Notes under the pieces: generated by a model
The model's input: only the letters and a program-made list of their open reading frames with translations
Database searches by the model: none
What the model was told of the DNA's origin: nothing
DNA from: Odoribacter splanchnicus DSM 20712
GTDB taxonomy: Bacteria > Bacteroidota > Bacteroidia > Bacteroidales > Marinifilaceae
Length of the DNA: 64,000 nucleotides
Assembly: GCF_000190535.1 (NCBI RefSeq)
Contig: NC_015160.1
Coordinates: 1,922,001-1,986,000 of the forward strand
Direction: 5' to 3'
Position numbers and translations under genes: made by a program
Shown here: positions 1-64,000 of the stretch, in pieces
Layout: every line of letters begins with the position of its first letter
How positions within the stretch are numbered: the stretch's first letter is position 1

Positions 1-757
1 TTTCAGCATATTCACTGATACTCACCGGGCTATGGACTTTCACTTCTGTCTTAAAGATCCCCCACTCATATTCCTTCTCTTTATGCACCTTATCTAAAGC
101 TGCTTCGAGCACAAATGAAAGTAATTGAGTATCACCGCTTTTATAGGAATACTTTTTTCCAGGTTCTTCGACTACTTTCAAATCCATAATCAAATCCCGG
201 ATCCGATCACCATAGTAAGCCTGAGTGGTTTTCGAAATCAGGGCGGTATAGGCTTCATCCCAGTCCAATCCCGAACTCATCGTCAAAAGATTGCGGATCG
301 TAATTTTATCCCCCTCCCCGAATTCAGGCAAATATTTGCTGACTTTATCATCCAGACTTTCGATAAATCCTTCGTCATAAGCTATGCCGACCAGCAGGCC
401 GACAATACTTTTGGTAGCGGAAAATATATTGGAAAGCTTTTGCGGTGTCCAATCTTCCCGGTATTCCTCATACCGGATACTATCGTCCTGAATGACGAGA
501 TAAGCCACCGTTCCGTATTTTTCGAGATACGCCTCTTCGTCGTCGGTCATCCGGTATCGATTGGCGTCCCTGGCCACCGGCCATTCCCAGCAGGAATCAG
601 CTTTTCCCACCGTATCCGACGGAAAAATATAGGTATCCGAAATATCCGGGAACCAGTGAATCAAAGCCTCCTGCATATAAGTCGGCATCAGCAGAAACAG
701 CAGGGCAATCCCCAGAAACAGCAGGGCACTGATTTTTTTCCATTTTCTGCTCTTCAT
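1..757 (-). CDS. Beta-lactamase-family serine hydrolase (C-terminus beyond window)
   Basis: This open frame reads from an ATG at 757 to the left window edge without a stop, giving about 252 residues of the N-terminal part. It starts with a basic stretch and a hydrophobic segment (residues 8-25) that could be an uncleaved signal anchor. The motif FSATKSIVG supplies the SxxK nucleophile and general base of the PF00144 serine hydrolases (class C beta-lactamase/esterase fold), and YKSGDTQ lies where the second catalytic Tyr motif is expected. RNLLTMSSGLDW is also typical of the family. It lies 18 bp downstream of coaD on the same strand, so the two are probably co-transcribed. The substrate is not predictable; family members are often peptidases or esterases rather than true beta-lactamases. 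Confidence 0.85.
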   Translation of the reverse strand, partial: MKSRKWKKISALLFLGIALLFLLMPTYMQEALIHWFPDISDTYIFPSDTVGKADSCWEWPVARDANRYRMTDDEEAYLEKYGTVAYLVIQDDSIRYEEYREDWTPQKLSNIFSATKSIVGLLVGIAYDEGFIESLDDKVSKYLPEFGEGDKITIRNLLTMSSGLDWDEAYTALISKTTQAYYGDRIRDLIMDLKVVEEPGKKYSYKSGDTQLLSFVLEAALDKVHKEKEYEWGIFKTEVKVHSPVSISEYAE

Positions 758-775
758 ATTCCGCCGAACTTTTCT

Positions 776-1264
776 TTAACCTCCCTTTTCACATTCCCTC
801 AAATCCTCGGTTGTCAAACGTTCCGGTAAGAAACGGGTGACATCCCCGCCGTTCAAATAAATATTACGGACAATCGTCGAACTTACAAATGTATGCTCGG
901 TCGAGGTCAGCACAAAGACCGTCTCGATACGTCCATCCATGGCCCGGTTAGCTTGTCCGACAGCACGTTCGTATTCAAAATCGGCCGCCGTCCTCAGGCC
1001 CCGGATAATGATGTGGGCATTCACCTGCCTGCAAAAATCTACGGTCAAACCGAAATAAGGTTCTACCGTCACCCGATCGGTATCTTCAAAAGCCTTTCTA
1101 ATCAAACGAATACGACAATCCGTATCGAGAAATTCCTTCTTAACGGGATTGACACCGACAGCAATAATAATCTTATCGAACAATTTCAAGCCCCTTCTTA
1201 CGATCTCTTCATGCCCGACCGTAAAAGGATCAAAGGATCCGGGAAATACAGCAATTTTTTCCAT
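776..1264 (-). CDS. coaD: Phosphopantetheine adenylyltransferase
   Basis: CoaD converts 4'-phosphopantetheine and ATP to dephospho-CoA, the penultimate step of coenzyme A synthesis, in the cytoplasm. The 162-residue product has the nucleotidyltransferase signature GSFDPFTVGH near the N-terminus and VSSTIVRNI near the C-terminus, and its length is normal for the family. The longer open frame would begin at 1339, but the extra 25 residues are hydrophobic and unlike CoaD, so I chose the ATG at 1264, where MEKIAVFPGSFDP begins. A TAnnTTTG-like -7 box on the minus strand at 1285-1292 sits just upstream of this start and supports it. The serine hydrolase follows closely. Confidence 0.95.
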   Translation of the reverse strand: MEKIAVFPGSFDPFTVGHEEIVRRGLKLFDKIIIAVGVNPVKKEFLDTDCRIRLIRKAFEDTDRVTVEPYFGLTVDFCRQVNAHIIIRGLRTAADFEYERAVGQANRAMDGRIETVFVLTSTEHTFVSSTIVRNIYLNGGDVTRFLPERLTTEDLRECEKGG

Positions 1265-1439
1265 AGTCGAATAAATCAATTCGGCAAACATAGCGAAACA
1301 AACGTTATAAATAAAAGAAAAAGTCAAAAATATTGCCATTCACTTACAATTTAGAAGCAGAAACAAATTCTCACAAACAATTAATGAATTTTTTCTATAT
1401 TTTCTTGCCACTTTATTAGAAGTTGTCGTTTAAATTTAA

Positions 1440-1447
1440 TATGTTTG
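1440..1447 (+). promoter_or_regulatory. Putative -7 box of the carboxyltransferase gene
   Basis: The octamer TATGTTTG matches the Bacteroidota primary-sigma -7 consensus TAnnTTTG and lies 36 bp before the ATG at 1484. I did not find a well-spaced -33 TTTG, so this is a partial match. Confidence 0.5.
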
Positions 1448-1483
1448 TACAAATCAAAATAACAAAATACAAACACTCAAGTT

Positions 1484-3337
1484 ATGGCACAAAAATTATT
1501 AATCAGAGATCTTACTTTGAGAGACGGCCAGCAATCTTCTTTTGCAACCCGTATGACTCAGCAGCAGATCGACAGGGTATTACCGTTTTATAAAGATGCA
1601 AACTTCTATGCAATGGAAGTTTGGGGAGGAGCTGTTCCTGATTCAGTAATGCGTTACCTGAATGAAAATCCATGGGATAGATTGGAAAAAATCAAAGCCG
1701 TAGTGGGTAATGTATCCAAATTAACAGCATTATCCAGAGGTCGTAACCTATTCGGATATGCTCCTTACACAGACGAAATTATCGAAGGTTTCTGCCGCAA
1801 TTCGATCGAATCGGGCTTAGGAATCATGCGTATTTTCGATGCATTGAACGATGTGAACAACGTCAAATCGACCATTAAATATGTGAAGAAATACGGTGGA
1901 ATTGCCGACTGTGCAGTATGTTACACCATCGACCCGAAATATCCGAAACTGGGCTTACTCGACAAATTGAAAGGTAAAAAGAATCCGGAACCTGTATTTA
2001 CCAACGCCTATTTCCTGGACAAAGCAAAACAAATGGCTGCCCTGGGAGCCGACATGGTGACCATCAAAGATATGAGTGGTTTGATCCAACCTTCACGGAT
2101 TGCAGAATTAATTCCGTTATTCAAACAGAATCTGTCTATTCCGGTAGATTTCCATACTCACTGTACCCCGGGTTATGGATTGGGTGCCGTCCTGATGGCT
2201 ATCATCAAAGGCGTAGATATCGTCGATACCAATATCTGGAACTTTGCCGGCGGAACCGGAGCCCCTGCTATCGAACTGGTTTATATATTCTGTAAGAAAT
2301 TAGGTGTCGAACTGGACGTCAACATGGAAGCCGTTGCTAAAATCAACAAAGAGCTTTACGGCATCCGTAAAGAACTGGAAGCGGTAGATGCCAGCAAGCA
2401 ATTCCCGAATCCGTTCAACCCGTTGACAGACCAGTTACCAGCTGAAATCGACAAAGAATTCGATAAAGCGATCGAAGCTGCCAAAGCAAACAACGAAGAA
2501 GCTTTATTGAATGCTTGTCATGCTATCGAGGCTTATTTCAATTTCCCGAAACCCAATGAATTGGTAAAGAAAGCCGAAGTTCCCGGTGGTATGTACAGTA
2601 ATATGGTCGCTCAGCTGAAACAATTGAATTCTATGGATATTCTGGAAAAAGCTATGGAATTGATTCCGACCGTACGTTTAGCAGCCGGATTGCCTCCTTT
2701 GGTAACTCCTACCAGCCAGATCGTCGGTGCACAAGCGGTTAACTGTGCTCTGGATATTAAAGCCGGGAAACCGATGTACAGCAATGTTTCCAATCAATTT
2801 GTGAACCTGGTGAAAGGGGAATATGGAAAAACTCCGGTCCCTGTAGATCCCGAATTCCGTCTGAAAATAGCAGGTACCCGCGAGGAAATCCCTTACGATA
2901 CCAGCAAATACCAAATGCAGCCAAACCCCGAATTACCGGAAGCAGGCGGAGTGAAACTGGCTGCCAATGAGAAAGAAGTATTGTTGCTCGAACTCTTCCC
3001 GCAGGTAGCTAAAAACTTCCTGACTAAACAGAAAGTAGCTGCTTATGAAGCACAGCATAAAGCTGACGCACCCCAGGCAGAAAAAGTGGTTGCTGAAGAG
3101 AAGAAAAACGAACCGATCACCGGTAAGACAGTAAAAGCACCGATGCCGGGTAGTATTTTACGCTTCACCGTAAAACCAGGCGATACGGTAACCAAAGGTC
3201 AGACTGTAGTCATACTCGAAGCCATGAAAATGGAAAACAGTATCGCAACCGACTATGCAGGTACTGTAAAACGTTTGTTGGTAAAAGAAGGTACTACTGT
3301 AGCTGCCGATGCTCCGATGATCGAAATCGAAGCTTAA
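1484..3337 (+). CDS. Biotin-dependent carboxyltransferase (oxaloacetate decarboxylase alpha / pyruvate carboxylase subunit B type)
   Basis: The 617-residue protein has the carboxyltransferase TIM barrel (about residues 5-280) with the metal-site motif LTLRDGQQSSFATRM, the lysine motif TIKDMSGL and the histidine motif HTHCTPG. A conserved PYC_OADA domain follows, then an Ala/Pro/Lys linker (about 515-545), and then a biotinyl domain ending the protein with the EAMKMEN biotinylation site. This is the layout of OadA and of PycB, which move carboxyl groups between biotin and pyruvate/oxaloacetate. No biotin carboxylase or membrane decarboxylase subunit lies nearby, so the sequence does not decide between sodium-pump decarboxylase and carboxylase roles. 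It stands alone, with a promoter box before it and a strong terminator after it. Confidence 0.9.
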   Translation: MAQKLLIRDLTLRDGQQSSFATRMTQQQIDRVLPFYKDANFYAMEVWGGAVPDSVMRYLNENPWDRLEKIKAVVGNVSKLTALSRGRNLFGYAPYTDEIIEGFCRNSIESGLGIMRIFDALNDVNNVKSTIKYVKKYGGIADCAVCYTIDPKYPKLGLLDKLKGKKNPEPVFTNAYFLDKAKQMAALGADMVTIKDMSGLIQPSRIAELIPLFKQNLSIPVDFHTHCTPGYGLGAVLMAIIKGVDIVDTNIWNFAGGTGAPAIELVYIFCKKLGVELDVNMEAVAKINKELYGIRKELEAVDASKQFPNPFNPLTDQLPAEIDKEFDKAIEAAKANNEEALLNACHAIEAYFNFPKPNELVKKAEVPGGMYSNMVAQLKQLNSMDILEKAMELIPTVRLAAGLPPLVTPTSQIVGAQAVNCALDIKAGKPMYSNVSNQFVNLVKGEYGKTPVPVDPEFRLKIAGTREEIPYDTSKYQMQPNPELPEAGGVKLAANEKEVLLLELFPQVAKNFLTKQKVAAYEAQHKADAPQAEKVVAEEKKNEPITGKTVKAPMPGSILRFTVKPGDTVTKGQTVVILEAMKMENSIATDYAGTVKRLLVKEGTTVAADAPMIEIEA

Positions 3338-3344
3338 TCATTAT

Positions 3345-3379
3345 AAAGTCCATGAAAAATTCTTTCATGGACTTTTTTT
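3345..3379 (+). terminator. Rho-independent terminator after the carboxyltransferase
   Basis: A perfect 13-bp inverted repeat (AAAGTCCATGAAA at 3345-3357 and its complement at 3363-3375) with a 5-nt loop runs into seven T residues. It lies between two convergent genes and may also serve the minus-strand gene ending at 3400. Confidence 0.92.
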
Positions 3380-3399
3380 ATATCCATTCGTCCCAAGCT

Positions 3400-3798
3400 T
3401 TACAAGCCCAATTTGGGAAACATAACCTTTTCGTCCCCCTCGGCCAAAACAGCATCCAGGTCTTCCCCTTCCTGAAGGTAGAGGTTAATATTATTGATCC
3501 GGGCAAACTGATGACTACTACGAAAATCCTCATATCTTTCGTCCAATAATTCATTAAAACGGTCTGTCCTTTCTTCCGGAGTCATCTCCTCCCACTCTTC
3601 TTCTTCCAGGATATCCAGCAAAAACTCTGCCGCCCAACTTCCCAATTCCTTTTCTTTATTCCAATCCGGCTCGTAACTGTCTAAAACTTTAAAAAGTTCC
3701 TGCAAATACGCAGAATCCCCCCACTCTTTATAAACCTGGACCAGATCTTCCTGATCCGGATAAGCTACGGCCAATTCTTCTAATTTTATTTGATCCAT
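3400..3798 (-). CDS. Hypothetical acidic protein
   Basis: This 132-residue cytoplasmic-looking protein has no signal peptide or membrane segment. It is rich in Glu and Asp (for example a run DILEEEEWEEMTPEE at about residues 60-76) and predicted to be largely helical, with Trp and Tyr scattered through the first half. I do not recognise a family. It is convergent with the preceding carboxyltransferase and divergent from the antiporter gene, and it ends just before the shared terminator. Its regular codon use and lack of a better frame on the other strand support a real gene. Confidence 0.7.
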   Translation of the reverse strand: MDQIKLEELAVAYPDQEDLVQVYKEWGDSAYLQELFKVLDSYEPDWNKEKELGSWAAEFLLDILEEEEWEEMTPEERTDRFNELLDERYEDFRSSHQFARINNINLYLQEGEDLDAVLAEGDEKVMFPKLGL

Positions 3799-4059
3799 AC
3801 TTTTAGAATATTAATTACTGATTCAAAACTCCGGAAACCTAAAATCCCCCTTCCTATCCTACAGGTAATGCTTCGAATCTTCAAATTCACAATCATTTTG
3901 ATTTATCAAAAATAATTAAAAATACAGAAATACCAAGACAAAAGATCGGAATTTAAAAAAAATCATACCCCCGGAACAATTAGTATTCAATTCAAAACTT
4001 TAACAACTTTTTCGGTATATGAATTTAAAATAGAAACACATACATTGGCATATTATTTG

Positions 4060-4067
4060 TATTTTTG
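4060..4067 (+). promoter_or_regulatory. Putative -7 box of the antiporter-NlpC operon
   Basis: TATTTTTG fits TAnnTTTG and lies 34 bp before the ATG at 4102, in an A/T-rich 300-bp gap (3799-4101) where I see no gene. The -33 element is not clear. Confidence 0.4.
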
Positions 4068-4101
4068 TATGAGTTATTAAATTTTTCATTTCTACTATCC
4101 T

Positions 4102-5613
4102 ATGATCATCGACACAGGCAATATCCTATTGATAGGAGCTGTTCTCCTTTTTTTCAGTATTATCGCCGGTAAGGCCGGTTTTCGTTTCGGAGTTCCCGTT
4201 CTGTTATTATTCCTCGGTGTAGGTATGTTATTCGGTAGCGACGGCTTGGGAATACAATTCAATAATCCTCATGGAGCGCAGTTCATCGGTATGATTGCTC
4301 TGAGTATCATCTTGTTTTCGGGTGGTATGGATACCAAATACACAGAAATCAAACCTGTACTGGGCCAAGGAGTCATACTCGCCACCCTCGGGGTGGCACT
4401 GACAACAGCCATTACCGGTTTCTTTATTTATTGGATTACCGGTCTCGTATCCGATTTTTCTGCTCTCACGCTGACTGAATCTTTGCTAATGGCAGCAGTG
4501 ATGTCATCTACCGACTCGGCGTCGGTATTTTCCATCCTGCGAAGTAAAAAACAAGGATTGAAAGAACAACTCCGTCCTATGCTCGAACTCGAAAGCGGAA
4601 GTAACGATCCCATGGCTTATATGCTGACGTTATTGCTCATCCAAATTATACAAACTCCTGCAGGTGAAACAAACCTATGGTATTCCTTCCTGATGTTTAT
4701 CGTTCAGATGAGTGTCGGAGCCGTAGCCGGTTTCTTACTGGGAAAAATGGCCGTATGGCTGATGAACCGGTTGAATATCGGCAACCAATCTCTCTATCCC
4801 ATTCTACTGTTAGCCTGTGTATTCTTTATCTTCTCTATCACCGAGCTGGTGAAGGGAAATGGCTACCTGGCCGTATACATCGCGGGGTTGGTCGTAGGCA
4901 ATCACAAGATTCAGCACAAGAAAAGCGTCACCACCTTCTTCGATGGATTCACCTGGCTTTTCCAGATCGTCATGTTCCTTACCTTAGGCTTACTGGTCAA
5001 TCCACGTGACTTGCTGCCCATTGCAGGACTGGGTTTATTGGTGGGTTTTTTCATGATCATTCTGGCACGTCCCATCAGTGTCTTTTTATGCCTGGCTCCT
5101 TTCAGGCAAATGAGTACCAAAGCCAAAGTATATGTTTCCTGGGTCGGTCTCCGGGGCGCCGTTCCGATCATTTTCGCCACCTATCCGCTGATCGCCCAGA
5201 TTCCCTATGCTTCCCTGATTTTCAATGTCGTATTTTTCATTACGATCGTATCTCTGTTGATCCAGGGAACCACAGTCAGCTATATGGCTAACTTGTTGAA
5301 CTTATCGGAAAAAGAACCCAAACAAGGTAATGATTTCGGCATGGAACTACCGGAAGAAATCAAATCGGCCATGTCAGAAATCGAAGTTGCGGACAACCTG
5401 CTGGCCAACGGAAACCGTCTGATGGACCTGAGTCTACCGGACAATACACTGGTAGTTATGGTTAAACGGGGAAATAACTTTTTTATCCCAAGAGGAGGTA
5501 CCGGTTTAGATATCGGTGATAAACTTCTTGTTATCACAGACAATGACGAAGAATTAATGAAAACCTATAAAAATTTAGGTATCAACGAATATATGATTCA
5601 AAAAAATTCATAA
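4102..5613 (+). CDS. Potassium/proton antiporter, CPA1 family (NhaP2/CvrA-like)
   Basis: The 503-residue membrane protein has about twelve hydrophobic segments over residues 5-400 followed by a soluble C-terminal tail. The stretch AAVMSSTDSASVFSILRS and the motif ELESGSNDPMAY are the conserved ion-binding parts of CPA1 antiporters of the NhaP2/CvrA type. The tail (about 410-500) contains a TrkA-C-like regulatory region that ends in NTLVVMVKRGNNFFIPRGGT and LLVITDND. The expected role is K+ or Na+ export in exchange for protons at the inner membrane. An NlpC/P60 lipoprotein starts 12 bp after its stop, so the two are likely co-transcribed. Confidence 0.9.
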   Translation: MIIDTGNILLIGAVLLFFSIIAGKAGFRFGVPVLLLFLGVGMLFGSDGLGIQFNNPHGAQFIGMIALSIILFSGGMDTKYTEIKPVLGQGVILATLGVALTTAITGFFIYWITGLVSDFSALTLTESLLMAAVMSSTDSASVFSILRSKKQGLKEQLRPMLELESGSNDPMAYMLTLLLIQIIQTPAGETNLWYSFLMFIVQMSVGAVAGFLLGKMAVWLMNRLNIGNQSLYPILLLACVFFIFSITELVKGNGYLAVYIAGLVVGNHKIQHKKSVTTFFDGFTWLFQIVMFLTLGLLVNPRDLLPIAGLGLLVGFFMIILARPISVFLCLAPFRQMSTKAKVYVSWVGLRGAVPIIFATYPLIAQIPYASLIFNVVFFITIVSLLIQGTTVSYMANLLNLSEKEPKQGNDFGMELPEEIKSAMSEIEVADNLLANGNRLMDLSLPDNTLVVMVKRGNNFFIPRGGTGLDIGDKLLVITDNDEELMKTYKNLGINEYMIQKNS

Positions 5614-5625
5614 GATAGTCCGGGC

Positions 5626-6144
5626 ATGATGAGATATATTCTGATCGGATGTTGTTTCTTTTGCAGCCTGTTCCTGTCTTCCTGTAACAGCACGAAACGA
5701 CTCGGCCAAACGGCGACTCAGACGAGCCAACTATCCCACCAACTGGGTTTTAAAGTCAATCGTAAAGACGATCTGCGTCTTTTTTCGGAAGCGGCCCGAT
5801 GGCTGGGAACCCCTTACCGCTATGGAGGTAGCACCCGGAAAGGAGTCGACTGCTCCGGGTTGGTGAATCAGATTTACAAACAAGTCTATCATCGATCCCT
5901 CGAACGTTCCAGTAGTGGTATAGCCACCCGCAACTGCCGTAAAATCATGAAAAGCGATTTAAGTAGTGGTGATCTCGTATTTTTCAATACTTCCCGGAAA
6001 AAAAGAAAAGGAATAAACCATGTCGGCCTATTCCTTAAAAACGGCTATTTTATCCATGCTTCTACTTCCAGGGGAGTCATCATCAGTAACCTGAAAGAAG
6101 ATTATTACCGAAAAACATGGAAACAGGGAGGAAGAGTAAAATAA
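5626..6144 (+). CDS. NlpC/P60 family lipoprotein (cell-wall peptidase)
   Basis: The 172-residue product has a lipoprotein signal peptide with lipobox LSSC (Cys at residue 20). From about residue 50 it carries an NlpC/P60 domain with the catalytic Cys in VDCSGLV, a first His in NHVGLF and a second His in FIHAST. These enzymes cleave D-Glu-diamino-acid bonds in peptidoglycan stem peptides. The start has two consecutive ATG codons (5626 and 5629), and either fits. It is 12 bp downstream of the antiporter gene and convergent with a thioredoxin gene 2 bp further on, with no obvious terminator between them. Confidence 0.93.
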   Translation: MMRYILIGCCFFCSLFLSSCNSTKRLGQTATQTSQLSHQLGFKVNRKDDLRLFSEAARWLGTPYRYGGSTRKGVDCSGLVNQIYKQVYHRSLERSSSGIATRNCRKIMKSDLSSGDLVFFNTSRKKRKGINHVGLFLKNGYFIHASTSRGVIISNLKEDYYRKTWKQGGRVK

Positions 6145-6146
6145 GC

Positions 6147-6446
6147 CTATTTCAATAATCTCTTCAGAGTCTGCATCAGCTCTTCCTCTTCGATCTCGCC
6201 ATTCCATCTCCAAAGTTGTTCTCCGGCTTTGTATATCATCATCAAGGGGACAGCCTGCACCTGATAATAATCTACCAACCGCCGGTTAGCCGGATCATCG
6301 ATATCGAAGCATTGCAAATTCAAATGCTTGTTATTCTCCAGCTTCCGGACGATAGGTAACATTTTACGGCAATGCGGACACCAACTCGCATAAAACATCA
6401 CAAAAACCGGCAAATTTCCTTTGATCAAAGCCCATAAATTCTCCAT
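6147..6446 (-). CDS. Thioredoxin-fold protein with CPHC active site
   Basis: This 99-residue protein has a single thioredoxin fold. The active site is ASWCPHCRKM (Cys, Pro, His, Cys), which is the DsbA-type dipeptide rather than the CGPC of thioredoxin, so the redox potential may be more oxidising. The cis-proline motif appears as QAVPLMM. There is no signal peptide, so it is presumably cytoplasmic. It lies 31 bp downstream of four fimbrillin-type lipoprotein genes on the same strand and may belong to that transcript. It shares the YQVQAVP segment with the shortened thioredoxin at 11277-11522, so the two look like paralogues. Confidence 0.88.
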   Translation of the reverse strand: MENLWALIKGNLPVFVMFYASWCPHCRKMLPIVRKLENNKHLNLQCFDIDDPANRRLVDYYQVQAVPLMMIYKAGEQLWRWNGEIEEEELMQTLKRLLK

Positions 6447-6477
6447 AAATACTCTTTTTTAATAAATAACCATTCAT

Positions 6478-7341
6478 TCAAATAATAATATTTCCTCCGT
6501 CTATGATTTCCCACTTCCCATCGATTTCGATCGAAATAATCATTTTTTCATCTGTCTCAAATTCTATACTCAACCGGGTAATCACTCCGGGAATCAAATG
6601 CAGACGCTGATCTTCGATCTCTATAGGGGTGACCTCGTTTCCTCCCTGCATGCCGATGCTCAGATAAGCCGTTTTATCCCGGTAAGTCGGGAAAGTATTC
6701 ACTCCGAACCAATAATCACCGATTCCCTGATTGTCAAATCCGATTTGCTTGGTAATATGTGTAGTACCGCCCAAAATAAAATCGGTAGATACCGTAGCTG
6801 CAATATCTCTCACCGTCACCTCTATCCCCGTAACCCAGGCCGGTGGGTTCGTCAATTGAATTTCCAAACGCGACACCATCATCTGTAGCCCCACCGACAC
6901 CGAGTCCTTCGAAGCTTCTACCCTTGAAGTAGCAGCCAGCAATACCGGAGGTTCTTCATGATCCACAATCGAAAACCAGGCTTGCAATTCCCCTTCCCGA
7001 AAAGTCCAGTTAAGTTCTTTCGGATCGTACAAATTGGCAACGAACAGATACCAACGGGGTGGTGTTTCTGAAGCTACCGGAATAACCGGATGCTGGCGAC
7101 AATAAGCATAATCATACCGATAAGAAGAAGTAATCGCTGTTTCGTCGAAAAGAAACAAATCCAATTGCTCGACAAAGAAATAATAAGACCGGTATCCGGC
7201 AAACTCTCTCCCTTCGAAAACATAAGGAACTGCCTGCATTTTAAAAAACAAATCTGCACGGCAATCTTCCATGTTGTCATGTTCCCGCAGACAAGCTGTC
7301 AATAAAAACATACATAAACCGATCGACCAAACAGCTTTCAT
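6478..7341 (-). CDS. FimB/Mfa2-like lipoprotein (fourth of the cluster)
   Basis: The 287-residue product has a signal peptide and lipobox LTAC (Cys at residue 17). The body is beta-rich. The segment YFFVEQLDLFLFD matches the strand where FimB/Mfa2-type fimbrial anchor proteins carry their LxLFLFD-like motif, and no catalytic residues are evident. Known family members form the cell-proximal anchor or assembly regulator of Bacteroidales fimbriae. The start codon overlaps the stop of the preceding gene by 4 bp (ATGA), so translation is probably coupled. Family assignment rests on fold-level resemblance and context. The exact partner pilin is not in the window. Confidence 0.7.
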   Translation of the reverse strand: MKAVWSIGLCMFLLTACLREHDNMEDCRADLFFKMQAVPYVFEGREFAGYRSYYFFVEQLDLFLFDETAITSSYRYDYAYCRQHPVIPVASETPPRWYLFVANLYDPKELNWTFREGELQAWFSIVDHEEPPVLLAATSRVEASKDSVSVGLQMMVSRLEIQLTNPPAWVTGIEVTVRDIAATVSTDFILGGTTHITKQIGFDNQGIGDYWFGVNTFPTYRDKTAYLSIGMQGGNEVTPIEIEDQRLHLIPGVITRLSIEFETDEKMIISIEIDGKWEIIDGGNIII

Positions 7342-8261
7342 TTGTTATCAGGAATTAGCGGTATATCGGGTAAATATTTATTTTCCCAATAATCAAAAAT
7401 AAAATAAGTCACCGCCAGATTAAAGCTGAGCCAAGCCCCGGGATCGTCATTAATCGTAGCAGTTAGCCGGATATATTTATCGGGTCGAAAAATCAACGGA
7501 GGCATATCTTTGGTTTTCTCCTGTCCGGCCTGTGTGATAAACGTTAACTGAAACGGAGAAGAAGTCGTCATCGTCGGCATTGTCACGGCTTGCAATACAA
7601 CTGTATCTTTGAGTTCAGCATTTATACTATCCAGTTTCCAAGCCTTTCGGATTGTCGTCGAAGTTTCCGACACCGTTCCGTCTATACCGATTTCAGAAGC
7701 GATATGCCCGATTTGCATCCGGATAGAATCCAATTGAGCCGGAACTTGTCTCAATACAAGAATCAGTTTCCCGACAGCCCGAGACAAGGTAATAGAAACC
7801 GGCTCCATGAACTCGGTTACAATGCGTACATACACATTTCCCAAAAAATAAATATCCTCATTCCCGTCGTCCCTGCCGGGGATAACGATTTCCTGAGGTA
7901 AAGTCACTCCCGGAATCAGTTTTCCTTCGATCCGGCCATTCGCATTTCCGACGAAAAATAAGCGATAATCCCCAACAGCCACATTCATTTTAAAGACCTT
8001 ATCATACCCCGTTCCCCCGCCTCCTTCCAATACTGCAATTCCGGCAGAATCCAAAACCGCCAAAGTCGAATCATACACATAGGTCTGATCGGCTGTCCGA
8101 CGAAAAGCATAAATAGTCAGGGACTGTATATAATGTTCGAATTTATCCGCACCTTCTACAGCCATCCGAACATTCAGATTCGTTTGTTCGGGTGGTTCTA
8201 TTTTGGGGGTCGTACATGCGGCCAGCAAAAACAATAAACAGACGATACTTTTATTTCTCAT
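7338..8261 (-). CDS. FimB/Mfa2-like lipoprotein (third of the cluster)
   Basis: This 307-residue lipoprotein has lipobox LAAC (Cys at residue 16) followed by a Pro-rich linker. The segment HYIQSLTIYAFRR corresponds to the first conserved strand seen in its neighbours, and YRLFFVGNANG to a second. The rest is predicted beta sandwich with a later AVGKLILVLRQVPAQLDSIRMQI strand. It overlaps the upstream gene by 11 bp and the downstream gene by 4 bp. The tight overlaps argue for stoichiometric co-production, as expected for subunits of one surface structure. No catalytic motif is seen. Confidence 0.7.
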   Translation of the reverse strand: MRNKSIVCLLFLLAACTTPKIEPPEQTNLNVRMAVEGADKFEHYIQSLTIYAFRRTADQTYVYDSTLAVLDSAGIAVLEGGGGTGYDKVFKMNVAVGDYRLFFVGNANGRIEGKLIPGVTLPQEIVIPGRDDGNEDIYFLGNVYVRIVTEFMEPVSITLSRAVGKLILVLRQVPAQLDSIRMQIGHIASEIGIDGTVSETSTTIRKAWKLDSINAELKDTVVLQAVTMPTMTTSSPFQLTFITQAGQEKTKDMPPLIFRPDKYIRLTATINDDPGAWLSFNLAVTYFIFDYWENKYLPDIPLIPDNK

Positions 8262-9111
8262 ATTGCCAAATCAAATCCCGATTATTCCACCCGGAGTTCG
8301 TCACCCCCCTGGTTATATGTTGTAAAGCCGACTGGAAAGTACATTTGACCACTCTCTTTCTCCCTTGTTGGGACGGAAACGAAACCGATTCGCCGGAAAA
8401 GACCAATTTTCCCACAGTATCGTAACAACGAACCACCACCTGACTTTGTCCATATTTTTGTACAGACGGCAAGCCAGACATTTCTACGGTATATGAACTA
8501 TCCACCTGCACGTCGGTCAACGATACCGACAATTCCGGTTCGATCGGTCGTTCTATTAGATTCTGGCGCATAGTGAATCCACAAGCCGTATTGGTCAGCA
8601 CGACATCGATCCGATCTACACCGGCCGGTACTTGTTGTACCGTCACCTCTACCGCTGCTGTCATCAGCAACATTGCGGAAGACACCAACGTATCGGCCCC
8701 GACAATCACACGCCTGGCTCCCCAATAGATGGCAGGTATGGCCTGTTCGCCGGTATAAAAAAAACATATACTGTCCCGTGAAAAAGGAGGCCGCTCAAAA
8801 ATCCGGTCCGTCGCGACATTCCCTAAAATAAGAACATCATAAACCCCCAAAGGCAAAGTAAAATCAATTTGTCGGGGTTGCATACCCAAATCGTAAACCA
8901 TCTGACGAAACACCAAACTATCCCGATCCGGAAATTTTCGGAAAAAGAAAACCTGTGCACTATCCATGTGGGCATACCCATCTACTTCCAGTGTCACAGG
9001 CAGGGAAAATTCCTCCGATTTTACTTCGACAACCTGCTCCTCCTGACAACTGCCCAAACTGAATACAATTATCATCCAGACCCCAACCGTATAATACCAC
9101 CCGATCTTCAT
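8251..9111 (-). CDS. FimB/Mfa2-like lipoprotein (second of the cluster)
   Basis: The 286-residue product starts with a signal peptide and lipobox LGSC (Cys at residue 22). It repeats the pattern of its neighbours: a strand with VFFFRKFPDRD, then GVYDVLILGNVA, then a transition with AVEVTVQQVPAGVDRIDVVL, which aligns with KLILVLRQVPAQLDSI in the next gene. This shared V/Q-VPAxxDxI element shows that the cluster arose by duplication. It probably sits at the outer membrane. The gap to the upstream gene is 85 bp and contains a short direct repeat. The downstream start lies inside its own 3' end (11-bp overlap). Confidence 0.7.
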   Translation of the reverse strand: MKIGWYYTVGVWMIIVFSLGSCQEEQVVEVKSEEFSLPVTLEVDGYAHMDSAQVFFFRKFPDRDSLVFRQMVYDLGMQPRQIDFTLPLGVYDVLILGNVATDRIFERPPFSRDSICFFYTGEQAIPAIYWGARRVIVGADTLVSSAMLLMTAAVEVTVQQVPAGVDRIDVVLTNTACGFTMRQNLIERPIEPELSVSLTDVQVDSSYTVEMSGLPSVQKYGQSQVVVRCYDTVGKLVFSGESVSFPSQQGRKRVVKCTFQSALQHITRGVTNSGWNNRDLIWQYEK

Positions 9112-9130
9112 TTACCAATTAACGATGTTT

Positions 9131-9200
9131 CATCTTAGCATTTAATTTCGTCCCCCTCTTCCTCTGACACTCCCTCCACCATTTATCATCTGGCATTTAA
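9131..9200. repeat. Short imperfect direct repeat between two lipoprotein genes
   Basis: CATCTTAGCATTTAA (9131-9145) recurs as CATCTGGCATTTAA (9187-9200) 41 bp later. The second copy overlaps the stop codon of the gene ending at 9197. Function unknown; it may be a scar of the tandem duplication. Confidence 0.35.
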
Positions 9201-10195
9201 ATCGTAATCGGTGGTTCCTGATCCACATTCCATTCGACATCGACATCGATCAGGGAATTCACATTCACTTTCCAGATATTTCCCGGCTGATCCGGGTCGA
9301 TAGTAGCCGTCACCTTGGTAATGGTATTTGGTTTCAGCACATATTTAGGTAAAGTTATAGGTTGTTTAGGACCGTTTACCAGATAAAAAGTAGTCAGAAA
9401 AGTCGAGCTGTCTCCCGCAACGGTCGGCAGCGTCACATACGTCAAAGTAATGCTGTCTTTTACTTGTTGCCGATACTGATTAGAGACAAAAACATAACTC
9501 CCTGTCCTCCCCGGAAAGGTCCCGTTCATATTAAAAGAACTATTTACCATTTCAATATCCATATCGATCCGGTCGACAACACTGGGTATTTTCTCTAAAG
9601 TAAGAGCAAACATAGCGACCTTACGGTAAAGAGACAATACCGGCAGATTCGTTTCGGAAGTAGCTCCCACCTGAACCACATCGGAACTTCCCCAAAACAA
9701 CCGGGAAGCTTCTTCTCCTGACCTTACCACTACCAGTACCTGATTTAAAGTACTTCCTGCGGTCACTCCCTGTAAAGAAACATTCGGCAAGGCATTGCCT
9801 AAGGAATCCTGTACATTCCCTACTCCCACGATTTTATAGTTTGCCAGCGGTACAGAATCAAAAACAAACTCCCGGGGTACAGTAAAACCAGGTTGAGTAC
9901 TCATAGTATTTTCTGTCAATGCTTCCAGTTGGGATTTATCCAACAACATATTCCGGTACAGTACATAATCACCGGTTGTATTTTCCCGAAAAAGAAAAAG
10001 ATTCAACGATTTTACGTAAGTAGTCAAGTTTTCTCCGACCACCGTTCCGACACGTCCCGCCAAAGCCACTGCGATATTTCCGGTCGAATCCTTCGCAGGA
10101 GGGTAGGGTTTGTAACTGTCATCTTCGCGACAGGCCTGCAAAATTATTAAAAGTAGTAATCCCCCGAATAAATATACTCCTCTCATTCTATTCAT
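9197..10195 (-). CDS. FimB/Mfa2-like lipoprotein (first of the cluster)
   Basis: The longest of the four lipoproteins (332 residues) has lipobox LQAC (Cys at residue 22) followed by an acidic stretch. The strand YVKSLNLFLFRENTTGDYVLY closely resembles the FimB/Mfa2 signature strand, NYKIVGVGNVQD gives the second, and FALTLEKIPSVVDRIDMDIE the third, the same IPxxxDRI element as in the neighbours. It is the promoter-proximal gene of the set. The upstream 253 bp show no convincing -7 box. A GNAT acetyltransferase on the same strand lies beyond that gap and is probably a separate unit. Like its neighbours it has no catalytic motif. Confidence 0.72.
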   Translation of the reverse strand: MNRMRGVYLFGGLLLLIILQACREDDSYKPYPPAKDSTGNIAVALAGRVGTVVGENLTTYVKSLNLFLFRENTTGDYVLYRNMLLDKSQLEALTENTMSTQPGFTVPREFVFDSVPLANYKIVGVGNVQDSLGNALPNVSLQGVTAGSTLNQVLVVVRSGEEASRLFWGSSDVVQVGATSETNLPVLSLYRKVAMFALTLEKIPSVVDRIDMDIEMVNSSFNMNGTFPGRTGSYVFVSNQYRQQVKDSITLTYVTLPTVAGDSSTFLTTFYLVNGPKQPITLPKYVLKPNTITKVTATIDPDQPGNIWKVNVNSLIDVDVEWNVDQEPPITI

Positions 10196-10448
10196 TTTTA
10201 ATTTTAAGAGTATACTTCCCTGCTTCCTGAAAAGTTTCGATTTTCCTGTATTTTGTTTTCACAATTTTTATCAGATCGGTAACCGCCGGGAGTTACCTTA
10301 TCGGCTTTTCATTACAGAACAGGGTATACCTTACACCGGTCTTACCGGAGAAACTTTTACTTCGTTTGTTCCTGCTGTTTATATCGGAGAATATGTTGCC
10401 TGTCAGCTGGCTTCTAATCAAGTCAGGGATAAAAAAGGGATATAAAAC
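10196..10448. other. Intergenic region upstream of the lipoprotein cluster
   Basis: The 253-bp gap contains a perfect 6-bp inverted repeat GGTAAC/GTTACC with an 8-nt loop (10278-10297) and a nearby CCGG-TCTTA-CCGG element. On the plus strand one frame stays open through it to a stop at 10441-10443 but has no ATG, so I do not call a gene. The promoter of the cluster should lie here but no good TAnnTTTG box was found. Confidence 0.4.
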
Positions 10449-11054
10449 TTACCCGTGCTCACGCATCTTACAGAAATAATAAAAATCGACCAAATGACCA
10501 TTCTTGACTGCAGCATGATGCAAAACAGCTTCCTGTCGATACCCCGCTTTTTGCGATACATGCATAGAAGCGGGATTCGTACTGAATACAATCGTGTACA
10601 ATTTTTCGTAATGAAAATTTTGAAAAGCATATTCGGTGATATCCTCCAACACTTTACTCATAATGCCATGCCCCCAATATTTTTCCCCGATCCAATATCC
10701 CACCTCGGCAGTCACTCTTTCTACATCTCCTTCGGATCCGAATCCGATACTTCCCACCGCTTTTCCTTCAACCTCGATAGCAAAACGCATCGGTTTGCCC
10801 GGCATGGCTTTTACCATACTGATGTAATCGAATGCATCCTGTTTGGTATAGGGATGCGGAAAATTATCCATTAAGTTATTCCAGATTTTGTTGTTATCGG
10901 CATTTTCTGCCAAGGATTCACAATCGGAGTAACTGAATTCCCGGATGACATACCCCTCTCCCTCGATCCGCACTCCCTGTTTTTTTCCCTGTAAAATAAA
11001 GAACTCATCTGCCCCACTCGTCGATCGGGGCAACTCGGTTTTACCTGTTTTCAT
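10449..11054 (-). CDS. GNAT-family N-acetyltransferase (RimJ/RimL-like)
   Basis: The GNAT domain spans about residues 33-195 counted from the ATG at 11054. The segment AEVGYWIGEKYWGHGIMSKVL is the acetyl-CoA pyrophosphate-binding loop region (GxGxG/A variant), followed by NFHYEKLYTIVFSTNPASMHV and SQKAGYRQEAVL, typical of RimJ/RimL-type enzymes that acetylate N-terminal or small-molecule amines. The open frame could begin at 11138, but the extra 28 residues are basic and lack domain character, so I prefer 11054. The acceptor substrate is unknown. It is transcribed toward the lipoprotein cluster but separated from it by 253 bp. Confidence 0.82.
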   Translation of the reverse strand: MKTGKTELPRSTSGADEFFILQGKKQGVRIEGEGYVIREFSYSDCESLAENADNNKIWNNLMDNFPHPYTKQDAFDYISMVKAMPGKPMRFAIEVEGKAVGSIGFGSEGDVERVTAEVGYWIGEKYWGHGIMSKVLEDITEYAFQNFHYEKLYTIVFSTNPASMHVSQKAGYRQEAVLHHAAVKNGHLVDFYYFCKMREHG

Positions 11055-11276
11055 AATTGTCAGATTCTTTCGAATCTCTCCTTTTTCAGATTTGTTTGTT
11101 TTAATTTTAAACGCCACAAACATACAGAGATATTTCATCGGGTGTAACTATTTTTCCTCAAAAAATATTCATCCGACGAAAGATATTTCTGACATTCCGA
11201 AAACCGGATATTCAAATAATTTTATACATTCGCGGTTTGGATGATCACGAACAGATGAAACATAAAACACTGATAA

Positions 11277-11522
11277 TCAAAGGTGTTTTTCAATCACTTG
11301 ACGAATTTGTGTTGCTTGCATCGCCCCACTCTGCCGCCAAACCATTTTACCTGCTTTGAATAACATCAATGTCGGTACCGCCTGTACCTGATAGGAATTT
11401 ACCAACTGCTTTTTCAGGTCTTCCAATACGGGATGCATCATTTTACAAGGTCCGCACCAGGTAGCGAAAAAATCTACGAACACAAGAGTATTTCCCTGAA
11501 TGATGTCTTCGAATTTTGCCAT
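11277..11522 (-). CDS. Thioredoxin with an internal deletion
   Basis: The 81-residue frame begins and ends like a normal thioredoxin. It has the active site ATWCGPCKMM (Cys23, Cys26), the cis-Pro segment QAVPTLMLFKAGK, and a C-terminal helix. Normal thioredoxins have about 20 residues between the helix LEDLKK and the YQVxxVPT segment, including a central beta strand with a conserved Asp. Here only about four residues (LVNS) join them. The frame is preserved, so this is an in-frame loss of roughly 48 bp and not a frameshift. The fold may be unstable, or the gene may be decaying. It sits 56 bp from the LysM gene on the same strand. Confidence 0.8.
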   Translation of the reverse strand: MAKFEDIIQGNTLVFVDFFATWCGPCKMMHPVLEDLKKQLVNSYQVQAVPTLMLFKAGKMVWRQSGAMQATQIRQVIEKHL

Positions 11523-11578
11523 AACTTTATGCTTTAGGTCTGCTTATTTATATCGCAGATCATGCTGACAAGTTACGC

Positions 11579-13375
11579 TTATAGGGACTCTATTTTCAAT
11601 CGGTAGTCGGATCCAAAATTGACGATATAAAAACCCTGATTTTCTTTACCGGCTTGACCTTCCATCTTTTGAAAATAAAAACGCGAAAAATCACCGTTAC
11701 GCGGATAAAATTCAAGTGCATCCAGTGTCCGGTCCCGGTATTTTGCCGCCAATTCAATAAAATAAAGACTCATATCGAAAGCCTTATAGGCCAGATTATT
11801 CGGTTCGGTATAAAAATATTTCCGGTATTTTAAGGCAAACCGTTTGGCAGGCTCCGTGGTATTGTCCACATAACTATAGGTAAAGATCTTCGTATTCAGT
11901 TTGAAATAAGTCTCATGATCTACCGAAGTAAAGGCCTGCCATTCCGGGAAGCCGACGACGGTAATCCGATAACCATCCGTTAAAGCCGATAATACCGGTA
12001 ATATCTTACTGACTTCAGCTTCTTTCGTAGTAGGCAGAATGATTATATTTTCCCGGTCGGGCAACAATTGCAAACGCAATCCATCCAACGGAACTGCCGA
12101 AGTATTCCAATCATAAAAATTCATACTGCCGATCCGATGCATATACTCCTTAAACAAGCGAATATCTTCCAGGTCCGAATGACTGACCTCGTTCCCTGTC
12201 AGATTCAGACAAACCAGATTCGCTTCTTCCGCTTCTTCGCGCAACCAATCACTCATCGCAACAGTCAGTGCTTTCATAGAAGGGTTGACCTGGATAAAAT
12301 CAGGATACACGCCAAATTCTTCACTTCGGGAAGATAAGGGATAAATGACCGGGATATTTTTATTCGTTAAATCATCCATTAAGGCCTTATACACCGAGCC
12401 ATATACCGGACCGATGATCAGGTCGGGATGAAACCGGTCGATTTCATCGACCATAGTATACATTTTCTCTGCACTCCGTTCGGTATCGAAAACCTTCAGG
12501 TTAACTTTGTATCCTTGATTTTTCAAGCTGTCCACCGCCAGCAATACCCCTTCATAAAAAGAAATAAATTGCTCGGAGCGGGCAGAAATCTGTACCGGCA
12601 TTTTTTCCACCAGCGTATCGACAAATACAGGATAATCTTTTGCAGAAAAAGGGAGCAGTAAAGCCACCTTCACAAAAGGATCGACAGGCATCACTACTTC
12701 GGAGATATAATCCGGAATCTCCATTTTATCGGTAGCCCCGATAACAGTCGTAGTCTCTTTTTCCGGTTCTTGTTCCGTTTTTTCGTTTTTTTGCATCAGG
12801 GCATTTTGCAGGATATCGGTCACGGACGCTTCTTCCACTTTTTTCACGCTCTCGTTTCGAACCGGACGCTCAGGGCGAATCTCCTGCTTTTTTCCCACCG
12901 AAGCTTCGATTTCTTCTTCACCCAATACAGAAAGATCGATTTCAGCCAAAGGCAACTTCACCACAGCTCCTACCGCCAGGGGTTGATTCTGGGCATATCC
13001 TTCATTGAATTTCAATAAACGTTTCGGTTTTATCTTATAAAGCCGGGCGATGGAATAGAAAGTCTCTCCTTTAACCACTTTGTGATAATAAAATTTGTCG
13101 TCCTGTTGCACAAAAGGATCGGTATAAGGCACTTTCAATACCTCGTATAAACTCAACGCATTATCTTTCTTATCATTTAAACTCTTTACCTCGTCGATGT
13201 TCGCTCCGTATGCCTTACATATCGAATACAAAGTCTGACCGGGTTGCACGGTATGCAAATAATAACTCTTTCCCCGAATCACAACGATATCGTTGGACTT
13301 TGTTACCGCAGTCCCTTGCCCGATTACCTGACCGCAAGACCATAAAAGCAAAAACAGAAATAATAATTTTAGCAT
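11579..13375 (-). CDS. LysM-domain protein fused to a periplasmic-binding-protein-like domain
   Basis: The 598-residue secreted protein has a signal peptide (residues 1-19), then two LysM peptidoglycan-binding modules: about 37-83 (HTVQPGQTLYSICKAYG) and about 94-142 (HKVVKGETFYSIARLYK). An acidic linker follows. Residues about 234-598 resemble the type I periplasmic binding proteins of branched-chain amino-acid transporters (VALLLPFSAKDYPVF; DLIIGPVYG; IPVIYPLSSRSEEF). No transporter genes adjoin it, so the C-terminal domain is more likely a sensor or scaffold bound to the wall than a transport component. It is divergent from the PASTA gene and has a -7 box at 13398-13405. Confidence 0.85.
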   Translation of the reverse strand: MLKLLFLFLLLWSCGQVIGQGTAVTKSNDIVVIRGKSYYLHTVQPGQTLYSICKAYGANIDEVKSLNDKKDNALSLYEVLKVPYTDPFVQQDDKFYYHKVVKGETFYSIARLYKIKPKRLLKFNEGYAQNQPLAVGAVVKLPLAEIDLSVLGEEEIEASVGKKQEIRPERPVRNESVKKVEEASVTDILQNALMQKNEKTEQEPEKETTTVIGATDKMEIPDYISEVVMPVDPFVKVALLLPFSAKDYPVFVDTLVEKMPVQISARSEQFISFYEGVLLAVDSLKNQGYKVNLKVFDTERSAEKMYTMVDEIDRFHPDLIIGPVYGSVYKALMDDLTNKNIPVIYPLSSRSEEFGVYPDFIQVNPSMKALTVAMSDWLREEAEEANLVCLNLTGNEVSHSDLEDIRLFKEYMHRIGSMNFYDWNTSAVPLDGLRLQLLPDRENIIILPTTKEAEVSKILPVLSALTDGYRITVVGFPEWQAFTSVDHETYFKLNTKIFTYSYVDNTTEPAKRFALKYRKYFYTEPNNLAYKAFDMSLYFIELAAKYRDRTLDALEFYPRNGDFSRFYFQKMEGQAGKENQGFYIVNFGSDYRLKIESL

Positions 13376-13397
13376 AGCTATTCCTATTAATAAGCAG

Positions 13398-13405
13398 CAA
13401 ATTTA
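13398..13405 (-). promoter_or_regulatory. Putative -7 box of the LysM gene
   Basis: On the minus strand the octamer reads TAAATTTG, a full TAnnTTTG match, 22 bp before the ATG at 13375. It is paired with a divergent box at 13438-13445. Confidence 0.5.
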
Positions 13406-13437
13406 GAAAAAATAGTAGATAATTTAAAAATCTGCGC

Positions 13438-13445
13438 TATTTTTG
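13438..13445 (+). promoter_or_regulatory. Putative -7 box of the PASTA-rluD operon
   Basis: TATTTTTG is a full TAnnTTTG match in the short divergent gap, 54 bp before the ATG at 13500. No well-spaced -33 element was seen. Confidence 0.5.
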
Positions 13446-13499
13446 CAAGTTGATGAACCCAGGCTTTCACAACAAAGGCCATAAACCAAATTGTAACCG

Positions 13500-14303
13500 A
13501 TGAAAAAATTTCCGGCAAGACTCACCTTTTACCTGCTGAATCTGTTAGCAGCCATTCTTCTCGTTTGTGTGATAGGTTATTTTGTTCTATCCCATCTGGA
13601 GAGTTATACCCAACACGGACAATTTATTCCGGTTCCTGCCTTTAACGATTTGACAGTGGAGGAAGCACACGCGGTAGCCCGGCATGCTCATTTAACTGTT
13701 GTGGTGACCGACTCCCTGTATGACGATGCGGCCAAACCGGGAGTCGTGCTCGAACAATCACCGGTAGCCGGAGCACACGTTAAAGAAAACCGTCTGATCC
13801 ATCTGATCATCAATGCCCATAACCCTGAAAAAGTGGTTTTCCCGAACCTGCAGAATGCTGCTTACCGGCAGACACTGCAAACCCTGACCAGCCGGGGATT
13901 CAAAATCGGTCATATCGAATATGCCCCGTCTGAATTTCATAATCTGGTATTGGATCTTAAACATGACGGAGAAAATATCGTTCCAGGGAGCTTATTGACC
14001 AAAGGAGCCGTTATCGATATCGTGTTAGGAAGTGGAAATGGAAGGAATACAGTCGTTCTCCCGCAACTGACCGGGAAAAATCTGCAGGAAGCCCTGGATA
14101 TCCTTCGTAAATCTTACCTGAATCTCGGCGAAGTACTCCCGGATGCCAGTATAAAGAGTAAAAACGATGCCTACTCGGCTGTCATCTACGAACAGGATCC
14201 TTTGGGCGAGACGACAGTCGAAGGAGGTACTTATGTCAACCTGCATATCACCCTGGAAAAAGATAAAATTGCAGCACTCGACTCCTTGATGGTTACCGAA
14301 TAA
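13500..14303 (+). CDS. Membrane-anchored PASTA-domain protein
   Basis: The 267-residue protein has one N-terminal membrane segment (about residues 9-30) and then three PASTA-like repeats in the periplasm, recognisable from VPAFNDLTVEEAHAVARHAHL, VFPNLQNAAYRQTLQTLTSRG and VLPQLTGKNLQEALDILRKSY, each followed by the EQSP/EQDP-type turn. PASTA domains bind peptidoglycan fragments or cell-wall enzymes. There is no kinase or transpeptidase domain attached. In Bacteroidales a PASTA protein followed by a RluA-family pseudouridine synthase is a common pair, as here (24 bp apart). Confidence 0.88.
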   Translation: MKKFPARLTFYLLNLLAAILLVCVIGYFVLSHLESYTQHGQFIPVPAFNDLTVEEAHAVARHAHLTVVVTDSLYDDAAKPGVVLEQSPVAGAHVKENRLIHLIINAHNPEKVVFPNLQNAAYRQTLQTLTSRGFKIGHIEYAPSEFHNLVLDLKHDGENIVPGSLLTKGAVIDIVLGSGNGRNTVVLPQLTGKNLQEALDILRKSYLNLGEVLPDASIKSKNDAYSAVIYEQDPLGETTVEGGTYVNLHITLEKDKIAALDSLMVTE

Positions 14304-14327
14304 AAACGTGAACTAAAACAGCATCCT

Positions 14328-15389
14328 ATGCCCGAATTTGAAGAAGAGGAAGAATTATTGGAAGAAGAAGAGGAAGGACAAGCATCCGAAATGTACGAAC
14401 ACCACCGGATCGAAGCGGATAATGGCCAGAATCTGCTCCGGGTGGATAAATTTCTGATGTCACGTCTGCCGAATGCTTCCCGCACAAAAATTCAGGAAGC
14501 TGCCGATGCCGGAAATATTCTGGTAAACGGGAAGGCTGTCAAATCGAGTTATAAGGTAAAACCCAAAGATATCGTATCGGTCGTCATGGCCTATCCCCGT
14601 CGGGAAATCGAGATCATACCGGAAAATATCCCCCTGAACATCGTTTACGAAGACGACGACCTGATGGTAGTCAATAAACCCGCCGGGATGGTAGTACATC
14701 CCTCCTACGGGCATTATACGGGCACTTTGGTGAACGCTCTGGCCTGGCACCTGAAAGGTAATCCGCTTTTTAAAGACAATAACGATCCGCGTCCCGGATT
14801 AGTCCACCGGATCGATAAGGACACGTCGGGATTATTGGTCATCGCCAAAACCGAAAAGGCCAAAACCCATCTGGGATTACAATTTTTCAACAAGACTTCC
14901 GACCGGAAGTATGTAGCCGTTTGTTGGGGTAACCTGGAAGACGAAACCGGAACGATCACCGGACATATCGGGCGCAACCTGACCAACCGCAAAGTCATGG
15001 CCTGTTTTCCGGACGGCAGTCATGGCAAACACGCCGTAACGCATTACCGGGTATTGGAACGCCTGGGCTATGTGAACGTAGTTGAATGTATTTTGGAAAC
15101 CGGCCGAACCCATCAGATCCGTGCTCATTTCAAATATATCAAACACCCGCTTTTCAACGATAAAGAATACGGGGGAAATGAAATTCTGAAAGGTACCACC
15201 TTTGCCAGGTACAAACAGTTTGTCAACAACTGCTTCGAAATTTGTCCCCGACAGGCACTGCATGCGAAAACCCTGGGATTCGAACATCCCACCACAGGTG
15301 AACGCCTGTCGTTCGACTCGGAAATCCCGGACGATATGCAGCAACTGATACAAAAATGGCGGGCTTATATCCTATCCCGGGAAGAATAA
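14328..15389 (+). CDS. rluD: 23S rRNA pseudouridine synthase, RluD/RluA family
   Basis: The 353-residue enzyme isomerises specific uridines of 23S rRNA to pseudouridine. It has an unusual very acidic N-terminus (residues 3-19 are mostly Glu), then an S4 RNA-binding domain (about 38-85, LRVDKFLMSRLPNASRTKIQ), then the catalytic domain with HRIDKDTSGLLV, in which the Asp is the nucleophile. DDDLMVVNKPAGMVVHP and GRTHQIRAH are conserved family motifs. The symbol follows the closest well-known family member; the exact modified positions are inferred. The downstream D-Ala-D-Ala ligase gene that I recall in some relatives is absent. The 256-bp gap after it (15390-15645) contains nothing I can name. 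Confidence 0.9.
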   Translation: MPEFEEEEELLEEEEEGQASEMYEHHRIEADNGQNLLRVDKFLMSRLPNASRTKIQEAADAGNILVNGKAVKSSYKVKPKDIVSVVMAYPRREIEIIPENIPLNIVYEDDDLMVVNKPAGMVVHPSYGHYTGTLVNALAWHLKGNPLFKDNNDPRPGLVHRIDKDTSGLLVIAKTEKAKTHLGLQFFNKTSDRKYVAVCWGNLEDETGTITGHIGRNLTNRKVMACFPDGSHGKHAVTHYRVLERLGYVNVVECILETGRTHQIRAHFKYIKHPLFNDKEYGGNEILKGTTFARYKQFVNNCFEICPRQALHAKTLGFEHPTTGERLSFDSEIPDDMQQLIQKWRAYILSREE

Positions 15390-15645
15390 CAGGGATTCCG
15401 GGACGGTTCTTCCATCCCACTTTTTCTCAAACAAATCGTTCGGGCAACCAATCACCAGGCATTTCCCGTCAGGCCATACTCCCGCCCTCTTTCTCTACAT
15501 AATGTAACAATATGACAACCATTTCACCGCATCAGCCGACACTAGCAAAAATAAACCCTACCTCACAATAAGTCTTTCCGGAATTTAAGTTCCACAAAAG
15601 TGAGATTTAAACGTTCAGGCAACCTCTTCGGCAAAAATTTTTCTG

Positions 15646-16809
15646 TCAAGACATCCGGTTTTTATAATCTTCGTAACCGAATTTACGGACCAGACGAAAA
15701 CCGGTCTCAGGATTCCAAATTCCGATGGAAGGATGGGTGACCCCGTTGAACATGGTCGTTTTGACCATCGTATAATGGATCATATCGCGAAAAACGATAC
15801 GATCTCCGACCCGGGGCTCACGTCCCCCGTCAAAAGCCCAATCTCCGTAATAATCACCGGCCAGACAACTGTTTCCTCCCATCCGCCAACGCTTTTCCCC
15901 TTCGGCAGGTTCGTGAGTACCTAAAATAGCCGGCTTATAGGGCATTTCGAGACAATCGGGCATGTGACAGGCAAAAGAAACATTCAACATCAAAGTGTCG
16001 ACACCTCCGTTACTGACTTTATCTTCGACAGTGGCCACCAGACAACCGGTATCCCAGGTAAATGCACTACCCGGCTCGAGAATGATCCGTAAATGCGGAT
16101 AACGCGAACGAAAATCACACAAGATATGAATCAGTTCCTCCTCATCGTAATCTTTATGAGTCATCAAATGTCCTCCCCCCATATTCAACCATTTGATTTG
16201 CGGGAAAAACCGGCCGAATCGTTCTTCGACAGCAGCCAGCGTACCTCTCAAATCATCCGGACGGGATTCACACAACGAATGAAAATGTAAACCATCGATT
16301 CCTTCCGGTAAATGAGTCAGGTCGGCAGCCAATATGCCCAGACGGGAAGTGGGACTGGCCGGATTGTATAAATCGGTTTCAACAGTAGAAAATTCCGGGT
16401 TTACCCGCAGCCCACAAGAGACACCTGCCCGATGGGCCCGCCGTCCGAAACGCTCGTATTGTCCCAACGAATTAAAAGTGATGTGGTTGCTGCAATTCAA
16501 TATCTCGCCGATCTCTCCTTCGGTATACACCGGAGCATAAGTATGAGCCGGAGCGCCATATTCTTCAAAAACAAGACGAGCCTCCGCCAGCGAACTGGCA
16601 GTGGCTCCATCCGAATGTCTGCTGAGTTCCGGAAAAATACTCCACATAGCGTTGGCCTTCAAAGCTACGATAATCTCTGCTCCGGTAGCCTTCCTCACCT
16701 TGTCGATCACCCTCAGGTTGTCTGCCAGCAAGGTTTCATGCAATACATAGCAAGGAGAGGGGACAGTGGATAAATCCCAGTTGCTCAGAATCGTATCCTT
16801 ATCGATCAT
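15646..16809 (-). CDS. nspC: Carboxynorspermidine/carboxyspermidine decarboxylase
   Basis: This 387-residue PLP enzyme of the alanine racemase-fold decarboxylase group removes CO2 from carboxyspermidine (or carboxynorspermidine) to give spermidine (or norspermidine). Visible motifs are VALKANAM with the PLP lysine, HFHSLCES, WLNMGGGHL and ILEPGSAF, all conserved in NspC. Its length is normal. Its start codon overlaps the stop of the carboxynorspermidine synthase gene by 4 bp (ATGA), so the two-step pathway is translationally coupled. In gut Bacteroidales this route replaces S-adenosylmethionine-based spermidine synthesis. Confidence 0.96.
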   Translation of the reverse strand: MIDKDTILSNWDLSTVPSPCYVLHETLLADNLRVIDKVRKATGAEIIVALKANAMWSIFPELSRHSDGATASSLAEARLVFEEYGAPAHTYAPVYTEGEIGEILNCSNHITFNSLGQYERFGRRAHRAGVSCGLRVNPEFSTVETDLYNPASPTSRLGILAADLTHLPEGIDGLHFHSLCESRPDDLRGTLAAVEERFGRFFPQIKWLNMGGGHLMTHKDYDEEELIHILCDFRSRYPHLRIILEPGSAFTWDTGCLVATVEDKVSNGGVDTLMLNVSFACHMPDCLEMPYKPAILGTHEPAEGEKRWRMGGNSCLAGDYYGDWAFDGGREPRVGDRIVFRDMIHYTMVKTTMFNGVTHPSIGIWNPETGFRLVRKFGYEDYKNRMS

Positions 16810-17996
16810 ACTTCCAGGTCGATATCGAATTTTTCAACCCAAGGCAATCCTTGTTCTCCTAATTCTGCCAGGAATGGATCCGGATCGAATTGTTCCACAT
16901 TATACACTCCTGCGCCTTTCCAAAGTCCTTTTGCAAACATCGCGGCTCCCAGGGCAGCCGGAACACCGGTGGTGTAGCTGACAGCCTGTGTACCGGTTTC
17001 TTTGAAAGCAGCTTCGTGGTCACAATTGTTATAAATATAATAAGTATGTTCTTTGCCGTCTTTGAGCCCTTTAATGCGGCAACCGATCGAAGTCTCGCCA
17101 TGATAGTTGTGGCCTAAGGATTTCGGATCGGGCAATACGGCTTTCAGGAATTGCAAAGGTACGATCTTCACTCCGTTAAATTCCACCTCGTCGATACGAG
17201 CCATACCGATATTCTGAATCACCCGCAAATGGGTCAGGTATTCCTGTCCGAAGGTCATCCAGAAACGAGCCCGTTTGATGGTCGGAAAATTCTTGACCAG
17301 AGATTCCAGTTCCTCATGGTACAACAGATAAGACTCTCTTTCCCCGATATTCGGATAAGTCAAGGTCTTATGAATTTCGAGCGGTCCTGTCTTGACCCAT
17401 TGTCCGTTTTCATAAAAACGTCCGTTTTGGGTGATCTCCCGAATATTGATTTCCGGATTGAAGTTGGTAGCAAAAGCCATTCCGTGATTTCCGGCATTAC
17501 AATCTACGATATCCAGATATTGAATTTCATCGAAGTGATGTTTGGCAGCATAAGCGGTAAAGATCGCCGATACGCCCGGATCGAATCCACATCCCAGAAT
17601 AGCGGTCAATCCTTTTTCTTTAAAGCGTTCATGGTATGCCCATTGCCAGCTATATTCGAAATGTGCTTCATCTTTAGGCTCGTAATTAGCCGTATCCAAA
17701 TAGTTCACTCCGGCTTCCAGACAAGCTTCCATAATCGTCAGGTCCTGATAAGGAAGAGCAACATTAATCACAATATCCGGCTTGAATGAACGCATAAGTC
17801 CGGTCAATTCCTCAACATGATCTGCATCCACCTGAGCGGTCTGAATACGATTACCCCCTACGGCTGCAGCAATCTCGTCGCATTTCGATTTGGTGCGGCT
17901 GGCCAGCATAATATCGGTAAAAACCTTATTCTTTGCAACTTTATGCGCAACAACGGTACCAACGCCTCCGGCACCGATAATTAAAACTCGACACAT
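16806..17996 (-). CDS. Carboxynorspermidine synthase (saccharopine dehydrogenase family)
   Basis: The 396-residue enzyme condenses aspartate semialdehyde with a diamine (putrescine or diaminopropane) and reduces the imine with NADPH to give carboxyspermidine or carboxynorspermidine. The Rossmann motif VLIIGAGGVGTVVAHKVA is at the N-terminus, and ILGCGFDPGVSAIFTAYA is typical of this branch of the saccharopine dehydrogenase family. An in-frame TTG at 18002 precedes the ATG at 17996; I prefer the ATG. It is the first gene of a two-gene operon with nspC. A -7 box lies upstream at 18029-18036. Confidence 0.95.
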   Translation of the reverse strand: MCRVLIIGAGGVGTVVAHKVAKNKVFTDIMLASRTKSKCDEIAAAVGGNRIQTAQVDADHVEELTGLMRSFKPDIVINVALPYQDLTIMEACLEAGVNYLDTANYEPKDEAHFEYSWQWAYHERFKEKGLTAILGCGFDPGVSAIFTAYAAKHHFDEIQYLDIVDCNAGNHGMAFATNFNPEINIREITQNGRFYENGQWVKTGPLEIHKTLTYPNIGERESYLLYHEELESLVKNFPTIKRARFWMTFGQEYLTHLRVIQNIGMARIDEVEFNGVKIVPLQFLKAVLPDPKSLGHNYHGETSIGCRIKGLKDGKEHTYYIYNNCDHEAAFKETGTQAVSYTTGVPAALGAAMFAKGLWKGAGVYNVEQFDPDPFLAELGEQGLPWVEKFDIDLEV

Positions 17997-18028
17997 GGAC
18001 AATTTTTTTTAAGTTATTACTAGTTGAG

Positions 18029-18036
18029 CAAAGATA
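18029..18036 (-). promoter_or_regulatory. Putative -7 box of the spermidine operon
   Basis: The minus strand reads TATCTTTG, a full TAnnTTTG match, 32 bp before the ATG at 17996. Confidence 0.55.
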
Positions 18037-18094
18037 CAATATTTTTTGATCCGAAAAACATTTTTCATTTCAAGTCATTCAAATAAAACAGGCA

Positions 18095-19405
18095 TTACTC
18101 CAATATTTTCCCGCTAATGAGCAACAACGACAGCTCGGAGATTTTTGCCTGGTAGAGGGCAGAAACTTTACGGTCGACGGCATCGATATAACTGCGCTGA
18201 AATTCCCTGAATTCGATTCCCGGCAAGGTTCCCAATTTATACTTTTCGAGTGCCGCATCGAGGTTATCGAAAGCAACCCGTTCGCTTTCTTCCTCAAAGC
18301 TTACGATCTGCAGGTTATTCTCGTAGGTATTGTAGAGCTGTGCCAAATCGGCTTTTACCTGCTGTTCCGCTTCCTGATAAGAAAGGGCGGCATTTTCCAT
18401 ATCCAATTTCGCATTTCTGATCTTCCTCCGGTTTTCCAATCGGTTAAAAATATCCACACTCAGGGAAAAACCCCAATACGGACCGTTCGAACGGTTGAGG
18501 GAAGTGACCGAGGCCGGAGATTTGGTGCGGTTGTAGTTATATCCGGCATCGAAATCCAATTTAGGGAACAAAGCGGCCCGGGCGATCTTCATGTCCAATT
18601 CAGAGACTTTCCGGTCCCGGCGTCCGATTTGCAGGGTCGTATTGTATTGCAACAGATCGGTCAACAAATCCTGATATTGCAAAGGCATATGCAGCCGGAT
18701 AGAATCATCTACGTACATATGTTTTTGCAGATCGGTATTCATGATAGTATTCAGTGAAATATAAGCACTTTTCAACAATTCTTTTTCTTTCATATAATTC
18801 GAACTGTCGGCATTTAAATCGAGCTTTGCCTGTTGGGCCTCCAAACCCGACAATACTCCGATCACATATTTATCACGGGCCTCGGCATAACGGGCACTCG
18901 ACAACTCCAAAGAATGCCGTGCAGCTTCGAGCTTACTGTGCTGACGTACAACATCGTAATAATAAGAACTTACTTCGACGATCAGGTTCTCGACAGCTGC
19001 CTTGGTGTTCAGTTCGCCGATCGCCAGCATTTCGGCATAACGATTGTGAGTCATAAACATTTCCATACCGTCGAACAAACGCCAGTTGAGAGAAACTCCG
19101 GCACTCAAAGCATCCGAACGGGAATTATCGGCCCTTCTGTCTTCTCCGTCGGAGACCACTTTACTATCGGTAATCGATTGTTTCTGGGCAGCATCGATAC
19201 CGATAGTCGGAAGAAAAGGCCCGTAATTCAGGTTATTTTCAGCCTGCCGTTGTTGATTGCGGATAATTTTGATCGAATAATTCGATTCCAACGCCCGGGC
19301 GATACAACTATCCAATGTAATTTTAACCTGGGCAGAAGAAAACCCTGGAATAAAAAATAAAAAACAAACGATGAAGAATAGTAAACTATATTTTCCCATA
19401 ATCAT
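18095..19405 (-). CDS. TolC-family outer-membrane efflux protein
   Basis: The 436-residue protein has a signal peptide ending near FSSAQ and then the two long helical repeats of the TolC family: LDSCIARALESNYSIKIIRNQ at the first helix, and later ENRRKIRNAKLDMENAALSYQ. It forms the outer-membrane channel of the RND pump encoded just upstream. The permease stop is 14 bp away, so it is the last gene of the efflux operon. Possible starts are an ATG at 19405, an ATG at 19399 and a TTG at 19411; the signal peptide fits the first two equally. Confidence 0.93.
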   Translation of the reverse strand: MIMGKYSLLFFIVCFLFFIPGFSSAQVKITLDSCIARALESNYSIKIIRNQQRQAENNLNYGPFLPTIGIDAAQKQSITDSKVVSDGEDRRADNSRSDALSAGVSLNWRLFDGMEMFMTHNRYAEMLAIGELNTKAAVENLIVEVSSYYYDVVRQHSKLEAARHSLELSSARYAEARDKYVIGVLSGLEAQQAKLDLNADSSNYMKEKELLKSAYISLNTIMNTDLQKHMYVDDSIRLHMPLQYQDLLTDLLQYNTTLQIGRRDRKVSELDMKIARAALFPKLDFDAGYNYNRTKSPASVTSLNRSNGPYWGFSLSVDIFNRLENRRKIRNAKLDMENAALSYQEAEQQVKADLAQLYNTYENNLQIVSFEEESERVAFDNLDAALEKYKLGTLPGIEFREFQRSYIDAVDRKVSALYQAKISELSLLLISGKILE

Positions 19406-19419
19406 AATCAAAAAATTCT

Positions 19420-22400
19420 TTACTCTTTATGCTCTTCCCCGATCACGTTCACCTTTTCTGTCGACAGATAAGAATAAATCGCCGGAATCACGAACAAGGA
19501 CAAGAAAGTAGCACATACCATCCCACCGACAACGGCGATCCCCATAGCCACCCGGCTTTCAGCACCGGCACCGGTAGCGATAGCCATCGGAAGAATACCC
19601 AAAACCGTCGACAAACTCGTCATCAGAATCGGCCGGAAACGAGCGACAGCAGCATTTTTCACAGCTATCAGCATCGGTTCACCCATCGCTTTCCGCTGGT
19701 TGGCAAACTCTACAATCAGAATACCGTTCTTCGACACCAGCCCGATCAACATGATTACACCGATCTGGCTGAAAATATTCATAGTCTGATCGAAATACCA
19801 CAAGGACACCATCGCCCCGATCAACGCCAAAGGCACAGTAAACATGATGATCAGGGGATCCCGGAAACTCTCGAACTGAGCCGATAAAACCAGGTAAATG
19901 AATATCAATGCCAATACAAAAGCAAACATCAGACTGGACGAACTTTCCACAAAATCCTTCGAACTACCGGAAAGTGTCGTCTTAAAATTATCGTCTAACA
20001 CATCGGCAGCAATCCGGTCCATTTCAGCCAATCCCTCTGATATCGTTTTTCGTTTAGCCAATCCAGCCGAAACCGTAGCGGCCACAAAACGGTCGTAGCG
20101 ATACAATTGCGGAGGCATAGAACTCTCGGAAGTCGTCACCAGATTGTCCAACGCAATCAATTCACCATTATTATTCCGCACATAGATATTCTGTAAATCA
20201 GAGGGTTTATTCCGGTTTTCGCGGTCGATCTGACTCAATATCTGATATTGCTTCCCGTTCAGGATGAAATAACCGACCCGCTGTTCACTCATGGTCAGCT
20301 GTAAGGTCTCTGCAATATTCTGCATAGAAACGCCCAATACGGCAGCTTTATCCCGGTCGATATTGATGGTCAATTCGGGTTTGGTAAATTTAAGGTTCAA
20401 ATCGGCCACCGAGAATACCGGACTTTTATTCACTTCATCCATAAAGCGGGGCAATACCCGTTTCAGGTCGTCGAGGTTCTTGGCCTGAATAACGTATTCT
20501 ACCGGCAAGCCTCCGCGACGTCCGCCAAAAGTCTGCTGTTGTGAAACCATCGTCCGGGCTCCGGTAAAATTACGTACCTGTACTCCCAATTCATCGGCAA
20601 TCTCCTGTTGGGTACGTCCCCGTTCTTCGGGATCTACCAACCAAAGGTTCAAGTTGGAACGATTGGTATTTCCCCCACCGATCATTTCGATTATCTTTTC
20701 CTGTTCAGGGACCTCTTGTTCGATATAACTACTCAACTCATCGGCATATCGGCTCATATACTCGAACGTAGCGCCTTCCGGAGCCGTAGAGGTGATCCGG
20801 ATATTCGAACGGTCTTCGAGGGGAGCCATTTCCGAAGGAATAGCCTGCCACAATAACCAGATCACCACGCCCGAACCGATCAGTATCAAAGGAGCGATCC
20901 ACCGGTATTTCATAAAACCTTCCAATGCCCGGCGGTAGTAATCGACCATACCGTCGAAGAAAGGTTCTGTCGTACGGTAAAACCAGTTATCGGTGACATT
21001 GCGGATAAGCAACTTGGTGGAAATCATCGGGGTAAAAGTCAGTGCGACAAATGAAGAAATAATGACCGCCCCGGTAATCACGATACTGAATTCCCGGAAC
21101 AACCGCCCGGTCGTCCCCTGCAAAAAGACAATCGGGAAAAACACAGCCACCAAGGCTATAGTGGTAGCGATAACTGCAAAGAAGATCTCATTCGACCCCT
21201 TGAAACCGGCTTCGAGCGGAGACATTCCCTGTTCGATCTTCGTATAGATATTCTCCATCACCACAATCGCATCGTCGACTACCAGACCGATCGCCAGCAC
21301 AATCGCCAGCAAGGTCAGAATATTTATGGTAAATCCGGCCAGATACATCACAAAAAAAGCACCGACCAAAGAGATGGGGATAGCCAATACGGGAATCAAT
21401 GTCGTCCGCCAATTCCGTAAAAACAGGAAGATAATCAACACTACCAGAATAAAAGCCTCCACGATCGTGTCTTTCACTTCATTGATCGAATTGCGGATAA
21501 AGACCGTATTATCGAAAGCAATTCCGGCTTCGACGTCATCAGGCAAGTCTTTTTGCAAATCGGCCATCACTTCATACGCCCGGTCGACAATATCGATATA
21601 ATTGGCTCCCGGCTGAGGAATGATGGCACAAGCCACCATCGGCACCCCATTCCGCTTCATAATCGAACGGGTATCTTCGGCGTCTACTTCTGCAATACCG
21701 ATATCCCGGAAACGAATGACTTTATCGCCCTCCTCTTTGATGACCAGATTATTAAAATCCTCGATCGTCATCAGTCGTCCCAAGGTACGGATAGTCAGTT
21801 CGGTATTTTCTCCCTCGATCCGTCCGGAAGGCAATTCCACATTTTCCTGAGTCACAGCATTCCTCACGTCCATAGGAGTGATTCCATAAGCAGCCAGCAA
21901 AGACGGATCCATCCGCATCCGTACGGAATATCTTTTTTCTCCCCAGATGGAGACACTACTCACTCCTGAGATCGTCTGCAAGCGTTCCTTATAGTACTGA
22001 TCGGCATACATACTCAGGTCGATCAATGACCGCTGGTCACTCCGCAACGAAACCGCAAAGATCGGCTGAGCATCGGCATCCGCCTTACTTACGGTCGGAG
22101 GATCCACGTCTTTCGGCAAACGGCGCATCGCTCCGGAAACTTTATCCCGGACATCGTTAGCAGCCGTCTCCAGGTCGACCTCCAACTCGAACTCTACCGT
22201 TATATTACTCCGTCCGTCCCTACTCTGGCTGGTCAACGAACGAATCCCCGGGATTCCGTTGATAGCCGACTCCAAAGGCTCGGTAATCTGCGTCTCGATT
22301 ACATCGGCATTAGCACCTGGAAAACTGGTCGATACCGAAATAATAGGCGGATCGACACTGGGATAGTCACGTACCCCCAAAAATACCAGACCGATACAAC

Positions 22401-22473
22401 CGACCAACATCATAATGATGTTCATCACCGTTGCAAATACCGGTCGCTTTATACATGTTGACGATAAGCTCAT
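19420..22473 (-). CDS. RND efflux pump, inner-membrane transporter (AcrB/MexB type)
   Basis: At 1017 residues this is a full-length hydrophobe/amphiphile RND transporter with twelve membrane segments and two large periplasmic loops. The proton-relay motif GLVVDDAIVVMENI with its Asp pair lies in transmembrane segment 4, and GVRDYPSVDPPIISV and QEAQ/QVQV-like N-terminal porter motifs are present. It exports small molecules such as bile salts, drugs or detergents from periplasm or inner membrane, using proton influx. It is the middle gene of an adaptor-pump-channel operon. Substrates cannot be read from sequence. The gap to the adaptor gene is unusually long (271 bp) and filled by tandem repeats. 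Confidence 0.96.
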   Translation of the reverse strand: MSLSSTCIKRPVFATVMNIIMMLVGCIGLVFLGVRDYPSVDPPIISVSTSFPGANADVIETQITEPLESAINGIPGIRSLTSQSRDGRSNITVEFELEVDLETAANDVRDKVSGAMRRLPKDVDPPTVSKADADAQPIFAVSLRSDQRSLIDLSMYADQYYKERLQTISGVSSVSIWGEKRYSVRMRMDPSLLAAYGITPMDVRNAVTQENVELPSGRIEGENTELTIRTLGRLMTIEDFNNLVIKEEGDKVIRFRDIGIAEVDAEDTRSIMKRNGVPMVACAIIPQPGANYIDIVDRAYEVMADLQKDLPDDVEAGIAFDNTVFIRNSINEVKDTIVEAFILVVLIIFLFLRNWRTTLIPVLAIPISLVGAFFVMYLAGFTINILTLLAIVLAIGLVVDDAIVVMENIYTKIEQGMSPLEAGFKGSNEIFFAVIATTIALVAVFFPIVFLQGTTGRLFREFSIVITGAVIISSFVALTFTPMISTKLLIRNVTDNWFYRTTEPFFDGMVDYYRRALEGFMKYRWIAPLILIGSGVVIWLLWQAIPSEMAPLEDRSNIRITSTAPEGATFEYMSRYADELSSYIEQEVPEQEKIIEMIGGGNTNRSNLNLWLVDPEERGRTQQEIADELGVQVRNFTGARTMVSQQQTFGGRRGGLPVEYVIQAKNLDDLKRVLPRFMDEVNKSPVFSVADLNLKFTKPELTINIDRDKAAVLGVSMQNIAETLQLTMSEQRVGYFILNGKQYQILSQIDRENRNKPSDLQNIYVRNNNGELIALDNLVTTSESSMPPQLYRYDRFVAATVSAGLAKRKTISEGLAEMDRIAADVLDDNFKTTLSGSSKDFVESSSSLMFAFVLALIFIYLVLSAQFESFRDPLIIMFTVPLALIGAMVSLWYFDQTMNIFSQIGVIMLIGLVSKNGILIVEFANQRKAMGEPMLIAVKNAAVARFRPILMTSLSTVLGILPMAIATGAGAESRVAMGIAVVGGMVCATFLSLFVIPAIYSYLSTEKVNVIGEEHKE

Positions 22474-22502
22474 TTGTTATAGAGTTGCTGAGTTATTGAG
22501 TT

Positions 22503-22604
22503 TATAGAGTTACTGAGTTTATAGAGTTACTGAGTTTATAGAGTTACTGAGTTTATAGAGTTACTGAGTTTATAGAGTTACTGAGTTTATAGAGTTACTG
22601 AGTT
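22503..22604. repeat. Six perfect copies of a 17-bp tandem repeat inside the efflux operon
   Basis: The unit TATAGAGTTACTGAGTT is repeated six times without error from 22503 to 22604. Degenerate copies extend the array on both sides from about 22477 to 22656 (for example TAATAGAGTTACTAAGTT). The array lies in the 271-bp gap between the adaptor and pump genes. There are no spacers, so it is not a CRISPR array, and 17 bp is not a multiple of three in a gap that is not translated. It is a good candidate for length variation between strains. Confidence 0.95.
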
Positions 22605-22744
22605 GCTGAGTTAATAGAGTTACTAAGTTGCAGAGTTTGTGAGTTTATTAAGTTATTCATTATTACATCATCGAATCACTAAATTGTCAAATCTCAGAAT
22701 CCCTTCTCCTTTTTACCTTCTCCCCTGCCTCTAGCCTTTAGCTT

Positions 22745-23815
22745 TTACCTTTTCATCTTCACCTCCACTGCCATCCCATCTCTGAGTTGCATCAACCCAC
22801 CGGTGAGTATGGTATCTCCGACACTGATACCGGAAGTCACCTCTACATTTTTCTCATCGCGGCTTTCTGTTTCGACAGGTACACTTAAGGCTTTTCCATT
22901 TTTCACGATCCACATTCTTTTTCCGTCCATTTCGGGCACGACGGCTTCTGTCGGTACGGCAATGAATTCAGTTTTTCCACCCACCACCAGATTTCCTTTA
23001 GCAAACATACCGGGCATCAACTCCCCGTTTGTATTCCGGAAACGAGCCCGTAGAAGAATCATACGGGTTTTCACGTCGATAAAAGGATCTACAGCATAAA
23101 CCTTGGCCGAATAGAGTTTATCATTTCCGGTCACTTTAAAAAATACTTCCTGCCCTTTCAAATTATTATCGGCATATTTCTCCGGAATATTGAACTCATA
23201 TTTCAGGGTAGAGTTGTCTACGATCCGGGCAATTTGTGAGCTGGGCTGCACATAACTACCTTCACTGACATACCGGAACCCCATTACCCCGTCGAACGGA
23301 GCCCGGATTTCGGTACGGCTGATTTTCACTTTCAGCAGTTCGATATCCGCTTCGAGCATATTATAATCGGTTTGTAACTGATCGAAGGCTTCACGGCTGA
23401 TCGATTCGCGCTTCAAAAGAATCCGTTGCCGTTCGAGCTTCTCGGCCAGTAATTTTTTCTGAAACTCCGCCCGGGTCAACTGAGCCTGCAAATCGGCATC
23501 GTCTACTTTTAATAGCAGCTGTCCCTTTTTAACGGCCACCCCTTCCTGAAAGTAAATCTTTCTGACTTTTCCCACGATCTCTGCTACCAAATCGACCTCT
23601 TCGTTTGCCAACAAAGAACCATTCACCGGAAATCCGGCAGCCACAACGGAATTCTTAGCAATAATCCCCGTTACCGGAAGTCTACCTTTCCCCATGTTAC
23701 CTGGTGTATTTTGTTTTGATTGCACCCCATCTCCACCTATCCGGGGGATTATAATCCAAGCCGCCAAAGCCAGCGGAATCCCGATCTGTAATGATCTCTT
23801 TACGTATTTATTCAT
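22745..23815 (-). CDS. RND efflux periplasmic adaptor (membrane fusion protein)
   Basis: The 356-residue protein has an N-terminal membrane anchor (about residues 9-24) and the ordered domains of MFP adaptors: a barrel-sandwich hybrid half (VDLVAEIVGKVRKIYFQEGVA; KKGQLLLKVDDADLQAQL), a coiled-coil hairpin (about 107-160), the second hybrid half (TEIRAPFDGVMGFRYVSEGSYV) and a C-terminal beta barrel. It links the inner-membrane pump to the TolC channel. It is the first gene of the operon. No TetR- or MarR-type regulator gene lies next to it. The 310-bp region upstream (23816-24125) holds a dispersed repeat. Confidence 0.95.
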   Translation of the reverse strand: MNKYVKRSLQIGIPLALAAWIIIPRIGGDGVQSKQNTPGNMGKGRLPVTGIIAKNSVVAAGFPVNGSLLANEEVDLVAEIVGKVRKIYFQEGVAVKKGQLLLKVDDADLQAQLTRAEFQKKLLAEKLERQRILLKRESISREAFDQLQTDYNMLEADIELLKVKISRTEIRAPFDGVMGFRYVSEGSYVQPSSQIARIVDNSTLKYEFNIPEKYADNNLKGQEVFFKVTGNDKLYSAKVYAVDPFIDVKTRMILLRARFRNTNGELMPGMFAKGNLVVGGKTEFIAVPTEAVVPEMDGKRMWIVKNGKALSVPVETESRDEKNVEVTSGISVGDTILTGGLMQLRDGMAVEVKMKR

Positions 23816-23837
23816 ATTTCATCCAATAAATCAACCC

Positions 23838-23984
23838 TTTTTAGTTTATAAAGTTCATAAAGTTGCCCTTTCATCGCTAAAAGTCCATAAAGTCTATGTG
23901 CACCTTTTTAACGGAACCGGAGATTCCGGTCGGTCCCACCGACAACCGTAAAAAATGCCCGCAGGATTCAGAACTTTTACAAAC
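23838..23984 (-). repeat. Dispersed intergenic repeat, copy 1
   Basis: Read on the minus strand this stretch shares GTTTGTAAA, then after exactly 10 bp CCTGCGGG, then CTCCGGTTCC with the element at 36369-36462 on the plus strand. It also contains two adjoining hairpins, ACCGGA-TCCGGT (23916-23930) and GTCGGT-ACCGAC (23929-23943). The end near 23838-23900 carries repeated TAAAGTTC/ACTTTATG words. It occupies the region upstream of the efflux operon. I see no coding frame in it. Confidence 0.65.
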
Positions 23985-24125
23985 CTGACAGACTTTACGA
24001 ACTTGCTAAACGATCTAAAAATTGTAAGCCACCTTTTTCAGTTCTTTTTTCAATAAAAATAACTGTTTTGAGGTTTAGACAAACAAAACTTCCGGGAGTT
24101 TATCCCTCAAAATGTTAACACTTTG

Positions 24126-25052
24126 TTAAAGCCAGTTTTTTCTCCTGAACATCCAATAACTCAATATAGAAAAAGCAACCGATATAATAGCGATGACAAA
24201 CAGTCCATAATGGCTGTCTTCCAATCCATTGTGAACATTCATACCATATAAACTGGCAATCAATGTCGGAATCATCAAAAGCAGGGAAATAGCGGTCATA
24301 CGCTTCATGATTACGTTCAGATTGTTGGAAATAACCGAAGCAAAGGCATCCATCGTACCGCTCAGGATATCACTATAGATTCGGGCGGTGTCCTGAGCCT
24401 GCCGCAGTTCGATCTCCACATCTTCTACCAGATCGGGATCGAAAAATTCCCGTTGGCTTTTTAAATTCTTCAATTTCACCAGCAGGTTGTCATTTCCTCT
24501 CAAAGAGGTAATAAAAAACACCAATGATTTTTCGATTTTCAGCAACCGTTGCAATTCGGCATTCTGAATCGATCTTTCCAATTCTTTTTCAACGGCCCGG
24601 CTTTGGTTATTGATCTGTTTCAAATATTTGAGATACCACACGGAGGAAGACAAAAACAATCTGAACAACAGATCCCAACTCCCATCGATCGGCAATTTCT
24701 TACGCTGCATATACCGGATAAAATCGGGCAGCATATCCGTTGCATGGTGACAGATCGTCACGAAATAATCGGCTTTCATGATAATTCCCAAAGGAACGGT
24801 GATATAGGGTATATCGTTTCCCTCATCCCGGTAGGGAATGCGCAGAATCATCAAGGTCCAGCCATCTTCCGTTTCGATACGGGGACGTTCGTCGACATCC
24901 CGGATATCGGATAAAAATGCAGAAGGAATCTTCAAATCACGAGTAAGGTAGAGCGTATCTTCCTCGGTCGGCATTTCGATATTCACCCAACAGTATTTTT
25001 GCCAGGCCTGCTTTTCAGCAAAATTATCCCTGCAACATAAAAATTTTCTCAT
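24126..25052 (-). CDS. corA: CorA-family magnesium/cobalt transporter
   Basis: CorA forms a pentameric inner-membrane channel for Mg2+ (and Co2+ or Ni2+). This 308-residue protein has a large soluble N-terminal domain, a long helix rich in charged residues (about 150-240), and two membrane segments at the C-terminus. The signature YGMNV follows the first of these. In many CorA proteins the motif is followed by an acidic pore-mouth loop; here the loop is HNGLEDSHYG. The frame could begin nine residues earlier at 25079, but MRKFLCC at 25052 is the natural start. No partner genes are evident. Confidence 0.9.
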   Translation of the reverse strand: MRKFLCCRDNFAEKQAWQKYCWVNIEMPTEEDTLYLTRDLKIPSAFLSDIRDVDERPRIETEDGWTLMILRIPYRDEGNDIPYITVPLGIIMKADYFVTICHHATDMLPDFIRYMQRKKLPIDGSWDLLFRLFLSSSVWYLKYLKQINNQSRAVEKELERSIQNAELQRLLKIEKSLVFFITSLRGNDNLLVKLKNLKSQREFFDPDLVEDVEIELRQAQDTARIYSDILSGTMDAFASVISNNLNVIMKRMTAISLLLMIPTLIASLYGMNVHNGLEDSHYGLFVIAIISVAFSILSYWMFRRKNWL

Positions 25053-25174
25053 ATAAAACCCTCCATTCGTTACGAACAAAGGCCTGAGAAAACCTTTGTT
25101 CAGATTAATACTTTTGATGATAATCGTCCATATCTATTGTTATGAATTTTGCGCGGCAAAAATAGAAAAAGAAA

Positions 25175-26179
25175 TCATTTTTTCAAATCGATATATATCG
25201 GTAAATGGTCGCTATATCCACCGACATAACGCGGTCCCCGGTAAGTAGGACAAGGTTTGTATCCGAAATAAGTTTTATCTTCTTCCAGTAGAAAAGAAGC
25301 TGAAAAAACAGTAAGCCGCCGATCGGCTTTCCAGACAGAGTGCCCATCCAGTAAAGCTCCCGAAAGAATCAGGTGGTCGATGGTCTGCCAGTTGCCTTTG
25401 TAACGGTAACTGCCGTAATTCTTTTTCAATAAATAATAGCCTGTATTATATAAATCTTTACACCTCGGTTTTTTATCGGAACTTTTGGTACCCAACACCT
25501 TTTGTGCCGGGGTATTTGCTTTCCCGTTCAGATCGCCCATGATTACAATACCGGCGCGGGACTGAACAGCCAATAATGAATCGACTTTATGCCGTACCGT
25601 CGAAGCTGCCCGTTCTCTGCGCCACTCGCTTTGCTTCTCTCCACCGATCATCGAAGGGAAATGACAGACAAAAAAATGAAGGGTATCCGAATCCAACACC
25701 CCGGAAGCATACAAAATATCCCGGGTACGGATGGTGGTATCTTCGGGAAATGACAAGCGCAAGAAATCGGTTTCTAAAAGTTCGAAACAATCTTTCCGGT
25801 AAAGCAAAGCAACATCGATACCCCGGCGGTCGGGAGAATCCTGATGAACAATTCCGTAATTCCCGTCGGCCAAAGCCGTTTTCTGCGTTAAATCTTCCAA
25901 TACCCAGCGATTTTCCACTTCCGCCAAACCGACGATACAAGGCAGTTCTTTATCTCCCACGCTATCGATCACTTCTGCGATTTTCAATAATTTATCCGTG
26001 TATTTAGCCTTCGTCCAATGTTTCTTTCCCCGGGGAGTGAACTCATCGTCGGCAGTCGAGGGATCATCGGCGGTATCGAATAAATTCTCTACATTATAAA
26101 ACATAATCCGGCAATGATCCTGTGCCACAACAGGCATCGTCAGCACACAAAGCAAAAATAATATACCCAATAATTTCAT
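25175..26179 (-). CDS. Secreted endonuclease/exonuclease/phosphatase-fold protein
   Basis: The 334-residue protein has a signal peptide ending near VVAQD and a complete EEP domain. Conserved catalytic parts are FYNVENLFD (Asn), LAEVENRW (Glu), FHxPS-like CHFPS, MGDLNGKAN (Asp and Asn) and the C-terminal GGYSDHLPIY (Asp-His). Such enzymes cleave phosphodiester or phosphomonoester bonds in nucleic acids or lipids. I chose the ATG at 26179 because it begins a clear signal peptide and because the longer frame would overlap a gene remnant at 26221-26382. It acts outside the cytoplasm. The substrate is unknown. Confidence 0.88.
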   Translation of the reverse strand: MKLLGILFLLCVLTMPVVAQDHCRIMFYNVENLFDTADDPSTADDEFTPRGKKHWTKAKYTDKLLKIAEVIDSVGDKELPCIVGLAEVENRWVLEDLTQKTALADGNYGIVHQDSPDRRGIDVALLYRKDCFELLETDFLRLSFPEDTTIRTRDILYASGVLDSDTLHFFVCHFPSMIGGEKQSEWRRERAASTVRHKVDSLLAVQSRAGIVIMGDLNGKANTPAQKVLGTKSSDKKPRCKDLYNTGYYLLKKNYGSYRYKGNWQTIDHLILSGALLDGHSVWKADRRLTVFSASFLLEEDKTYFGYKPCPTYRGPRYVGGYSDHLPIYIDLKK

Positions 26180-26220
26180 TTTTGTCTGAATTTTGAAATG
26201 AGCTTTATCAACCAACCCGA

Positions 26221-26382
26221 TCACAGGCATTCTTTCGACCTCATCCTGACATAATCACTCCACACCATATCTTTATACAAATCCGAACCGATATAATCCA
26301 GAATCATACTTCCCCGCCGGCAGTCCAGATAATAATACAGACGTTCTATCAGCTTTCCGTTCTCATCGAAAAGGAAGAACCG
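26221..26382 (-). pseudogene. Remnant of an unidentified gene (C-terminal 53 codons)
   Basis: On the minus strand a frame with natural-looking protein sequence runs from just after an in-frame TAA at 26383-26385 to a TGA at 26221-26223. It reads RFFLFDENGKLIERLYYY and continues with GSMILDYIGSDLYKDMVW. There is no ATG before the middle of it. Aromatic and charged residues are distributed as in a folded domain, so it is probably the tail of a decayed gene and not chance. I do not recognise the family. It fills the gap between the carboxymuconolactone decarboxylase and the nuclease-fold gene. Confidence 0.45.
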
Positions 26383-26396
26383 TTATACCTCATGCT

Positions 26397-26768
26397 TTAT
26401 TTTTCGTTTTCGACCTCCGGGCCGGTTTGAGCCTGCAACAGCTCCCAATATTCGACAGCTCTTCTCAAATGAGGGATAACGATAGTCCCCCCCACCACGT
26501 CGGCCACAGCAAAAACTTCGAACAATTCGGGAGTAGTCACCCCTTGTTCATAACATTTTTCCAAATGATACTTGATGCAATCGTCACATCTCAAAACCAT
26601 GGAAGTGGCCAGTCCCAACATCTCCTTTACCTTGGAGGAGAGTGCCCCTTCCATATAAGTATTGGTATCGATATTGTAGATTCTTTTGATCACTTTATTA
26701 TCGGCTGCCAGAATCCTCTCGTTCATTTTGGCCCGGTAAGCTCTGAATTCTTCAATCTGATCTTTCAT
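26397..26768 (-). CDS. Carboxymuconolactone decarboxylase-family protein (AhpD-like)
   Basis: The 123-residue protein has the CxxC-x3-H redox motif of the AhpD-like branch, here CDDCIKYH at about residues 61-68, within the conserved helix pair MLGLATSMVLRCDDC and EVFAVADVVGGTIVIPHL. Members act as disulfide reductants for peroxiredoxins or as enzymes of aromatic degradation; the CxxC and short length favour the redox role. Its start overlaps the stop of rseP by one base (TAATG), so it is translationally coupled to the site-2 protease gene. Confidence 0.9.
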   Translation of the reverse strand: MKDQIEEFRAYRAKMNERILAADNKVIKRIYNIDTNTYMEGALSSKVKEMLGLATSMVLRCDDCIKYHLEKCYEQGVTTPELFEVFAVADVVGGTIVIPHLRRAVEYWELLQAQTGPEVENEK

Positions 26769-28114
26769 TACCCGAAAAATTTAATTATATCATTTACATT
26801 AGCCAGAATAAATAAGCCGAAGATAAAAATCATGCCTGTAATCTGAGCATACTCCATAAATTTCTCTCCCGGTTTACGACGGGTAACCACTTCATACAAC
26901 AGGAACAAGACATGTCCTCCGTCCAAAGCCGGAATAGGCAGAATATTCACGACGGCCAGCATGATCGAGATCAAAGCGGTCAGTTCCCAGAAAGAATGCC
27001 AATTCCAATACCCCGGGAAAATGTTGGCGATCGAAGCCATCCCACCGACCGACTTATAAGCGGTATCTCCCTGAGAAAAGAGTAATTTCAGCTGTTTCAC
27101 GTAAGAACCGAGTTGTCCGATCCCCATCTCGATTCCGGCAGGAATTGCTTCTGCCAGTGTATATTTCTGAGTCGCCAATTCATAGGCATTGGCAGTCAGC
27201 AAAGGATAAAAACCGAATTTTCCGTCTTCCCCCAAAGCAAAAGCATAAGACAATGTATCCGTTCCCCGCAATACGGTCGTTTCCACCCGCTTTCCTTTAT
27301 TGGCGGCGAGCAAATCCGAAAATTCATCGTAGAAACGAAAAGTGTGTCCGTTGACAGACAGAATCTTATCCCCTTTTCGCATACCTGCATCATAAGCCAC
27401 AGAATAATCCCCGAAGTCCTGTATCTCGATTCCATCGACCGGGATACGGGGAGTGAGCAGCGGATTCAGCTTGAAACTCTTGGACGATAATTCCAGCAGC
27501 GTAGCAATAAAGTCATCCGGAATATCCAGAGAAACTTGCTCTCCATTGCGCAATACCTGAATAGTCTTGGAACGATTGAACAATATTTCGGGAAGCACAT
27601 CGTCAAAACGGACCACTTCTTTATTGTCGAGAGCAACGATAATATCACCGTTTCGCATTCCGATATTTTTGAAGACGCTGTCGCATACCACTCCGTAAGT
27701 GACGTTTTTTGCAGGAAGATAGGTCTCCCCCCAGGTGAATAGGATGCCGATATAAATGACAAAAGCCAGTAAGACGTTCACCAATACCCCGCCCAACATA
27801 ATCAGCAAGCGTTGCCAGGCCGGTTTAGCCCGGAATTCCCAAGGCTGAGCCGGTTGTTTCATCTGCTCGGTATCCATCGATTCATCGATCATTCCGGCGA
27901 TCTTCACATATCCACCCAACGGCAACCAACCGACTCCATACTCGGTCTCTCCCTTTTTAAATTTAAATAAAGAGAACCAGGGATTAAAAAACATATAAAA
28001 CTTTTCTACCCGGGTCTTAAACAACTTCGCAAACAAAAAGTGTCCGAATTCGTGGAACAAAACCAGGATAGAAAGACTCAAGACAAATTGTACTATTTTT
28101 ATAAAAATATCCAT
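26768..28114 (-). CDS. rseP: RIP site-2 zinc metalloprotease
   Basis: RseP cleaves membrane-bound anti-sigma factors and remnant signal peptides within the membrane. This 448-residue protein has the zinc site HEFGH in the first membrane segment and the second motif NILPIPALDGGHVLF near the C-terminus, with two PDZ domains between them (around VCDSVFKNIGMRNGDIIVALD and AYDAGMRKGDKILSVNGH). The frame is open to 28213, but the first 33 residues have no counterpart, and MDIFIKIVQFVLSL at 28114 is the usual start. It lies 52 bp downstream of dxr and is followed directly by the AhpD-like gene. Confidence 0.95.
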   Translation of the reverse strand: MDIFIKIVQFVLSLSILVLFHEFGHFLFAKLFKTRVEKFYMFFNPWFSLFKFKKGETEYGVGWLPLGGYVKIAGMIDESMDTEQMKQPAQPWEFRAKPAWQRLLIMLGGVLVNVLLAFVIYIGILFTWGETYLPAKNVTYGVVCDSVFKNIGMRNGDIIVALDNKEVVRFDDVLPEILFNRSKTIQVLRNGEQVSLDIPDDFIATLLELSSKSFKLNPLLTPRIPVDGIEIQDFGDYSVAYDAGMRKGDKILSVNGHTFRFYDEFSDLLAANKGKRVETTVLRGTDTLSYAFALGEDGKFGFYPLLTANAYELATQKYTLAEAIPAGIEMGIGQLGSYVKQLKLLFSQGDTAYKSVGGMASIANIFPGYWNWHSFWELTALISIMLAVVNILPIPALDGGHVLFLLYEVVTRRKPGEKFMEYAQITGMIFIFGLFILANVNDIIKFFG

Positions 28115-28166
28115 GATATGAGGTAAAAAGTAAAAGGTTAAAGTTAAAAGACTATAAGCTAGAAAG

Positions 28167-29333
28167 CTATAGAGGAGGTATTTTGGGGGATACATTTTTC
28201 CTGGCGATTTCACGGGTCAGGCGATCGGTTTCCATATAATCCTCCAAAGTCGGTTTCTTCAGGAAATCTACTTGTTGCATTGTTTTTTCGATCAGATCGG
28301 ACATACCGGTGAAAGACAGGCGCCCTTGCAGGAAGGCAGCCACAGCGACTTCATTGGCCGCATTCAGGATACAGGGCATGTTTCCGCCTTGCCGCATAGC
28401 CTCGTAAGCCAATCCAAGGTTACGAAAGGTTTTCTCGTCAGGCTGTTCGAAAGTCAGGGAATGACATACCTTGAAATCCAAACGTCCGAAATCAGCTGTA
28501 GTCCGTTCGGGGAAAGTCAGGGCATACTGAATCGGCAGCCGCATATCCGGCACTCCGAGCTGGGCTTTCACGCAGCCATCCGTAAACTGCACCATCGAAT
28601 GAACGATAGATTGGGGATGCACCACCACTTCGATTTGTTCGGGTTTCATGCCGAACAACCATTTGGCTTCGATCACTTCAAACCCTTTGTTCATCATAGA
28701 AGCCGAATCGATCGTCACCTTAGCACCCATATGCCAGTTAGGGTGTTTCAAAGCATCGGCAGGAGTCACCTTTTCCAAAAAAGCCCGGTCTTTTCCCCGG
28801 AAAGGACCTCCGGAAGCGGTCAAAATCAGTTTTTCGGCTTTACTCCGGCTCTCTCCGGCCAAACACTGGAAGATGGCAGAATGTTCCGAATCGACAGGCA
28901 GAATAGCTACCCGATGTTCTGCGACCGATTCGTTGACCAATTCTCCGGCTACGACCAGAGTCTCTTTGTTAGCCAAAGCAATATTTTTTCCGGCTTTAAT
29001 GGCATTTACCGTCGGGATTAAACCGCTGTATCCGACTAAAGCTGTCACCACCAGATCGACGTCTGCAAAAGTCACGATCTGGGCAAGCGCATCGGCTCCG
29101 GCAAATACTTTTATATCTTCATGTTGTAAGGCATCGCGCAGAAGCGGATATTTCTCCTCATTGGCAATCACCACACTATCCGGGTGGAATTTCAATGCCT
29201 GTTCGATCAATAAATCGACATGATTATTGGCTGTCAGCACTTCGACACTGAACCGTTCGGGATTGGCTTCCACCACTTCCAGCGTCTGTGTTCCGATCGA
29301 TCCTGTCGAACCTAATATCGCAATCTTTCTCAT
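28167..29333 (-). CDS. dxr: 1-deoxy-D-xylulose 5-phosphate reductoisomerase
   Basis: Dxr (IspC) converts DXP to 2-C-methyl-D-erythritol 4-phosphate with NADPH, the committed step of the MEP isoprenoid route. The 388-residue enzyme has the N-terminal Rossmann motif ILGSTGSIGTQTLEV, the NKETLVVAGELV region, the metal-binding VDSEHSAIFQ, and GGPFRGK with HPNWHMGAKVTIDSASMMNKG in the active site. Its length is normal. The dxr-rseP order seen here is common in Bacteroidales. Confidence 0.97.
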   Translation of the reverse strand: MRKIAILGSTGSIGTQTLEVVEANPERFSVEVLTANNHVDLLIEQALKFHPDSVVIANEEKYPLLRDALQHEDIKVFAGADALAQIVTFADVDLVVTALVGYSGLIPTVNAIKAGKNIALANKETLVVAGELVNESVAEHRVAILPVDSEHSAIFQCLAGESRSKAEKLILTASGGPFRGKDRAFLEKVTPADALKHPNWHMGAKVTIDSASMMNKGFEVIEAKWLFGMKPEQIEVVVHPQSIVHSMVQFTDGCVKAQLGVPDMRLPIQYALTFPERTTADFGRLDFKVCHSLTFEQPDEKTFRNLGLAYEAMRQGGNMPCILNAANEVAVAAFLQGRLSFTGMSDLIEKTMQQVDFLKKPTLEDYMETDRLTREIARKNVSPKIPPL

Positions 29334-29386
29334 ATATTCATTCTTCCAAACCGAAATTGCCGAAACAACTTCCGGTTACCGATTCT

Positions 29387-30247
29387 TTATTTAAACTTAA
29401 TAAAATTCTCCGGGTTGAGCGGATTACCTGCCCGCCACAATTCAAAATGCAAATGGGGGCCGCTGGACTCCTCTCCGGTATTTCCCACTACCCCCAGGAC
29501 CTCTCCGGCCCTGACATAATCTCCCTGTTTTTTCAATAGGATAGAATTGTGTTTGTATACAGAAATCAGGTCGTTGGTATGTTGCACCTGGATCACATAT
29601 CCGGTCTTCACCGTCCAATCGGTAAAAATCACGACCCCATCCAATACCGCAGCCACCTTAGCATTGGCTTTCGCCACAATATCAGTGCCGTAATGCCGTT
29701 TCTTCTCATCGAAGCTTTGGGTTACAATTCCTTCCACAGGCGGGAAAAAATGATAATAATCGTGGTTTTGTTCTTTCATTCCCAGCGATAGATTAAAGCG
29801 TTCACGCTCTTCGATAGCAGCCCGGAATTCATTTTCCTGTTCGCTGATCTGAAATCGGATGGTATCGTTCCGGTAGCGCGCCGTATCCTCCCGCGAACGT
29901 TCGAGGGAAGTGGTATCTCCCCCATTCAAAACCAACCGGATGGATTTGAAAAAGCGGTCTCTCTTCAGCAATTCATTCTCCAGCGAATCTACCCGGAGCG
30001 CATTTTGGGCGATCATCTGCCGCATATTTCCATCCGGATAGCCAGGAATAAATTCCCGCAAGTCGGTGAAAGCTATCAATAAAATGGTCAGAACGACCAA
30101 AATTACCGCCAGCACACTCAATGCAGTCAATACATGCAACTGGGACAATCTGAAATTGAACACCTCCTCATAAGAAGTCTCGTTAATGACAGAAAGTTTA
30201 TATTTATATTTCAGACGATCCCAAAGTCTTACTTTTTCTTTAGCCAT
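29387..30247 (-). CDS. M23-family membrane-anchored peptidoglycan endopeptidase
   Basis: The 286-residue protein has a short cytoplasmic N-terminus, one membrane segment (about residues 36-60), a charged coiled-coil region (about 75-160), and a LytM/M23 domain with HYGTDI supplying the first His and Asp and HLHFELW supplying the second His pair. Members cut cross-links in peptidoglycan or activate amidases. The zinc ligands all appear intact. It is transcribed in the same direction as dxr but 53 bp away, and it may start its own transcript. Confidence 0.92.
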   Translation of the reverse strand: MAKEKVRLWDRLKYKYKLSVINETSYEEVFNFRLSQLHVLTALSVLAVILVVLTILLIAFTDLREFIPGYPDGNMRQMIAQNALRVDSLENELLKRDRFFKSIRLVLNGGDTTSLERSREDTARYRNDTIRFQISEQENEFRAAIEERERFNLSLGMKEQNHDYYHFFPPVEGIVTQSFDEKKRHYGTDIVAKANAKVAAVLDGVVIFTDWTVKTGYVIQVQHTNDLISVYKHNSILLKKQGDYVRAGEVLGVVGNTGEESSGPHLHFELWRAGNPLNPENFIKFK

Positions 30248-30271
30248 GCCCCGATTTTTTAGCTTCCAAAA

Positions 30272-30538
30272 TTACAACAAAAAAATCAATGTCGCAATGA
30301 CCGATCGTTTATAACTCATCAAAAGCAATGTATCGTTAAGCCACACTTCAGGATAACCTTCTACTCTGACAGGGAGAGGTTGTTCTATATTCACTCCGTT
30401 ATCGGGAGAGTAATTTAAATATTTGGCTCCATTGAGATCGATAATATCAAAAGAAGAATTTTTTTTATTTGAACAGAAGATTGCAAGTTGACATATTCCC
30501 CCGGCCCTTTTCCATTCTTTCCAATTTGATAAAGAAAA
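30272..30538 (-). pseudogene. Decayed gene remnant in the M23-MscS gap
   Basis: One minus-strand frame is open for 88 codons, from after an in-frame TAA at 30539-30541 to a TAA at 30272-30274, and reads like protein: it includes SSFDIIDLNGAKYLNYSP and VRVEGYPEVWLNDTLLLM. It has no early ATG. An eight-A run (30459-30466) separates it from another frame that reads IKKILLLILSIS, which looks like a signal peptide, so a frameshift in a secreted-protein gene is possible. No family recognised. The rest of the gap (30539-30839) is A/T-rich and holds an inverted repeat. Confidence 0.35.
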
Positions 30539-30651
30539 TTACCCGAAGAATGGTATTATTATATTAAAGAAAGAAAAAAGTACCAATTAATACTGATGAT
30601 TTTGGCTTCTTTCTTTTTTCTTTTATATTTTTACATTAATAATTGATTATA

Positions 30652-30689
30652 GTATCGAAGAATATGGCTATGCAACTATTCTTCGATAC
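30652..30689. repeat. Perfect 13-bp inverted repeat
   Basis: GTATCGAAGAATA (30652-30664) and its exact complement (30677-30689) flank a 12-nt loop. No T-run follows on either strand, so a simple intrinsic terminator is unlikely. A second, purine/pyrimidine-rich pair (AAAGAAAAAAG and complement) lies about 50-80 bp to the left. Confidence 0.7.
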
Positions 30690-30839
30690 ACTATTTCTAA
30701 TTAGGTATATTGAATAAAACGGTGTATTTTATAATTATTCTCTTTATCGGACATGTTTTTTTCAGTTAAAAGAGCCGTGACCGAAACCGCCTTTTTAGTC
30801 GTCACAACAGATAACCCGAACTGCCGTATACGCAGTTAA

Positions 30840-32069
30840 TCACGATTGGTTTTCCCCACCCACATACATGGATTTATATTCGAACACTTTCAGTCCGAAT
30901 TCGGGTAATACCGCCATGATATGGTCGAAAATATCGGCCTGGACTTTTTCATAGGTCACCCACTCCTGAATAGCCGAGAAGCAATAAATCTGGATGGGCA
31001 TACCGGTCGGGCCGGGTTGTAATTGGCGGACCATATGTGTCATATTCGTATTGATATCGGGATTAGCTTCGATCCATGCATCCATATAATAACGGAATAT
31101 ACCGATATTGGTCAGCTTACGCTCATCCAGAATCGTAATTTTATCTTTATTGATATCTCCCAGTTTAGCGACCATCTGATCGATATAATCTTTCAGGAAG
31201 GCCGAAGAAGCAAATTTTACGACTTCGTCATGACTCAAAAAATGAACCGAATCGATATCGATATTGATACTCCGCATAATTCTCCGTCCCGGCGATTCCT
31301 GCATTCCCCGCCAGTTGGTGAAAGATTCCGACACCAACTGATAAGTGGGTACCATCGAAATAGTCATATCCCAATTCTGCACTTTGACGGTGTACAGATT
31401 CACTTCCAACACAACTCCATTGGCATTATTCTTATCCATCTGAATCCAGTCGCCGATGCGGATCATATTATTGGAAGTCAGCTGGATTCCGGCAACGAAT
31501 CCCAGGATCGAATCCTTGAAGATCAAAAGCAGCACCGCGGCAAAAGCACTCAAACCGACAATCAGGTGTTCCGGCGATTTATTCACCAGCACACTGACGA
31601 CGGTAATCACCACAACCGTATACAAAAACACCTTGATCAACTGGATAAAAAAAGTAATCGGACGATTTTTCGAAACCGGATAGCTCTCATAAATTTTGTT
31701 GATCGCATTCAATAAAGAAGTAATGATAAACAGGGTAACGATAATCAACCAGATATCTACCAGGCGCCGAAGGACATATTTATATTCCCAGGTAATAAAA
31801 GTGAGAACGATATAAGCTGTAAAAGGAGGGATCAGGGAAGCCAATTTTCGGAAAAAACCCTGATCGTAGAGGATATCGTCCCAAGTACTTTTGGTCTTTC
31901 CTACAACTTTTTTCAAGAGTTTGGAGAGCCATTTCCTGGAAATAATATAAATCAGAATGGCAACGGTAATCGTTATCGCCATTTTTATTAGAGTGCTTTC
32001 GTCATCTGTCATTCCGACTTTTTCAGTCCAGGCGGATACCCGATGCAAAAAAGAAACAGAGTCTCTCAT
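30840..32069 (-). CDS. MscS-family mechanosensitive ion channel (YbdG/MscM-like)
   Basis: The 409-residue protein has five hydrophobic segments followed by the MscS pore helix and beta domain. The pore region reads GLSAFAAVLLLIFKDSILGFVAGIQL, and RIGDWIQMDKNNANGVVLEVNLYTVKV is the conserved beta-domain entrance. The length and the extended C-terminal domain fit the YbdG-type subgroup rather than the short MscS. It should open when the inner membrane is stretched and release solutes during hypo-osmotic shock. A small inverted repeat AACTGC/GCAGTT (30819-30837) follows its stop. Confidence 0.9.
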   Translation of the reverse strand: MRDSVSFLHRVSAWTEKVGMTDDESTLIKMAITITVAILIYIISRKWLSKLLKKVVGKTKSTWDDILYDQGFFRKLASLIPPFTAYIVLTFITWEYKYVLRRLVDIWLIIVTLFIITSLLNAINKIYESYPVSKNRPITFFIQLIKVFLYTVVVITVVSVLVNKSPEHLIVGLSAFAAVLLLIFKDSILGFVAGIQLTSNNMIRIGDWIQMDKNNANGVVLEVNLYTVKVQNWDMTISMVPTYQLVSESFTNWRGMQESPGRRIMRSINIDIDSVHFLSHDEVVKFASSAFLKDYIDQMVAKLGDINKDKITILDERKLTNIGIFRYYMDAWIEANPDINTNMTHMVRQLQPGPTGMPIQIYCFSAIQEWVTYEKVQADIFDHIMAVLPEFGLKVFEYKSMYVGGENQS

Positions 32070-32187
32070 AAGTATGATATGTTAAAATATTGTTTATGCT
32101 CAATCTGAGCTTTTTACAGGAATAGCGGTCCCTTATTAAATTTAAGTTAAATCCCTTATTGTATTTATATTTGATCGTAAATAAAGC

Positions 32188-32195
32188 TACTTTTG
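32188..32195 (+). promoter_or_regulatory. Putative -7 box of the M16 peptidase gene
   Basis: TACTTTTG matches TAnnTTTG and lies 23 bp before the ATG at 32219. A TTTG at 32170-32173 is too close to serve as a normal -33 element. Confidence 0.45.
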
Positions 32196-32218
32196 TTTCG
32201 AATCATAAAAATTTAACT

Positions 32219-35029
32219 ATGAAAAGACTATTTATTTTAATTACATTTTCCTGTTTATTATTCCTGCAAGGAAGTTTTGCACAGGTCGATCTTCAGGCCC
32301 CGCTTCCTCAAGATCCGAATATTGTAACGGGAAAGCTCCCCAACGGTATAGTGTATTACCTGCGTCACAATGAAGAACCCAAAGGCAGAGCGAGTTTCTA
32401 CATCATACGTAATGCCGGAGCCCTGCTCGAAAACGATGAACAAGACGGTCTGGCCCACTTCCTGGAACACATGGCCTTTCAGGGAACCAAGAATTTCCCT
32501 GGGAAAGGTATCATCACCTCTCTGGAAAAGCACGGAGTTTCTTTCGGCCGTAACATCAATGCTTACACTGCACAAAATGAAACGGTCTACAATCTGAGCG
32601 ATGTACCGACAAACAGCGAATCTCTGTTAGACACCTGCCTGTTGATTCTGCACGACTGGTCTTACTATCTTACCCTGGAAGACGACGAAATCGATGCTGA
32701 GCGCGGAGTGATCACCGAAGAATGGAGAACCCGCCGGACACCGCAATTCCGGATTCAAAAACAGATGTTCCCGGTACTTTTCAAAGATTCAAAATACGCC
32801 ATTCGGGACGTTATCGGTAATTTAGATGTAATCAAAAATTTCAAATACCAGACTATCCGTGATTTTTATCATGAATGGTACCGGACAGACCTGGAAGCCA
32901 TAGCAATCGTCGGCGATTTCGATGTAGCTAAAATGGAACAAAAAGTAAAAGAATTGTTCAGTAAAATCCCTGCTGTAGAAAATCCGACTCCCCGTCCTTT
33001 CTACGAAATTCCCGAACACGACGAGATGTATTATTGCCTGGCAACCGACAAAGAAGTACAGCAATCTTCTATTCAGATCGTGACCCTGTTACCCGGTACT
33101 CCGGCAACAGAAAAGAATAAATTGGCTTATTTTAAAGATAACATAATCAACTCTTTCTACAATCAGATGGCCGGAGCACGGATCAGCGAAATGATGCAGA
33201 AAGGTAATCCTCCCTTTATCAACGGAGGTTTCGGATTCGATGGTTTTGTGAGAGGTTATAATGCTTATAACATCAACACAACGGCCAAACCCAACGAAGA
33301 AGACGTTGCCCTGGAAGCCATCTTAACCGAAAATGAAAGAATCCGGCGGTTCGGTTTCACCCCGAGTGAACTGGAACGGGTAAAAACCAATATGCTGGTC
33401 GGCCTGGAATCGGCTTATAAAGAAAAAGACAAAACCGGTAACGAAAGTTATATCGGGGAAATGCAAGCGAATTTCCTGGAACAGGAACCGATCGTAGATT
33501 TCGATTTCTATTACAATGCTGTCAAACAAATTATTCCGACCATTACCGTAGAAGAGGTATCTGCACGGGCTAAAGAGTGGAATACCGATAAAAACCGTAC
33601 AGTAGTCGTTTCCGGTCCGTCAGAGAATGCCAAGCACCTGACCCGGGAAGAAGTAACCGCTATTATGGATAAGGTTGCTAAAAAAGAGATAGAACCCTAT
33701 CGCGACGAAGTAACCGATGCAACATTGATCAGCGAAGAATTACCGGGTTCAAAAATCGTTTCTACCAAGAAACTTCCCTTATTCGATGCAGAAGAATGGA
33801 CACTGGCCAATGGAGCGAAAGTAGTCTTCCGTAAAGCAGATTACGAAAAAGATGCCGTATCACTGACTTCTTACAGCAAAGGAGGAACTTCACTTTACGA
33901 TATAGACATGCTTCCTTCCGCCAATAACGCTGCTGCATTTGTAGGAGCTTACGGTTTAGGAGATTTCGATGCAACCACTTTAAGAAAAATCCTGACCGGG
34001 AAGATGGCTTTCTGCGGAGTTTCTATCAACGGTTTGTCGGAATCTGTCAGCGGTAGCTCTACACCTCAGGATTTCGAAACCATGCTTCAATTGTTGTATC
34101 TGCGTTTCGAAAAACCCCGTTTCGACAAGGAAGCCCATGAAGCTATGATGAGCCGCAACAGGGCCTCTATCGCCAATATGGAGAAGAATCCGCAGAAAAT
34201 CATGAAAGATTCGATTAGTCTGATCATGAGTAACTACAATCCGCGTACTCTGCTCTTCAACGAAAAATACCTGGATCAGATCAGTATCGAAAAGATCGAA
34301 CAGGTTTATCGCGACCGGATTAAAGATGCCAGCGATTTCACCTTCTTCATCGTAGGTAATATCGATACAGAAACGGTAAAACCATTGGTAGAAAAATACA
34401 TCGGTTCATTAAAATCTGAAAACCGGAAAGAAACCTGGCGCGACAACCATGTAAGAGGTCCGAAAGGCAAAACGGTAAAAGAAATCGAATTGGAACTGAC
34501 TACCCCGAAATCGAGCGTGATCACAAATTTCTCTAAAGATATGAAATACAGTGTTTACAACAATATCTGTAATAATATTCTGGAAGGAATCCTGGATTTA
34601 AGATATACCGAAAATATCCGGGAAAAAGAAGGAGGAACTTACGGTGTAGGTGTTCAGGCCGGTTCTGTACGCGAGCCTTACTCCAACTATAGCATGACGA
34701 TGAGCTTCGATTGTGATCCGGACAAGGCACAACATCTGAAATCGTTGATTTATGCCGAATTGGATAAAATCATGAAAGAAGCTCCGACTCCGGAAGAAAT
34801 GAATAAAGTGATCGCCAATATGAAGAAAAACCACGAACAATCCAAAAACCACAACAGCTATTGGATGAATTGTATTACTTCTTATTATATCAGTGGTGTG
34901 AATCCGAACGATCCGAAAAACTTCGATCACATTGTCGATAAACTGCAACCCAAAGACATTCAGAAATTTGCTCAGTCTCTTTTCAAGGGTGCCGATGTTG
35001 TCGATCTGATTTTCAAACCGAAACAATAA
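32219..35029 (+). CDS. Secreted M16 (insulinase/pitrilysin) zinc peptidase
   Basis: The 936-residue protein has a signal peptide ending near GSFAQ and two M16 halves in one chain. The inverted zinc motif is HFLEHMAFQGT in the N-terminal half (His80, Glu83, His84 from this start), with the distal Glu expected near the downstream ENETVYNL/ERGVI segment. The C-terminal half lacks the motif, as is usual. Such peptidases degrade short peptides within a closed chamber, probably in the periplasm. The frame is open from a TTG at 32159, but the ATG at 32219 begins the signal peptide. A strong terminator follows. Confidence 0.93.
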   Translation: MKRLFILITFSCLLFLQGSFAQVDLQAPLPQDPNIVTGKLPNGIVYYLRHNEEPKGRASFYIIRNAGALLENDEQDGLAHFLEHMAFQGTKNFPGKGIITSLEKHGVSFGRNINAYTAQNETVYNLSDVPTNSESLLDTCLLILHDWSYYLTLEDDEIDAERGVITEEWRTRRTPQFRIQKQMFPVLFKDSKYAIRDVIGNLDVIKNFKYQTIRDFYHEWYRTDLEAIAIVGDFDVAKMEQKVKELFSKIPAVENPTPRPFYEIPEHDEMYYCLATDKEVQQSSIQIVTLLPGTPATEKNKLAYFKDNIINSFYNQMAGARISEMMQKGNPPFINGGFGFDGFVRGYNAYNINTTAKPNEEDVALEAILTENERIRRFGFTPSELERVKTNMLVGLESAYKEKDKTGNESYIGEMQANFLEQEPIVDFDFYYNAVKQIIPTITVEEVSARAKEWNTDKNRTVVVSGPSENAKHLTREEVTAIMDKVAKKEIEPYRDEVTDATLISEELPGSKIVSTKKLPLFDAEEWTLANGAKVVFRKADYEKDAVSLTSYSKGGTSLYDIDMLPSANNAAAFVGAYGLGDFDATTLRKILTGKMAFCGVSINGLSESVSGSSTPQDFETMLQLLYLRFEKPRFDKEAHEAMMSRNRASIANMEKNPQKIMKDSISLIMSNYNPRTLLFNEKYLDQISIEKIEQVYRDRIKDASDFTFFIVGNIDTETVKPLVEKYIGSLKSENRKETWRDNHVRGPKGKTVKEIELELTTPKSSVITNFSKDMKYSVYNNICNNILEGILDLRYTENIREKEGGTYGVGVQAGSVREPYSNYSMTMSFDCDPDKAQHLKSLIYAELDKIMKEAPTPEEMNKVIANMKKNHEQSKNHNSYWMNCITSYYISGVNPNDPKNFDHIVDKLQPKDIQKFAQSLFKGADVVDLIFKPKQ

Positions 35030-35048
35030 TCTTCGGGCGAAGCATTTT

Positions 35049-35087
35049 AAATAGGGTGTCAAAAGTGGCACCCTATTTCATTTTTTT
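35049..35087 (+). terminator. Rho-independent terminator after the M16 peptidase gene
   Basis: AAATAGGGTG (35049-35058) pairs with CACCCTATTT (35069-35078); one further wobble and one further C-G pair extend the stem. A run of seven T residues follows. Confidence 0.9.
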
Positions 35088-35143
35088 ATTACATTTACCT
35101 TTTGAAACAGCGTGCTGAATTATTATCTACAAACCCAAATATT

Positions 35144-36346
35144 ATGTCACAAAACAAAACAAATTTTGCTGTGCCTTTGGCATTCGTCGGTATGATGTTT
35201 TTTGCGATCGGATTCGCATTGGGCATCAACTCATTTTTGATTCCGGTATTAAAAGGTGCTTTGTCTCTGCCTTCAGGGGTAGCCTACCTGCTGCTAGCAG
35301 CTACTTTCGTTCCTTTCCTGATTTTCGGCTACCCGGCTTCTGCCACGATTGCCAAAATCGGTTACAAAAGAACAATGGCACTCTCGTTTTTGATTTTTGC
35401 CGTTGCTTTTATTTTATTTGTATTATCAGCTAAATTGGAAAATTTCATTCTTTTCCTCATCGCTTCTTTCGTCAGCGGTGCCGCCAACGCTTATTTACAA
35501 GCATCGGTAAACCCGTACATTACCATTCTGGGACCGATTGAAAGCGCGGCCAAACGAATGAGTATCATGGGTATCTGCAACAAACTGGCATGGCCGGTAG
35601 CTCCTTTGTTTTTCGCACTCGTGGTAGCCGACCAAACCAATGTGCAGACTTCCGATCTGTATCTGCCTTTCTACATCATCATCGGCGTATTTCTATTGTT
35701 AGGTATCATCTCTTTAATGGCTCCGCTTCCCGAAGTAAAAGCTGCCGGAGAAGACGAATCGGATACCGCCAATTGCCCGTATGCAGCAAATAAAACTTCT
35801 ATTTGGCAATTTCCCCACTTGGTTCTGGGTGCACTGACCTTGTTCATTTATGTCGGTGTCGAAACTTTGTCTCTAAGTACAGCCGTCGACTACGCCAAAG
35901 CGTTGAATTTGGAAAATCCCGATTTATATGCCTGGATTCCGAGTATCGGTATGGTCATCGGTTATATTTGCGGTATCATTCTGATTCCGCAATACCTAAC
36001 TCAAGACATGGCAATGAGAATCTGTGCCTGCATCGGTGTAGCCGGTTCTCTGGCCATTGTATTGCTGCCTGCCGAAATATCTATCTGGGCAATCTTCCTG
36101 ATGGCTCTAGGGTGCTCGCTAATGTGGCCGGCATTATGGCCGCTTGCTATGGCAGACCTCGGCAAATTCACCAAATCAGGCAGTGCTCTTCTGACAATGG
36201 CTATCGCCGGAGGAGCCGTTATCCCGACTGTTTTCGGATTTTTGCAAGAAGGTTTGGGGGCACAAGGGGCTTATTGGTTAGCCTTGCCTTGTTTTCTGTT
36301 TATCCTGTATTATGGTGTAGCCGGTTATAAAATCAGAACGAAATAA
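35144..36346 (+). CDS. MFS sugar transporter, FHS (fucose/glucose/galactose) family
   Basis: The 400-residue protein has about twelve membrane segments. MMFFAIGFALGINSFLIPVLK and FVSGAANAYLQASVNPYI with NKLAW are typical of the fucose-galactose-glucose:H+ symporter (FHS) branch of the MFS. It imports a hexose with protons. The track-length frame could begin with a TTG at 35102, but MSQNKTNF at 35144 is an ATG and is the likelier start. It stands alone after a terminator, so regulation is separate from the upstream peptidase. The exact sugar cannot be told. Confidence 0.9.
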   Translation: MSQNKTNFAVPLAFVGMMFFAIGFALGINSFLIPVLKGALSLPSGVAYLLLAATFVPFLIFGYPASATIAKIGYKRTMALSFLIFAVAFILFVLSAKLENFILFLIASFVSGAANAYLQASVNPYITILGPIESAAKRMSIMGICNKLAWPVAPLFFALVVADQTNVQTSDLYLPFYIIIGVFLLLGIISLMAPLPEVKAAGEDESDTANCPYAANKTSIWQFPHLVLGALTLFIYVGVETLSLSTAVDYAKALNLENPDLYAWIPSIGMVIGYICGIILIPQYLTQDMAMRICACIGVAGSLAIVLLPAEISIWAIFLMALGCSLMWPALWPLAMADLGKFTKSGSALLTMAIAGGAVIPTVFGFLQEGLGAQGAYWLALPCFLFILYYGVAGYKIRTK

Positions 36347-36368
36347 AGGTGACACCGAACATTGATCG

Positions 36369-36462
36369 GTTTGTAAAGTTCCAGACCCCTGCGGGATATT
36401 TTCTTAAAGTGACCTCCGGTTCCATGAAGAAAACCCCGCAGGGATCCATAAACTTTAAGAAC
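36369..36462 (+). repeat. Dispersed intergenic repeat, copy 2 (imperfect palindrome)
   Basis: The element is bounded by GTTTGTAAAGTT (36369-36380) and AACTTTAAGAAC (36451-36462), which are inverted copies of each other at 10 of 12 positions. Inside is a perfect 9-bp inverted pair, CCCTGCGGG (36387-36395) and CCCGCAGGG (36435-36443). It shares three ordered words with the minus-strand element at 23838-23984. It fills the 128-bp gap after the MFS gene. The palindromic form suggests a MITE- or REP-like family or a folded RNA. Confidence 0.7.
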
Positions 36463-36498
36463 TTTTACTGACGAATGATTTTCTTTGACAATACCAAC

Positions 36499-37134
36499 AT
36501 GCAAATTCCCTATCTTCCCTTTTTAGACAGCAACGACCTCCGACAGGCAGGTGAGCAACTGAATAAAATCGATTTTCACCGAATCGGGCAGAATAACTGG
36601 CCGGAACAATTCCCTTACACGCCTTATGCAGCTTTTACCATGGCACACAACGGAGAAATGCTCTTTATCCGGTTTAAGGTCGACGAGACCAGTACCATGG
36701 CCCTCACCCGGGAAGACAACGAGCAAGTGTGTAACGATTCCTGTGTCGAATTTTTCCTGGCAGTCGACGATAGTGGGTATTACAATTTCGAATTTACCTG
36801 TATCGGTAAAACTTTGTTAGGTTTCCGGAAAGAACGCCCAGCGGCGGTTCATGCCCCGGAAGATATCATGGCCTCGATTCTCCGTTATTCTTCATTGGGC
36901 GGGGCAAATTTCGAAGAAACCCGGCTAGGCCATCCCTGGGAACTGACTGTGGGAATTCCGGCTTCAGCTCTTTTCCGTCACAACATCGATACCTGGCAGG
37001 GTTTGAAAGCCCGCATCAACCTTTATAAATGCGGAGATCGGCTATCCTGCCGGCATTATTTATCCTGGCGTCCGATCGATTCTCCCAAACCGGATTTTCA
37101 TACGCCCCGTTGTTTTGTTGCGGTACAATTTTAA
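36499..37134 (+). CDS. CBM9-like (DOMON-type) carbohydrate-binding protein
   Basis: The 211-residue protein has no signal peptide. It is predicted to be one beta sandwich of the family-9 carbohydrate-binding-like group often annotated in Bacteroidales. Typical parts are LFIRFKVDE, CNDSCVEFFLAVDDSGYYNFEF and WELTVGIPASAL. The conserved NDSCVEFF segment matches the family signature xDSxVExF. An ATG at 36475 would add eight residues; I use 36499 because the alignment-like start MQIPYLPFLD is there, but either is possible. A small membrane protein gene follows 9 bp on. Confidence 0.75.
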   Translation: MQIPYLPFLDSNDLRQAGEQLNKIDFHRIGQNNWPEQFPYTPYAAFTMAHNGEMLFIRFKVDETSTMALTREDNEQVCNDSCVEFFLAVDDSGYYNFEFTCIGKTLLGFRKERPAAVHAPEDIMASILRYSSLGGANFEETRLGHPWELTVGIPASALFRHNIDTWQGLKARINLYKCGDRLSCRHYLSWRPIDSPKPDFHTPRCFVAVQF

Positions 37135-37143
37135 AACTCTCCG

Positions 37144-37425
37144 ATGAAAGATCGTCTTCTATACGGATTATTCCCGGGCCTGTCAGCTCCTTTCATCATC
37201 ATCCTGTTGTTCTGGCTTTTCCGCTTTCACGACCTCCCGCTTTCCCAATTTATCCACCAGGCGATCGCATTGAAAGTACAATTCAAACTCATTTCCGTCG
37301 GTGTATTCTTTGCCGACTTAGGCTTATTTTATTTATTTCTGCACTTAAACAAGAATAACGCCTCGAAAGGCGTTATCCTGGCAGTTTTAATCTATTTCTT
37401 TCTTTTTCTATTTTCCAGTCTTTAG
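37144..37425 (+). CDS. Small three-helix membrane protein, function unknown
   Basis: The 93-residue protein is mostly hydrophobic, with three predicted membrane segments (about residues 10-28, 45-68 and 73-92) and few charges in the loops. I do not recognise a family. It begins 9 bp after the CBM9-like gene and is probably co-transcribed with it. It is convergent with the DUF308 gene. Confidence 0.7.
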   Translation: MKDRLLYGLFPGLSAPFIIILLFWLFRFHDLPLSQFIHQAIALKVQFKLISVGVFFADLGLFYLFLHLNKNNASKGVILAVLIYFFLFLFSSL

Positions 37426-37447
37426 ATCGGAGAAGGCGATTTCCTTC

Positions 37448-38071
37448 TTATTTGCCTTCTTCCACTTCCTCGAATTCGGCATCCTCGATATCCGAATCTC
37501 CTCCCATTTTCACGATTTTTTCTTTTTCTTCACTGGCTTTGCGCATTTTACGGATGGAATATTGGTTGAGCAGATCGGTTACGCCATAAAAAACGGCGGT
37601 AATCCCGAACAGGATGAACACGCTTTCGGCCGAACTGAAAGGATCGAATAAAATCACGATACCGACAATCAGGATCAGTACCGGGAATAAAAAACTAACC
37701 GGCGCAATACGCCCGAACTGACGGGCTGCGGCAAGGGTCACAAATTGTCCGACAGCAGCGACCACTAAAATAAATCCCAGGAGAAACATAAAAACGGTCG
37801 CAAAAGTAGACGGCAGACATACCAGCAGTAATCCCAAAATAACACTTCCGATTCCGCTCAAGGGAGCAAAACTCCGCTGATGTTCCTCGCGGTTTCTGGA
37901 AGAGATAATAAACGCAATAATACCGATGGCCAGGAAAACGATACCTATCAGCATAACTACATACTTCAATGCATCGGCCGGCCAGATCAAAAGAGCCAAA
38001 CCGAGCAAAATCGCTAAAACCGCCCTGTATATGCCTCCTTTAAAATTCGAAGTCGTGTAAACAATTTGCAT
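37448..38071 (-). CDS. HdeD-like DUF308 membrane protein
   Basis: The 207-residue protein has six hydrophobic segments arranged as repeated hairpins (for example [19 protein letters not shown] and [20 protein letters not shown]), the pattern of the DUF308/HdeD family, which contributes to acid resistance in enterobacteria. An acidic cytoplasmic tail ends in [13 protein letters not shown]. The role in Bacteroidales is not known. It is divergent from prfC, with a 116-bp gap between them that holds the prfC -7 box. Confidence 0.85.
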
Positions 38072-38160
38072 ATAAATTACAATTAAAGATCTTTCTTTTT
38101 TTATTTAACGAAGGTAAGCATTTTTTTGTTAGGTTAAAAAGGAAAGCAAAAAATACTAAC

Positions 38161-38168
38161 TATCTTTG
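38161..38168 (+). promoter_or_regulatory. Putative -7 box of the prfC-uvrB operon
   Basis: TATCTTTG matches TAnnTTTG in full and lies 19 bp before the ATG at 38188, so the predicted 5' leader would be short. A TTTG at 38125-38128 is farther away than a usual -33 element. Confidence 0.55.
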
Positions 38169-38187
38169 CACACTCAAAAAAATAATT

Positions 38188-39765
38188 ATGGGATTTAAAG
38201 AAGAAATTGAAAGACGCCGTACTTTCGGAATCATCAGTCACCCTGATGCCGGAAAAACCACATTAACGGAAAAGTTATTGCTTTTCGGAGGAGCCATTCA
38301 CGTTGCCGGAGCTGTTAAATCGAATAAGATCAAGAAGACAGCCACGTCCGACTTTATGGAGATCGAACGTCAGCGTGGTATTTCTGTGGCGACTTCTGTC
38401 ATGGGTTTTGAGTACAACGGAATCAAGATCAATATTCTGGATACCCCGGGTCACCAGGACTTTGCCGAAGACACTTTCCGAACCTTAACGGCTTGCGACA
38501 GTGTAATCATCGTGATCGATGCAGCCAAAGGAGTAGAAACGCAAACCCGTAAGCTGATGCAAGTCTGCCGGATGCGCAAAACCCCGGTGATCGTGTTTAT
38601 CAATAAACTGGACCGTCCGGCCAACGATCCTTTCGATATTCTCGACGATGTAGAGAAAGAACTACAGATCAGGGTAAACCCACTCAGCTGGCCGATCGGA
38701 AGCGGAGATACCTTCAAAGGTATCTATAACCTCCACCGGCAAAACCTTTGCCTGTATAGTCCTAGCATTCAGAACATCCCCGAAGGCATTGAGATCACCG
38801 ATACCCGATCGGACGAACTCGACCATCATATCGGCGAAAGGGCTGCCGGTAAACTACGGGAAGACCTGGAGCTGATTCAGGGGGTTTATCCCAGTCTCGA
38901 CCGGCAGGAATACCTGGACGCACATGTGGCTCCCGTATTTTTCGGTTCGGCGTTGAATAATTTCGGTATCCGGGAACTTCTGGATTGCTTCATCGAAATA
39001 GCTCCGGCACCTCTTGCCCGGGAAACCGAAGAACGCCCGGTCCGGCCGGAAGAAGAGAAATTCACCGGTTTTGTATTTAAGATTCATGCCAACATGGACC
39101 CTAACCACCGGGACAGAATTGCTTTTGTGAAAATTTGTTCGGGAATTTTCAAACGGAATACCAATTATTTACATGTCAGAAACGGTAAAATGTTGAAATT
39201 TTCCACTCCCACCGCTTTTATGGCCTCCAAGAAATCGGTGATCGATGAGGCTTACCCTGGTGATATCATCGGTTTGCACGATACCGGTACCTTTAAAATC
39301 GGAGATACCCTGACAGAAGGAGAAAAACTGCATTTCAAAGGTATCCCCAGTTTCTCTCCGGAATTATTCAAGTATATTGAAAATGCCGATCCGATGAAAT
39401 CCAAACAGTTGGCCAAAGGGATCGATCAATTGATGGACGAAGGGGTAGCCCAATTATTCGTCAGCCAATTCAATAACCGGAAAATCATCGGCACGGTAGG
39501 AGCACTGCAGTTCGAGGTGATCGAATACCGGCTTTTACACGAATATGCCGCCGCCTGCCGCTGGGAACCGATCAATCTTTACAAAGCTTGTTGGATCGAA
39601 GCCCAGGATCAGGCAGAATTGGAAGATTTCAAAAAACATAAAGCTCAATATATGGCGAAAGACAAAGAAGGCAGAGATGTATTTCTGGCCGACTCACAAT
39701 ATATGTTGCATATGGCTCAGGAAAATTACAAAAAACTGATTTTTCACTTTACCTCAGAATTTTAA
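38188..39765 (+). CDS. prfC: Peptide chain release factor 3 (RF3)
   Basis: RF3 is a translational GTPase that removes RF1 or RF2 from the ribosome after termination. The 525-residue protein has G1 SHPDAGKTT, the switch I region [14 protein letters not shown]3 DTPGHQDF and G4 NKLD, followed by the domain II and III regions. The length is normal. It is the first gene of a compact operon: thioesterase 23 bp on, response regulator 10 bp after that, uvrB one base after that. Confidence 0.97.
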
Positions 39766-39788
39766 CCATAAACTTTAAATCGAATCCT

Positions 39789-40160
39789 ATGTTGGAAACC
39801 GGAAAATCATATACACAAGAAATCATCGTCGGTCCTAAAGACACCGCCTTAGCTCACGGCTCGGGCCATTTGGAAGTCTTTGCGACACCAGCAATGGTGG
39901 GACTGATGGAAAATACGGCGATACACTGCCTGGAAGGCATGTTGGAACCGGATACAGATACCGTAGGTATTGAAATTCATGTACAGCATACCAAGGCAAC
40001 AGCCGTCGGTAAAAAGGTGATGTGCAAAGCGACGATCGTCGAAATCGATGGCCGCCGGATACGTATTGAGATCGAAGCCACGGATGAAAAAGGAACAATA
40101 GGACATGCTATTCACGACCGCTTTATCATCTACCCGGAGAAATTCATGAGTAAATTATAA
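39789..40160 (+). CDS. Hot-dog thioesterase, FlK (fluoroacetyl-CoA thioesterase)-like
   Basis: The 123-residue protein is a single hot-dog domain. GSGHLEVFATPAMVGLMENTA and the following HCLEGMLEPDTDTVGIEIHVQH resemble the FlK-like thioesterase group, with Thr, Glu and His of the active site all present in the expected order. Members hydrolyse acyl-CoA thioesters; few Bacteroidales make fluoroacetate, so a different small acyl-CoA is likely. It sits between prfC and a response regulator gene in one operon, with no functional link that I can state. Confidence 0.85.
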   Translation: MLETGKSYTQEIIVGPKDTALAHGSGHLEVFATPAMVGLMENTAIHCLEGMLEPDTDTVGIEIHVQHTKATAVGKKVMCKATIVEIDGRRIRIEIEATDEKGTIGHAIHDRFIIYPEKFMSKL

Positions 40161-40170
40161 ATCGTTTGTA

Positions 40171-40557
40171 GTGGAAACTTACCCAGAGTATCCGGATTGG
40201 TCGGACAAAACGTTTCTGATAGCAGAAGATATCGACAGTAATTATACGATCCTTGCGGCTCTGTTAAAAAAAACACATGTCCGTATCTTACGGGCACGTA
40301 ACGGAAAAGAAGCGATACAAATCGCTTCAGGAACGGCCTCCATCGATCTGATTCTAATGGATATCAGCATGCCGGATTCTGACGGAATAGAGGCTTTACG
40401 GTTTATCCGGCAACAATTGCCCGGAAAAATCGTAATAGCACAAACAGCACATGATCTCTCTTCTTTGGAGATTATAAATGAGAAGTTCGATGGTTTTTTA
40501 TTAAAACCGATCCGTCGGAAAGAATTACTTGAAACATTAAGTAAATATTTATCCTGA
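40171..40557 (+). CDS. Single-domain response regulator (receiver only), GTG start
   Basis: The 128-residue protein is a lone CheY-like receiver. Acidic-pocket residues are in IAEDIDSNY, the phosphoacceptor Asp in LILMDISMPDSDG, the conserved Thr in IAQTAHD, and the Lys in FLLKPIRRKEL. There is no output domain and no kinase nearby. The start is a GTG at 40171; I see no ATG that would keep the receiver intact. It lies 10 bp after the thioesterase and its stop is separated from the uvrB ATG by one base, so all are coupled. It may signal by direct protein contact or act as a phosphate sink. Confidence 0.9.
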   Translation: METYPEYPDWSDKTFLIAEDIDSNYTILAALLKKTHVRILRARNGKEAIQIASGTASIDLILMDISMPDSDGIEALRFIRQQLPGKIVIAQTAHDLSSLEIINEKFDGFLLKPIRRKELLETLSKYLS

Positions 40558-40558
40558 T

Positions 40559-42568
40559 ATGCAATTTAAACTAACCTCTGAATTCCAACCTACCGGCGAT
40601 CAACCGGAAGCCATCCGCCAATTGATCCAGGGACTTCAAAGCGGACGGTCATCACAGGTCTTACTGGGAGTCACCGGTTCAGGAAAAACTTTTACTGTAG
40701 CTAATGTCATCAACGAAATCCATCGTCCGACTCTGATTTTAAGTCACAATAAAACATTAGCAGCTCAATTATACGGGGAATTCAAATCTTTTTTCCCCGA
40801 AAATGCAGTCGAATATTTTGTATCTTATTACGATTATTACCAACCGGAAGCTTATCTGCCGACAACAGATACCTATATCGAAAAAGACCTCGCCATCAAT
40901 GACGAGATAGACAAACTTCGTTTACGGACCACCGCTTCCCTGCTTTCGGGACGTCGGGATGTCATCGTTGTCTCTTCGGTGTCTTGTCTGTACGGTATGG
41001 CCGATCCCCGGGCTTTCGGCTCGAACGTCACCCATTTGAAAAGAGGCATGACTATCAGCCGGAATGTCTTATTACGCCGGCTGGTAGACGCTTTATATGC
41101 AAACAACGAAATCGAATTCAAACGGGGTTGTTTCCGGGCCAAAGGGGAAACCGTGGATATTTTTCCTGCCATAGAAACTTACGACGGCGTAGCTTACCGG
41201 ATCGAATTCTGGGACGACGTAATCGACCGGATCTCTTCTTTTAACCCGGTTACCGGACAGAGCATCGGTAGTCAGGATGAACTCGATATTTATCCGGCCA
41301 ATCTTTTTGTCACCGACAAAGCCACGATAGCCCACGCCCTGGTTGAAATCGGCCAGGATTTGCAAGATCAACTGGCTTATCTGAAAGAGATCGGGAAATT
41401 TATGGAAGCCAAACGCCTGGAAGAACGGGTGAAATACGATATGGAAATGATCCGGGAATTAGGTTATTGCCCGGGCATTGAAAACTATTCGCGCTATTTC
41501 GACGGCCGGAAAGCAGGAGTTCGTCCTTTCTGCTTATTGGATTATTTCCCGGAAGATTTTCTGATGGTCATCGACGAATCGCATGTTACCCTGCCCCAGA
41601 TACGGGCGATGTACGGAGGCGATCACGCACGGAAACTGACGCTGGTGGATTATGGTTTCCGTTTACCGGCAGCTTTCGACAACCGTCCCCTCACATTCGA
41701 TGAATTTGAAAGTAAAACCGGCCAGACGATTTACATCAGTGCCACACCTGCCGACTATGAACTGGAAAAAAGTGAAGGCATCATCGTGGAACAAATTATC
41801 CGTCCGACAGGTATTCCGGATCCGGTAATCGAAATCGTCCCCAGCAAAAATCAGATCGATCATCTGGTGAACGAGATTCAGCAGCGCATAGACCTTCGGG
41901 AACGTACATTAGTGACAACCCTGACGAAGAGAATGGCGGAAGAGCTCAGTAAATACCTGGACCGGATCGGTATTAAATGCCAATATATTCACTCGGATGT
42001 CGATACTATCGAACGGGTAAAAATCCTGGAGAATCTTCGTAAAGGAATCATCGACGTATTGATCGGTGTCAATCTATTGAGGGAAGGGCTGGACTTGCCG
42101 GAAGTATCTCTGGTAGCAATTCTGGATGCAGACAAAGAAGGCTTTCTGCGTTCTACACGTTCACTGACTCAAACTGCCGGACGAGCTGCCCGTAATGTAG
42201 ACGGGAAAGTCATTATGTATGCCGACCAAGTAACCCGTTCTATGCAGGAAACGATAGACGAGACGAATTACCGCCGTGAAAAGCAGCTGAGATACAACGA
42301 AGAACATCACATCGTTCCCCGGCAGATCTACAAATCGACAGATGCAGCGCTGACTCAGGATACCTCCAAAGCGTATGTGGAGGAAGAACACCTCCATCTG
42401 GTTGCCGACCCCGTCGTAGCTTACATGAGTAAACCCGAGATTGAAAAAATGATCCAAAAAACCAAGGCTGCCATGCAAAAAGCAGCCAAAGAACTCGACT
42501 TCATCGAAGCAGCCCGCCTGCGGGATGAAATGTTTCAACTGGAAAAGAAACGGGACGAGATGAAATAA
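40559..42568 (+). CDS. uvrB: UvrABC excinuclease subunit B
   Basis: UvrB is the damage-verifying helicase-like subunit of nucleotide excision repair. The 669-residue protein shows the Walker A LGVTGSGKT, the beta hairpin with YYDYYQPEAYLPTTDTYIEK, the DESH box, QTAGRAARN of motif VI, and a C-terminal UVR motif (MQKAAKELDFIEAARLRDEM) that contacts UvrA and UvrC. The length is standard. It is the last gene of the prfC operon and convergent with alkaline phosphatase, 50 bp apart. Confidence 0.98.
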   Translation: MQFKLTSEFQPTGDQPEAIRQLIQGLQSGRSSQVLLGVTGSGKTFTVANVINEIHRPTLILSHNKTLAAQLYGEFKSFFPENAVEYFVSYYDYYQPEAYLPTTDTYIEKDLAINDEIDKLRLRTTASLLSGRRDVIVVSSVSCLYGMADPRAFGSNVTHLKRGMTISRNVLLRRLVDALYANNEIEFKRGCFRAKGETVDIFPAIETYDGVAYRIEFWDDVIDRISSFNPVTGQSIGSQDELDIYPANLFVTDKATIAHALVEIGQDLQDQLAYLKEIGKFMEAKRLEERVKYDMEMIRELGYCPGIENYSRYFDGRKAGVRPFCLLDYFPEDFLMVIDESHVTLPQIRAMYGGDHARKLTLVDYGFRLPAAFDNRPLTFDEFESKTGQTIYISATPADYELEKSEGIIVEQIIRPTGIPDPVIEIVPSKNQIDHLVNEIQQRIDLRERTLVTTLTKRMAEELSKYLDRIGIKCQYIHSDVDTIERVKILENLRKGIIDVLIGVNLLREGLDLPEVSLVAILDADKEGFLRSTRSLTQTAGRAARNVDGKVIMYADQVTRSMQETIDETNYRREKQLRYNEEHHIVPRQIYKSTDAALTQDTSKAYVEEEHLHLVADPVVAYMSKPEIEKMIQKTKAAMQKAAKELDFIEAARLRDEMFQLEKKRDEMK

Positions 42569-42618
42569 AATCTTTCGGGGTTACGACAGCCAAACAAAAT
42601 ACCTGCCGATTCTACCGG

Positions 42619-44046
42619 TCACCGTTTCATCAATGCCTCGATCTGCCTCGGAATATCCGTATTATCCAACTTACCGTTAAAGTTTTCTGCTCCGACACCC
42701 AGGACAAACAAGGGCACATACCCGGCAGAATGTCCGCCACTTCCCCAGCTGATGCGGGCTATCCGGTTCAGTATCTGAACCGCCGTATTGGCCAAGGGTT
42801 CATCTTCGGCATAAAGACTTTTCACCATCTCCTGTTCCCCATTCGAAAAGGCTTTATCATAACGGTGTCTCAAATCTTTCTCATACGACTCCTTGAGTTC
42901 TTCCTTCGTCCACAGCCCCAGATTATCACTCAACAATTTCTTTACATCTTCCCAGGTCACTGCATAATGGTGGGTTGTCCGCAAAGCAGAAATCTTTTTC
43001 GAAAGCTGCCCCTTGGAGACCATTTGATGTTGCAACGCTTTCAGATTCAGTTCATATTTACCTGTTCCCAAAGCAAAGTTCCCTGTCTCATGATCTGCCG
43101 TAACGACAATCAGGGTTTCATCCGGATGCTGCTTATAAAAATCGATCGCCTTCTGTATCGATTTCTGAAAATCGATTACCTCGTTAAACATAGCCGCCGC
43201 ATCGTTACTATGACAGGCCCAATCGATCAATCCGCATTCGATCATCACGAAAAAACCGTTCTTTTTATCCTTACTCAAAAAATCGATCGCTCCCTGTGTA
43301 ATCTCTTCAAGTGACAAATCCCCCGGTTTCCGGTCGATGGCATAAGGCAAACTCCCCATGTCACATCCTTGCTCCTGCATAAAAATAATTTTATCTGCTT
43401 TCGCTGCTTTTTTCCGGAAATCGTCATTTCCCCGGGCTATCGTATACCCCGCCCGATCGAAAAGAGTATAAATATTTACGGAATCTTTTTTCTCCGGCTT
43501 TACAAAACCGGCTCCGGCATAAAAATCGAAACCCGCTTTCGGCAAATCGGTTGCGATCTCATAGGTCATATTCCGGTCCGGCTGATGAGCATAGAAACAA
43601 GCGGGAGTAGCATGATCGATACTATTGTTGGTAGCGATCCCTACTTTCATTCCCAGTTCTTTGGCTTTGGTAGCGATACTGTATACCGGTACTTTATGTT
43701 CTTTATCCATCGCTATCGTCCCGTTCTTTGTCTTTTCGCCGGTAGCTAAAGCCGTACCGGCAGCAGCCGAACAAGTCACCGAATTATAGGCCGAATAAGT
43801 AGTCACAAAATTTCTGACCGGGAAGGTGGTGAAATTTAAAGGCTCGACACCGATTTTTCCTGCTCTCTCAGCCAGATACATCTCTGTGCCGTTCACCTGA
43901 TTTATTCCCATTCCATCTCCGATGAAATAAAAAACATACTTCGCTCTTTTTTCTTTCTTTGCCGCATCAACAGGCTGTGTAAAACAGATAACGGCGAGCA
44001 ATACCACTGATAATAAGCCAAATAACTTTTTCATCGTTCTTTTCAT
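42619..44046 (-). CDS. Secreted alkaline phosphatase
   Basis: The 475-residue protein has a signal peptide ending near PVDAAKK and a complete alkaline phosphatase domain. FIGDGMG gives the first metal ligand (Asp44), VTCSAAAGTALATG carries the nucleophilic serine (Ser93), ATNNSIDHATPACFYAH, MIECGLIDWACHSND, TADHETGNFALG and GSGGHSAGYVPLF give the remaining metal ligands. It hydrolyses phosphomonoesters in the periplasm. The residue before the catalytic serine is Cys (Cys92), where the E. coli enzyme has Asp. I recall the same Cys in some Bacteroidota homologues, so it is not necessarily inactivating. Neither a Pho-box nor a partner gene is evident. Confidence 0.95.
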   Translation of the reverse strand: MKRTMKKLFGLLSVVLLAVICFTQPVDAAKKEKRAKYVFYFIGDGMGINQVNGTEMYLAERAGKIGVEPLNFTTFPVRNFVTTYSAYNSVTCSAAAGTALATGEKTKNGTIAMDKEHKVPVYSIATKAKELGMKVGIATNNSIDHATPACFYAHQPDRNMTYEIATDLPKAGFDFYAGAGFVKPEKKDSVNIYTLFDRAGYTIARGNDDFRKKAAKADKIIFMQEQGCDMGSLPYAIDRKPGDLSLEEITQGAIDFLSKDKKNGFFVMIECGLIDWACHSNDAAAMFNEVIDFQKSIQKAIDFYKQHPDETLIVVTADHETGNFALGTGKYELNLKALQHQMVSKGQLSKKISALRTTHHYAVTWEDVKKLLSDNLGLWTKEELKESYEKDLRHRYDKAFSNGEQEMVKSLYAEDEPLANTAVQILNRIARISWGSGGHSAGYVPLFVLGVGAENFNGKLDNTDIPRQIEALMKR

Positions 44047-44434
44047 TATTATTCGTTTTGCTCCTATTGTATATTCTATCCCCTCCTAATTCAAGAACAA
44101 ACTTATTCCTGAACTATTAACAGAATTATTAATAATTTCTTAACCAACACCAATTCCCACCAAAAATACAAAAAAAATTAGAGAAAGAAACCTATTTTCC
44201 CCCGAATCCAAATATAATTCCACACTAAAATTCAGGTCTCCATTTTATATTAGATAGTTATATACATGTTACACTTATAAACCTACAGCTAGGGTAAACA
44301 TGTATATAAACACGTTGGATTACAATACATAATCAGTGAAAAAGCGGACAGCTAAAGGAAATAAATAGATTCAGTCAGTTTCGGTTTAACTCTCGGTTTA
44401 ACTTTATACCTGTAAACGCCCCCATAAAACCACC
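44047..44434. other. A/T-rich non-coding region between alkaline phosphatase and tRNA-Gly
   Basis: The 388-bp stretch has no credible open frame. It holds a long inverted repeat (reported separately) and a tandem pair of the 11-bp word TCGGTTTAACT at about 44381-44404. The promoter of the alkaline phosphatase gene should lie in its left part, but no clear TAnnTTTG was found on the minus strand. Confidence 0.5.
44258..44309. repeat. 13-bp perfect inverted repeat with a 26-bp spacer
   Basis: TTATATACATGTT (44258-44270) and its exact complement AACATGTATATAA (44297-44309) flank 26 bp. The arms are A/T-rich with an ACATGT core. No T-run follows. Possible roles are a regulator-binding site, a recombination site, or a folded RNA. 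Confidence 0.75.
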
Positions 44435-44472
44435 CAAAACAAAAAATCAGCCACCTTTATAAGTGGCTGATT
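44435..44472 (-). terminator. Rho-independent terminator of the tRNA-Gly transcript
   Basis: On the minus strand AATCAGCCAC (44463-44472) pairs with GTGGCTGATT (44445-44454), and six T residues follow. It begins 6 bp after the tRNA 3' end. Confidence 0.9.
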
Positions 44473-44478
44473 ATGAAG

Positions 44479-44551
44479 AGCGATAAACGGGACTCGAACC
44501 CGCGACCTTCGGCTTGGGAAGCCAACGCTCTACCAACTGAGCTATTATCGC
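44479..44551 (-). tRNA. tRNA-Gly (anticodon TCC)
   Basis: The 73-nt minus-strand sequence folds as a tRNA. The acceptor stem pairs GCGATAA with TTATCGC, the D arm contains AGCTCAGTTGGTAGAGC, the anticodon loop is CTTCCCAAG within a GGCTT/AAGCC stem, giving anticodon TCC, and the T arm has GGTTCGAACCC. CCA is not encoded. It is followed by a terminator and preceded by the divergent M20 hydrolase gene. Confidence 0.96.
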
Positions 44552-44654
44552 CTGTTTTGTGCTAAACAACGATGCAAATATAGCAAACAAATCTGAATGA
44601 AACAAGATTTAAAAATAAAAAAAGATTACTTTTAAAGGTTCAAACGATCAGCCT

Positions 44655-45797
44655 ATGGACAGGAATAAATTTTACCGGATCAGGGAAGAACTTCACCGGC
44701 ATCCCGAATTATCCGGACAGGAAAAACATACGATACAATATATCCGGCAAGTACTTCAGGAATTTCAGCCCTCCCGGATCCACCCCCTGGAAAAGGGCCA
44801 TGGACTGGTGGCAGAATACAGTTTCCCGGGCGAAGGTCCGACCCTATTATTCAGAGCCGATATCGATGCTGTGGCCATTGCAGAAAAATCACCTCTTCCC
44901 TATTGTTCGGAAAATCCGGGAGTAGCCCATAAATGCGGACACGACGGACACACGACCATGTTACTCATGCTGGCCGGACTCCTACATGAACATCCACTGG
45001 AACGAGGACGCATTTTATTACTCTTTCAACCTGCCGAAGAAAATGGACAGGGCGCACAACTAGTACTTCAGGACCCCTGGTTCCGGCAACAGAAAATCGA
45101 CCGGGCTTTCGCTCTGCATAATCTTCCCGGCTATCCGTTTTCTACGATTATCTGCCGGACAGGCAGTTTTACCTGCTCGGTCATCAGCTGTACCATCACC
45201 TTCACCGGAAAAACAGCACATGCCGCAGAACCTGAAAAAGCGGTTTCCCCGACCGCACCTTTACTGCATATCCTGCATCTAAGCGAAAGCTGGAATCGAG
45301 GGACCTTGAAAAATCCGGATTATTTCCGTACGACACTCATCGAACTTCATATCGGCGAAGAAGCTTATGGCGTTGCTGCCGGAAGCGGACTTATCCGGCT
45401 GACTCTTCGCGCTGCATCCGAAAAAATACTGCAAAAACACCGGCAACAGTTGGAACAATTCGTTCAGCAAACCATTGATTCCCATCCGCCCTTACGATGC
45501 TCCATCGAATGGACAGAACCTTTTGCGGCCAATGAAAATGATCCTGAATCCGTAACCTGGATTCAGGAAGCAGCCCAAAGCAACGGATTGGCTTACAAGG
45601 AAACCGATCATCCTTTTGCCTGGGGAGAAGATTTCGGATTATTCACTCAACATATTCCAGGTGCTATGTTCGGTCTGGGAGCAGGTATCTCTACTCCGGC
45701 CCTCCATACTCCGGATTATGATTTTCCTAACAACATTTTGCCAAATGGAGCCCGGATGTTTTACGAATTAGCCCTTATCACTCAACTGTCAGAATAA
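44655..45797 (+). CDS. M20-family amidohydrolase (peptidase or aminoacylase)
   Basis: The 380-residue protein is a zinc-dependent M20D-type enzyme. The metal-site motif is CGHDGHTTMLL, the catalytic Glu pair is in FQPAEENGQGA, and the later metal ligand is in ALHNLPG. RREELHRHPELSG-like text occurs at the N-terminus (IREELHRHPELSG). Substrates in this group include N-acyl amino acids and short peptides. The protein has no signal peptide and should be cytoplasmic. The stop codon lies within a strong hairpin. Confidence 0.93.
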   Translation: MDRNKFYRIREELHRHPELSGQEKHTIQYIRQVLQEFQPSRIHPLEKGHGLVAEYSFPGEGPTLLFRADIDAVAIAEKSPLPYCSENPGVAHKCGHDGHTTMLLMLAGLLHEHPLERGRILLLFQPAEENGQGAQLVLQDPWFRQQKIDRAFALHNLPGYPFSTIICRTGSFTCSVISCTITFTGKTAHAAEPEKAVSPTAPLLHILHLSESWNRGTLKNPDYFRTTLIELHIGEEAYGVAAGSGLIRLTLRAASEKILQKHRQQLEQFVQQTIDSHPPLRCSIEWTEPFAANENDPESVTWIQEAAQSNGLAYKETDHPFAWGEDFGLFTQHIPGAMFGLGAGISTPALHTPDYDFPNNILPNGARMFYELALITQLSE

Positions 45798-45817
45798 TTA
45801 ATACTTATTCTGACAGT
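45785..45817. terminator. Hairpin between convergent genes
   Basis: A perfect 13-bp inverted repeat (ACTGTCAGAATAA at 45785-45797 and its complement at 45805-45817) with a 7-nt loop spans the stop codon of the M20 gene. No T-run follows on either strand, so termination may be weak or the hairpin may protect the ends of two converging transcripts. Confidence 0.6.
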
Positions 45818-45857
45818 CGATTCCCGATCATACAAATCCGTCTTGATCCAAACCAGA

Positions 45858-47732
45858 TTAAATCCTGGCTAATCCTCCTGAGCGCATTTTCCAATAATCA
45901 TACAAATCCTCCCAATAAGTCCATAATAAAAGTTTCGCCATCCCCTCTCCACAATCTACCGTATCCTTGTATTTTTTCAATTCTTTACTAAAAGCCATAA
46001 CACAAGTTTGCCGTACCAACCTCTCTTGTACTGATAAACGGTCTACCCGTTTTCCCGTAATCAGCCTCTTCAATTCTTTTACCAACTGACCGACCTGCTG
46101 TTCTCCATTCTCCTTTTCTGCTAACTGCAGCCAACGCTCGGTCCGAAAAAATTCTCCCCATACTCTTTGTAATCGCCCAAGCATATCATCACGTTCCATT
46201 CCCATTCTATTTTTTTGTAAAAAGGAAGGAGCATAAAATCCCGTAATATCTTCTTTCAATAATTGCATCAACTGTTCCGCCATTCCCTCTTGAAAAAAAG
46301 TCTCATCTAACCAACGGATATAATCCTTTTCACTCAATTTCAATACTTCCCGGTAATAATGCTTTACCTGTTCATTTTCCACCTCCTTCAACACCTGTTG
46401 CCAAGCCACACGCCTTTCCTCATACCTCTTCCATCCCCACTGTCCGGCAACCTCTTTCTCTGTCTTTATATCTTCTCTTTCCGCATAACAATACCACAAA
46501 GCCTCCAATCGTTTTGCAGCTGTGATATTTCTATTCTCCAGTTGTTCCGGATCCAATCCCAACAATATTCCCAAAGCTCTATCGATTTCCTGTTCACGAC
46601 ATCCCTGTAAAGCCTCCGTTTCCGAACACATCTTCCATATTCCGTCCTCTTCCCGGACCGGATTTTCCAATCGGTAGCGGATCACCGATTCCATAGAAAC
46701 ATCACCACTAATACGTAAACGTGCAGCTAAAATCCTTCCATCTCCGGGATGTTCCTGGAAATCCACTTTTATCCCTCCACCTCCGACATCAAAAACAACT
46801 GCGCAGGGGACATCAGCTTTCACCCTTCCTTTTTTTTGTTCCAATTCAAGCAATACTCTTCCCGTCCGGGCAGTCCACACTGCATTCAGCTTTTCTACTG
46901 CTGTATACAATAGCTCCACATATTCTTCCGGAATATCCTCAGCAACACATATATTCAGAGGCATTCCCGCATATGTATCCCAGCACACACAACGGATACA
47001 CTCTACACAACGGAAAGGATTCACTCCATAATCGACATAAACCTGCGTCCGGAATAACCCATCCGGGTCTTCCCCTCTGTTCCTCAAACCCCTATCCGGT
47101 AAGAGACACAAAGCCACAGATACTTCTACCGGTACCGAACCGCTTTCGGGCAACATTTCCACGACCTGCTGTTCAGGAGAACACTCCAAATAATGCCGGA
47201 TAGTAAAACATGCTCCGTTCCTACAGGTATCGACAGTTATAATCTCCGAACGGCCATACTGTATCCGTCCCCATTTCCCGTCCCCCACATACCACTTTTC
47301 CTTTATACCATCGGTCACATCAATCAAATAACCTGTTTCTTTTTTCTCCGCTACCGGCCAGGTTTCCACCGGTGTCTGTAAACCGGACATCTTCAGCAAT
47401 CCGTTACTCATCCATGTTGTATCTGAAACTCTCTCCGGACAGAAAACCGCAAAAACATCCAGGGTCATAGAATCCCTGCCTTGTTCCAATCTAAAAATTC
47501 CTTTACTCTCCAATAACTTCCCCCGAATTCCCAATCCTCTGTCTATCTGGGCCAATACCATCCATTCCCGCCCCAAATATGTCTGCTCAATTTCTACATA
47601 CATTCTGCCATTCCGTTCATATACCGGTAACACCACAGCATTCTCATCCTTATCTTTACCACAGGCATTTCCACTTTTTATCCCAACCATCCCTACCCAA
47701 CAAAACAACAATACCAATAACTTTGTCCTCAT
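45858..47732 (-). CDS. Inactive paralogue of the upstream zinc metalloprotease (pseudoprotease)
   Basis: The 624-residue secreted protein follows the same plan as its upstream neighbour: a signal peptide, an N-terminal domain (QTYLGREWMVLAQI against DSLLGRDMSLTTTI), and an alpha/beta segment (LYTAVEKLNAVW against VLRAVNNWNALF). The zinc motif of the neighbour, HEVGHVLGLTH, aligns with RALGILLGLDP at residues 385-395. All three His and the Glu are replaced while the G..LGL scaffold is kept. It is therefore not expected to bind catalytic zinc. It has unusually many Cys, including CVECIRCVCW at 242-251. It is the last gene of the operon, starting one base after the protease stop. A binding or chaperone role is inferred. 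Confidence 0.78.
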   Translation of the reverse strand: MRTKLLVLLFCWVGMVGIKSGNACGKDKDENAVVLPVYERNGRMYVEIEQTYLGREWMVLAQIDRGLGIRGKLLESKGIFRLEQGRDSMTLDVFAVFCPERVSDTTWMSNGLLKMSGLQTPVETWPVAEKKETGYLIDVTDGIKEKWYVGDGKWGRIQYGRSEIITVDTCRNGACFTIRHYLECSPEQQVVEMLPESGSVPVEVSVALCLLPDRGLRNRGEDPDGLFRTQVYVDYGVNPFRCVECIRCVCWDTYAGMPLNICVAEDIPEEYVELLYTAVEKLNAVWTARTGRVLLELEQKKGRVKADVPCAVVFDVGGGGIKVDFQEHPGDGRILAARLRISGDVSMESVIRYRLENPVREEDGIWKMCSETEALQGCREQEIDRALGILLGLDPEQLENRNITAAKRLEALWYCYAEREDIKTEKEVAGQWGWKRYEERRVAWQQVLKEVENEQVKHYYREVLKLSEKDYIRWLDETFFQEGMAEQLMQLLKEDITGFYAPSFLQKNRMGMERDDMLGRLQRVWGEFFRTERWLQLAEKENGEQQVGQLVKELKRLITGKRVDRLSVQERLVRQTCVMAFSKELKKYKDTVDCGEGMAKLLLWTYWEDLYDYWKMRSGGLARI

Positions 47733-47733
47733 G

Positions 47734-49932
47734 TTATTTCCATATTGAATTCACATTTTTTCTCCACGCTTTCCAAAAAACATCCTTTTCCTTGTCTGTT
47801 TTCCGATACATCACTTTCAATTGTTCCTCCATCAAAGCCACCACTTCCGGATACCTATTCCTTTCTGTTTGTATATATTCCATCAAACAATCCGTATAAC
47901 ACCATATCAAGAATCTTCCCCAACACTCCTCACCAGATACATTCCGGAATATTTTTCCCAAATCTCTGATATATTCAGTGACCGAATATTCCCGATCGTA
48001 ACCTACAAAACAATCCGCTTTTTCTACCAACCGTCTGACAGTCTCCCTTCCCCAGTCTTCCCACCACTCCCGAGGCAGGTCCTTTCCCGATTCCAACACA
48101 TAGGTTTGTAAAAAACGCAGGGCATCCTGCTGTTCTTCCCTCCCCACAGCAACAACTATAACCGAATCATTCCCCCAACATTTCCTTATCCCTCCGAGAT
48201 AGGTAAAAGCCTGATTTATGTACTCCGAATATTGTTTTCGGATAGCAAGATTCCAACTTTCAACACTCAGACGCCCGTTATTTCTCAGAGTATCTCGCAA
48301 CAAACGCTTCAAGTGACACATGCCCAATTCTGCCGTTTCCAACGAATAACGCCCTAAATCTTCGGCTTGTGCTTCAGGTAAGTTTCCACCGCTATCCTGA
48401 AAACGATATTTACGCTCCAATTGTTTTTTTTCTATCCAAACAGACAATTTTTCCTGAATTTCTTCAGACGCCAATCCGGGAAAATAACGGTATCCCCACT
48501 CAATAGCCAATGAATCATAAGCGCCAATCCGGGGTATCCGGTCGGACATATCGACTCCATCTTCGGGTTGTACAGCATAGTTCATACGCATATAATCCAT
48601 TATAGAACTACCATAACCATGACGGTGTAAAAAAACGGCATCTCTTAACTGCTCTGTTTCACACAAAGAACTCCCATAAAAATTATGGGTCAATCCCAGT
48701 ACATGCCCGACTTCGTGTGACACCACCATCTCCAGCAATCTACCAGCCAGTTCGTCCGGGAACTCCTCCTCGCTTTCTCCTGTCTGTGCAATATACCACT
48801 GGCATAACATATCAAAAACCGAATGAAAAACCGCAATATGACAACTCAGGATCTCACCGGTACGGAAATCTACAAAAGGACGTCCATAAGCATTCTCCAT
48901 CGGAGAAGCCTTATAGACGATCCATGACAAAGCAGAATTATCTAAAGTAAATCCGGCCGAATCCGGAGCCATAAGTCCTGCTATGGCATTTTTAAAACCG
49001 CTACGTTCAAAAAGAGCATTCCAATTGTTCACGGCACGTAAAACATAAGGACGCCACTTTTCAGGAAAACTACGGTCGATATATATCCTAATCTTTTGCC
49101 GGGGTTCAACCAGTTCTCCCCGCCTATACCGGGCCGTATCACGATCCGCCACTTCCAGCCGCCAACGTTTCACTACGCGATCCGAGATGACCTGACAACT
49201 TCCCGGTTCCATATGTGCATAAGGTACAGTAAAATATCCAACCCCTGAAGAGGCATAACGTACCTGCATCAGATGCCGGGGCAACAACCTTAAACAACAA
49301 CCTAATTTCCATCGAGTCACTTCTCCATTTGCTGAAGTTGCAGGCGTCCTCTCTACAGCTTCATAAATCCGTTCAGACCTGACAATCACACTTTCCGGCG
49401 TTCCAAGAATTGCCGTTACCCTTCCTTCACGCTCACTCCCTATCCCGATCAAAAAAGAAAAGGGTTGTAATCCCCACAACTTTCCATCACGAAGCCATTC
49501 GGTCACATCAATGATCTTCCCGGTCTTTTCACACCCCAAGATTTCAAATTCCTGTAAGGTAAGGGGCATTTCCCGTTCAGACAATAAACTTCCGAGTGAA
49601 TATGACCCGGAAGTATCCACATAACTTCTTATCTCCTTCAATATTATCTGTTCCTTCTCTTCCTCCCACCGTAAAATCCTCGGACCGAACCGATCGCCCT
49701 GATATCCGAATTTAGCATCAGCAGATTTTTTTTTTCGTCCGGCACCCTCCAATATTGTAGTCGTCAGGCTCATATCACGTCCTAGCAGACTATCCGGGAT
49801 CACCCATAAAATACGTCCATTCTGTTGATAAGTTGTAAACAAACCAGGTATAACTTCCGACTGTGCATAAAGCTTTATCATACACAGCAAGAAAAAAAGA
49901 ATCCAACAGATTTTTTTCAACCAGGATAACAT
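47734..49932 (-). CDS. Secreted zinc-dependent metalloprotease, metzincin type (DUF5117/DUF4953-like)
   Basis: The 732-residue protein has a signal peptide (MLSWLKKICW..., ending near KLYAQ). It then has an N-terminal domain resembling those annotated DUF5118/DUF5117 and a catalytic domain with the complete metzincin motif HEVGHVLGLTH (His406, Glu407, His410, His416 from this start) and a Met-turn-like SIMDYMRMNY. It should cleave proteins or peptides outside the inner membrane. The longer frame starts at 49992 but would overlap the previous gene; the ATG at 49932 gives the signal peptide. A strong hairpin abuts this start. The downstream gene is a paralogue lacking the zinc site. Confidence 0.88.
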   Translation of the reverse strand: MLSWLKKICWILFFLLCMIKLYAQSEVIPGLFTTYQQNGRILWVIPDSLLGRDMSLTTTILEGAGRKKKSADAKFGYQGDRFGPRILRWEEEKEQIILKEIRSYVDTSGSYSLGSLLSEREMPLTLQEFEILGCEKTGKIIDVTEWLRDGKLWGLQPFSFLIGIGSEREGRVTAILGTPESVIVRSERIYEAVERTPATSANGEVTRWKLGCCLRLLPRHLMQVRYASSGVGYFTVPYAHMEPGSCQVISDRVVKRWRLEVADRDTARYRRGELVEPRQKIRIYIDRSFPEKWRPYVLRAVNNWNALFERSGFKNAIAGLMAPDSAGFTLDNSALSWIVYKASPMENAYGRPFVDFRTGEILSCHIAVFHSVFDMLCQWYIAQTGESEEEFPDELAGRLLEMVVSHEVGHVLGLTHNFYGSSLCETEQLRDAVFLHRHGYGSSIMDYMRMNYAVQPEDGVDMSDRIPRIGAYDSLAIEWGYRYFPGLASEEIQEKLSVWIEKKQLERKYRFQDSGGNLPEAQAEDLGRYSLETAELGMCHLKRLLRDTLRNNGRLSVESWNLAIRKQYSEYINQAFTYLGGIRKCWGNDSVIVVAVGREEQQDALRFLQTYVLESGKDLPREWWEDWGRETVRRLVEKADCFVGYDREYSVTEYIRDLGKIFRNVSGEECWGRFLIWCYTDCLMEYIQTERNRYPEVVALMEEQLKVMYRKTDKEKDVFWKAWRKNVNSIWK

Positions 49933-49961
49933 TTTCCGGGACCTGAACAGGTCCCGGAAAA
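49932..49961 (-). promoter_or_regulatory. Perfect 14-bp hairpin abutting the metalloprotease start codon
   Basis: On the minus strand TTTTCCGGGACCTG (49948-49961) pairs with its exact complement (49932-49945) across a 2-nt loop. The last paired base is the A of the ATG at 49932. There is no T-run after it. It lies 11 bp downstream of the stop of the PKD-like gene. It could hold the ribosome-binding region closed until the upstream ribosome arrives, or act as an RNA processing site. Confidence 0.75.
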
Positions 49962-49972
49962 ACAACTGCTTC

Positions 49973-51634
49973 TTATTTAAAAGCATAGACAAAATCCACT
50001 ACATTTTTAAATCCTTTAAACTCATAAACCATCAAGTCTTTCGTTCCCTCTTCCTTATCTATCTCTCCGGCTGCAGTCAGCTTCATTTCAAGCATACTGC
50101 AATTTCCATCCGGATATTCGGCCACTCCCCCCAGGTAACTTACAAAATCATAAGGAATCGCTTCTACCTCATCTCCTCCCGAAATATCCCAACGGTCCTC
50201 CCGTTGGCTGCGGAATTTCAACCGGGTAATCCGTACAGAAGGATCCGGATGGGCATAAATTTCATATGAACGAGGAGTTGAACGAGTCAAGTCTGCCCGA
50301 TAAATCTTATTACCGACAGCATAGTAAAACATACGGTCAAAATAAGCTGAAGTGGCCACCGGTAATTTTCCTTCGACAAGCCCTGTTTCCGGGGTCAATT
50401 CCCAATAACCGCTACAGATTGTCCCTTTCTTCCCTTGTATCATCTCCGGAGAAATTTCGTAAATATACAAGCTACTTCCCTGACTGGCTATCGCCATAAT
50501 CTTCGGAACATCGCGGGAAGTCGTCGCTCCGATATAAATTACATCTTTATCTCCAATATTGTTCGGATCGAATTTATTCGGATAACCGGCCTGCTCGCCT
50601 ATGGTCTCCAGTTTCTGTTCATTCAGACTTCCGTCAATATCGTAAAGATCTTCCATGCCGCTAGCGATGTAGCGGTTCGTATTATAATTATTACCGCCAA
50701 TATCCGCATTATAGTAAGAAAGGAAGCGTTTGTTCTTGGAATCATAAATAATATTTATTCCTTCCGGTGACACATCATAAGCCAGGGAAGCCCTCTCTGC
50801 ATAATAATCCCCATCTGCAGCTTTCACCGGATAATAAACAGAAAATCCATCCGGCTTGGCAAACCAGAATACCCCGTCGTCAATAATACATTCCCCCCGT
50901 TTATCTCCTTCCGCATACATCGGTGCATAATGGGTGTCATTATTCAGCTTTTTGTATAACAACATTCGGTTATATGCATAACGTTCTTCCAAAGTAGCAC
51001 CATCCAGCATATAGTTTTTCCCTCCTTCAGTGAAAATACCCAACAATGTCTCCTCAGATCCTTGCTGCATGGCATTTTTCAGATGCAAATTATTAATCGA
51101 CAAGAACAAAGGTTTACCCTGCAACCTGCCTCCCGTTTCCTGTGCATAGATATCTTGTACGGCAACCCGGCTGCTACCGTCCCCATCGATACATCCCAAT
51201 ACGGCATTCTCACCGATATTCTGCAGCACAAACCAACAACGGTTAAATGCAGCCACCAAATTAACCACCGTCTCACCGAAGGTCACGATATTCTGTACCG
51301 TATCCGTTACAGCCAGCCGTAATGTAATCTGTCCGCTATTTTTCGGGTAAACCCATATCCGGCATACCGAATCCGTACCACATTCCGTCCACGTCACCCC
51401 ACTTAGATTCTTTTTCCACAAATAAGTCAAATTGGCATTATCTTTCCGGTCCAACTGGGTAACAGCCGCTTTCACTTCAACCAAAACCGAATCTTTCTTC
51501 GGTATCGTAACACTGACGCTCCGCGGCATTTCTAACACCATATCGTTGATGTCATTATAATCATAATTTCCCAAATCATCGTAACAGGCTATTCCCAATA
51601 CAGCCAATAATCCCCATACCAATATCTTTTTCAT
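49973..51634 (-). CDS. PKD-like family surface lipoprotein
   Basis: The 553-residue lipoprotein has lipobox GIAC (Cys17). After the Cys it continues YDDLGNYDYNDIND, a motif I associate with PKD-like lipoproteins encoded in SusCD loci next to DUF4843 genes. Residues about 40-120 look like an immunoglobulin/PKD fold (DNANLTYLWKKNLSG), and the remainder is beta-rich with repeated Tyr/Asn segments. It is probably a cell-surface substrate-binding protein. The ATG at 51634 begins the signal peptide; an ATG 33 bp upstream is less likely. It is the fourth gene after FecR. Confidence 0.78.
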   Translation of the reverse strand: MKKILVWGLLAVLGIACYDDLGNYDYNDINDMVLEMPRSVSVTIPKKDSVLVEVKAAVTQLDRKDNANLTYLWKKNLSGVTWTECGTDSVCRIWVYPKNSGQITLRLAVTDTVQNIVTFGETVVNLVAAFNRCWFVLQNIGENAVLGCIDGDGSSRVAVQDIYAQETGGRLQGKPLFLSINNLHLKNAMQQGSEETLLGIFTEGGKNYMLDGATLEERYAYNRMLLYKKLNNDTHYAPMYAEGDKRGECIIDDGVFWFAKPDGFSVYYPVKAADGDYYAERASLAYDVSPEGINIIYDSKNKRFLSYYNADIGGNNYNTNRYIASGMEDLYDIDGSLNEQKLETIGEQAGYPNKFDPNNIGDKDVIYIGATTSRDVPKIMAIASQGSSLYIYEISPEMIQGKKGTICSGYWELTPETGLVEGKLPVATSAYFDRMFYYAVGNKIYRADLTRSTPRSYEIYAHPDPSVRITRLKFRSQREDRWDISGGDEVEAIPYDFVSYLGGVAEYPDGNCSMLEMKLTAAGEIDKEEGTKDLMVYEFKGFKNVVDFVYAFK

Positions 51635-51663
51635 ACTATCATTTTTTCTGTTCACATTCATCA

Positions 51664-52329
51664 TCAATCCTTAGGAAACACAATCTCATTCTGAGGATTT
51701 TCGTCATCCATCAAAGGCGGATTACCAGCCTTCTTATAAGCCTCATACTTAGCACTGACCTCATCCCTGACTTCTTTCGTCTGCTCTGTCTCAGCATAAA
51801 TTTTCCCCAAGTTGTCCATCATAAACATATATTTATTATTACTGTATATCCCCCACAACCTCTCATCCCAATCTGAAGGACGTATCGTATAAGCGATAGT
51901 AACTTCACAATCCGAATTCTCCACACGTCCCTCCCCAAACTCATGCTCAGCATTCTCTATATCAAAAGTCAGTTTTGTATTCAACTGGGCACCGACCCTA
52001 GGGGGACGGGGTACAACCAACTGGGCCGTAAAAGTTTCAGCCCCAACAGGAAATTCATAAGAAGGTATAAACACAACCCCTTCCATCTGATCGACCGTTT
52101 TCAGGCAAAAATTCAAAGGCTTTTCCAAAGCATATCCCAAACAACGCACTTTTACCCCTAAAGCACGTTCTGTAACTTCATTTATATAATCCCGGTCATC
52201 GAAAACACACTCGGCTTTTGTATTGAAAAATTCCAGACGGGGGGCTTCGTTATATCCCTTTATATCATTTTTCTCACAAGAAATGGCGGTAATCAATACA
52301 ACCATCATTCCATATATCAATCTTTTCAT
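51664..52329 (-). CDS. DUF4843-like surface lipoprotein
   Basis: The 221-residue lipoprotein has lipobox AISC (Cys18). The sequence YNEAPRLEFFNTKAECVFDDRDYINEV and the later SDWDERLWGIYSNNKYMFM are similar to DUF4843 proteins that accompany SusC/SusD pairs. Its fold is predicted to be beta sandwich. The frame opens one codon earlier with a GTG at 52332; I use the ATG at 52329. It lies 6 bp after SusD and 29 bp before the PKD-like gene, so all three are co-transcribed. Its function is unknown; a surface binding role is inferred from context. Confidence 0.75.
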   Translation of the reverse strand: MKRLIYGMMVVLITAISCEKNDIKGYNEAPRLEFFNTKAECVFDDRDYINEVTERALGVKVRCLGYALEKPLNFCLKTVDQMEGVVFIPSYEFPVGAETFTAQLVVPRPPRVGAQLNTKLTFDIENAEHEFGEGRVENSDCEVTIAYTIRPSDWDERLWGIYSNNKYMFMMDNLGKIYAETEQTKEVRDEVSAKYEAYKKAGNPPLMDDENPQNEIVFPKD

Positions 52330-52335
52330 CACTTA

Positions 52336-53829
52336 CTATTTTCCGGTTATACCAAACATATCTTCATTTTCAGGCAAAGGAAACTGATACTTTGTCCGTA
52401 CATCGACCAAACTGCAATTTGCAAAAGTGACGTAGTTGTGCCGTTTATAAAAATAGAACAGCTGTCCCTCTCCGTAATACTCTTTCAGGTATTCACGCAT
52501 CACTTCGTTGATCCGGCGCGTATGCCCACTGTCAAATCCTTCACGGGTATCCGGTTCGTCATATCCTTTTCCCCCATCTGTCGCATCACTGGAGGCGATT
52601 CCCCGTTTAAAACGAACCATATCCAAAATTTCAGCGCTGCTCTGCGGATCCGGATCACATTCAGCCATAATATAATACATTTCCGGAATCCTGATCAAGG
52701 GCATGACATCTGCACCGGAATAAGCTCCTGTATAATTCGGTAAATGATCTGAGGCATATCCGGTCTGATCGTATTTCGACAAGATTTTCTTTGTATCATC
52801 AGTAATCAACATCTCATGAAAAGCGGCATTTCCTGAACGGAAATCAGTAGAACCACCGGCAGATAAATCATAAAACTGCCCGAACAGTTCTTTGCCGACT
52901 CCCAAACCGGAAACATTCTGATTGATGAAATCAGGGTCCACCACTTTCTCCATCTCATAAATATGTAAACTAAAAATATGTTCATCGAATAAGATCCTGT
53001 TTTCTGTCGTCAAAGCTTCAGTCAACGGGAACAATTTACTTTCCACCACCTCACTGGCAACAGCATAAGCCTTAGCTTTACTTTCTTCATCCCCCTTGTA
53101 ACAATATACCCTTGCCAACATAGCCTTTACAGCCCAACGATTCATACGAAACTGACGCAGCTCCAGAAACGGGTCTGCATTGACGTCATGAACAAAGATA
53201 TCATGATCAGCCTCCCACAATAGAGAATCTGCCTGGTGTAAATCCGCCAGACAAGCGTCTACCACCTCCGTAGCAGGTAATACAGGAGTCGGTTCATTAC
53301 TGAATACTGTCCGATAAGGAATAGCTTTCCCCTGAGGTTCCATAGCAAATACCGGCCCGAACATCCGTAACAGATCAAAATGCAGAAAGGCACGCAAACC
53401 CAAAGCTTCCCCTTTCATAATCTCATAATAACCCGGCGTTGTAATTACCTCACGGTTCACCTCCAGATAATGCAGGAAATTATTAATGTTCGCAATAATA
53501 TTATAAGCACCTGAAAAAACATTATCTTTAATACTTTTATAAGTTCCGTCATAATTATAAATCGATGTCCAGTTCGTTATGTCAGGAGCGTACTCATACC
53601 GTCCGGCAAGCATCTCCATATAATTATAGGTTAGCTCACGTCCGTAAAGGGAAGACTCTCCCATTTTAAGATAAAAGCCCGTTAAAGCATCCTGGAAACC
53701 AAACTCATCTGCAAACAAATCCTCTTCCGGCACGGAAGTTTTAGGCTGTACATCCAGCCAGTCCGAACATCCGCTACTCCCCAATACGATCACCAACAGG
53801 AAACCATATACAAATTTATACATATTCAT
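52336..53829 (-). CDS. SusD/RagB-type surface nutrient-binding lipoprotein
   Basis: The 497-residue lipoprotein has lipobox SSGC (Cys21) followed by SDWLDVQPKTSVPEEDLF, the typical N-terminal strand of SusD family members. It has the helical TPR-like scaffold (AYNIIANINNFLHYLE; EALGLRAFLHFDLLRMFGPVFA; MNRWAVKAMLARVYCYKGD). SusD forms a lid over the SusC channel and captures the nutrient. The gene starts one base after the SusC stop. The substrate is not necessarily a glycan, since no glycan-degrading enzyme adjoins it. Confidence 0.94.
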   Translation of the reverse strand: MNMYKFVYGFLLVIVLGSSGCSDWLDVQPKTSVPEEDLFADEFGFQDALTGFYLKMGESSLYGRELTYNYMEMLAGRYEYAPDITNWTSIYNYDGTYKSIKDNVFSGAYNIIANINNFLHYLEVNREVITTPGYYEIMKGEALGLRAFLHFDLLRMFGPVFAMEPQGKAIPYRTVFSNEPTPVLPATEVVDACLADLHQADSLLWEADHDIFVHDVNADPFLELRQFRMNRWAVKAMLARVYCYKGDEESKAKAYAVASEVVESKLFPLTEALTTENRILFDEHIFSLHIYEMEKVVDPDFINQNVSGLGVGKELFGQFYDLSAGGSTDFRSGNAAFHEMLITDDTKKILSKYDQTGYASDHLPNYTGAYSGADVMPLIRIPEMYYIMAECDPDPQSSAEILDMVRFKRGIASSDATDGGKGYDEPDTREGFDSGHTRRINEVMREYLKEYYGEGQLFYFYKRHNYVTFANCSLVDVRTKYQFPLPENEDMFGITGK

Positions 53830-53830
53830 A

Positions 53831-56800
53831 TTATTTAAATACTACATTTAACGAAATTGCAAACTGACGGGCAAAAGGATAATCCAATCCCCTCTCCTGT
53901 TTTACAGATGAGAGATAAAAAATATCCTCCATAGTAAATCCCCACTTCAACGAACTGATAAAACTCTTTTTCAGGAAACGTGTATTTTGCTGATCCATCC
54001 GGTAAGTCAGAGACAACGAACCGAAAGTCAATGTATTCTCATCCATCACAAAACGGGATGTCGGACGTGTTTCCGATCCGTTGACAGAGTTTGTCAGGCG
54101 TTTGTATTTAGCCACATCCCCCGGTTTCTGCCAGCGTTCCTGCAAGACACGTTTATCTACATTATACCGTAAATCGGCATTCTCGATTTTATCCACCAAC
54201 GTCTGGTTATATACCTGTCCTCCGAATTTATAGTTAAAAGAAAGATTGGCTCCAAATCCTTTATAATTAAATGCAGTATTGATATTTCCCTGCCATTTCG
54301 GCTCTGTGTCCCCGTAAGGGATTTTATCAATAGCATTATACTCACTGGTCACTTTACCATTGCGGGTCAGTAATAACTCATCTCCTGTCATCGGATCGAT
54401 TCCCAGCGAACGGACAACCCAAATACGCGTCTGTGACTCTCCTTCTTCATACATCGGCAGAGGTTTGTCTTTTTCATTGCTGGTATTAAGCTCATTCATA
54501 TGGCGCAAAGCATCCGATATTTTTTTCAGTTTTTCTTCATTATGTGAACCATTTACCGTGATCATCCAATAAGCATCTTTATCCAGATTACGATAAGGAA
54601 TAAATGAAAAATTCAGCTCCACCCCTTTCGTCTCCAGATTTCCCATATTTTCCGGATAAGAAGCAAAACCGACAGAAGGAGCCAGCGTAATCTGTGCCAA
54701 AGAATTTTTCGTATTCTTGATATAATATTCGGCCCGGGTAGTAAAACGCCCTTTGAGTAAGGAAAGTTCCAAGCCAACATTCCAGGTTCCGGTCTGTTGC
54801 CATTTCAGATTCGAATTACCCAAAGCGACCAGTTCCGTCCCCGTTGCATTAGAAGAAAAATAAGGTTTCATTAAATTGGTATAAGTATAAACTGAGCGGG
54901 ACTGATAAGGAGAAAAACCTTGTGTACCTGTCACCCCATATGAAGCCCGCAATACCACATCATCCACCCATTTAACATTTCTCAGCCAACTTTCTTTCTT
55001 CATATTCCAGCGTAAACCTGCAGACCAGAAAGGAGCAAAACGATTGTCTTTACCAAACTGTGAAGAACCGTCGATACGGATATTAAAATCGGCAGAATAA
55101 CGATAATCATAAGAATATCCCAAAGTAGCCACAGCTCCCAAAGCCCGGGTAGTTCCTTCACTTCCGGTCATGTTTTCATTGTATTTCTTACCAAACAAAA
55201 TATGATCCATATTGCCGTTCGGAAAACCCGTCACCGTTGCTCCATAGACTTCGCTATGAGTTTGCTCTACCGAATAACGCAGATTTCCCGTCAGATAATG
55301 CACATCATTGACCACATTGTTATAACTGGCTGTAAAAGCAAACATATAATTGAAATCCTCCGACTGGTTACGTTTAAAATCACCCTTCAGGGTAGGATCC
55401 ACCACTTCAGCAAAAGCGGTGTGCTGTGCAGGACGGAAAACCTCGTCCTTACCTGTCGATTTCTGTATAGAAATATCGGCCTGCAAACGCCAGGCATCCG
55501 TCGGAGTATACTCTAATTTAAAAAGGTTACGGATACTAAAAGAGGTGGTCCGGTCTTTACTATGAAAGGTCGTATTATACATCGGATTAGCTACCTGATA
55601 AGGTTGTGAATTACCCAGATAGATCATATCCCAGGTCTGCATAATTTTATTGATTTCTCCATTTTCTCCGTAAGGCCGTAAATAAGGATTCAAACGGGTA
55701 TATTCACTGAAAGATCCGTAAGGACTGTCATCTCCTGTTGAATTATCCACGGTCAGGCTGTTCTTCATCAGTAATTTACGGTAACGGTAAGAAAGATCCA
55801 ACGCTGCCGTCTGGGTACTACGCCGTGACTCTTTCATTACTCCCGGCGTTTGATTGAGTCCCAGATACAATTTATACCGCAGGGCCTCACTTCCTCCTTC
55901 CAGCGTCAGGGCATGCCGGTGTTGTACAGCTGTCCGCAAAGGTTGGGACAACCAATACGTATCGACTCCTCTTTTCACCTCACGCAAACGGTTCTGATAG
56001 TCCCGTTGGGAATCCAGGTCATTGGGAGAATATAAACCAGCCAAAGCTTCAACCTGGATTTTTTCCTCTGCATCCATCAAATTATAAGCCGAAAGGTCCG
56101 GCATTTGCAAACGCAGGTTACCGCCGTAACTCACATTGATTTCTCCTGGTTTCGGAGTGTAAGTTTCTATTACAATCACACCGTTAGATGCTTTCGAACC
56201 GTAAATCGCCGTTGCAGAAGCATCTTTCAGCATTGTGATCGACTGTACACGATCCGGGTCCAAATCGACCATCGTCTGCACGTCAATCTCAAAACCATCC
56301 AGTATCAATAAGGGCTGATTCGGATAAGTATCGTATTCTCCCTGCAAAGACACCAAGCTATTGTCTCCGGCCCCTCCGGCAGGCAGCGTGGAAGAACCAC
56401 GCATACGCATGTCCGGTAAACGGTTCGGATCCGAACCCGCACTGATATTTTCCATGATCCGGAAACTGGGTTCAATGGTAGACAAAGCCTTAGCAATACT
56501 TGTAGTACTGATCTTTTTTAATTCATCCCCTTTTACCGTCACCGCAGAACCGGTAAATCCTTCCTTTTTACGGGAAAACATACCGGTAACCACAACTTCA
56601 TCCAATTCAGTCTCTGCTTCTTCCAGAACAACCCGCAAAGGTTGTACTTTTCCATTCTCTATTTTAACAGGAATCTCTTTGGAATTCATTCCCACAAAAG
56701 AAAATTCCAGAGAGATACCCGGAGTTTCTGTTATTTCAAGACTGAATTTACCGTCAATATCCGTTGCCACCCCTATCGTGGTACCTTTCACCACAACCGT

Positions 56801-57244
56801 AACTCCTGGCAGCACACCTCCTTTAGAATCGACTACGACACCTTCCAGCTTAATTAATTTCTGGGGAGCAGCCATATCGGCCCCGGCTTGTTTCTTATAA
56901 ATAACAATAATCTGATTTTCAATCTCATAACTAAAATCAGAACCACGCAGACATTGTTCCATCACTTCATTTATATTTCCCGATACAACGTCTACGGAAA
57001 CGTTTCCAATAGTATTTATAACTTGCTCATTATAAGCCAATCGGTAACCCAACTGTCTCTTTATTTCTTTAAAAGCTTCTTTTAATGAAACATTTTCCAG
57101 ACGTAATGTCACACTCTGTCCGGCAGCTTCAACCACTAAAGGTTCGGTTAATATAAACAAAGTAAATAAGGATAACCGGATCCATATTCCTGCCCAACGG
57201 CAGACCTTTCCCCACCCTATTCGATTCTCTCTATTATTTTTCAT
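53831..57244 (-). CDS. SusC/RagA-type TonB-dependent outer-membrane transporter with STN signalling domain
   Basis: The 1137-residue protein has a signal peptide, an STN domain (about residues 42-117, SVTLRLENVSLKEAFKEIKRQ to the VIYKK end), a carboxypeptidase-like domain (about 128-210, LEGVVVDSKGGVLPGVTVVVKG), a TonB box near TELDEVVVTGM, a plug domain, and the 22-strand barrel to the C-terminal Phe-Lys. STN domains relay substrate binding to a FecR-type anti-sigma factor, and FecR is the gene just upstream (29-bp gap). It imports the cargo that SusD delivers, driven by TonB. Confidence 0.96.
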   Translation of the reverse strand: MKNNRENRIGWGKVCRWAGIWIRLSLFTLFILTEPLVVEAAGQSVTLRLENVSLKEAFKEIKRQLGYRLAYNEQVINTIGNVSVDVVSGNINEVMEQCLRGSDFSYEIENQIIVIYKKQAGADMAAPQKLIKLEGVVVDSKGGVLPGVTVVVKGTTIGVATDIDGKFSLEITETPGISLEFSFVGMNSKEIPVKIENGKVQPLRVVLEEAETELDEVVVTGMFSRKKEGFTGSAVTVKGDELKKISTTSIAKALSTIEPSFRIMENISAGSDPNRLPDMRMRGSSTLPAGGAGDNSLVSLQGEYDTYPNQPLLILDGFEIDVQTMVDLDPDRVQSITMLKDASATAIYGSKASNGVIVIETYTPKPGEINVSYGGNLRLQMPDLSAYNLMDAEEKIQVEALAGLYSPNDLDSQRDYQNRLREVKRGVDTYWLSQPLRTAVQHRHALTLEGGSEALRYKLYLGLNQTPGVMKESRRSTQTAALDLSYRYRKLLMKNSLTVDNSTGDDSPYGSFSEYTRLNPYLRPYGENGEINKIMQTWDMIYLGNSQPYQVANPMYNTTFHSKDRTTSFSIRNLFKLEYTPTDAWRLQADISIQKSTGKDEVFRPAQHTAFAEVVDPTLKGDFKRNQSEDFNYMFAFTASYNNVVNDVHYLTGNLRYSVEQTHSEVYGATVTGFPNGNMDHILFGKKYNENMTGSEGTTRALGAVATLGYSYDYRYSADFNIRIDGSSQFGKDNRFAPFWSAGLRWNMKKESWLRNVKWVDDVVLRASYGVTGTQGFSPYQSRSVYTYTNLMKPYFSSNATGTELVALGNSNLKWQQTGTWNVGLELSLLKGRFTTRAEYYIKNTKNSLAQITLAPSVGFASYPENMGNLETKGVELNFSFIPYRNLDKDAYWMITVNGSHNEEKLKKISDALRHMNELNTSNEKDKPLPMYEEGESQTRIWVVRSLGIDPMTGDELLLTRNGKVTSEYNAIDKIPYGDTEPKWQGNINTAFNYKGFGANLSFNYKFGGQVYNQTLVDKIENADLRYNVDKRVLQERWQKPGDVAKYKRLTNSVNGSETRPTSRFVMDENTLTFGSLSLTYRMDQQNTRFLKKSFISSLKWGFTMEDIFYLSSVKQERGLDYPFARQFAISLNVVFK

Positions 57245-57273
57245 ATTCTCATTAAATTACCTATTCCTCTCTT

Positions 57274-58419
57274 TCAACGGATAATGACCGTCCGGCCTTT
57301 CAATTCAACATCCAGTGTACGGGTCTTCTCCAGTATATTCATTACCTGTTTTAACGAACTACTCCGTTCAATTTCAAAAGAATAATATTCATTCTGTTTA
57401 TCACTATCTACAAAAAATACTTCAATATCATACCAACGAGCCAATTCTCTCATGATATATTCCAGAGAACGGTTATCAAACAAAAAATACCCGTCGATCC
57501 AGCTTGTTGCCGAAGCTCCGGCTTTTCCAACCACCCAGCGTTCTTCCATCAACTGTGCTTGTTCTCCCGGTTTCAGTAAAACCTCATGCTTTCCCCGGCT
57601 TAACCGGATACTTCCTGACAACAACACAGCCGAATAAGGTTCATCTTCGTAATGACGGATATCGAAACGGGTTCCTAAAACCTTCACGACATTTCCTGCC
57701 GTTTCCACCCGGAAAGGCCTCAAGGAATCACGTGCCACGTCAAAAAATACCTCTCCGTCACAAGCTACCCGACGCTCTCCTGTCGGAAAAACTACAGGAA
57801 AACGTACTACAGATTCCGCATTCATCCATACTTTCGTCCCATCCGGTAAGATCATCTTATAATCCGTTCCTCTGGGTGTCCGGATCTCATTATATTGAGA
57901 AGAGTCTGCCCGCTTCACGTTTGCAGTCGGTTCATAACGGGCATACCCATCCTCAGCTAACAAGAAGCCTCCATCCAAATTGTAAGCAGAATCTCTGTTC
58001 AATGCAATCTCTTTACCGGAGGCCAGCCGAATGACCGGCAGAGAGGAGTCTGTTAGTCTCTCTGCCAGGTCCTGATCTGTTTGCTTCACTTCATTTCGCC
58101 AATAAAACCAAACGCCTTCCCCCATACACAACAGCAGAACAATCCCTGCTGCCCAACACCACCATCTCCGCCGTCTGTATCTCACAATCCGACGCCTAAT
58201 ATTCAATTTCAAACGTTCACGGGCCTTTTCCTTATCGGACAACTCCAATCCAGCCATCTTACACCTGACATACTCCCGTCTACTGATTTTTTTATAAAAA
58301 TCTTGATGCTCCGGTGTTTTCAGCCAGTTTTCCAATGCCCGACTTTCCTGTTCGTTTAAATCTTCCAACAGAGAATGAATAATCAAACGCCTAATCACCT
58401 CTTCACTGTCCGTTCTCAT
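57274..58419 (-). CDS. FecR-family anti-sigma factor
   Basis: The 381-residue protein has a cytoplasmic N-terminal region of about 80 residues, one membrane segment (about 86-107, WWCWAAGIVLLLCMGEGVWFYW), and a periplasmic part with the FecR signature (IRTPRGTDYKMILPDGTKVWMNAES; FPTGERRVACDGEVFFDVA) and a C-terminal STN-like region (SLEYIMRELARWYDIEVFFVD). It should sequester an ECF sigma factor and release it when the STN domain of SusC signals. An ECF sigma gene usually lies right before FecR, but here the M64 peptidase gene does, 16 bp away. The sigma factor must be elsewhere. Confidence 0.93.
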   Translation of the reverse strand: MRTDSEEVIRRLIIHSLLEDLNEQESRALENWLKTPEHQDFYKKISRREYVRCKMAGLELSDKEKARERLKLNIRRRIVRYRRRRWWCWAAGIVLLLCMGEGVWFYWRNEVKQTDQDLAERLTDSSLPVIRLASGKEIALNRDSAYNLDGGFLLAEDGYARYEPTANVKRADSSQYNEIRTPRGTDYKMILPDGTKVWMNAESVVRFPVVFPTGERRVACDGEVFFDVARDSLRPFRVETAGNVVKVLGTRFDIRHYEDEPYSAVLLSGSIRLSRGKHEVLLKPGEQAQLMEERWVVGKAGASATSWIDGYFLFDNRSLEYIMRELARWYDIEVFFVDSDKQNEYYSFEIERSSSLKQVMNILEKTRTLDVELKGRTVIIR

Positions 58420-58435
58420 AGCTAATCAAAAAGAG

Positions 58436-60274
58436 TTATTCAGCATCTTCTTTATCCCGGGAAAGGAAATCGTCCAGCGATGCACTCGGAAAATCCATAC
58501 CTTCCCCCCGGAAATTTTTCATTCGTAAATAAATTAAATAACGGCTCAAAATATTGAATCCTTCATCCATCCCTTTCATCAGACTGTTTTCAGAAGAACG
58601 CCATACCCCACCACTACACGAGAAACCACCGACATAGACATCGGAAATTTTACCTCTGTCTTTCAATTCTTGCCAAGGTTTCGGAAATTCGGTGGACGAC
58701 ATCGATACGTTCAGATACATTCCCGCATCCTGCCATGACTTCAGGTAACTAGCCGTACTCGCATCAAGTGGACCACCGAAAGAGTACTCATCGGCTAGTT
58801 TTCCAAAAGCATGTCCTCCGGCTTCATGGCGCAGAATCTGGACAAAATTATTCGGGAAAGGCTCCTCAGATACCGGGCAAATAGCGACTCCTTCTCCAGA
58901 TTTGGTCAGGTTGGCTACCCCTCCGTAACGTTTACCGTTAGCCATCACAATCACAACATCCTGAGTCGGAATATAGTCCAAACCTGCACCCTCAATACTA
59001 GTCTTGACAAACTCCTGAATAGCTGTATAATCACAGTTCATACCGGTTCCGAACTCATCATAAGAACATTTGAATCGGGTATTTACTTCCTTAGGTCCTC
59101 CATAAGTCGCATTATAGTCCGTACATCCAGATTCGGCAGACTCAGCATGCAGCAAGATAAATCCGAAGCGTTCCGAATAAGTTTTGAAAGGCTCCAGTGA
59201 CTCCATACCCTCCATCGCTTCCTGGCAATATAAATCATAAACCCCCGATTCAATTTCTTCTTTCGTGAAACCATCTCCAATCAAAATAAAATTGAAAGTA
59301 ATACGCGGGAAATCAGGTACTGATGCAAAAGGATCATCATAAGTCGGTTTCTTCCAGATCACAGTATGTCCGTCGTAAGTTTTGTACATCTGACTCAAAG
59401 ATAACGGGAAGCTCAATCCCAGTACTTTATTTTTCAGATGCAATTTCGTGCGGTTGAAAAACTCACCTGTATTGGGCTCTAACTTGAAAACCATCTTGAA
59501 TTGACCGTCTTCGTTTTTTGTTTCCTTAAGTGTTACCCAGCTCACCTCCTCTTCGTCAAACTCTACATCAAAAGGTATATTACATTCAAACGAATGTGTC
59601 AATTCTGTCATATCATATTTGGCAAACAGCTTATCGTTGTCCAATTTCCATTTGGGTTCCGGATATTGGGTCACTTTCAATGTATCGTTCAGATTACTCT
59701 GAGTGTCCTTCAGATAAACCATAGCCTCCCGGATAACATTGGAATTGTTCACAGTCAAAGTTAAAGCCAGATTCCGGTCAGTCACCGCCTTGGTGACAGG
59801 AGCTGTTATCCAATCCACGCCTTCGCTGAAAGTTACATTCAAGGTGCCGTTTGACCGGTAAGGAACTTTCAAGGAAGTATGGTTATACAAAGCGATGAAC
59901 TCTTTTTCGTTGATTTCCAATACTCCTTTTTCCAGCTGATATACCGGCAAATTCCAGTTTTCTGTTCCTGCCTGAACCACCAGGCGTACTTTTCGTTCTA
60001 CTTCAGTCGTATTTTCAATTACCGCAACCTTTACCTCATATTCTCCGGCTTGTCCACTTACCGGCTCCACCGATAACCATTCGGGAATATTTACAATTTT
60101 CCAAGCCTCACTAGAAGTTACCTGAATAACCTGCTCTGTTGCCAGAGAACCGAAACGCAGGGAACTCTCCGAGACTTCCAGCCGGGGCGTATCTACAGGA
60201 TCGTCGTCGTCTGAGCAACCTCCTAAAAAGAAGGCTGCTCCCAAAAGAAACAATAAATTAATTAAATATTTCAT
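58436..60274 (-). CDS. BACON-domain M64 (IgA-peptidase-like) metallopeptidase lipoprotein
   Basis: The 612-residue lipoprotein has lipobox LGGC (Cys20) followed by five acidic residues in a row, which suits surface export. Residues 31-115 and about 118-205 form BACON-like beta domains, and a third occupies about 206-297. The M64 domain (about 299-600) has IGDGFTKEE and the metal motif RHEAGGHAFGKLADEY (His483, Glu484, His488; Asp495-Glu-Tyr). M64 includes IgA proteases. The spacing between the two His is HEAGGH, one residue longer than HExxH, which I recall from Bacteroidota members. It should act on surface-bound protein. The FecR gene follows 16 bp on. Confidence 0.87.
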   Translation of the reverse strand: MKYLINLLFLLGAAFFLGGCSDDDDPVDTPRLEVSESSLRFGSLATEQVIQVTSSEAWKIVNIPEWLSVEPVSGQAGEYEVKVAVIENTTEVERKVRLVVQAGTENWNLPVYQLEKGVLEINEKEFIALYNHTSLKVPYRSNGTLNVTFSEGVDWITAPVTKAVTDRNLALTLTVNNSNVIREAMVYLKDTQSNLNDTLKVTQYPEPKWKLDNDKLFAKYDMTELTHSFECNIPFDVEFDEEEVSWVTLKETKNEDGQFKMVFKLEPNTGEFFNRTKLHLKNKVLGLSFPLSLSQMYKTYDGHTVIWKKPTYDDPFASVPDFPRITFNFILIGDGFTKEEIESGVYDLYCQEAMEGMESLEPFKTYSERFGFILLHAESAESGCTDYNATYGGPKEVNTRFKCSYDEFGTGMNCDYTAIQEFVKTSIEGAGLDYIPTQDVVIVMANGKRYGGVANLTKSGEGVAICPVSEEPFPNNFVQILRHEAGGHAFGKLADEYSFGGPLDASTASYLKSWQDAGMYLNVSMSSTEFPKPWQELKDRGKISDVYVGGFSCSGGVWRSSENSLMKGMDEGFNILSRYLIYLRMKNFRGEGMDFPSASLDDFLSRDKEDAE

Positions 60275-60292
60275 ATCACATATTTTTACTTG

Positions 60293-62452
60293 TTAAAATG
60301 CAAGGAACGGACGAACTTCTCCATAACTTCCGGCCAGATCTCCATAGACATGCATCGTTTCCCACCAACCATTTCGCAAATAAAATTTAAATACCATCGG
60401 ATGTACCTGATAATCGGTTTCTGTCGAGGTATAAATCCGGTTGAAATAATCTGCCTCCCATGCATTGGTCTGATCAATGATAAAACTGACATCATATCCA
60501 TAGAAATAGAACTCATTGCCTCCATTATCAACGATCAACTGGTTAATAGCTTTACGTTTTTCTTTCATGGCTTCAGAAGGCTCCTGCCCAGCTTCACCAT
60601 CAGGAGATAAAACCTCCCCGTCAATCCAGCCTACCATTGCCTGTACTTCTTTAATAGCCGGCAGATACCATCCGGGATTTCCATTCTCGTCATTCAAATC
60701 ACTGACATAAGCAGCTACAGGATAATGAGTTTTCCAATCGGGGATCTGTTTGTAAGCTTTCATATTCTCCTGTCCGTCTGTCTCACTACGGGCAATTACT
60801 CCCACATTATTAGGATCCTCCGGATGGATTTCATCATAAGGTAATCCTGTACGATACAACAGATTCAGATCCCTGTGAGCTTTCAAAGCTACCACTTTAC
60901 CATGGGCACCTCCGTCGCTGATTTCATATACCAGACCTAAGGGTTCACCATTGACTACATACAAATCACCTACTTTATAATATTTACTTTGTATAATAGT
61001 CAATTTCACTTTCACATCCGTCTGAGGAATCTCAACGATTAATTCGACAGAACGGGAACCGGCTTCTGCAGGTGTAGCACTGATCTTTATCTGATTATTA
61101 ATATCATCCTGTATCACAGTACACCATTTATCTTCGCTTTCAGGCAGGGTCATTCCCCATAGTTTTGCATTCGTAGAGACTTTTACAATCACTTCATCTC
61201 CAGCCTCATTCAAGGTAACCCGGTCTGTCGAAAGTACCAGTGACGGTTTGGTTCCGAGCTGAGTTACAACCACCTCACATGAAGCCGTATTAGAAGCCGC
61301 ACCGGTACTCAGGGTGATGGTAGCCGTACGATCTGTTTCCAGCTCGGAAACAGTCGCATTCACCTTCAGCACATCTCCCTCTGTACTGATAGAACACCAC
61401 TCCTGCGCCTCTTCATTAACTTCTGCTTTCCAGTTTTCCCAGGAAGAGTTTACCTTCACCGTTATCTCACCGCCTTCTGTTTTAAAATTAACTTTTTCCT
61501 GGTCGGTAGAAATTTTCGCCAAAACACTTCCTTCCTGGATAACTGTCAATCTTCCGTTCACAAAAGGAGTAGCACCATAAGGTGTGCTAAGTAAAATTCC
61601 AATAGAACGTTCATTCAAAGTCGGATTAGCCTCCACTGATAACAGGTATTTATCCGTTTCCCCTTCTTTCAGTTCCATTTTTACCCATCCCGAAGCCTCT
61701 ACATTATATTTCTCGACTGTCGACAAAACTTCAATATCAACACTACCTCCGGCAGCATCTATACGGACAGTATCCGGATTCGCCACGATCATCGGCTCAT
61801 TTCCCATTTGTTCGATAGCCAAAGTATCGGTGAAACGGTTACCTCCGACACCACCGGATACTTCCAACGTTGCACGACGGGCTGTCAACAATTCATTAAA
61901 TTCGGAAGTCAGTAATAATTTTGAATTTTCTGCATCGAGTTGTACGGTAATCCAATCGACCAAGGTATCGCCACGCCACTTGTACTCGATTTCCGGACTG
62001 AAAGTCATATACATCACTTCCCTGGTTTCTTCTTTCGGAGAAAAAACGACTTTTTCCGGAGAAAACATAATAGACATTTTATCTCCGGCCTTTTGGACCA
62101 CATCCAGGTACAAAGTTTTCATATTTTCCCCTTCCCCTGAAAAAATTTTCACCCGGGAAGAGCGCACTAATGTATCCAGATTCTGTAAAGGACTGATCAC
62201 CAATTCTTTTTCAGAAACTTTCAATTTACACCATACACTGTCTTCCAATGGAGACATTTCCGCACCCCAGGGATAATTGGATTTCATTGCCAGTTTTTGT
62301 TCTCCACCCATTGCCGGAAACTCAAAAGTTGTTTGATTTCCGCCAATTGTCAACTCAACAGGCATATCGAGCCCATCATCATCTTTACAGGCAACGATAC
62401 CCCATACGATGAACACGAATAAAACACTAAAAAATAAATATTTTGTCTTCAT
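60293..62452 (-). CDS. Five-BACON lipoprotein with a C-terminal Lcl/DUF1566-like domain
   Basis: The 719-residue lipoprotein has lipobox IVAC (Cys22) followed by KDDD. Five consecutive BACON-like beta domains span about residues 32-121, 127-217, 219-308, 310-399 and 402-489; the last four show the pattern W/K at the strand start and ending in VIQ/VTQ/IEQ. The C-terminal 230 residues contain GWYLPAIKEVQAMVGW and end in EVRPFLAF, resembling the Lcl C-terminal/DUF1566 domain that binds glycans or proteins. No catalytic motif is seen. It is likely a long surface binding protein for the same substrate as the M64 peptidase. Confidence 0.85.
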   Translation of the reverse strand: MKTKYLFFSVLFVFIVWGIVACKDDDGLDMPVELTIGGNQTTFEFPAMGGEQKLAMKSNYPWGAEMSPLEDSVWCKLKVSEKELVISPLQNLDTLVRSSRVKIFSGEGENMKTLYLDVVQKAGDKMSIMFSPEKVVFSPKEETREVMYMTFSPEIEYKWRGDTLVDWITVQLDAENSKLLLTSEFNELLTARRATLEVSGGVGGNRFTDTLAIEQMGNEPMIVANPDTVRIDAAGGSVDIEVLSTVEKYNVEASGWVKMELKEGETDKYLLSVEANPTLNERSIGILLSTPYGATPFVNGRLTVIQEGSVLAKISTDQEKVNFKTEGGEITVKVNSSWENWKAEVNEEAQEWCSISTEGDVLKVNATVSELETDRTATITLSTGAASNTASCEVVVTQLGTKPSLVLSTDRVTLNEAGDEVIVKVSTNAKLWGMTLPESEDKWCTVIQDDINNQIKISATPAEAGSRSVELIVEIPQTDVKVKLTIIQSKYYKVGDLYVVNGEPLGLVYEISDGGAHGKVVALKAHRDLNLLYRTGLPYDEIHPEDPNNVGVIARSETDGQENMKAYKQIPDWKTHYPVAAYVSDLNDENGNPGWYLPAIKEVQAMVGWIDGEVLSPDGEAGQEPSEAMKEKRKAINQLIVDNGGNEFYFYGYDVSFIIDQTNAWEADYFNRIYTSTETDYQVHPMVFKFYLRNGWWETMHVYGDLAGSYGEVRPFLAF

Positions 62453-62479
62453 AAATTTATATTTAATGGTTAACCATTT

Positions 62480-64000
62480 TTAAATAGCAACGGATAACAT
62501 GACAGTAACTCCTGTATGTTCCGGAAAATAGCGGCATACTCCCCCGGCACATTGTATTCCCTCCCGATTCCGGCCATAATCGACAGATGCCCGCAAGCTA
62601 CGCCAGCTGTAACTCCCTCCGACACGATAATAATGAAGGCTGTCACCATAACTTTCATAATTACACATATCGCTTACATATACCATCCATGCCGGAGCCA
62701 ATCCCAGCTCTAACAATCCCATGGCCCAACGCTGATTATCTTTTGAGTCGCTCCACACATGCTGCAACTCCATCCGTAAAGAAGTTTTCGGGGTAACTTT
62801 GTAAAGCAGATCAGCAACCAATACCTCTGAGTCCATCCTCATATTCCCAAAACCATATTTACTGAATTCCAGTTTCCTCTGGTGGAAAAACAACAATGTA
62901 CTTTTGAAACTCTTCGACCATTTTCTCTCCAATTCCAAGCCGATCTCTCCATAAAGTAATTTTCCTTTCTGCCTGAAAAGATACGTACTCTCATCGTCCT
63001 TTTTCACAGTAAGACTCCGATACATAGATCCGTTCACTGCAAAAGACAGGGGATTTCCTGTTTTCCCCCCCATAGGCAGCTCCCCAAACAAACTGAATTG
63101 TCCTCCTGTCTCTCCTGCCATTTTTATCTCATGCGGAAATAAAGTCAACAATGCATATTTATGTTGCATGGTCAATGCCGGCACATAATTCAAACTGACA
63201 CTTTCATCGTTTAAGCAATCGTCGACCCGCAAATCTCCGTTTTCAAAAGCACGAAATGTTGCGGAAAAACCTATTCCCGGAGCATCGATCCCTGCATACA
63301 ACAGTACATTACGACCTTTTCCATAGCGGATGTTATATGCGTCGTCCCAATACACAGAGCGACTTTTTGCAACATATTCCCCTCCCAGGGAAAATATCCC
63401 TTTGGACAAATCCAGCCTGCCGGCATAATTCCGTACTACCCGGTCGGCCTTCACATTATGTTCATCACTTCTGTCATCACGCAATACCCAGGAACCACCC
63501 ACCGAAAGCAGCATTCCGTTTTCCGGGAACAACAAACTTCCCAAATCTATTTCTCCATCTGTACCATAGATCCGTACCGGAGCATATTCCTGAAATTTCT
63601 GCGGTACTCCGGCCACGACTTTCAAAGTCACCCCATCCCACGGACGCCACCTGATATTCCCCCCCATCAAGGCATTATTAATCCCCAAGGCCCTTTCCTC
63701 ATAAGTACGAAAAATCAAACCACTTCCAAACTGTTCATATACCGTCCCTGCACGTAATTCCAAAGACTCACCGGCCCATTCAGCAAATCCTCTCATCAAC
63801 TTACATCCCTCCCATTCCGGAGAAAAACCGATCATTGGTGGTTCATAGATATCATATTCCAAACCAAAACGGAAAGCTTTAAATGAATATCCTAAAGTCA
63901 GATAAGTATTGGTAGCCACTTTATCTTCCACCTTCTTCACCCCCAACTTATCATCCTTCATGTAGAATCCCCAGTTCGTCTCCAGACTTCCGCTAAAATG
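62480..64000 (-). CDS. DUF6029-like outer-membrane beta-barrel protein (N-terminus beyond window)
   Basis: The frame reads to the right window edge without a stop; residues before the first internal Met at 63961 read HFSGSLETNWGFYMKD, so the real start is outside. The visible 506 residues alternate polar and hydrophobic strands, with many aromatic residues at strand ends, as in outer-membrane barrels. YEQFGSGLIFRTYEERALGINNAL matches DUF6029 proteins as I recall them. It is the first visible gene of the ten-gene SusCD-protease operon (gap to the next gene 27 bp). Its role is unknown. Confidence 0.8.
   Translation of the reverse strand, partial: HFSGSLETNWGFYMKDDKLGVKKVEDKVATNTYLTLGYSFKAFRFGLEYDIYEPPMIGFSPEWEGCKLMRGFAEWAGESLELRAGTVYEQFGSGLIFRTYEERALGINNALMGGNIRWRPWDGVTLKVVAGVPQKFQEYAPVRIYGTDGEIDLGSLLFPENGMLLSVGGSWVLRDDRSDEHNVKADRVVRNYAGRLDLSKGIFSLGGEYVAKSRSVYWDDAYNIRYGKGRNVLLYAGIDAPGIGFSATFRAFENGDLRVDDCLNDESVSLNYVPALTMQHKYALLTLFPHEIKMAGETGGQFSLFGELPMGGKTGNPLSFAVNGSMYRSLTVKKDDESTYLFRQKGKLLYGEIGLELERKWSKSFKSTLLFFHQRKLEFSKYGFGNMRMDSEVLVADLLYKVTPKTSLRMELQHVWSDSKDNQRWAMGLLELGLAPAWMVYVSDMCNYESYGDSLHYYRVGGSYSWRSLRASVDYGRNREGIQCAGGVCRYFPEHTGVTVMLSVAI

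Follow-up and report, generated by a model that had tools for sequence, protein, structure and literature searches.

RagAB of Porphyromonas gingivalis is a SusCD system that imports peptides, and a 2025 paper asks whether a utilisome unites it with peptidases and surface binders (PMC11817032). In Bacteroides thetaiotaomicron, SusCD is accompanied by peptidases at several loci: BT4244, a BACON-bearing lipoprotein metallopeptidase, adjoins a SusCD pair, and BT3013 and BT3015 likewise combine SusCD with a peptidase (PMC11992087). The BT3013 locus, which has an M60-like peptidase and is free of carbohydrate-active enzymes (CAZymes), is induced on mucosal glycans (PMC11992087); therefore a peptidase encoded next to SusCD does not prove a peptide ligand. 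Polysaccharide utilisation loci (PULs) with peptidases are also in print for Petrimonas (PMC7768429), and M64 and other peptidases were reported from S24-7 genomes, a linkage to SusCD being absent from the portion of that text examined (PMC4936053).

The locus described here lies in a window of 64,000 nucleotides, positions 1,922,001 to 1,986,000 of the single-contig genome (4,392,288 bases) of Odoribacter splanchnicus. It resembles RagAB in having a SusC/RagA-type barrel and a SusD/RagB-type lid, but co-encoded proteases or thioredoxins are not described for RagAB in the text examined (PMC11817032). The peptidases of the BT4240-50 mucin locus and of BT3013/BT3015 are M60-like, whereas those of the window belong to M64 and DUF4953; BT4240-50 also contains glycosidases, unlike the window, and neither a dead peptidase partner nor a TlpA-DUF6029-Omp28 set appears in the examined portion of that report (PMC11992087). 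The preliminary description knew of no characterised transport-proteolysis system with this combination, but SusCD loci that have a peptidase and no CAZyme are already in print, as is SusCD that imports peptides (PMC11992087, PMC11817032).

The ten minus-strand genes listed between 45858 and 64000 are all present at the positions claimed, with intergenic distances of -20 to +29 bp rather than the 1 to 41 bp given earlier. The operon is headed by an eleventh gene outside the window, Omp28, at 64111-65379 in extended coordinates (10111-11379 of L008, a genomic stretch with its own coordinates that reaches beyond the window edge). Past Omp28, a TlpA thioredoxin and an ECF sigma factor (L008:12199-12846) are divergent to the operon, followed by genes for an ABC ATPase, DUF5686, SIS/CBS and RecQ. 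By their spacing the eleven genes form one operon, from which the thioredoxin and the regulator diverge. Sequences resembling sigma-70 promoters were about as frequent as expected by chance (34 against 36.9), and terminator-like sites were more frequent than that (22 against 13.8, standard deviation 3.8).

Nine of the ten family names are matched by Pfam, one of them below its cut-off, and the tenth gene is matched weakly. DUF6029, a probable outer-membrane barrel, occupies 62480..64000 in the window; the whole gene, of 536 aa, spans 62480-64090 in extended coordinates and starts outside the window. It is followed by a BACON-repeat lipoprotein (60293..62452, 719 aa), in which Pfam finds one BACON region, the other four of the five claimed being recognised by eye, and which is likely a surface spacer or binder. 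The BACON-M64 protein (58436..60274, 612 aa) matches Pfam BACON and Peptidase_M64, and the Pfam-matched FecR anti-sigma factor (57274..58419) is the probable partner of the divergent ECF factor. SusC (53831..57244), with an STN domain, is a TonB-dependent barrel-with-plug transporter of the SusC/RagA type: it scores 623 bits with TIGR04056 of NCBIfam, where 368 are required, and Pfam finds Plug and CarbopepD_reg_2. One bp downstream lies the SusD/RagB-like lipoprotein (52336..53829), at 60.7 bits for SusD-like_3 (cut-off 27). The DUF4843-like lipoprotein (51664..52332) reaches 27.3 of the 34.5 bits required by Pfam, and the Pfam-matched PKD_2 lipoprotein (49973..51667) is one of 32 in the genome. 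The operon ends with the DUF4953 metzincin (47734..49992), its zinc motif intact, and its dead paralogue (45858..47732).

Among solved structures, RagA was the second-best match to SusC (E 3.9e-48). None of the ten structures matched by SusD carries a name indicating peptide binding, and one of them, NanU, binds sialic acid; the PKD_2 and DUF4843 proteins showed no sequence relation to solved structures at E 1. A lipobox followed by acidic residues is the rule for surface export. Such starts are found in the M64 protein (CSDDDD), the BACON-repeat protein (CKDDD) and Omp28 (CSDSDD), so a predicted surface location fits all three.

Uptake of protein or peptides, in place of the sugars for which importers of this kind are best known, is probably the best reading of the locus, and we consider the whole mechanism that follows rather likely. 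On the cell surface the BACON lipoproteins, including BACON-M64, would retain protein and nick it, and SusC and SusD, assisted by the DUF4843 and PKD_2 lipoproteins, would bind the fragments and import them by TonB. At the transporter or in the periplasm the fragments would be cut again by the metzincin, which its dead paralogue would help or steer. Thiol-disulfide exchange from TlpA, DUF6029 and Omp28 would open disulfide-linked substrates, while FecR and the divergent ECF factor would sense the ligand via the STN domain of SusC. A utilisome, in the sense of a stable complex of SusCD with a surface binder and an enzyme, may form here as well. Points against the proteinaceous reading include the names of the SusD matches and the ten of 32 PKD_2 loci that have neither thioredoxin nor peptidase. 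The operon and its sister loci name candidate genes for testing a peptide utilisome. Like the M64 branch, the metzincin pair and the TlpA-DUF6029-Omp28 trio described below, they are relevant to the ways in which gut Bacteroidales may draw nitrogen and carbon from protein, since these bacteria have dozens of SusCD pairs and many of the pairs lack nearby CAZymes.

The 32 PKD_2 matches share the chromosome with at least 56 SusC genes. We took 31 stretches of 19.5 kb each around the other PKD_2 genes, the window and L008 covering the present locus; genes were called by script and labelled using profiles built up from the proteins of the window. In 30 of the 32 loci the 9 kb upstream of PKD_2 contain a SusC-labelled gene, which is full-length (at least 800 aa) in 27, while SusD, DUF4843 and FecR occur at 29, 28 and 24 loci, respectively. 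At locus 3,508,887 the PKD gene was dropped by the overlap rule in gene calling and its neighbours were counted; the loci at 2,754,991 and 4,123,225 have none of the four genes. FecR-SusC-SusD-DUF4843-PKD is thus a recurrent core, the window locus being one of many, and a unique ten-gene system is ruled out.

By hand count, the commonest extra gene at these loci is a TlpA-like thioredoxin (19 of 32), in contrast to the metzincin pair, Omp28, DUF6029 and M64 of the window operon. Peptidases occur at six loci, as a metzincin in four including the window locus, a subtilase with PorV in one and an S9 peptidase in one; 22 loci have a thioredoxin and/or a peptidase. The metzincin pair is present at three, and Omp28, DUF6029 and M64 only at the window locus. 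A joint scan of 40 unlabelled sister-operon ORFs of at least 150 aa showed no glycoside hydrolase in the best 25 of 82 families, nor did single scans of 15 of them. One singly scanned ORF had a match below cut-off to a lambda-carrageenase propeller domain.

As controls we used 32 SusC genes of the same genome located away from PF16407 matches. TlpA is found at 10 of these loci (9 of 30 without L225 and L242, which hold a PKD-like gene). A Pfam scan of 48 of their 70 unlabelled ORFs, the 22 omitted being chiefly short or upstream, gave Peptidase_Mx1 in three, M16 in one and GH2 in one among the best 25 of 31 families, and the control operon L227 holds a metzincin. Because control loci also carry TlpA and peptidases, the link of these genes with PKD_2 is one of enrichment only; the SusCD repertoire of this genome leans to peptidases and thioredoxins generally, with thioredoxins more frequent around PKD_2. 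Relatives of the PKD protein were found with a protein query in 23 of 56 genomes of the family, compared with PKD_2 in 8 of 395 genomes of a phylum sample (own genome included), so the expansion seems to be a feature of this family. Its size looks new in the literature searched, from which subscription journals were mostly absent.

The TlpA, DUF6029 and Omp28 genes lie together at L008 8480-12109. Omp28 is identified by PF11551 (136 bits, Pfam), a CGYC motif and a lipobox-like start, and has no sequence relation to solved structures at E 0.1. Of 198 Bacteroidales genomes, 112 have DUF6029, usually as a single copy. A TlpA-like gene is directly beside it in 29 of the 30 best genomes (1.5 kb flanks) and, with longer flanks, directly upstream in 19 of 20; in 19 of 20 an Omp28-like TGxxCxxC protein lies within 1 kb (18 downstream on the same strand, one on the other strand), and all six such neighbours scanned by Pfam are Omp28. 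A SusC-labelled gene within four genes on either side of DUF6029 was found in none of 20 genomes. In the window locus the gene order and the direction of TlpA differ from the usual TlpA-DUF6029-Omp28. Judged from these neighbourhoods, the trio is old, general and Bacteroidales-wide, and is here rearranged and joined to the SusCD-protease operon, so that the single dedicated ten-gene machine proposed earlier becomes two joined modules. What stands of that proposal is the encoding of SusCD with proteases and without CAZymes.

The strongest competitor of protein uptake as one mechanism is that a housekeeping trio and a SusCD-protease operon are unrelated and share only a promoter, which we regard as quite possible, at somewhat below even chances. 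The breadth and SusC-free surroundings of the trio speak for it, as does a genome of the same genus (G106) in which the SusCD-metzincin operon is present and a DUF6029 match is absent. On the other side are the close packing of the whole operon, whose eleven genes are nowhere more than 29 bp apart, and the prominence of thioredoxins at the sister PKD_2 loci. A polysaccharide-secretion role of DUF6029 has been suggested from profile similarity (PMC9603273), but its thioredoxin linkage points elsewhere. No description of the trio was found in the literature covered, subscription journals mostly lying outside it, and as a conserved thioredoxin-barrel-thioredoxin set it looks new. A bolder version of the protein-uptake reading, which we hold to be improbable, is a machine that reduces, cuts and imports: electrons from periplasmic TlpA, passing either through the DUF6029 barrel or alongside it, would reach Omp28, a surface thioredoxin-fold lipoprotein, which would open disulfide-bonded proteins; these would then be cut for import by the HExxxH M64 protein and by the live and dead metzincins, docked on SusCD as a heterodimer, with the trio acting as a relay throughout Bacteroidales. 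If true, this would amount to a thiol relay across the outer membrane.

The metzincin has an intact HEVGHVLGLTH zinc site and SIMDY Met-turn (DUF4953, 225 bits, Pfam). Its neighbour, called an inactive paralogue in the preliminary description, was borne out as one: Pfam gives a weak trace of DUF5117 (15.7 bits), but a profile of other dead paralogues built without it scores 144 bits, and all three zinc histidines are lost, while an MMP-like core appears to be kept in a low-confidence model. We found 12 live/dead pairs in at least four genera, all 12 behind SusCD, and the dead copies form one branch (100/100). The tree rules out recent decay, and the pairing is by this evidence ancient. A homologue search with the dead paralogue returned only copies of at least 98% among 7,995 candidates scored. 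The live and dead copies show conserved adjacency and congruent distances, and the dead protein may be a physical partner of the active one; signal peptides without a clear lipobox, as judged by eye, favour the periplasm for both.

The folds of TldD/TldE and of the mitochondrial processing peptidase differ from the metzincin fold. TldD/TldE, an active/inactive pair like that of the window, is a heterodimeric metallopeptidase (PMC5810440), and the mitochondrial processing peptidase is a heterodimer with a zinc-less alpha subunit (PMC11266112); by comparison, the window pair, a pairing at the level of genes, is a secreted metzincin pair tied to SusCD. An ancient catalytic/dead metzincin pair retained with SusCD looks new in the literature searched, largely excluding subscription journals.

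A further possibility, for which the BT4240-50 mucin locus is a parallel, is that the proteases only open glycosylated protein and that SusCD recognises its glycan portion. Pfam matched no CAZyme in any of the eleven operon genes, in agreement with the earlier claim of a locus free of glycoside hydrolases, lyases, sulfatases and esterases, and none was found within 10 kb past the window edge, where one just beyond 64000 in the same operon would have refuted the earlier proposal; the locus is therefore not a PUL with a CAZyme inside its SusCD operon. Glycosidase and sulfatase families had no match in the operon, and a CBM_35_2 trace of 16.5 bits lies below its cut-off of 23. Pedobacter, Chitinophaga and Mangrovibacterium are environmental genera. 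The Pedobacter and Chitinophaga relatives count against a host-specific substrate such as IgA. Two of the three genera, Pedobacter and Mangrovibacterium, likewise have the metzincin pair, and the BACON domain of BT4244 bound none of the sugars tested (PMC11992087). We regard glycopeptide import as unlikely.

Signalling through FecR, ECF factors and STN domains, together with thioredoxins, is common in systems for uptake of metals, thiols or cofactors. The FecR and STN in the operon would suit a ligand such as a siderophore-like peptide, haem or a thiol compound, whose carrier proteins the proteases would strip, but 32 other SusC operons of the genome include 23 that also have FecR (hand count), and no cofactor-handling family was matched in the operon, and we consider this very unlikely. 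Slightly less probable still is a defensive role, in which the operon would serve to destroy IgA or antimicrobial peptides and not to obtain food from protein, since the zinc motif usual for the family is missing from the M64 protein.

This protein matches M64 both by the Peptidase_M64 profile and by the fold of its catalytic domain, and its residues 483-488 read HEAGGH (HExxxH); in place of the canonical HEXXHXXXGXXD it has HEAGGHAFGKLAD, and activity is therefore not to be assumed. The motif is one residue longer than that given for M64 by a 2025 survey. HExxxH is common to 62 of 63 scorable homologues, which were gathered with an HExxxH query and so do not give its frequency in M64, 48 of the 62 (P0016-P0063) being one group of similar proteins; it was also found in 14 of 16 further M64-domain proteins. 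An initial scan of named genomes with the M64 protein gave no relative. H483, E484, G487, H488 and L493-A494-D495-E496-Y497 are invariant in a 25-row alignment. A second M64 copy of the genome, in the control SusC operon L237, also has HExxxH. HExxxH is unlikely to be a sequencing slip or a decayed site: the additional residue keeps the reading frame, is shared by homologues and the second copy, and goes with the invariant residues just listed. The M64 igalysins BF3526, BACOVA_00663 and ThomasA have HExxH and Gly, whereas the window protein has HExxxH and Lys; homologues of BF3526 are stated, in the text examined, to lie outside PULs, whereas the window gene lies inside a SusCD operon. The HExxxH branch looks new in the literature searched, mostly outside subscription journals, and adds to M64 a group with a longer zinc motif. 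Foldseek matches to the entire M64 model were M64 proteins mixed with Ig-like repeats.

Peptidase genes were also found in other PKD_2 SusCD operons of the same genome. One of these sister operons contains the gene of a subtilase bearing a Por secretion tail and, immediately after it, a PorV gene (L085:11293-14305, in the numbering of the DNA stretch around that locus; G000 2,102,792-2,105,804). The subtilase is probably a type IX-secreted protease having its own PorV. In a further sister operon, the gene for an S9 prolyl oligopeptidase (L071:4199-6841) lies immediately after SusCD-DUF4843-PKD-TlpA. Two-headed thioredoxins, 720-810 aa long, are also encoded in sister operons (L095:5936-8098, L073:6337-8649, and L074:11166-13598); in all three proteins the N-terminal domain is a thioredoxin and the C-terminal one is of the redoxin/AhpC type.

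The second BACON-M64 protein of this genome, with the motif HEVGGH (L237 / L102:13385-16529), is encoded within a FecR-SusCD operon, and its gene is directly preceded by one for a protein with two thioredoxin stretches. Among the homologues of the BACON-M64 protein, a big group (P0016-P0063) consists of proteins of about 1000 residues that combine leucine-rich repeats, BACON, and HExGGH M64 domains.

In another genome of the same order, the TlpA-DUF6029-Omp28 trio is followed by a metzincin-motif protein (HELGHYLGLYH; L296:2034-3344, minus strand), which is a second link of the trio to a secreted protease.

In same-genus relatives, a gene between FecR and SusC codes for a BACON protein roughly 280 aa long (L104:3036-3881 and L105:3078), whereas the window operon has no BACON gene at this position. 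Just downstream of the window operon are an M20-family peptidase gene (window 44655-45797), convergent with the operon, and tRNA-Gly(CCC) (window 44478-44551).
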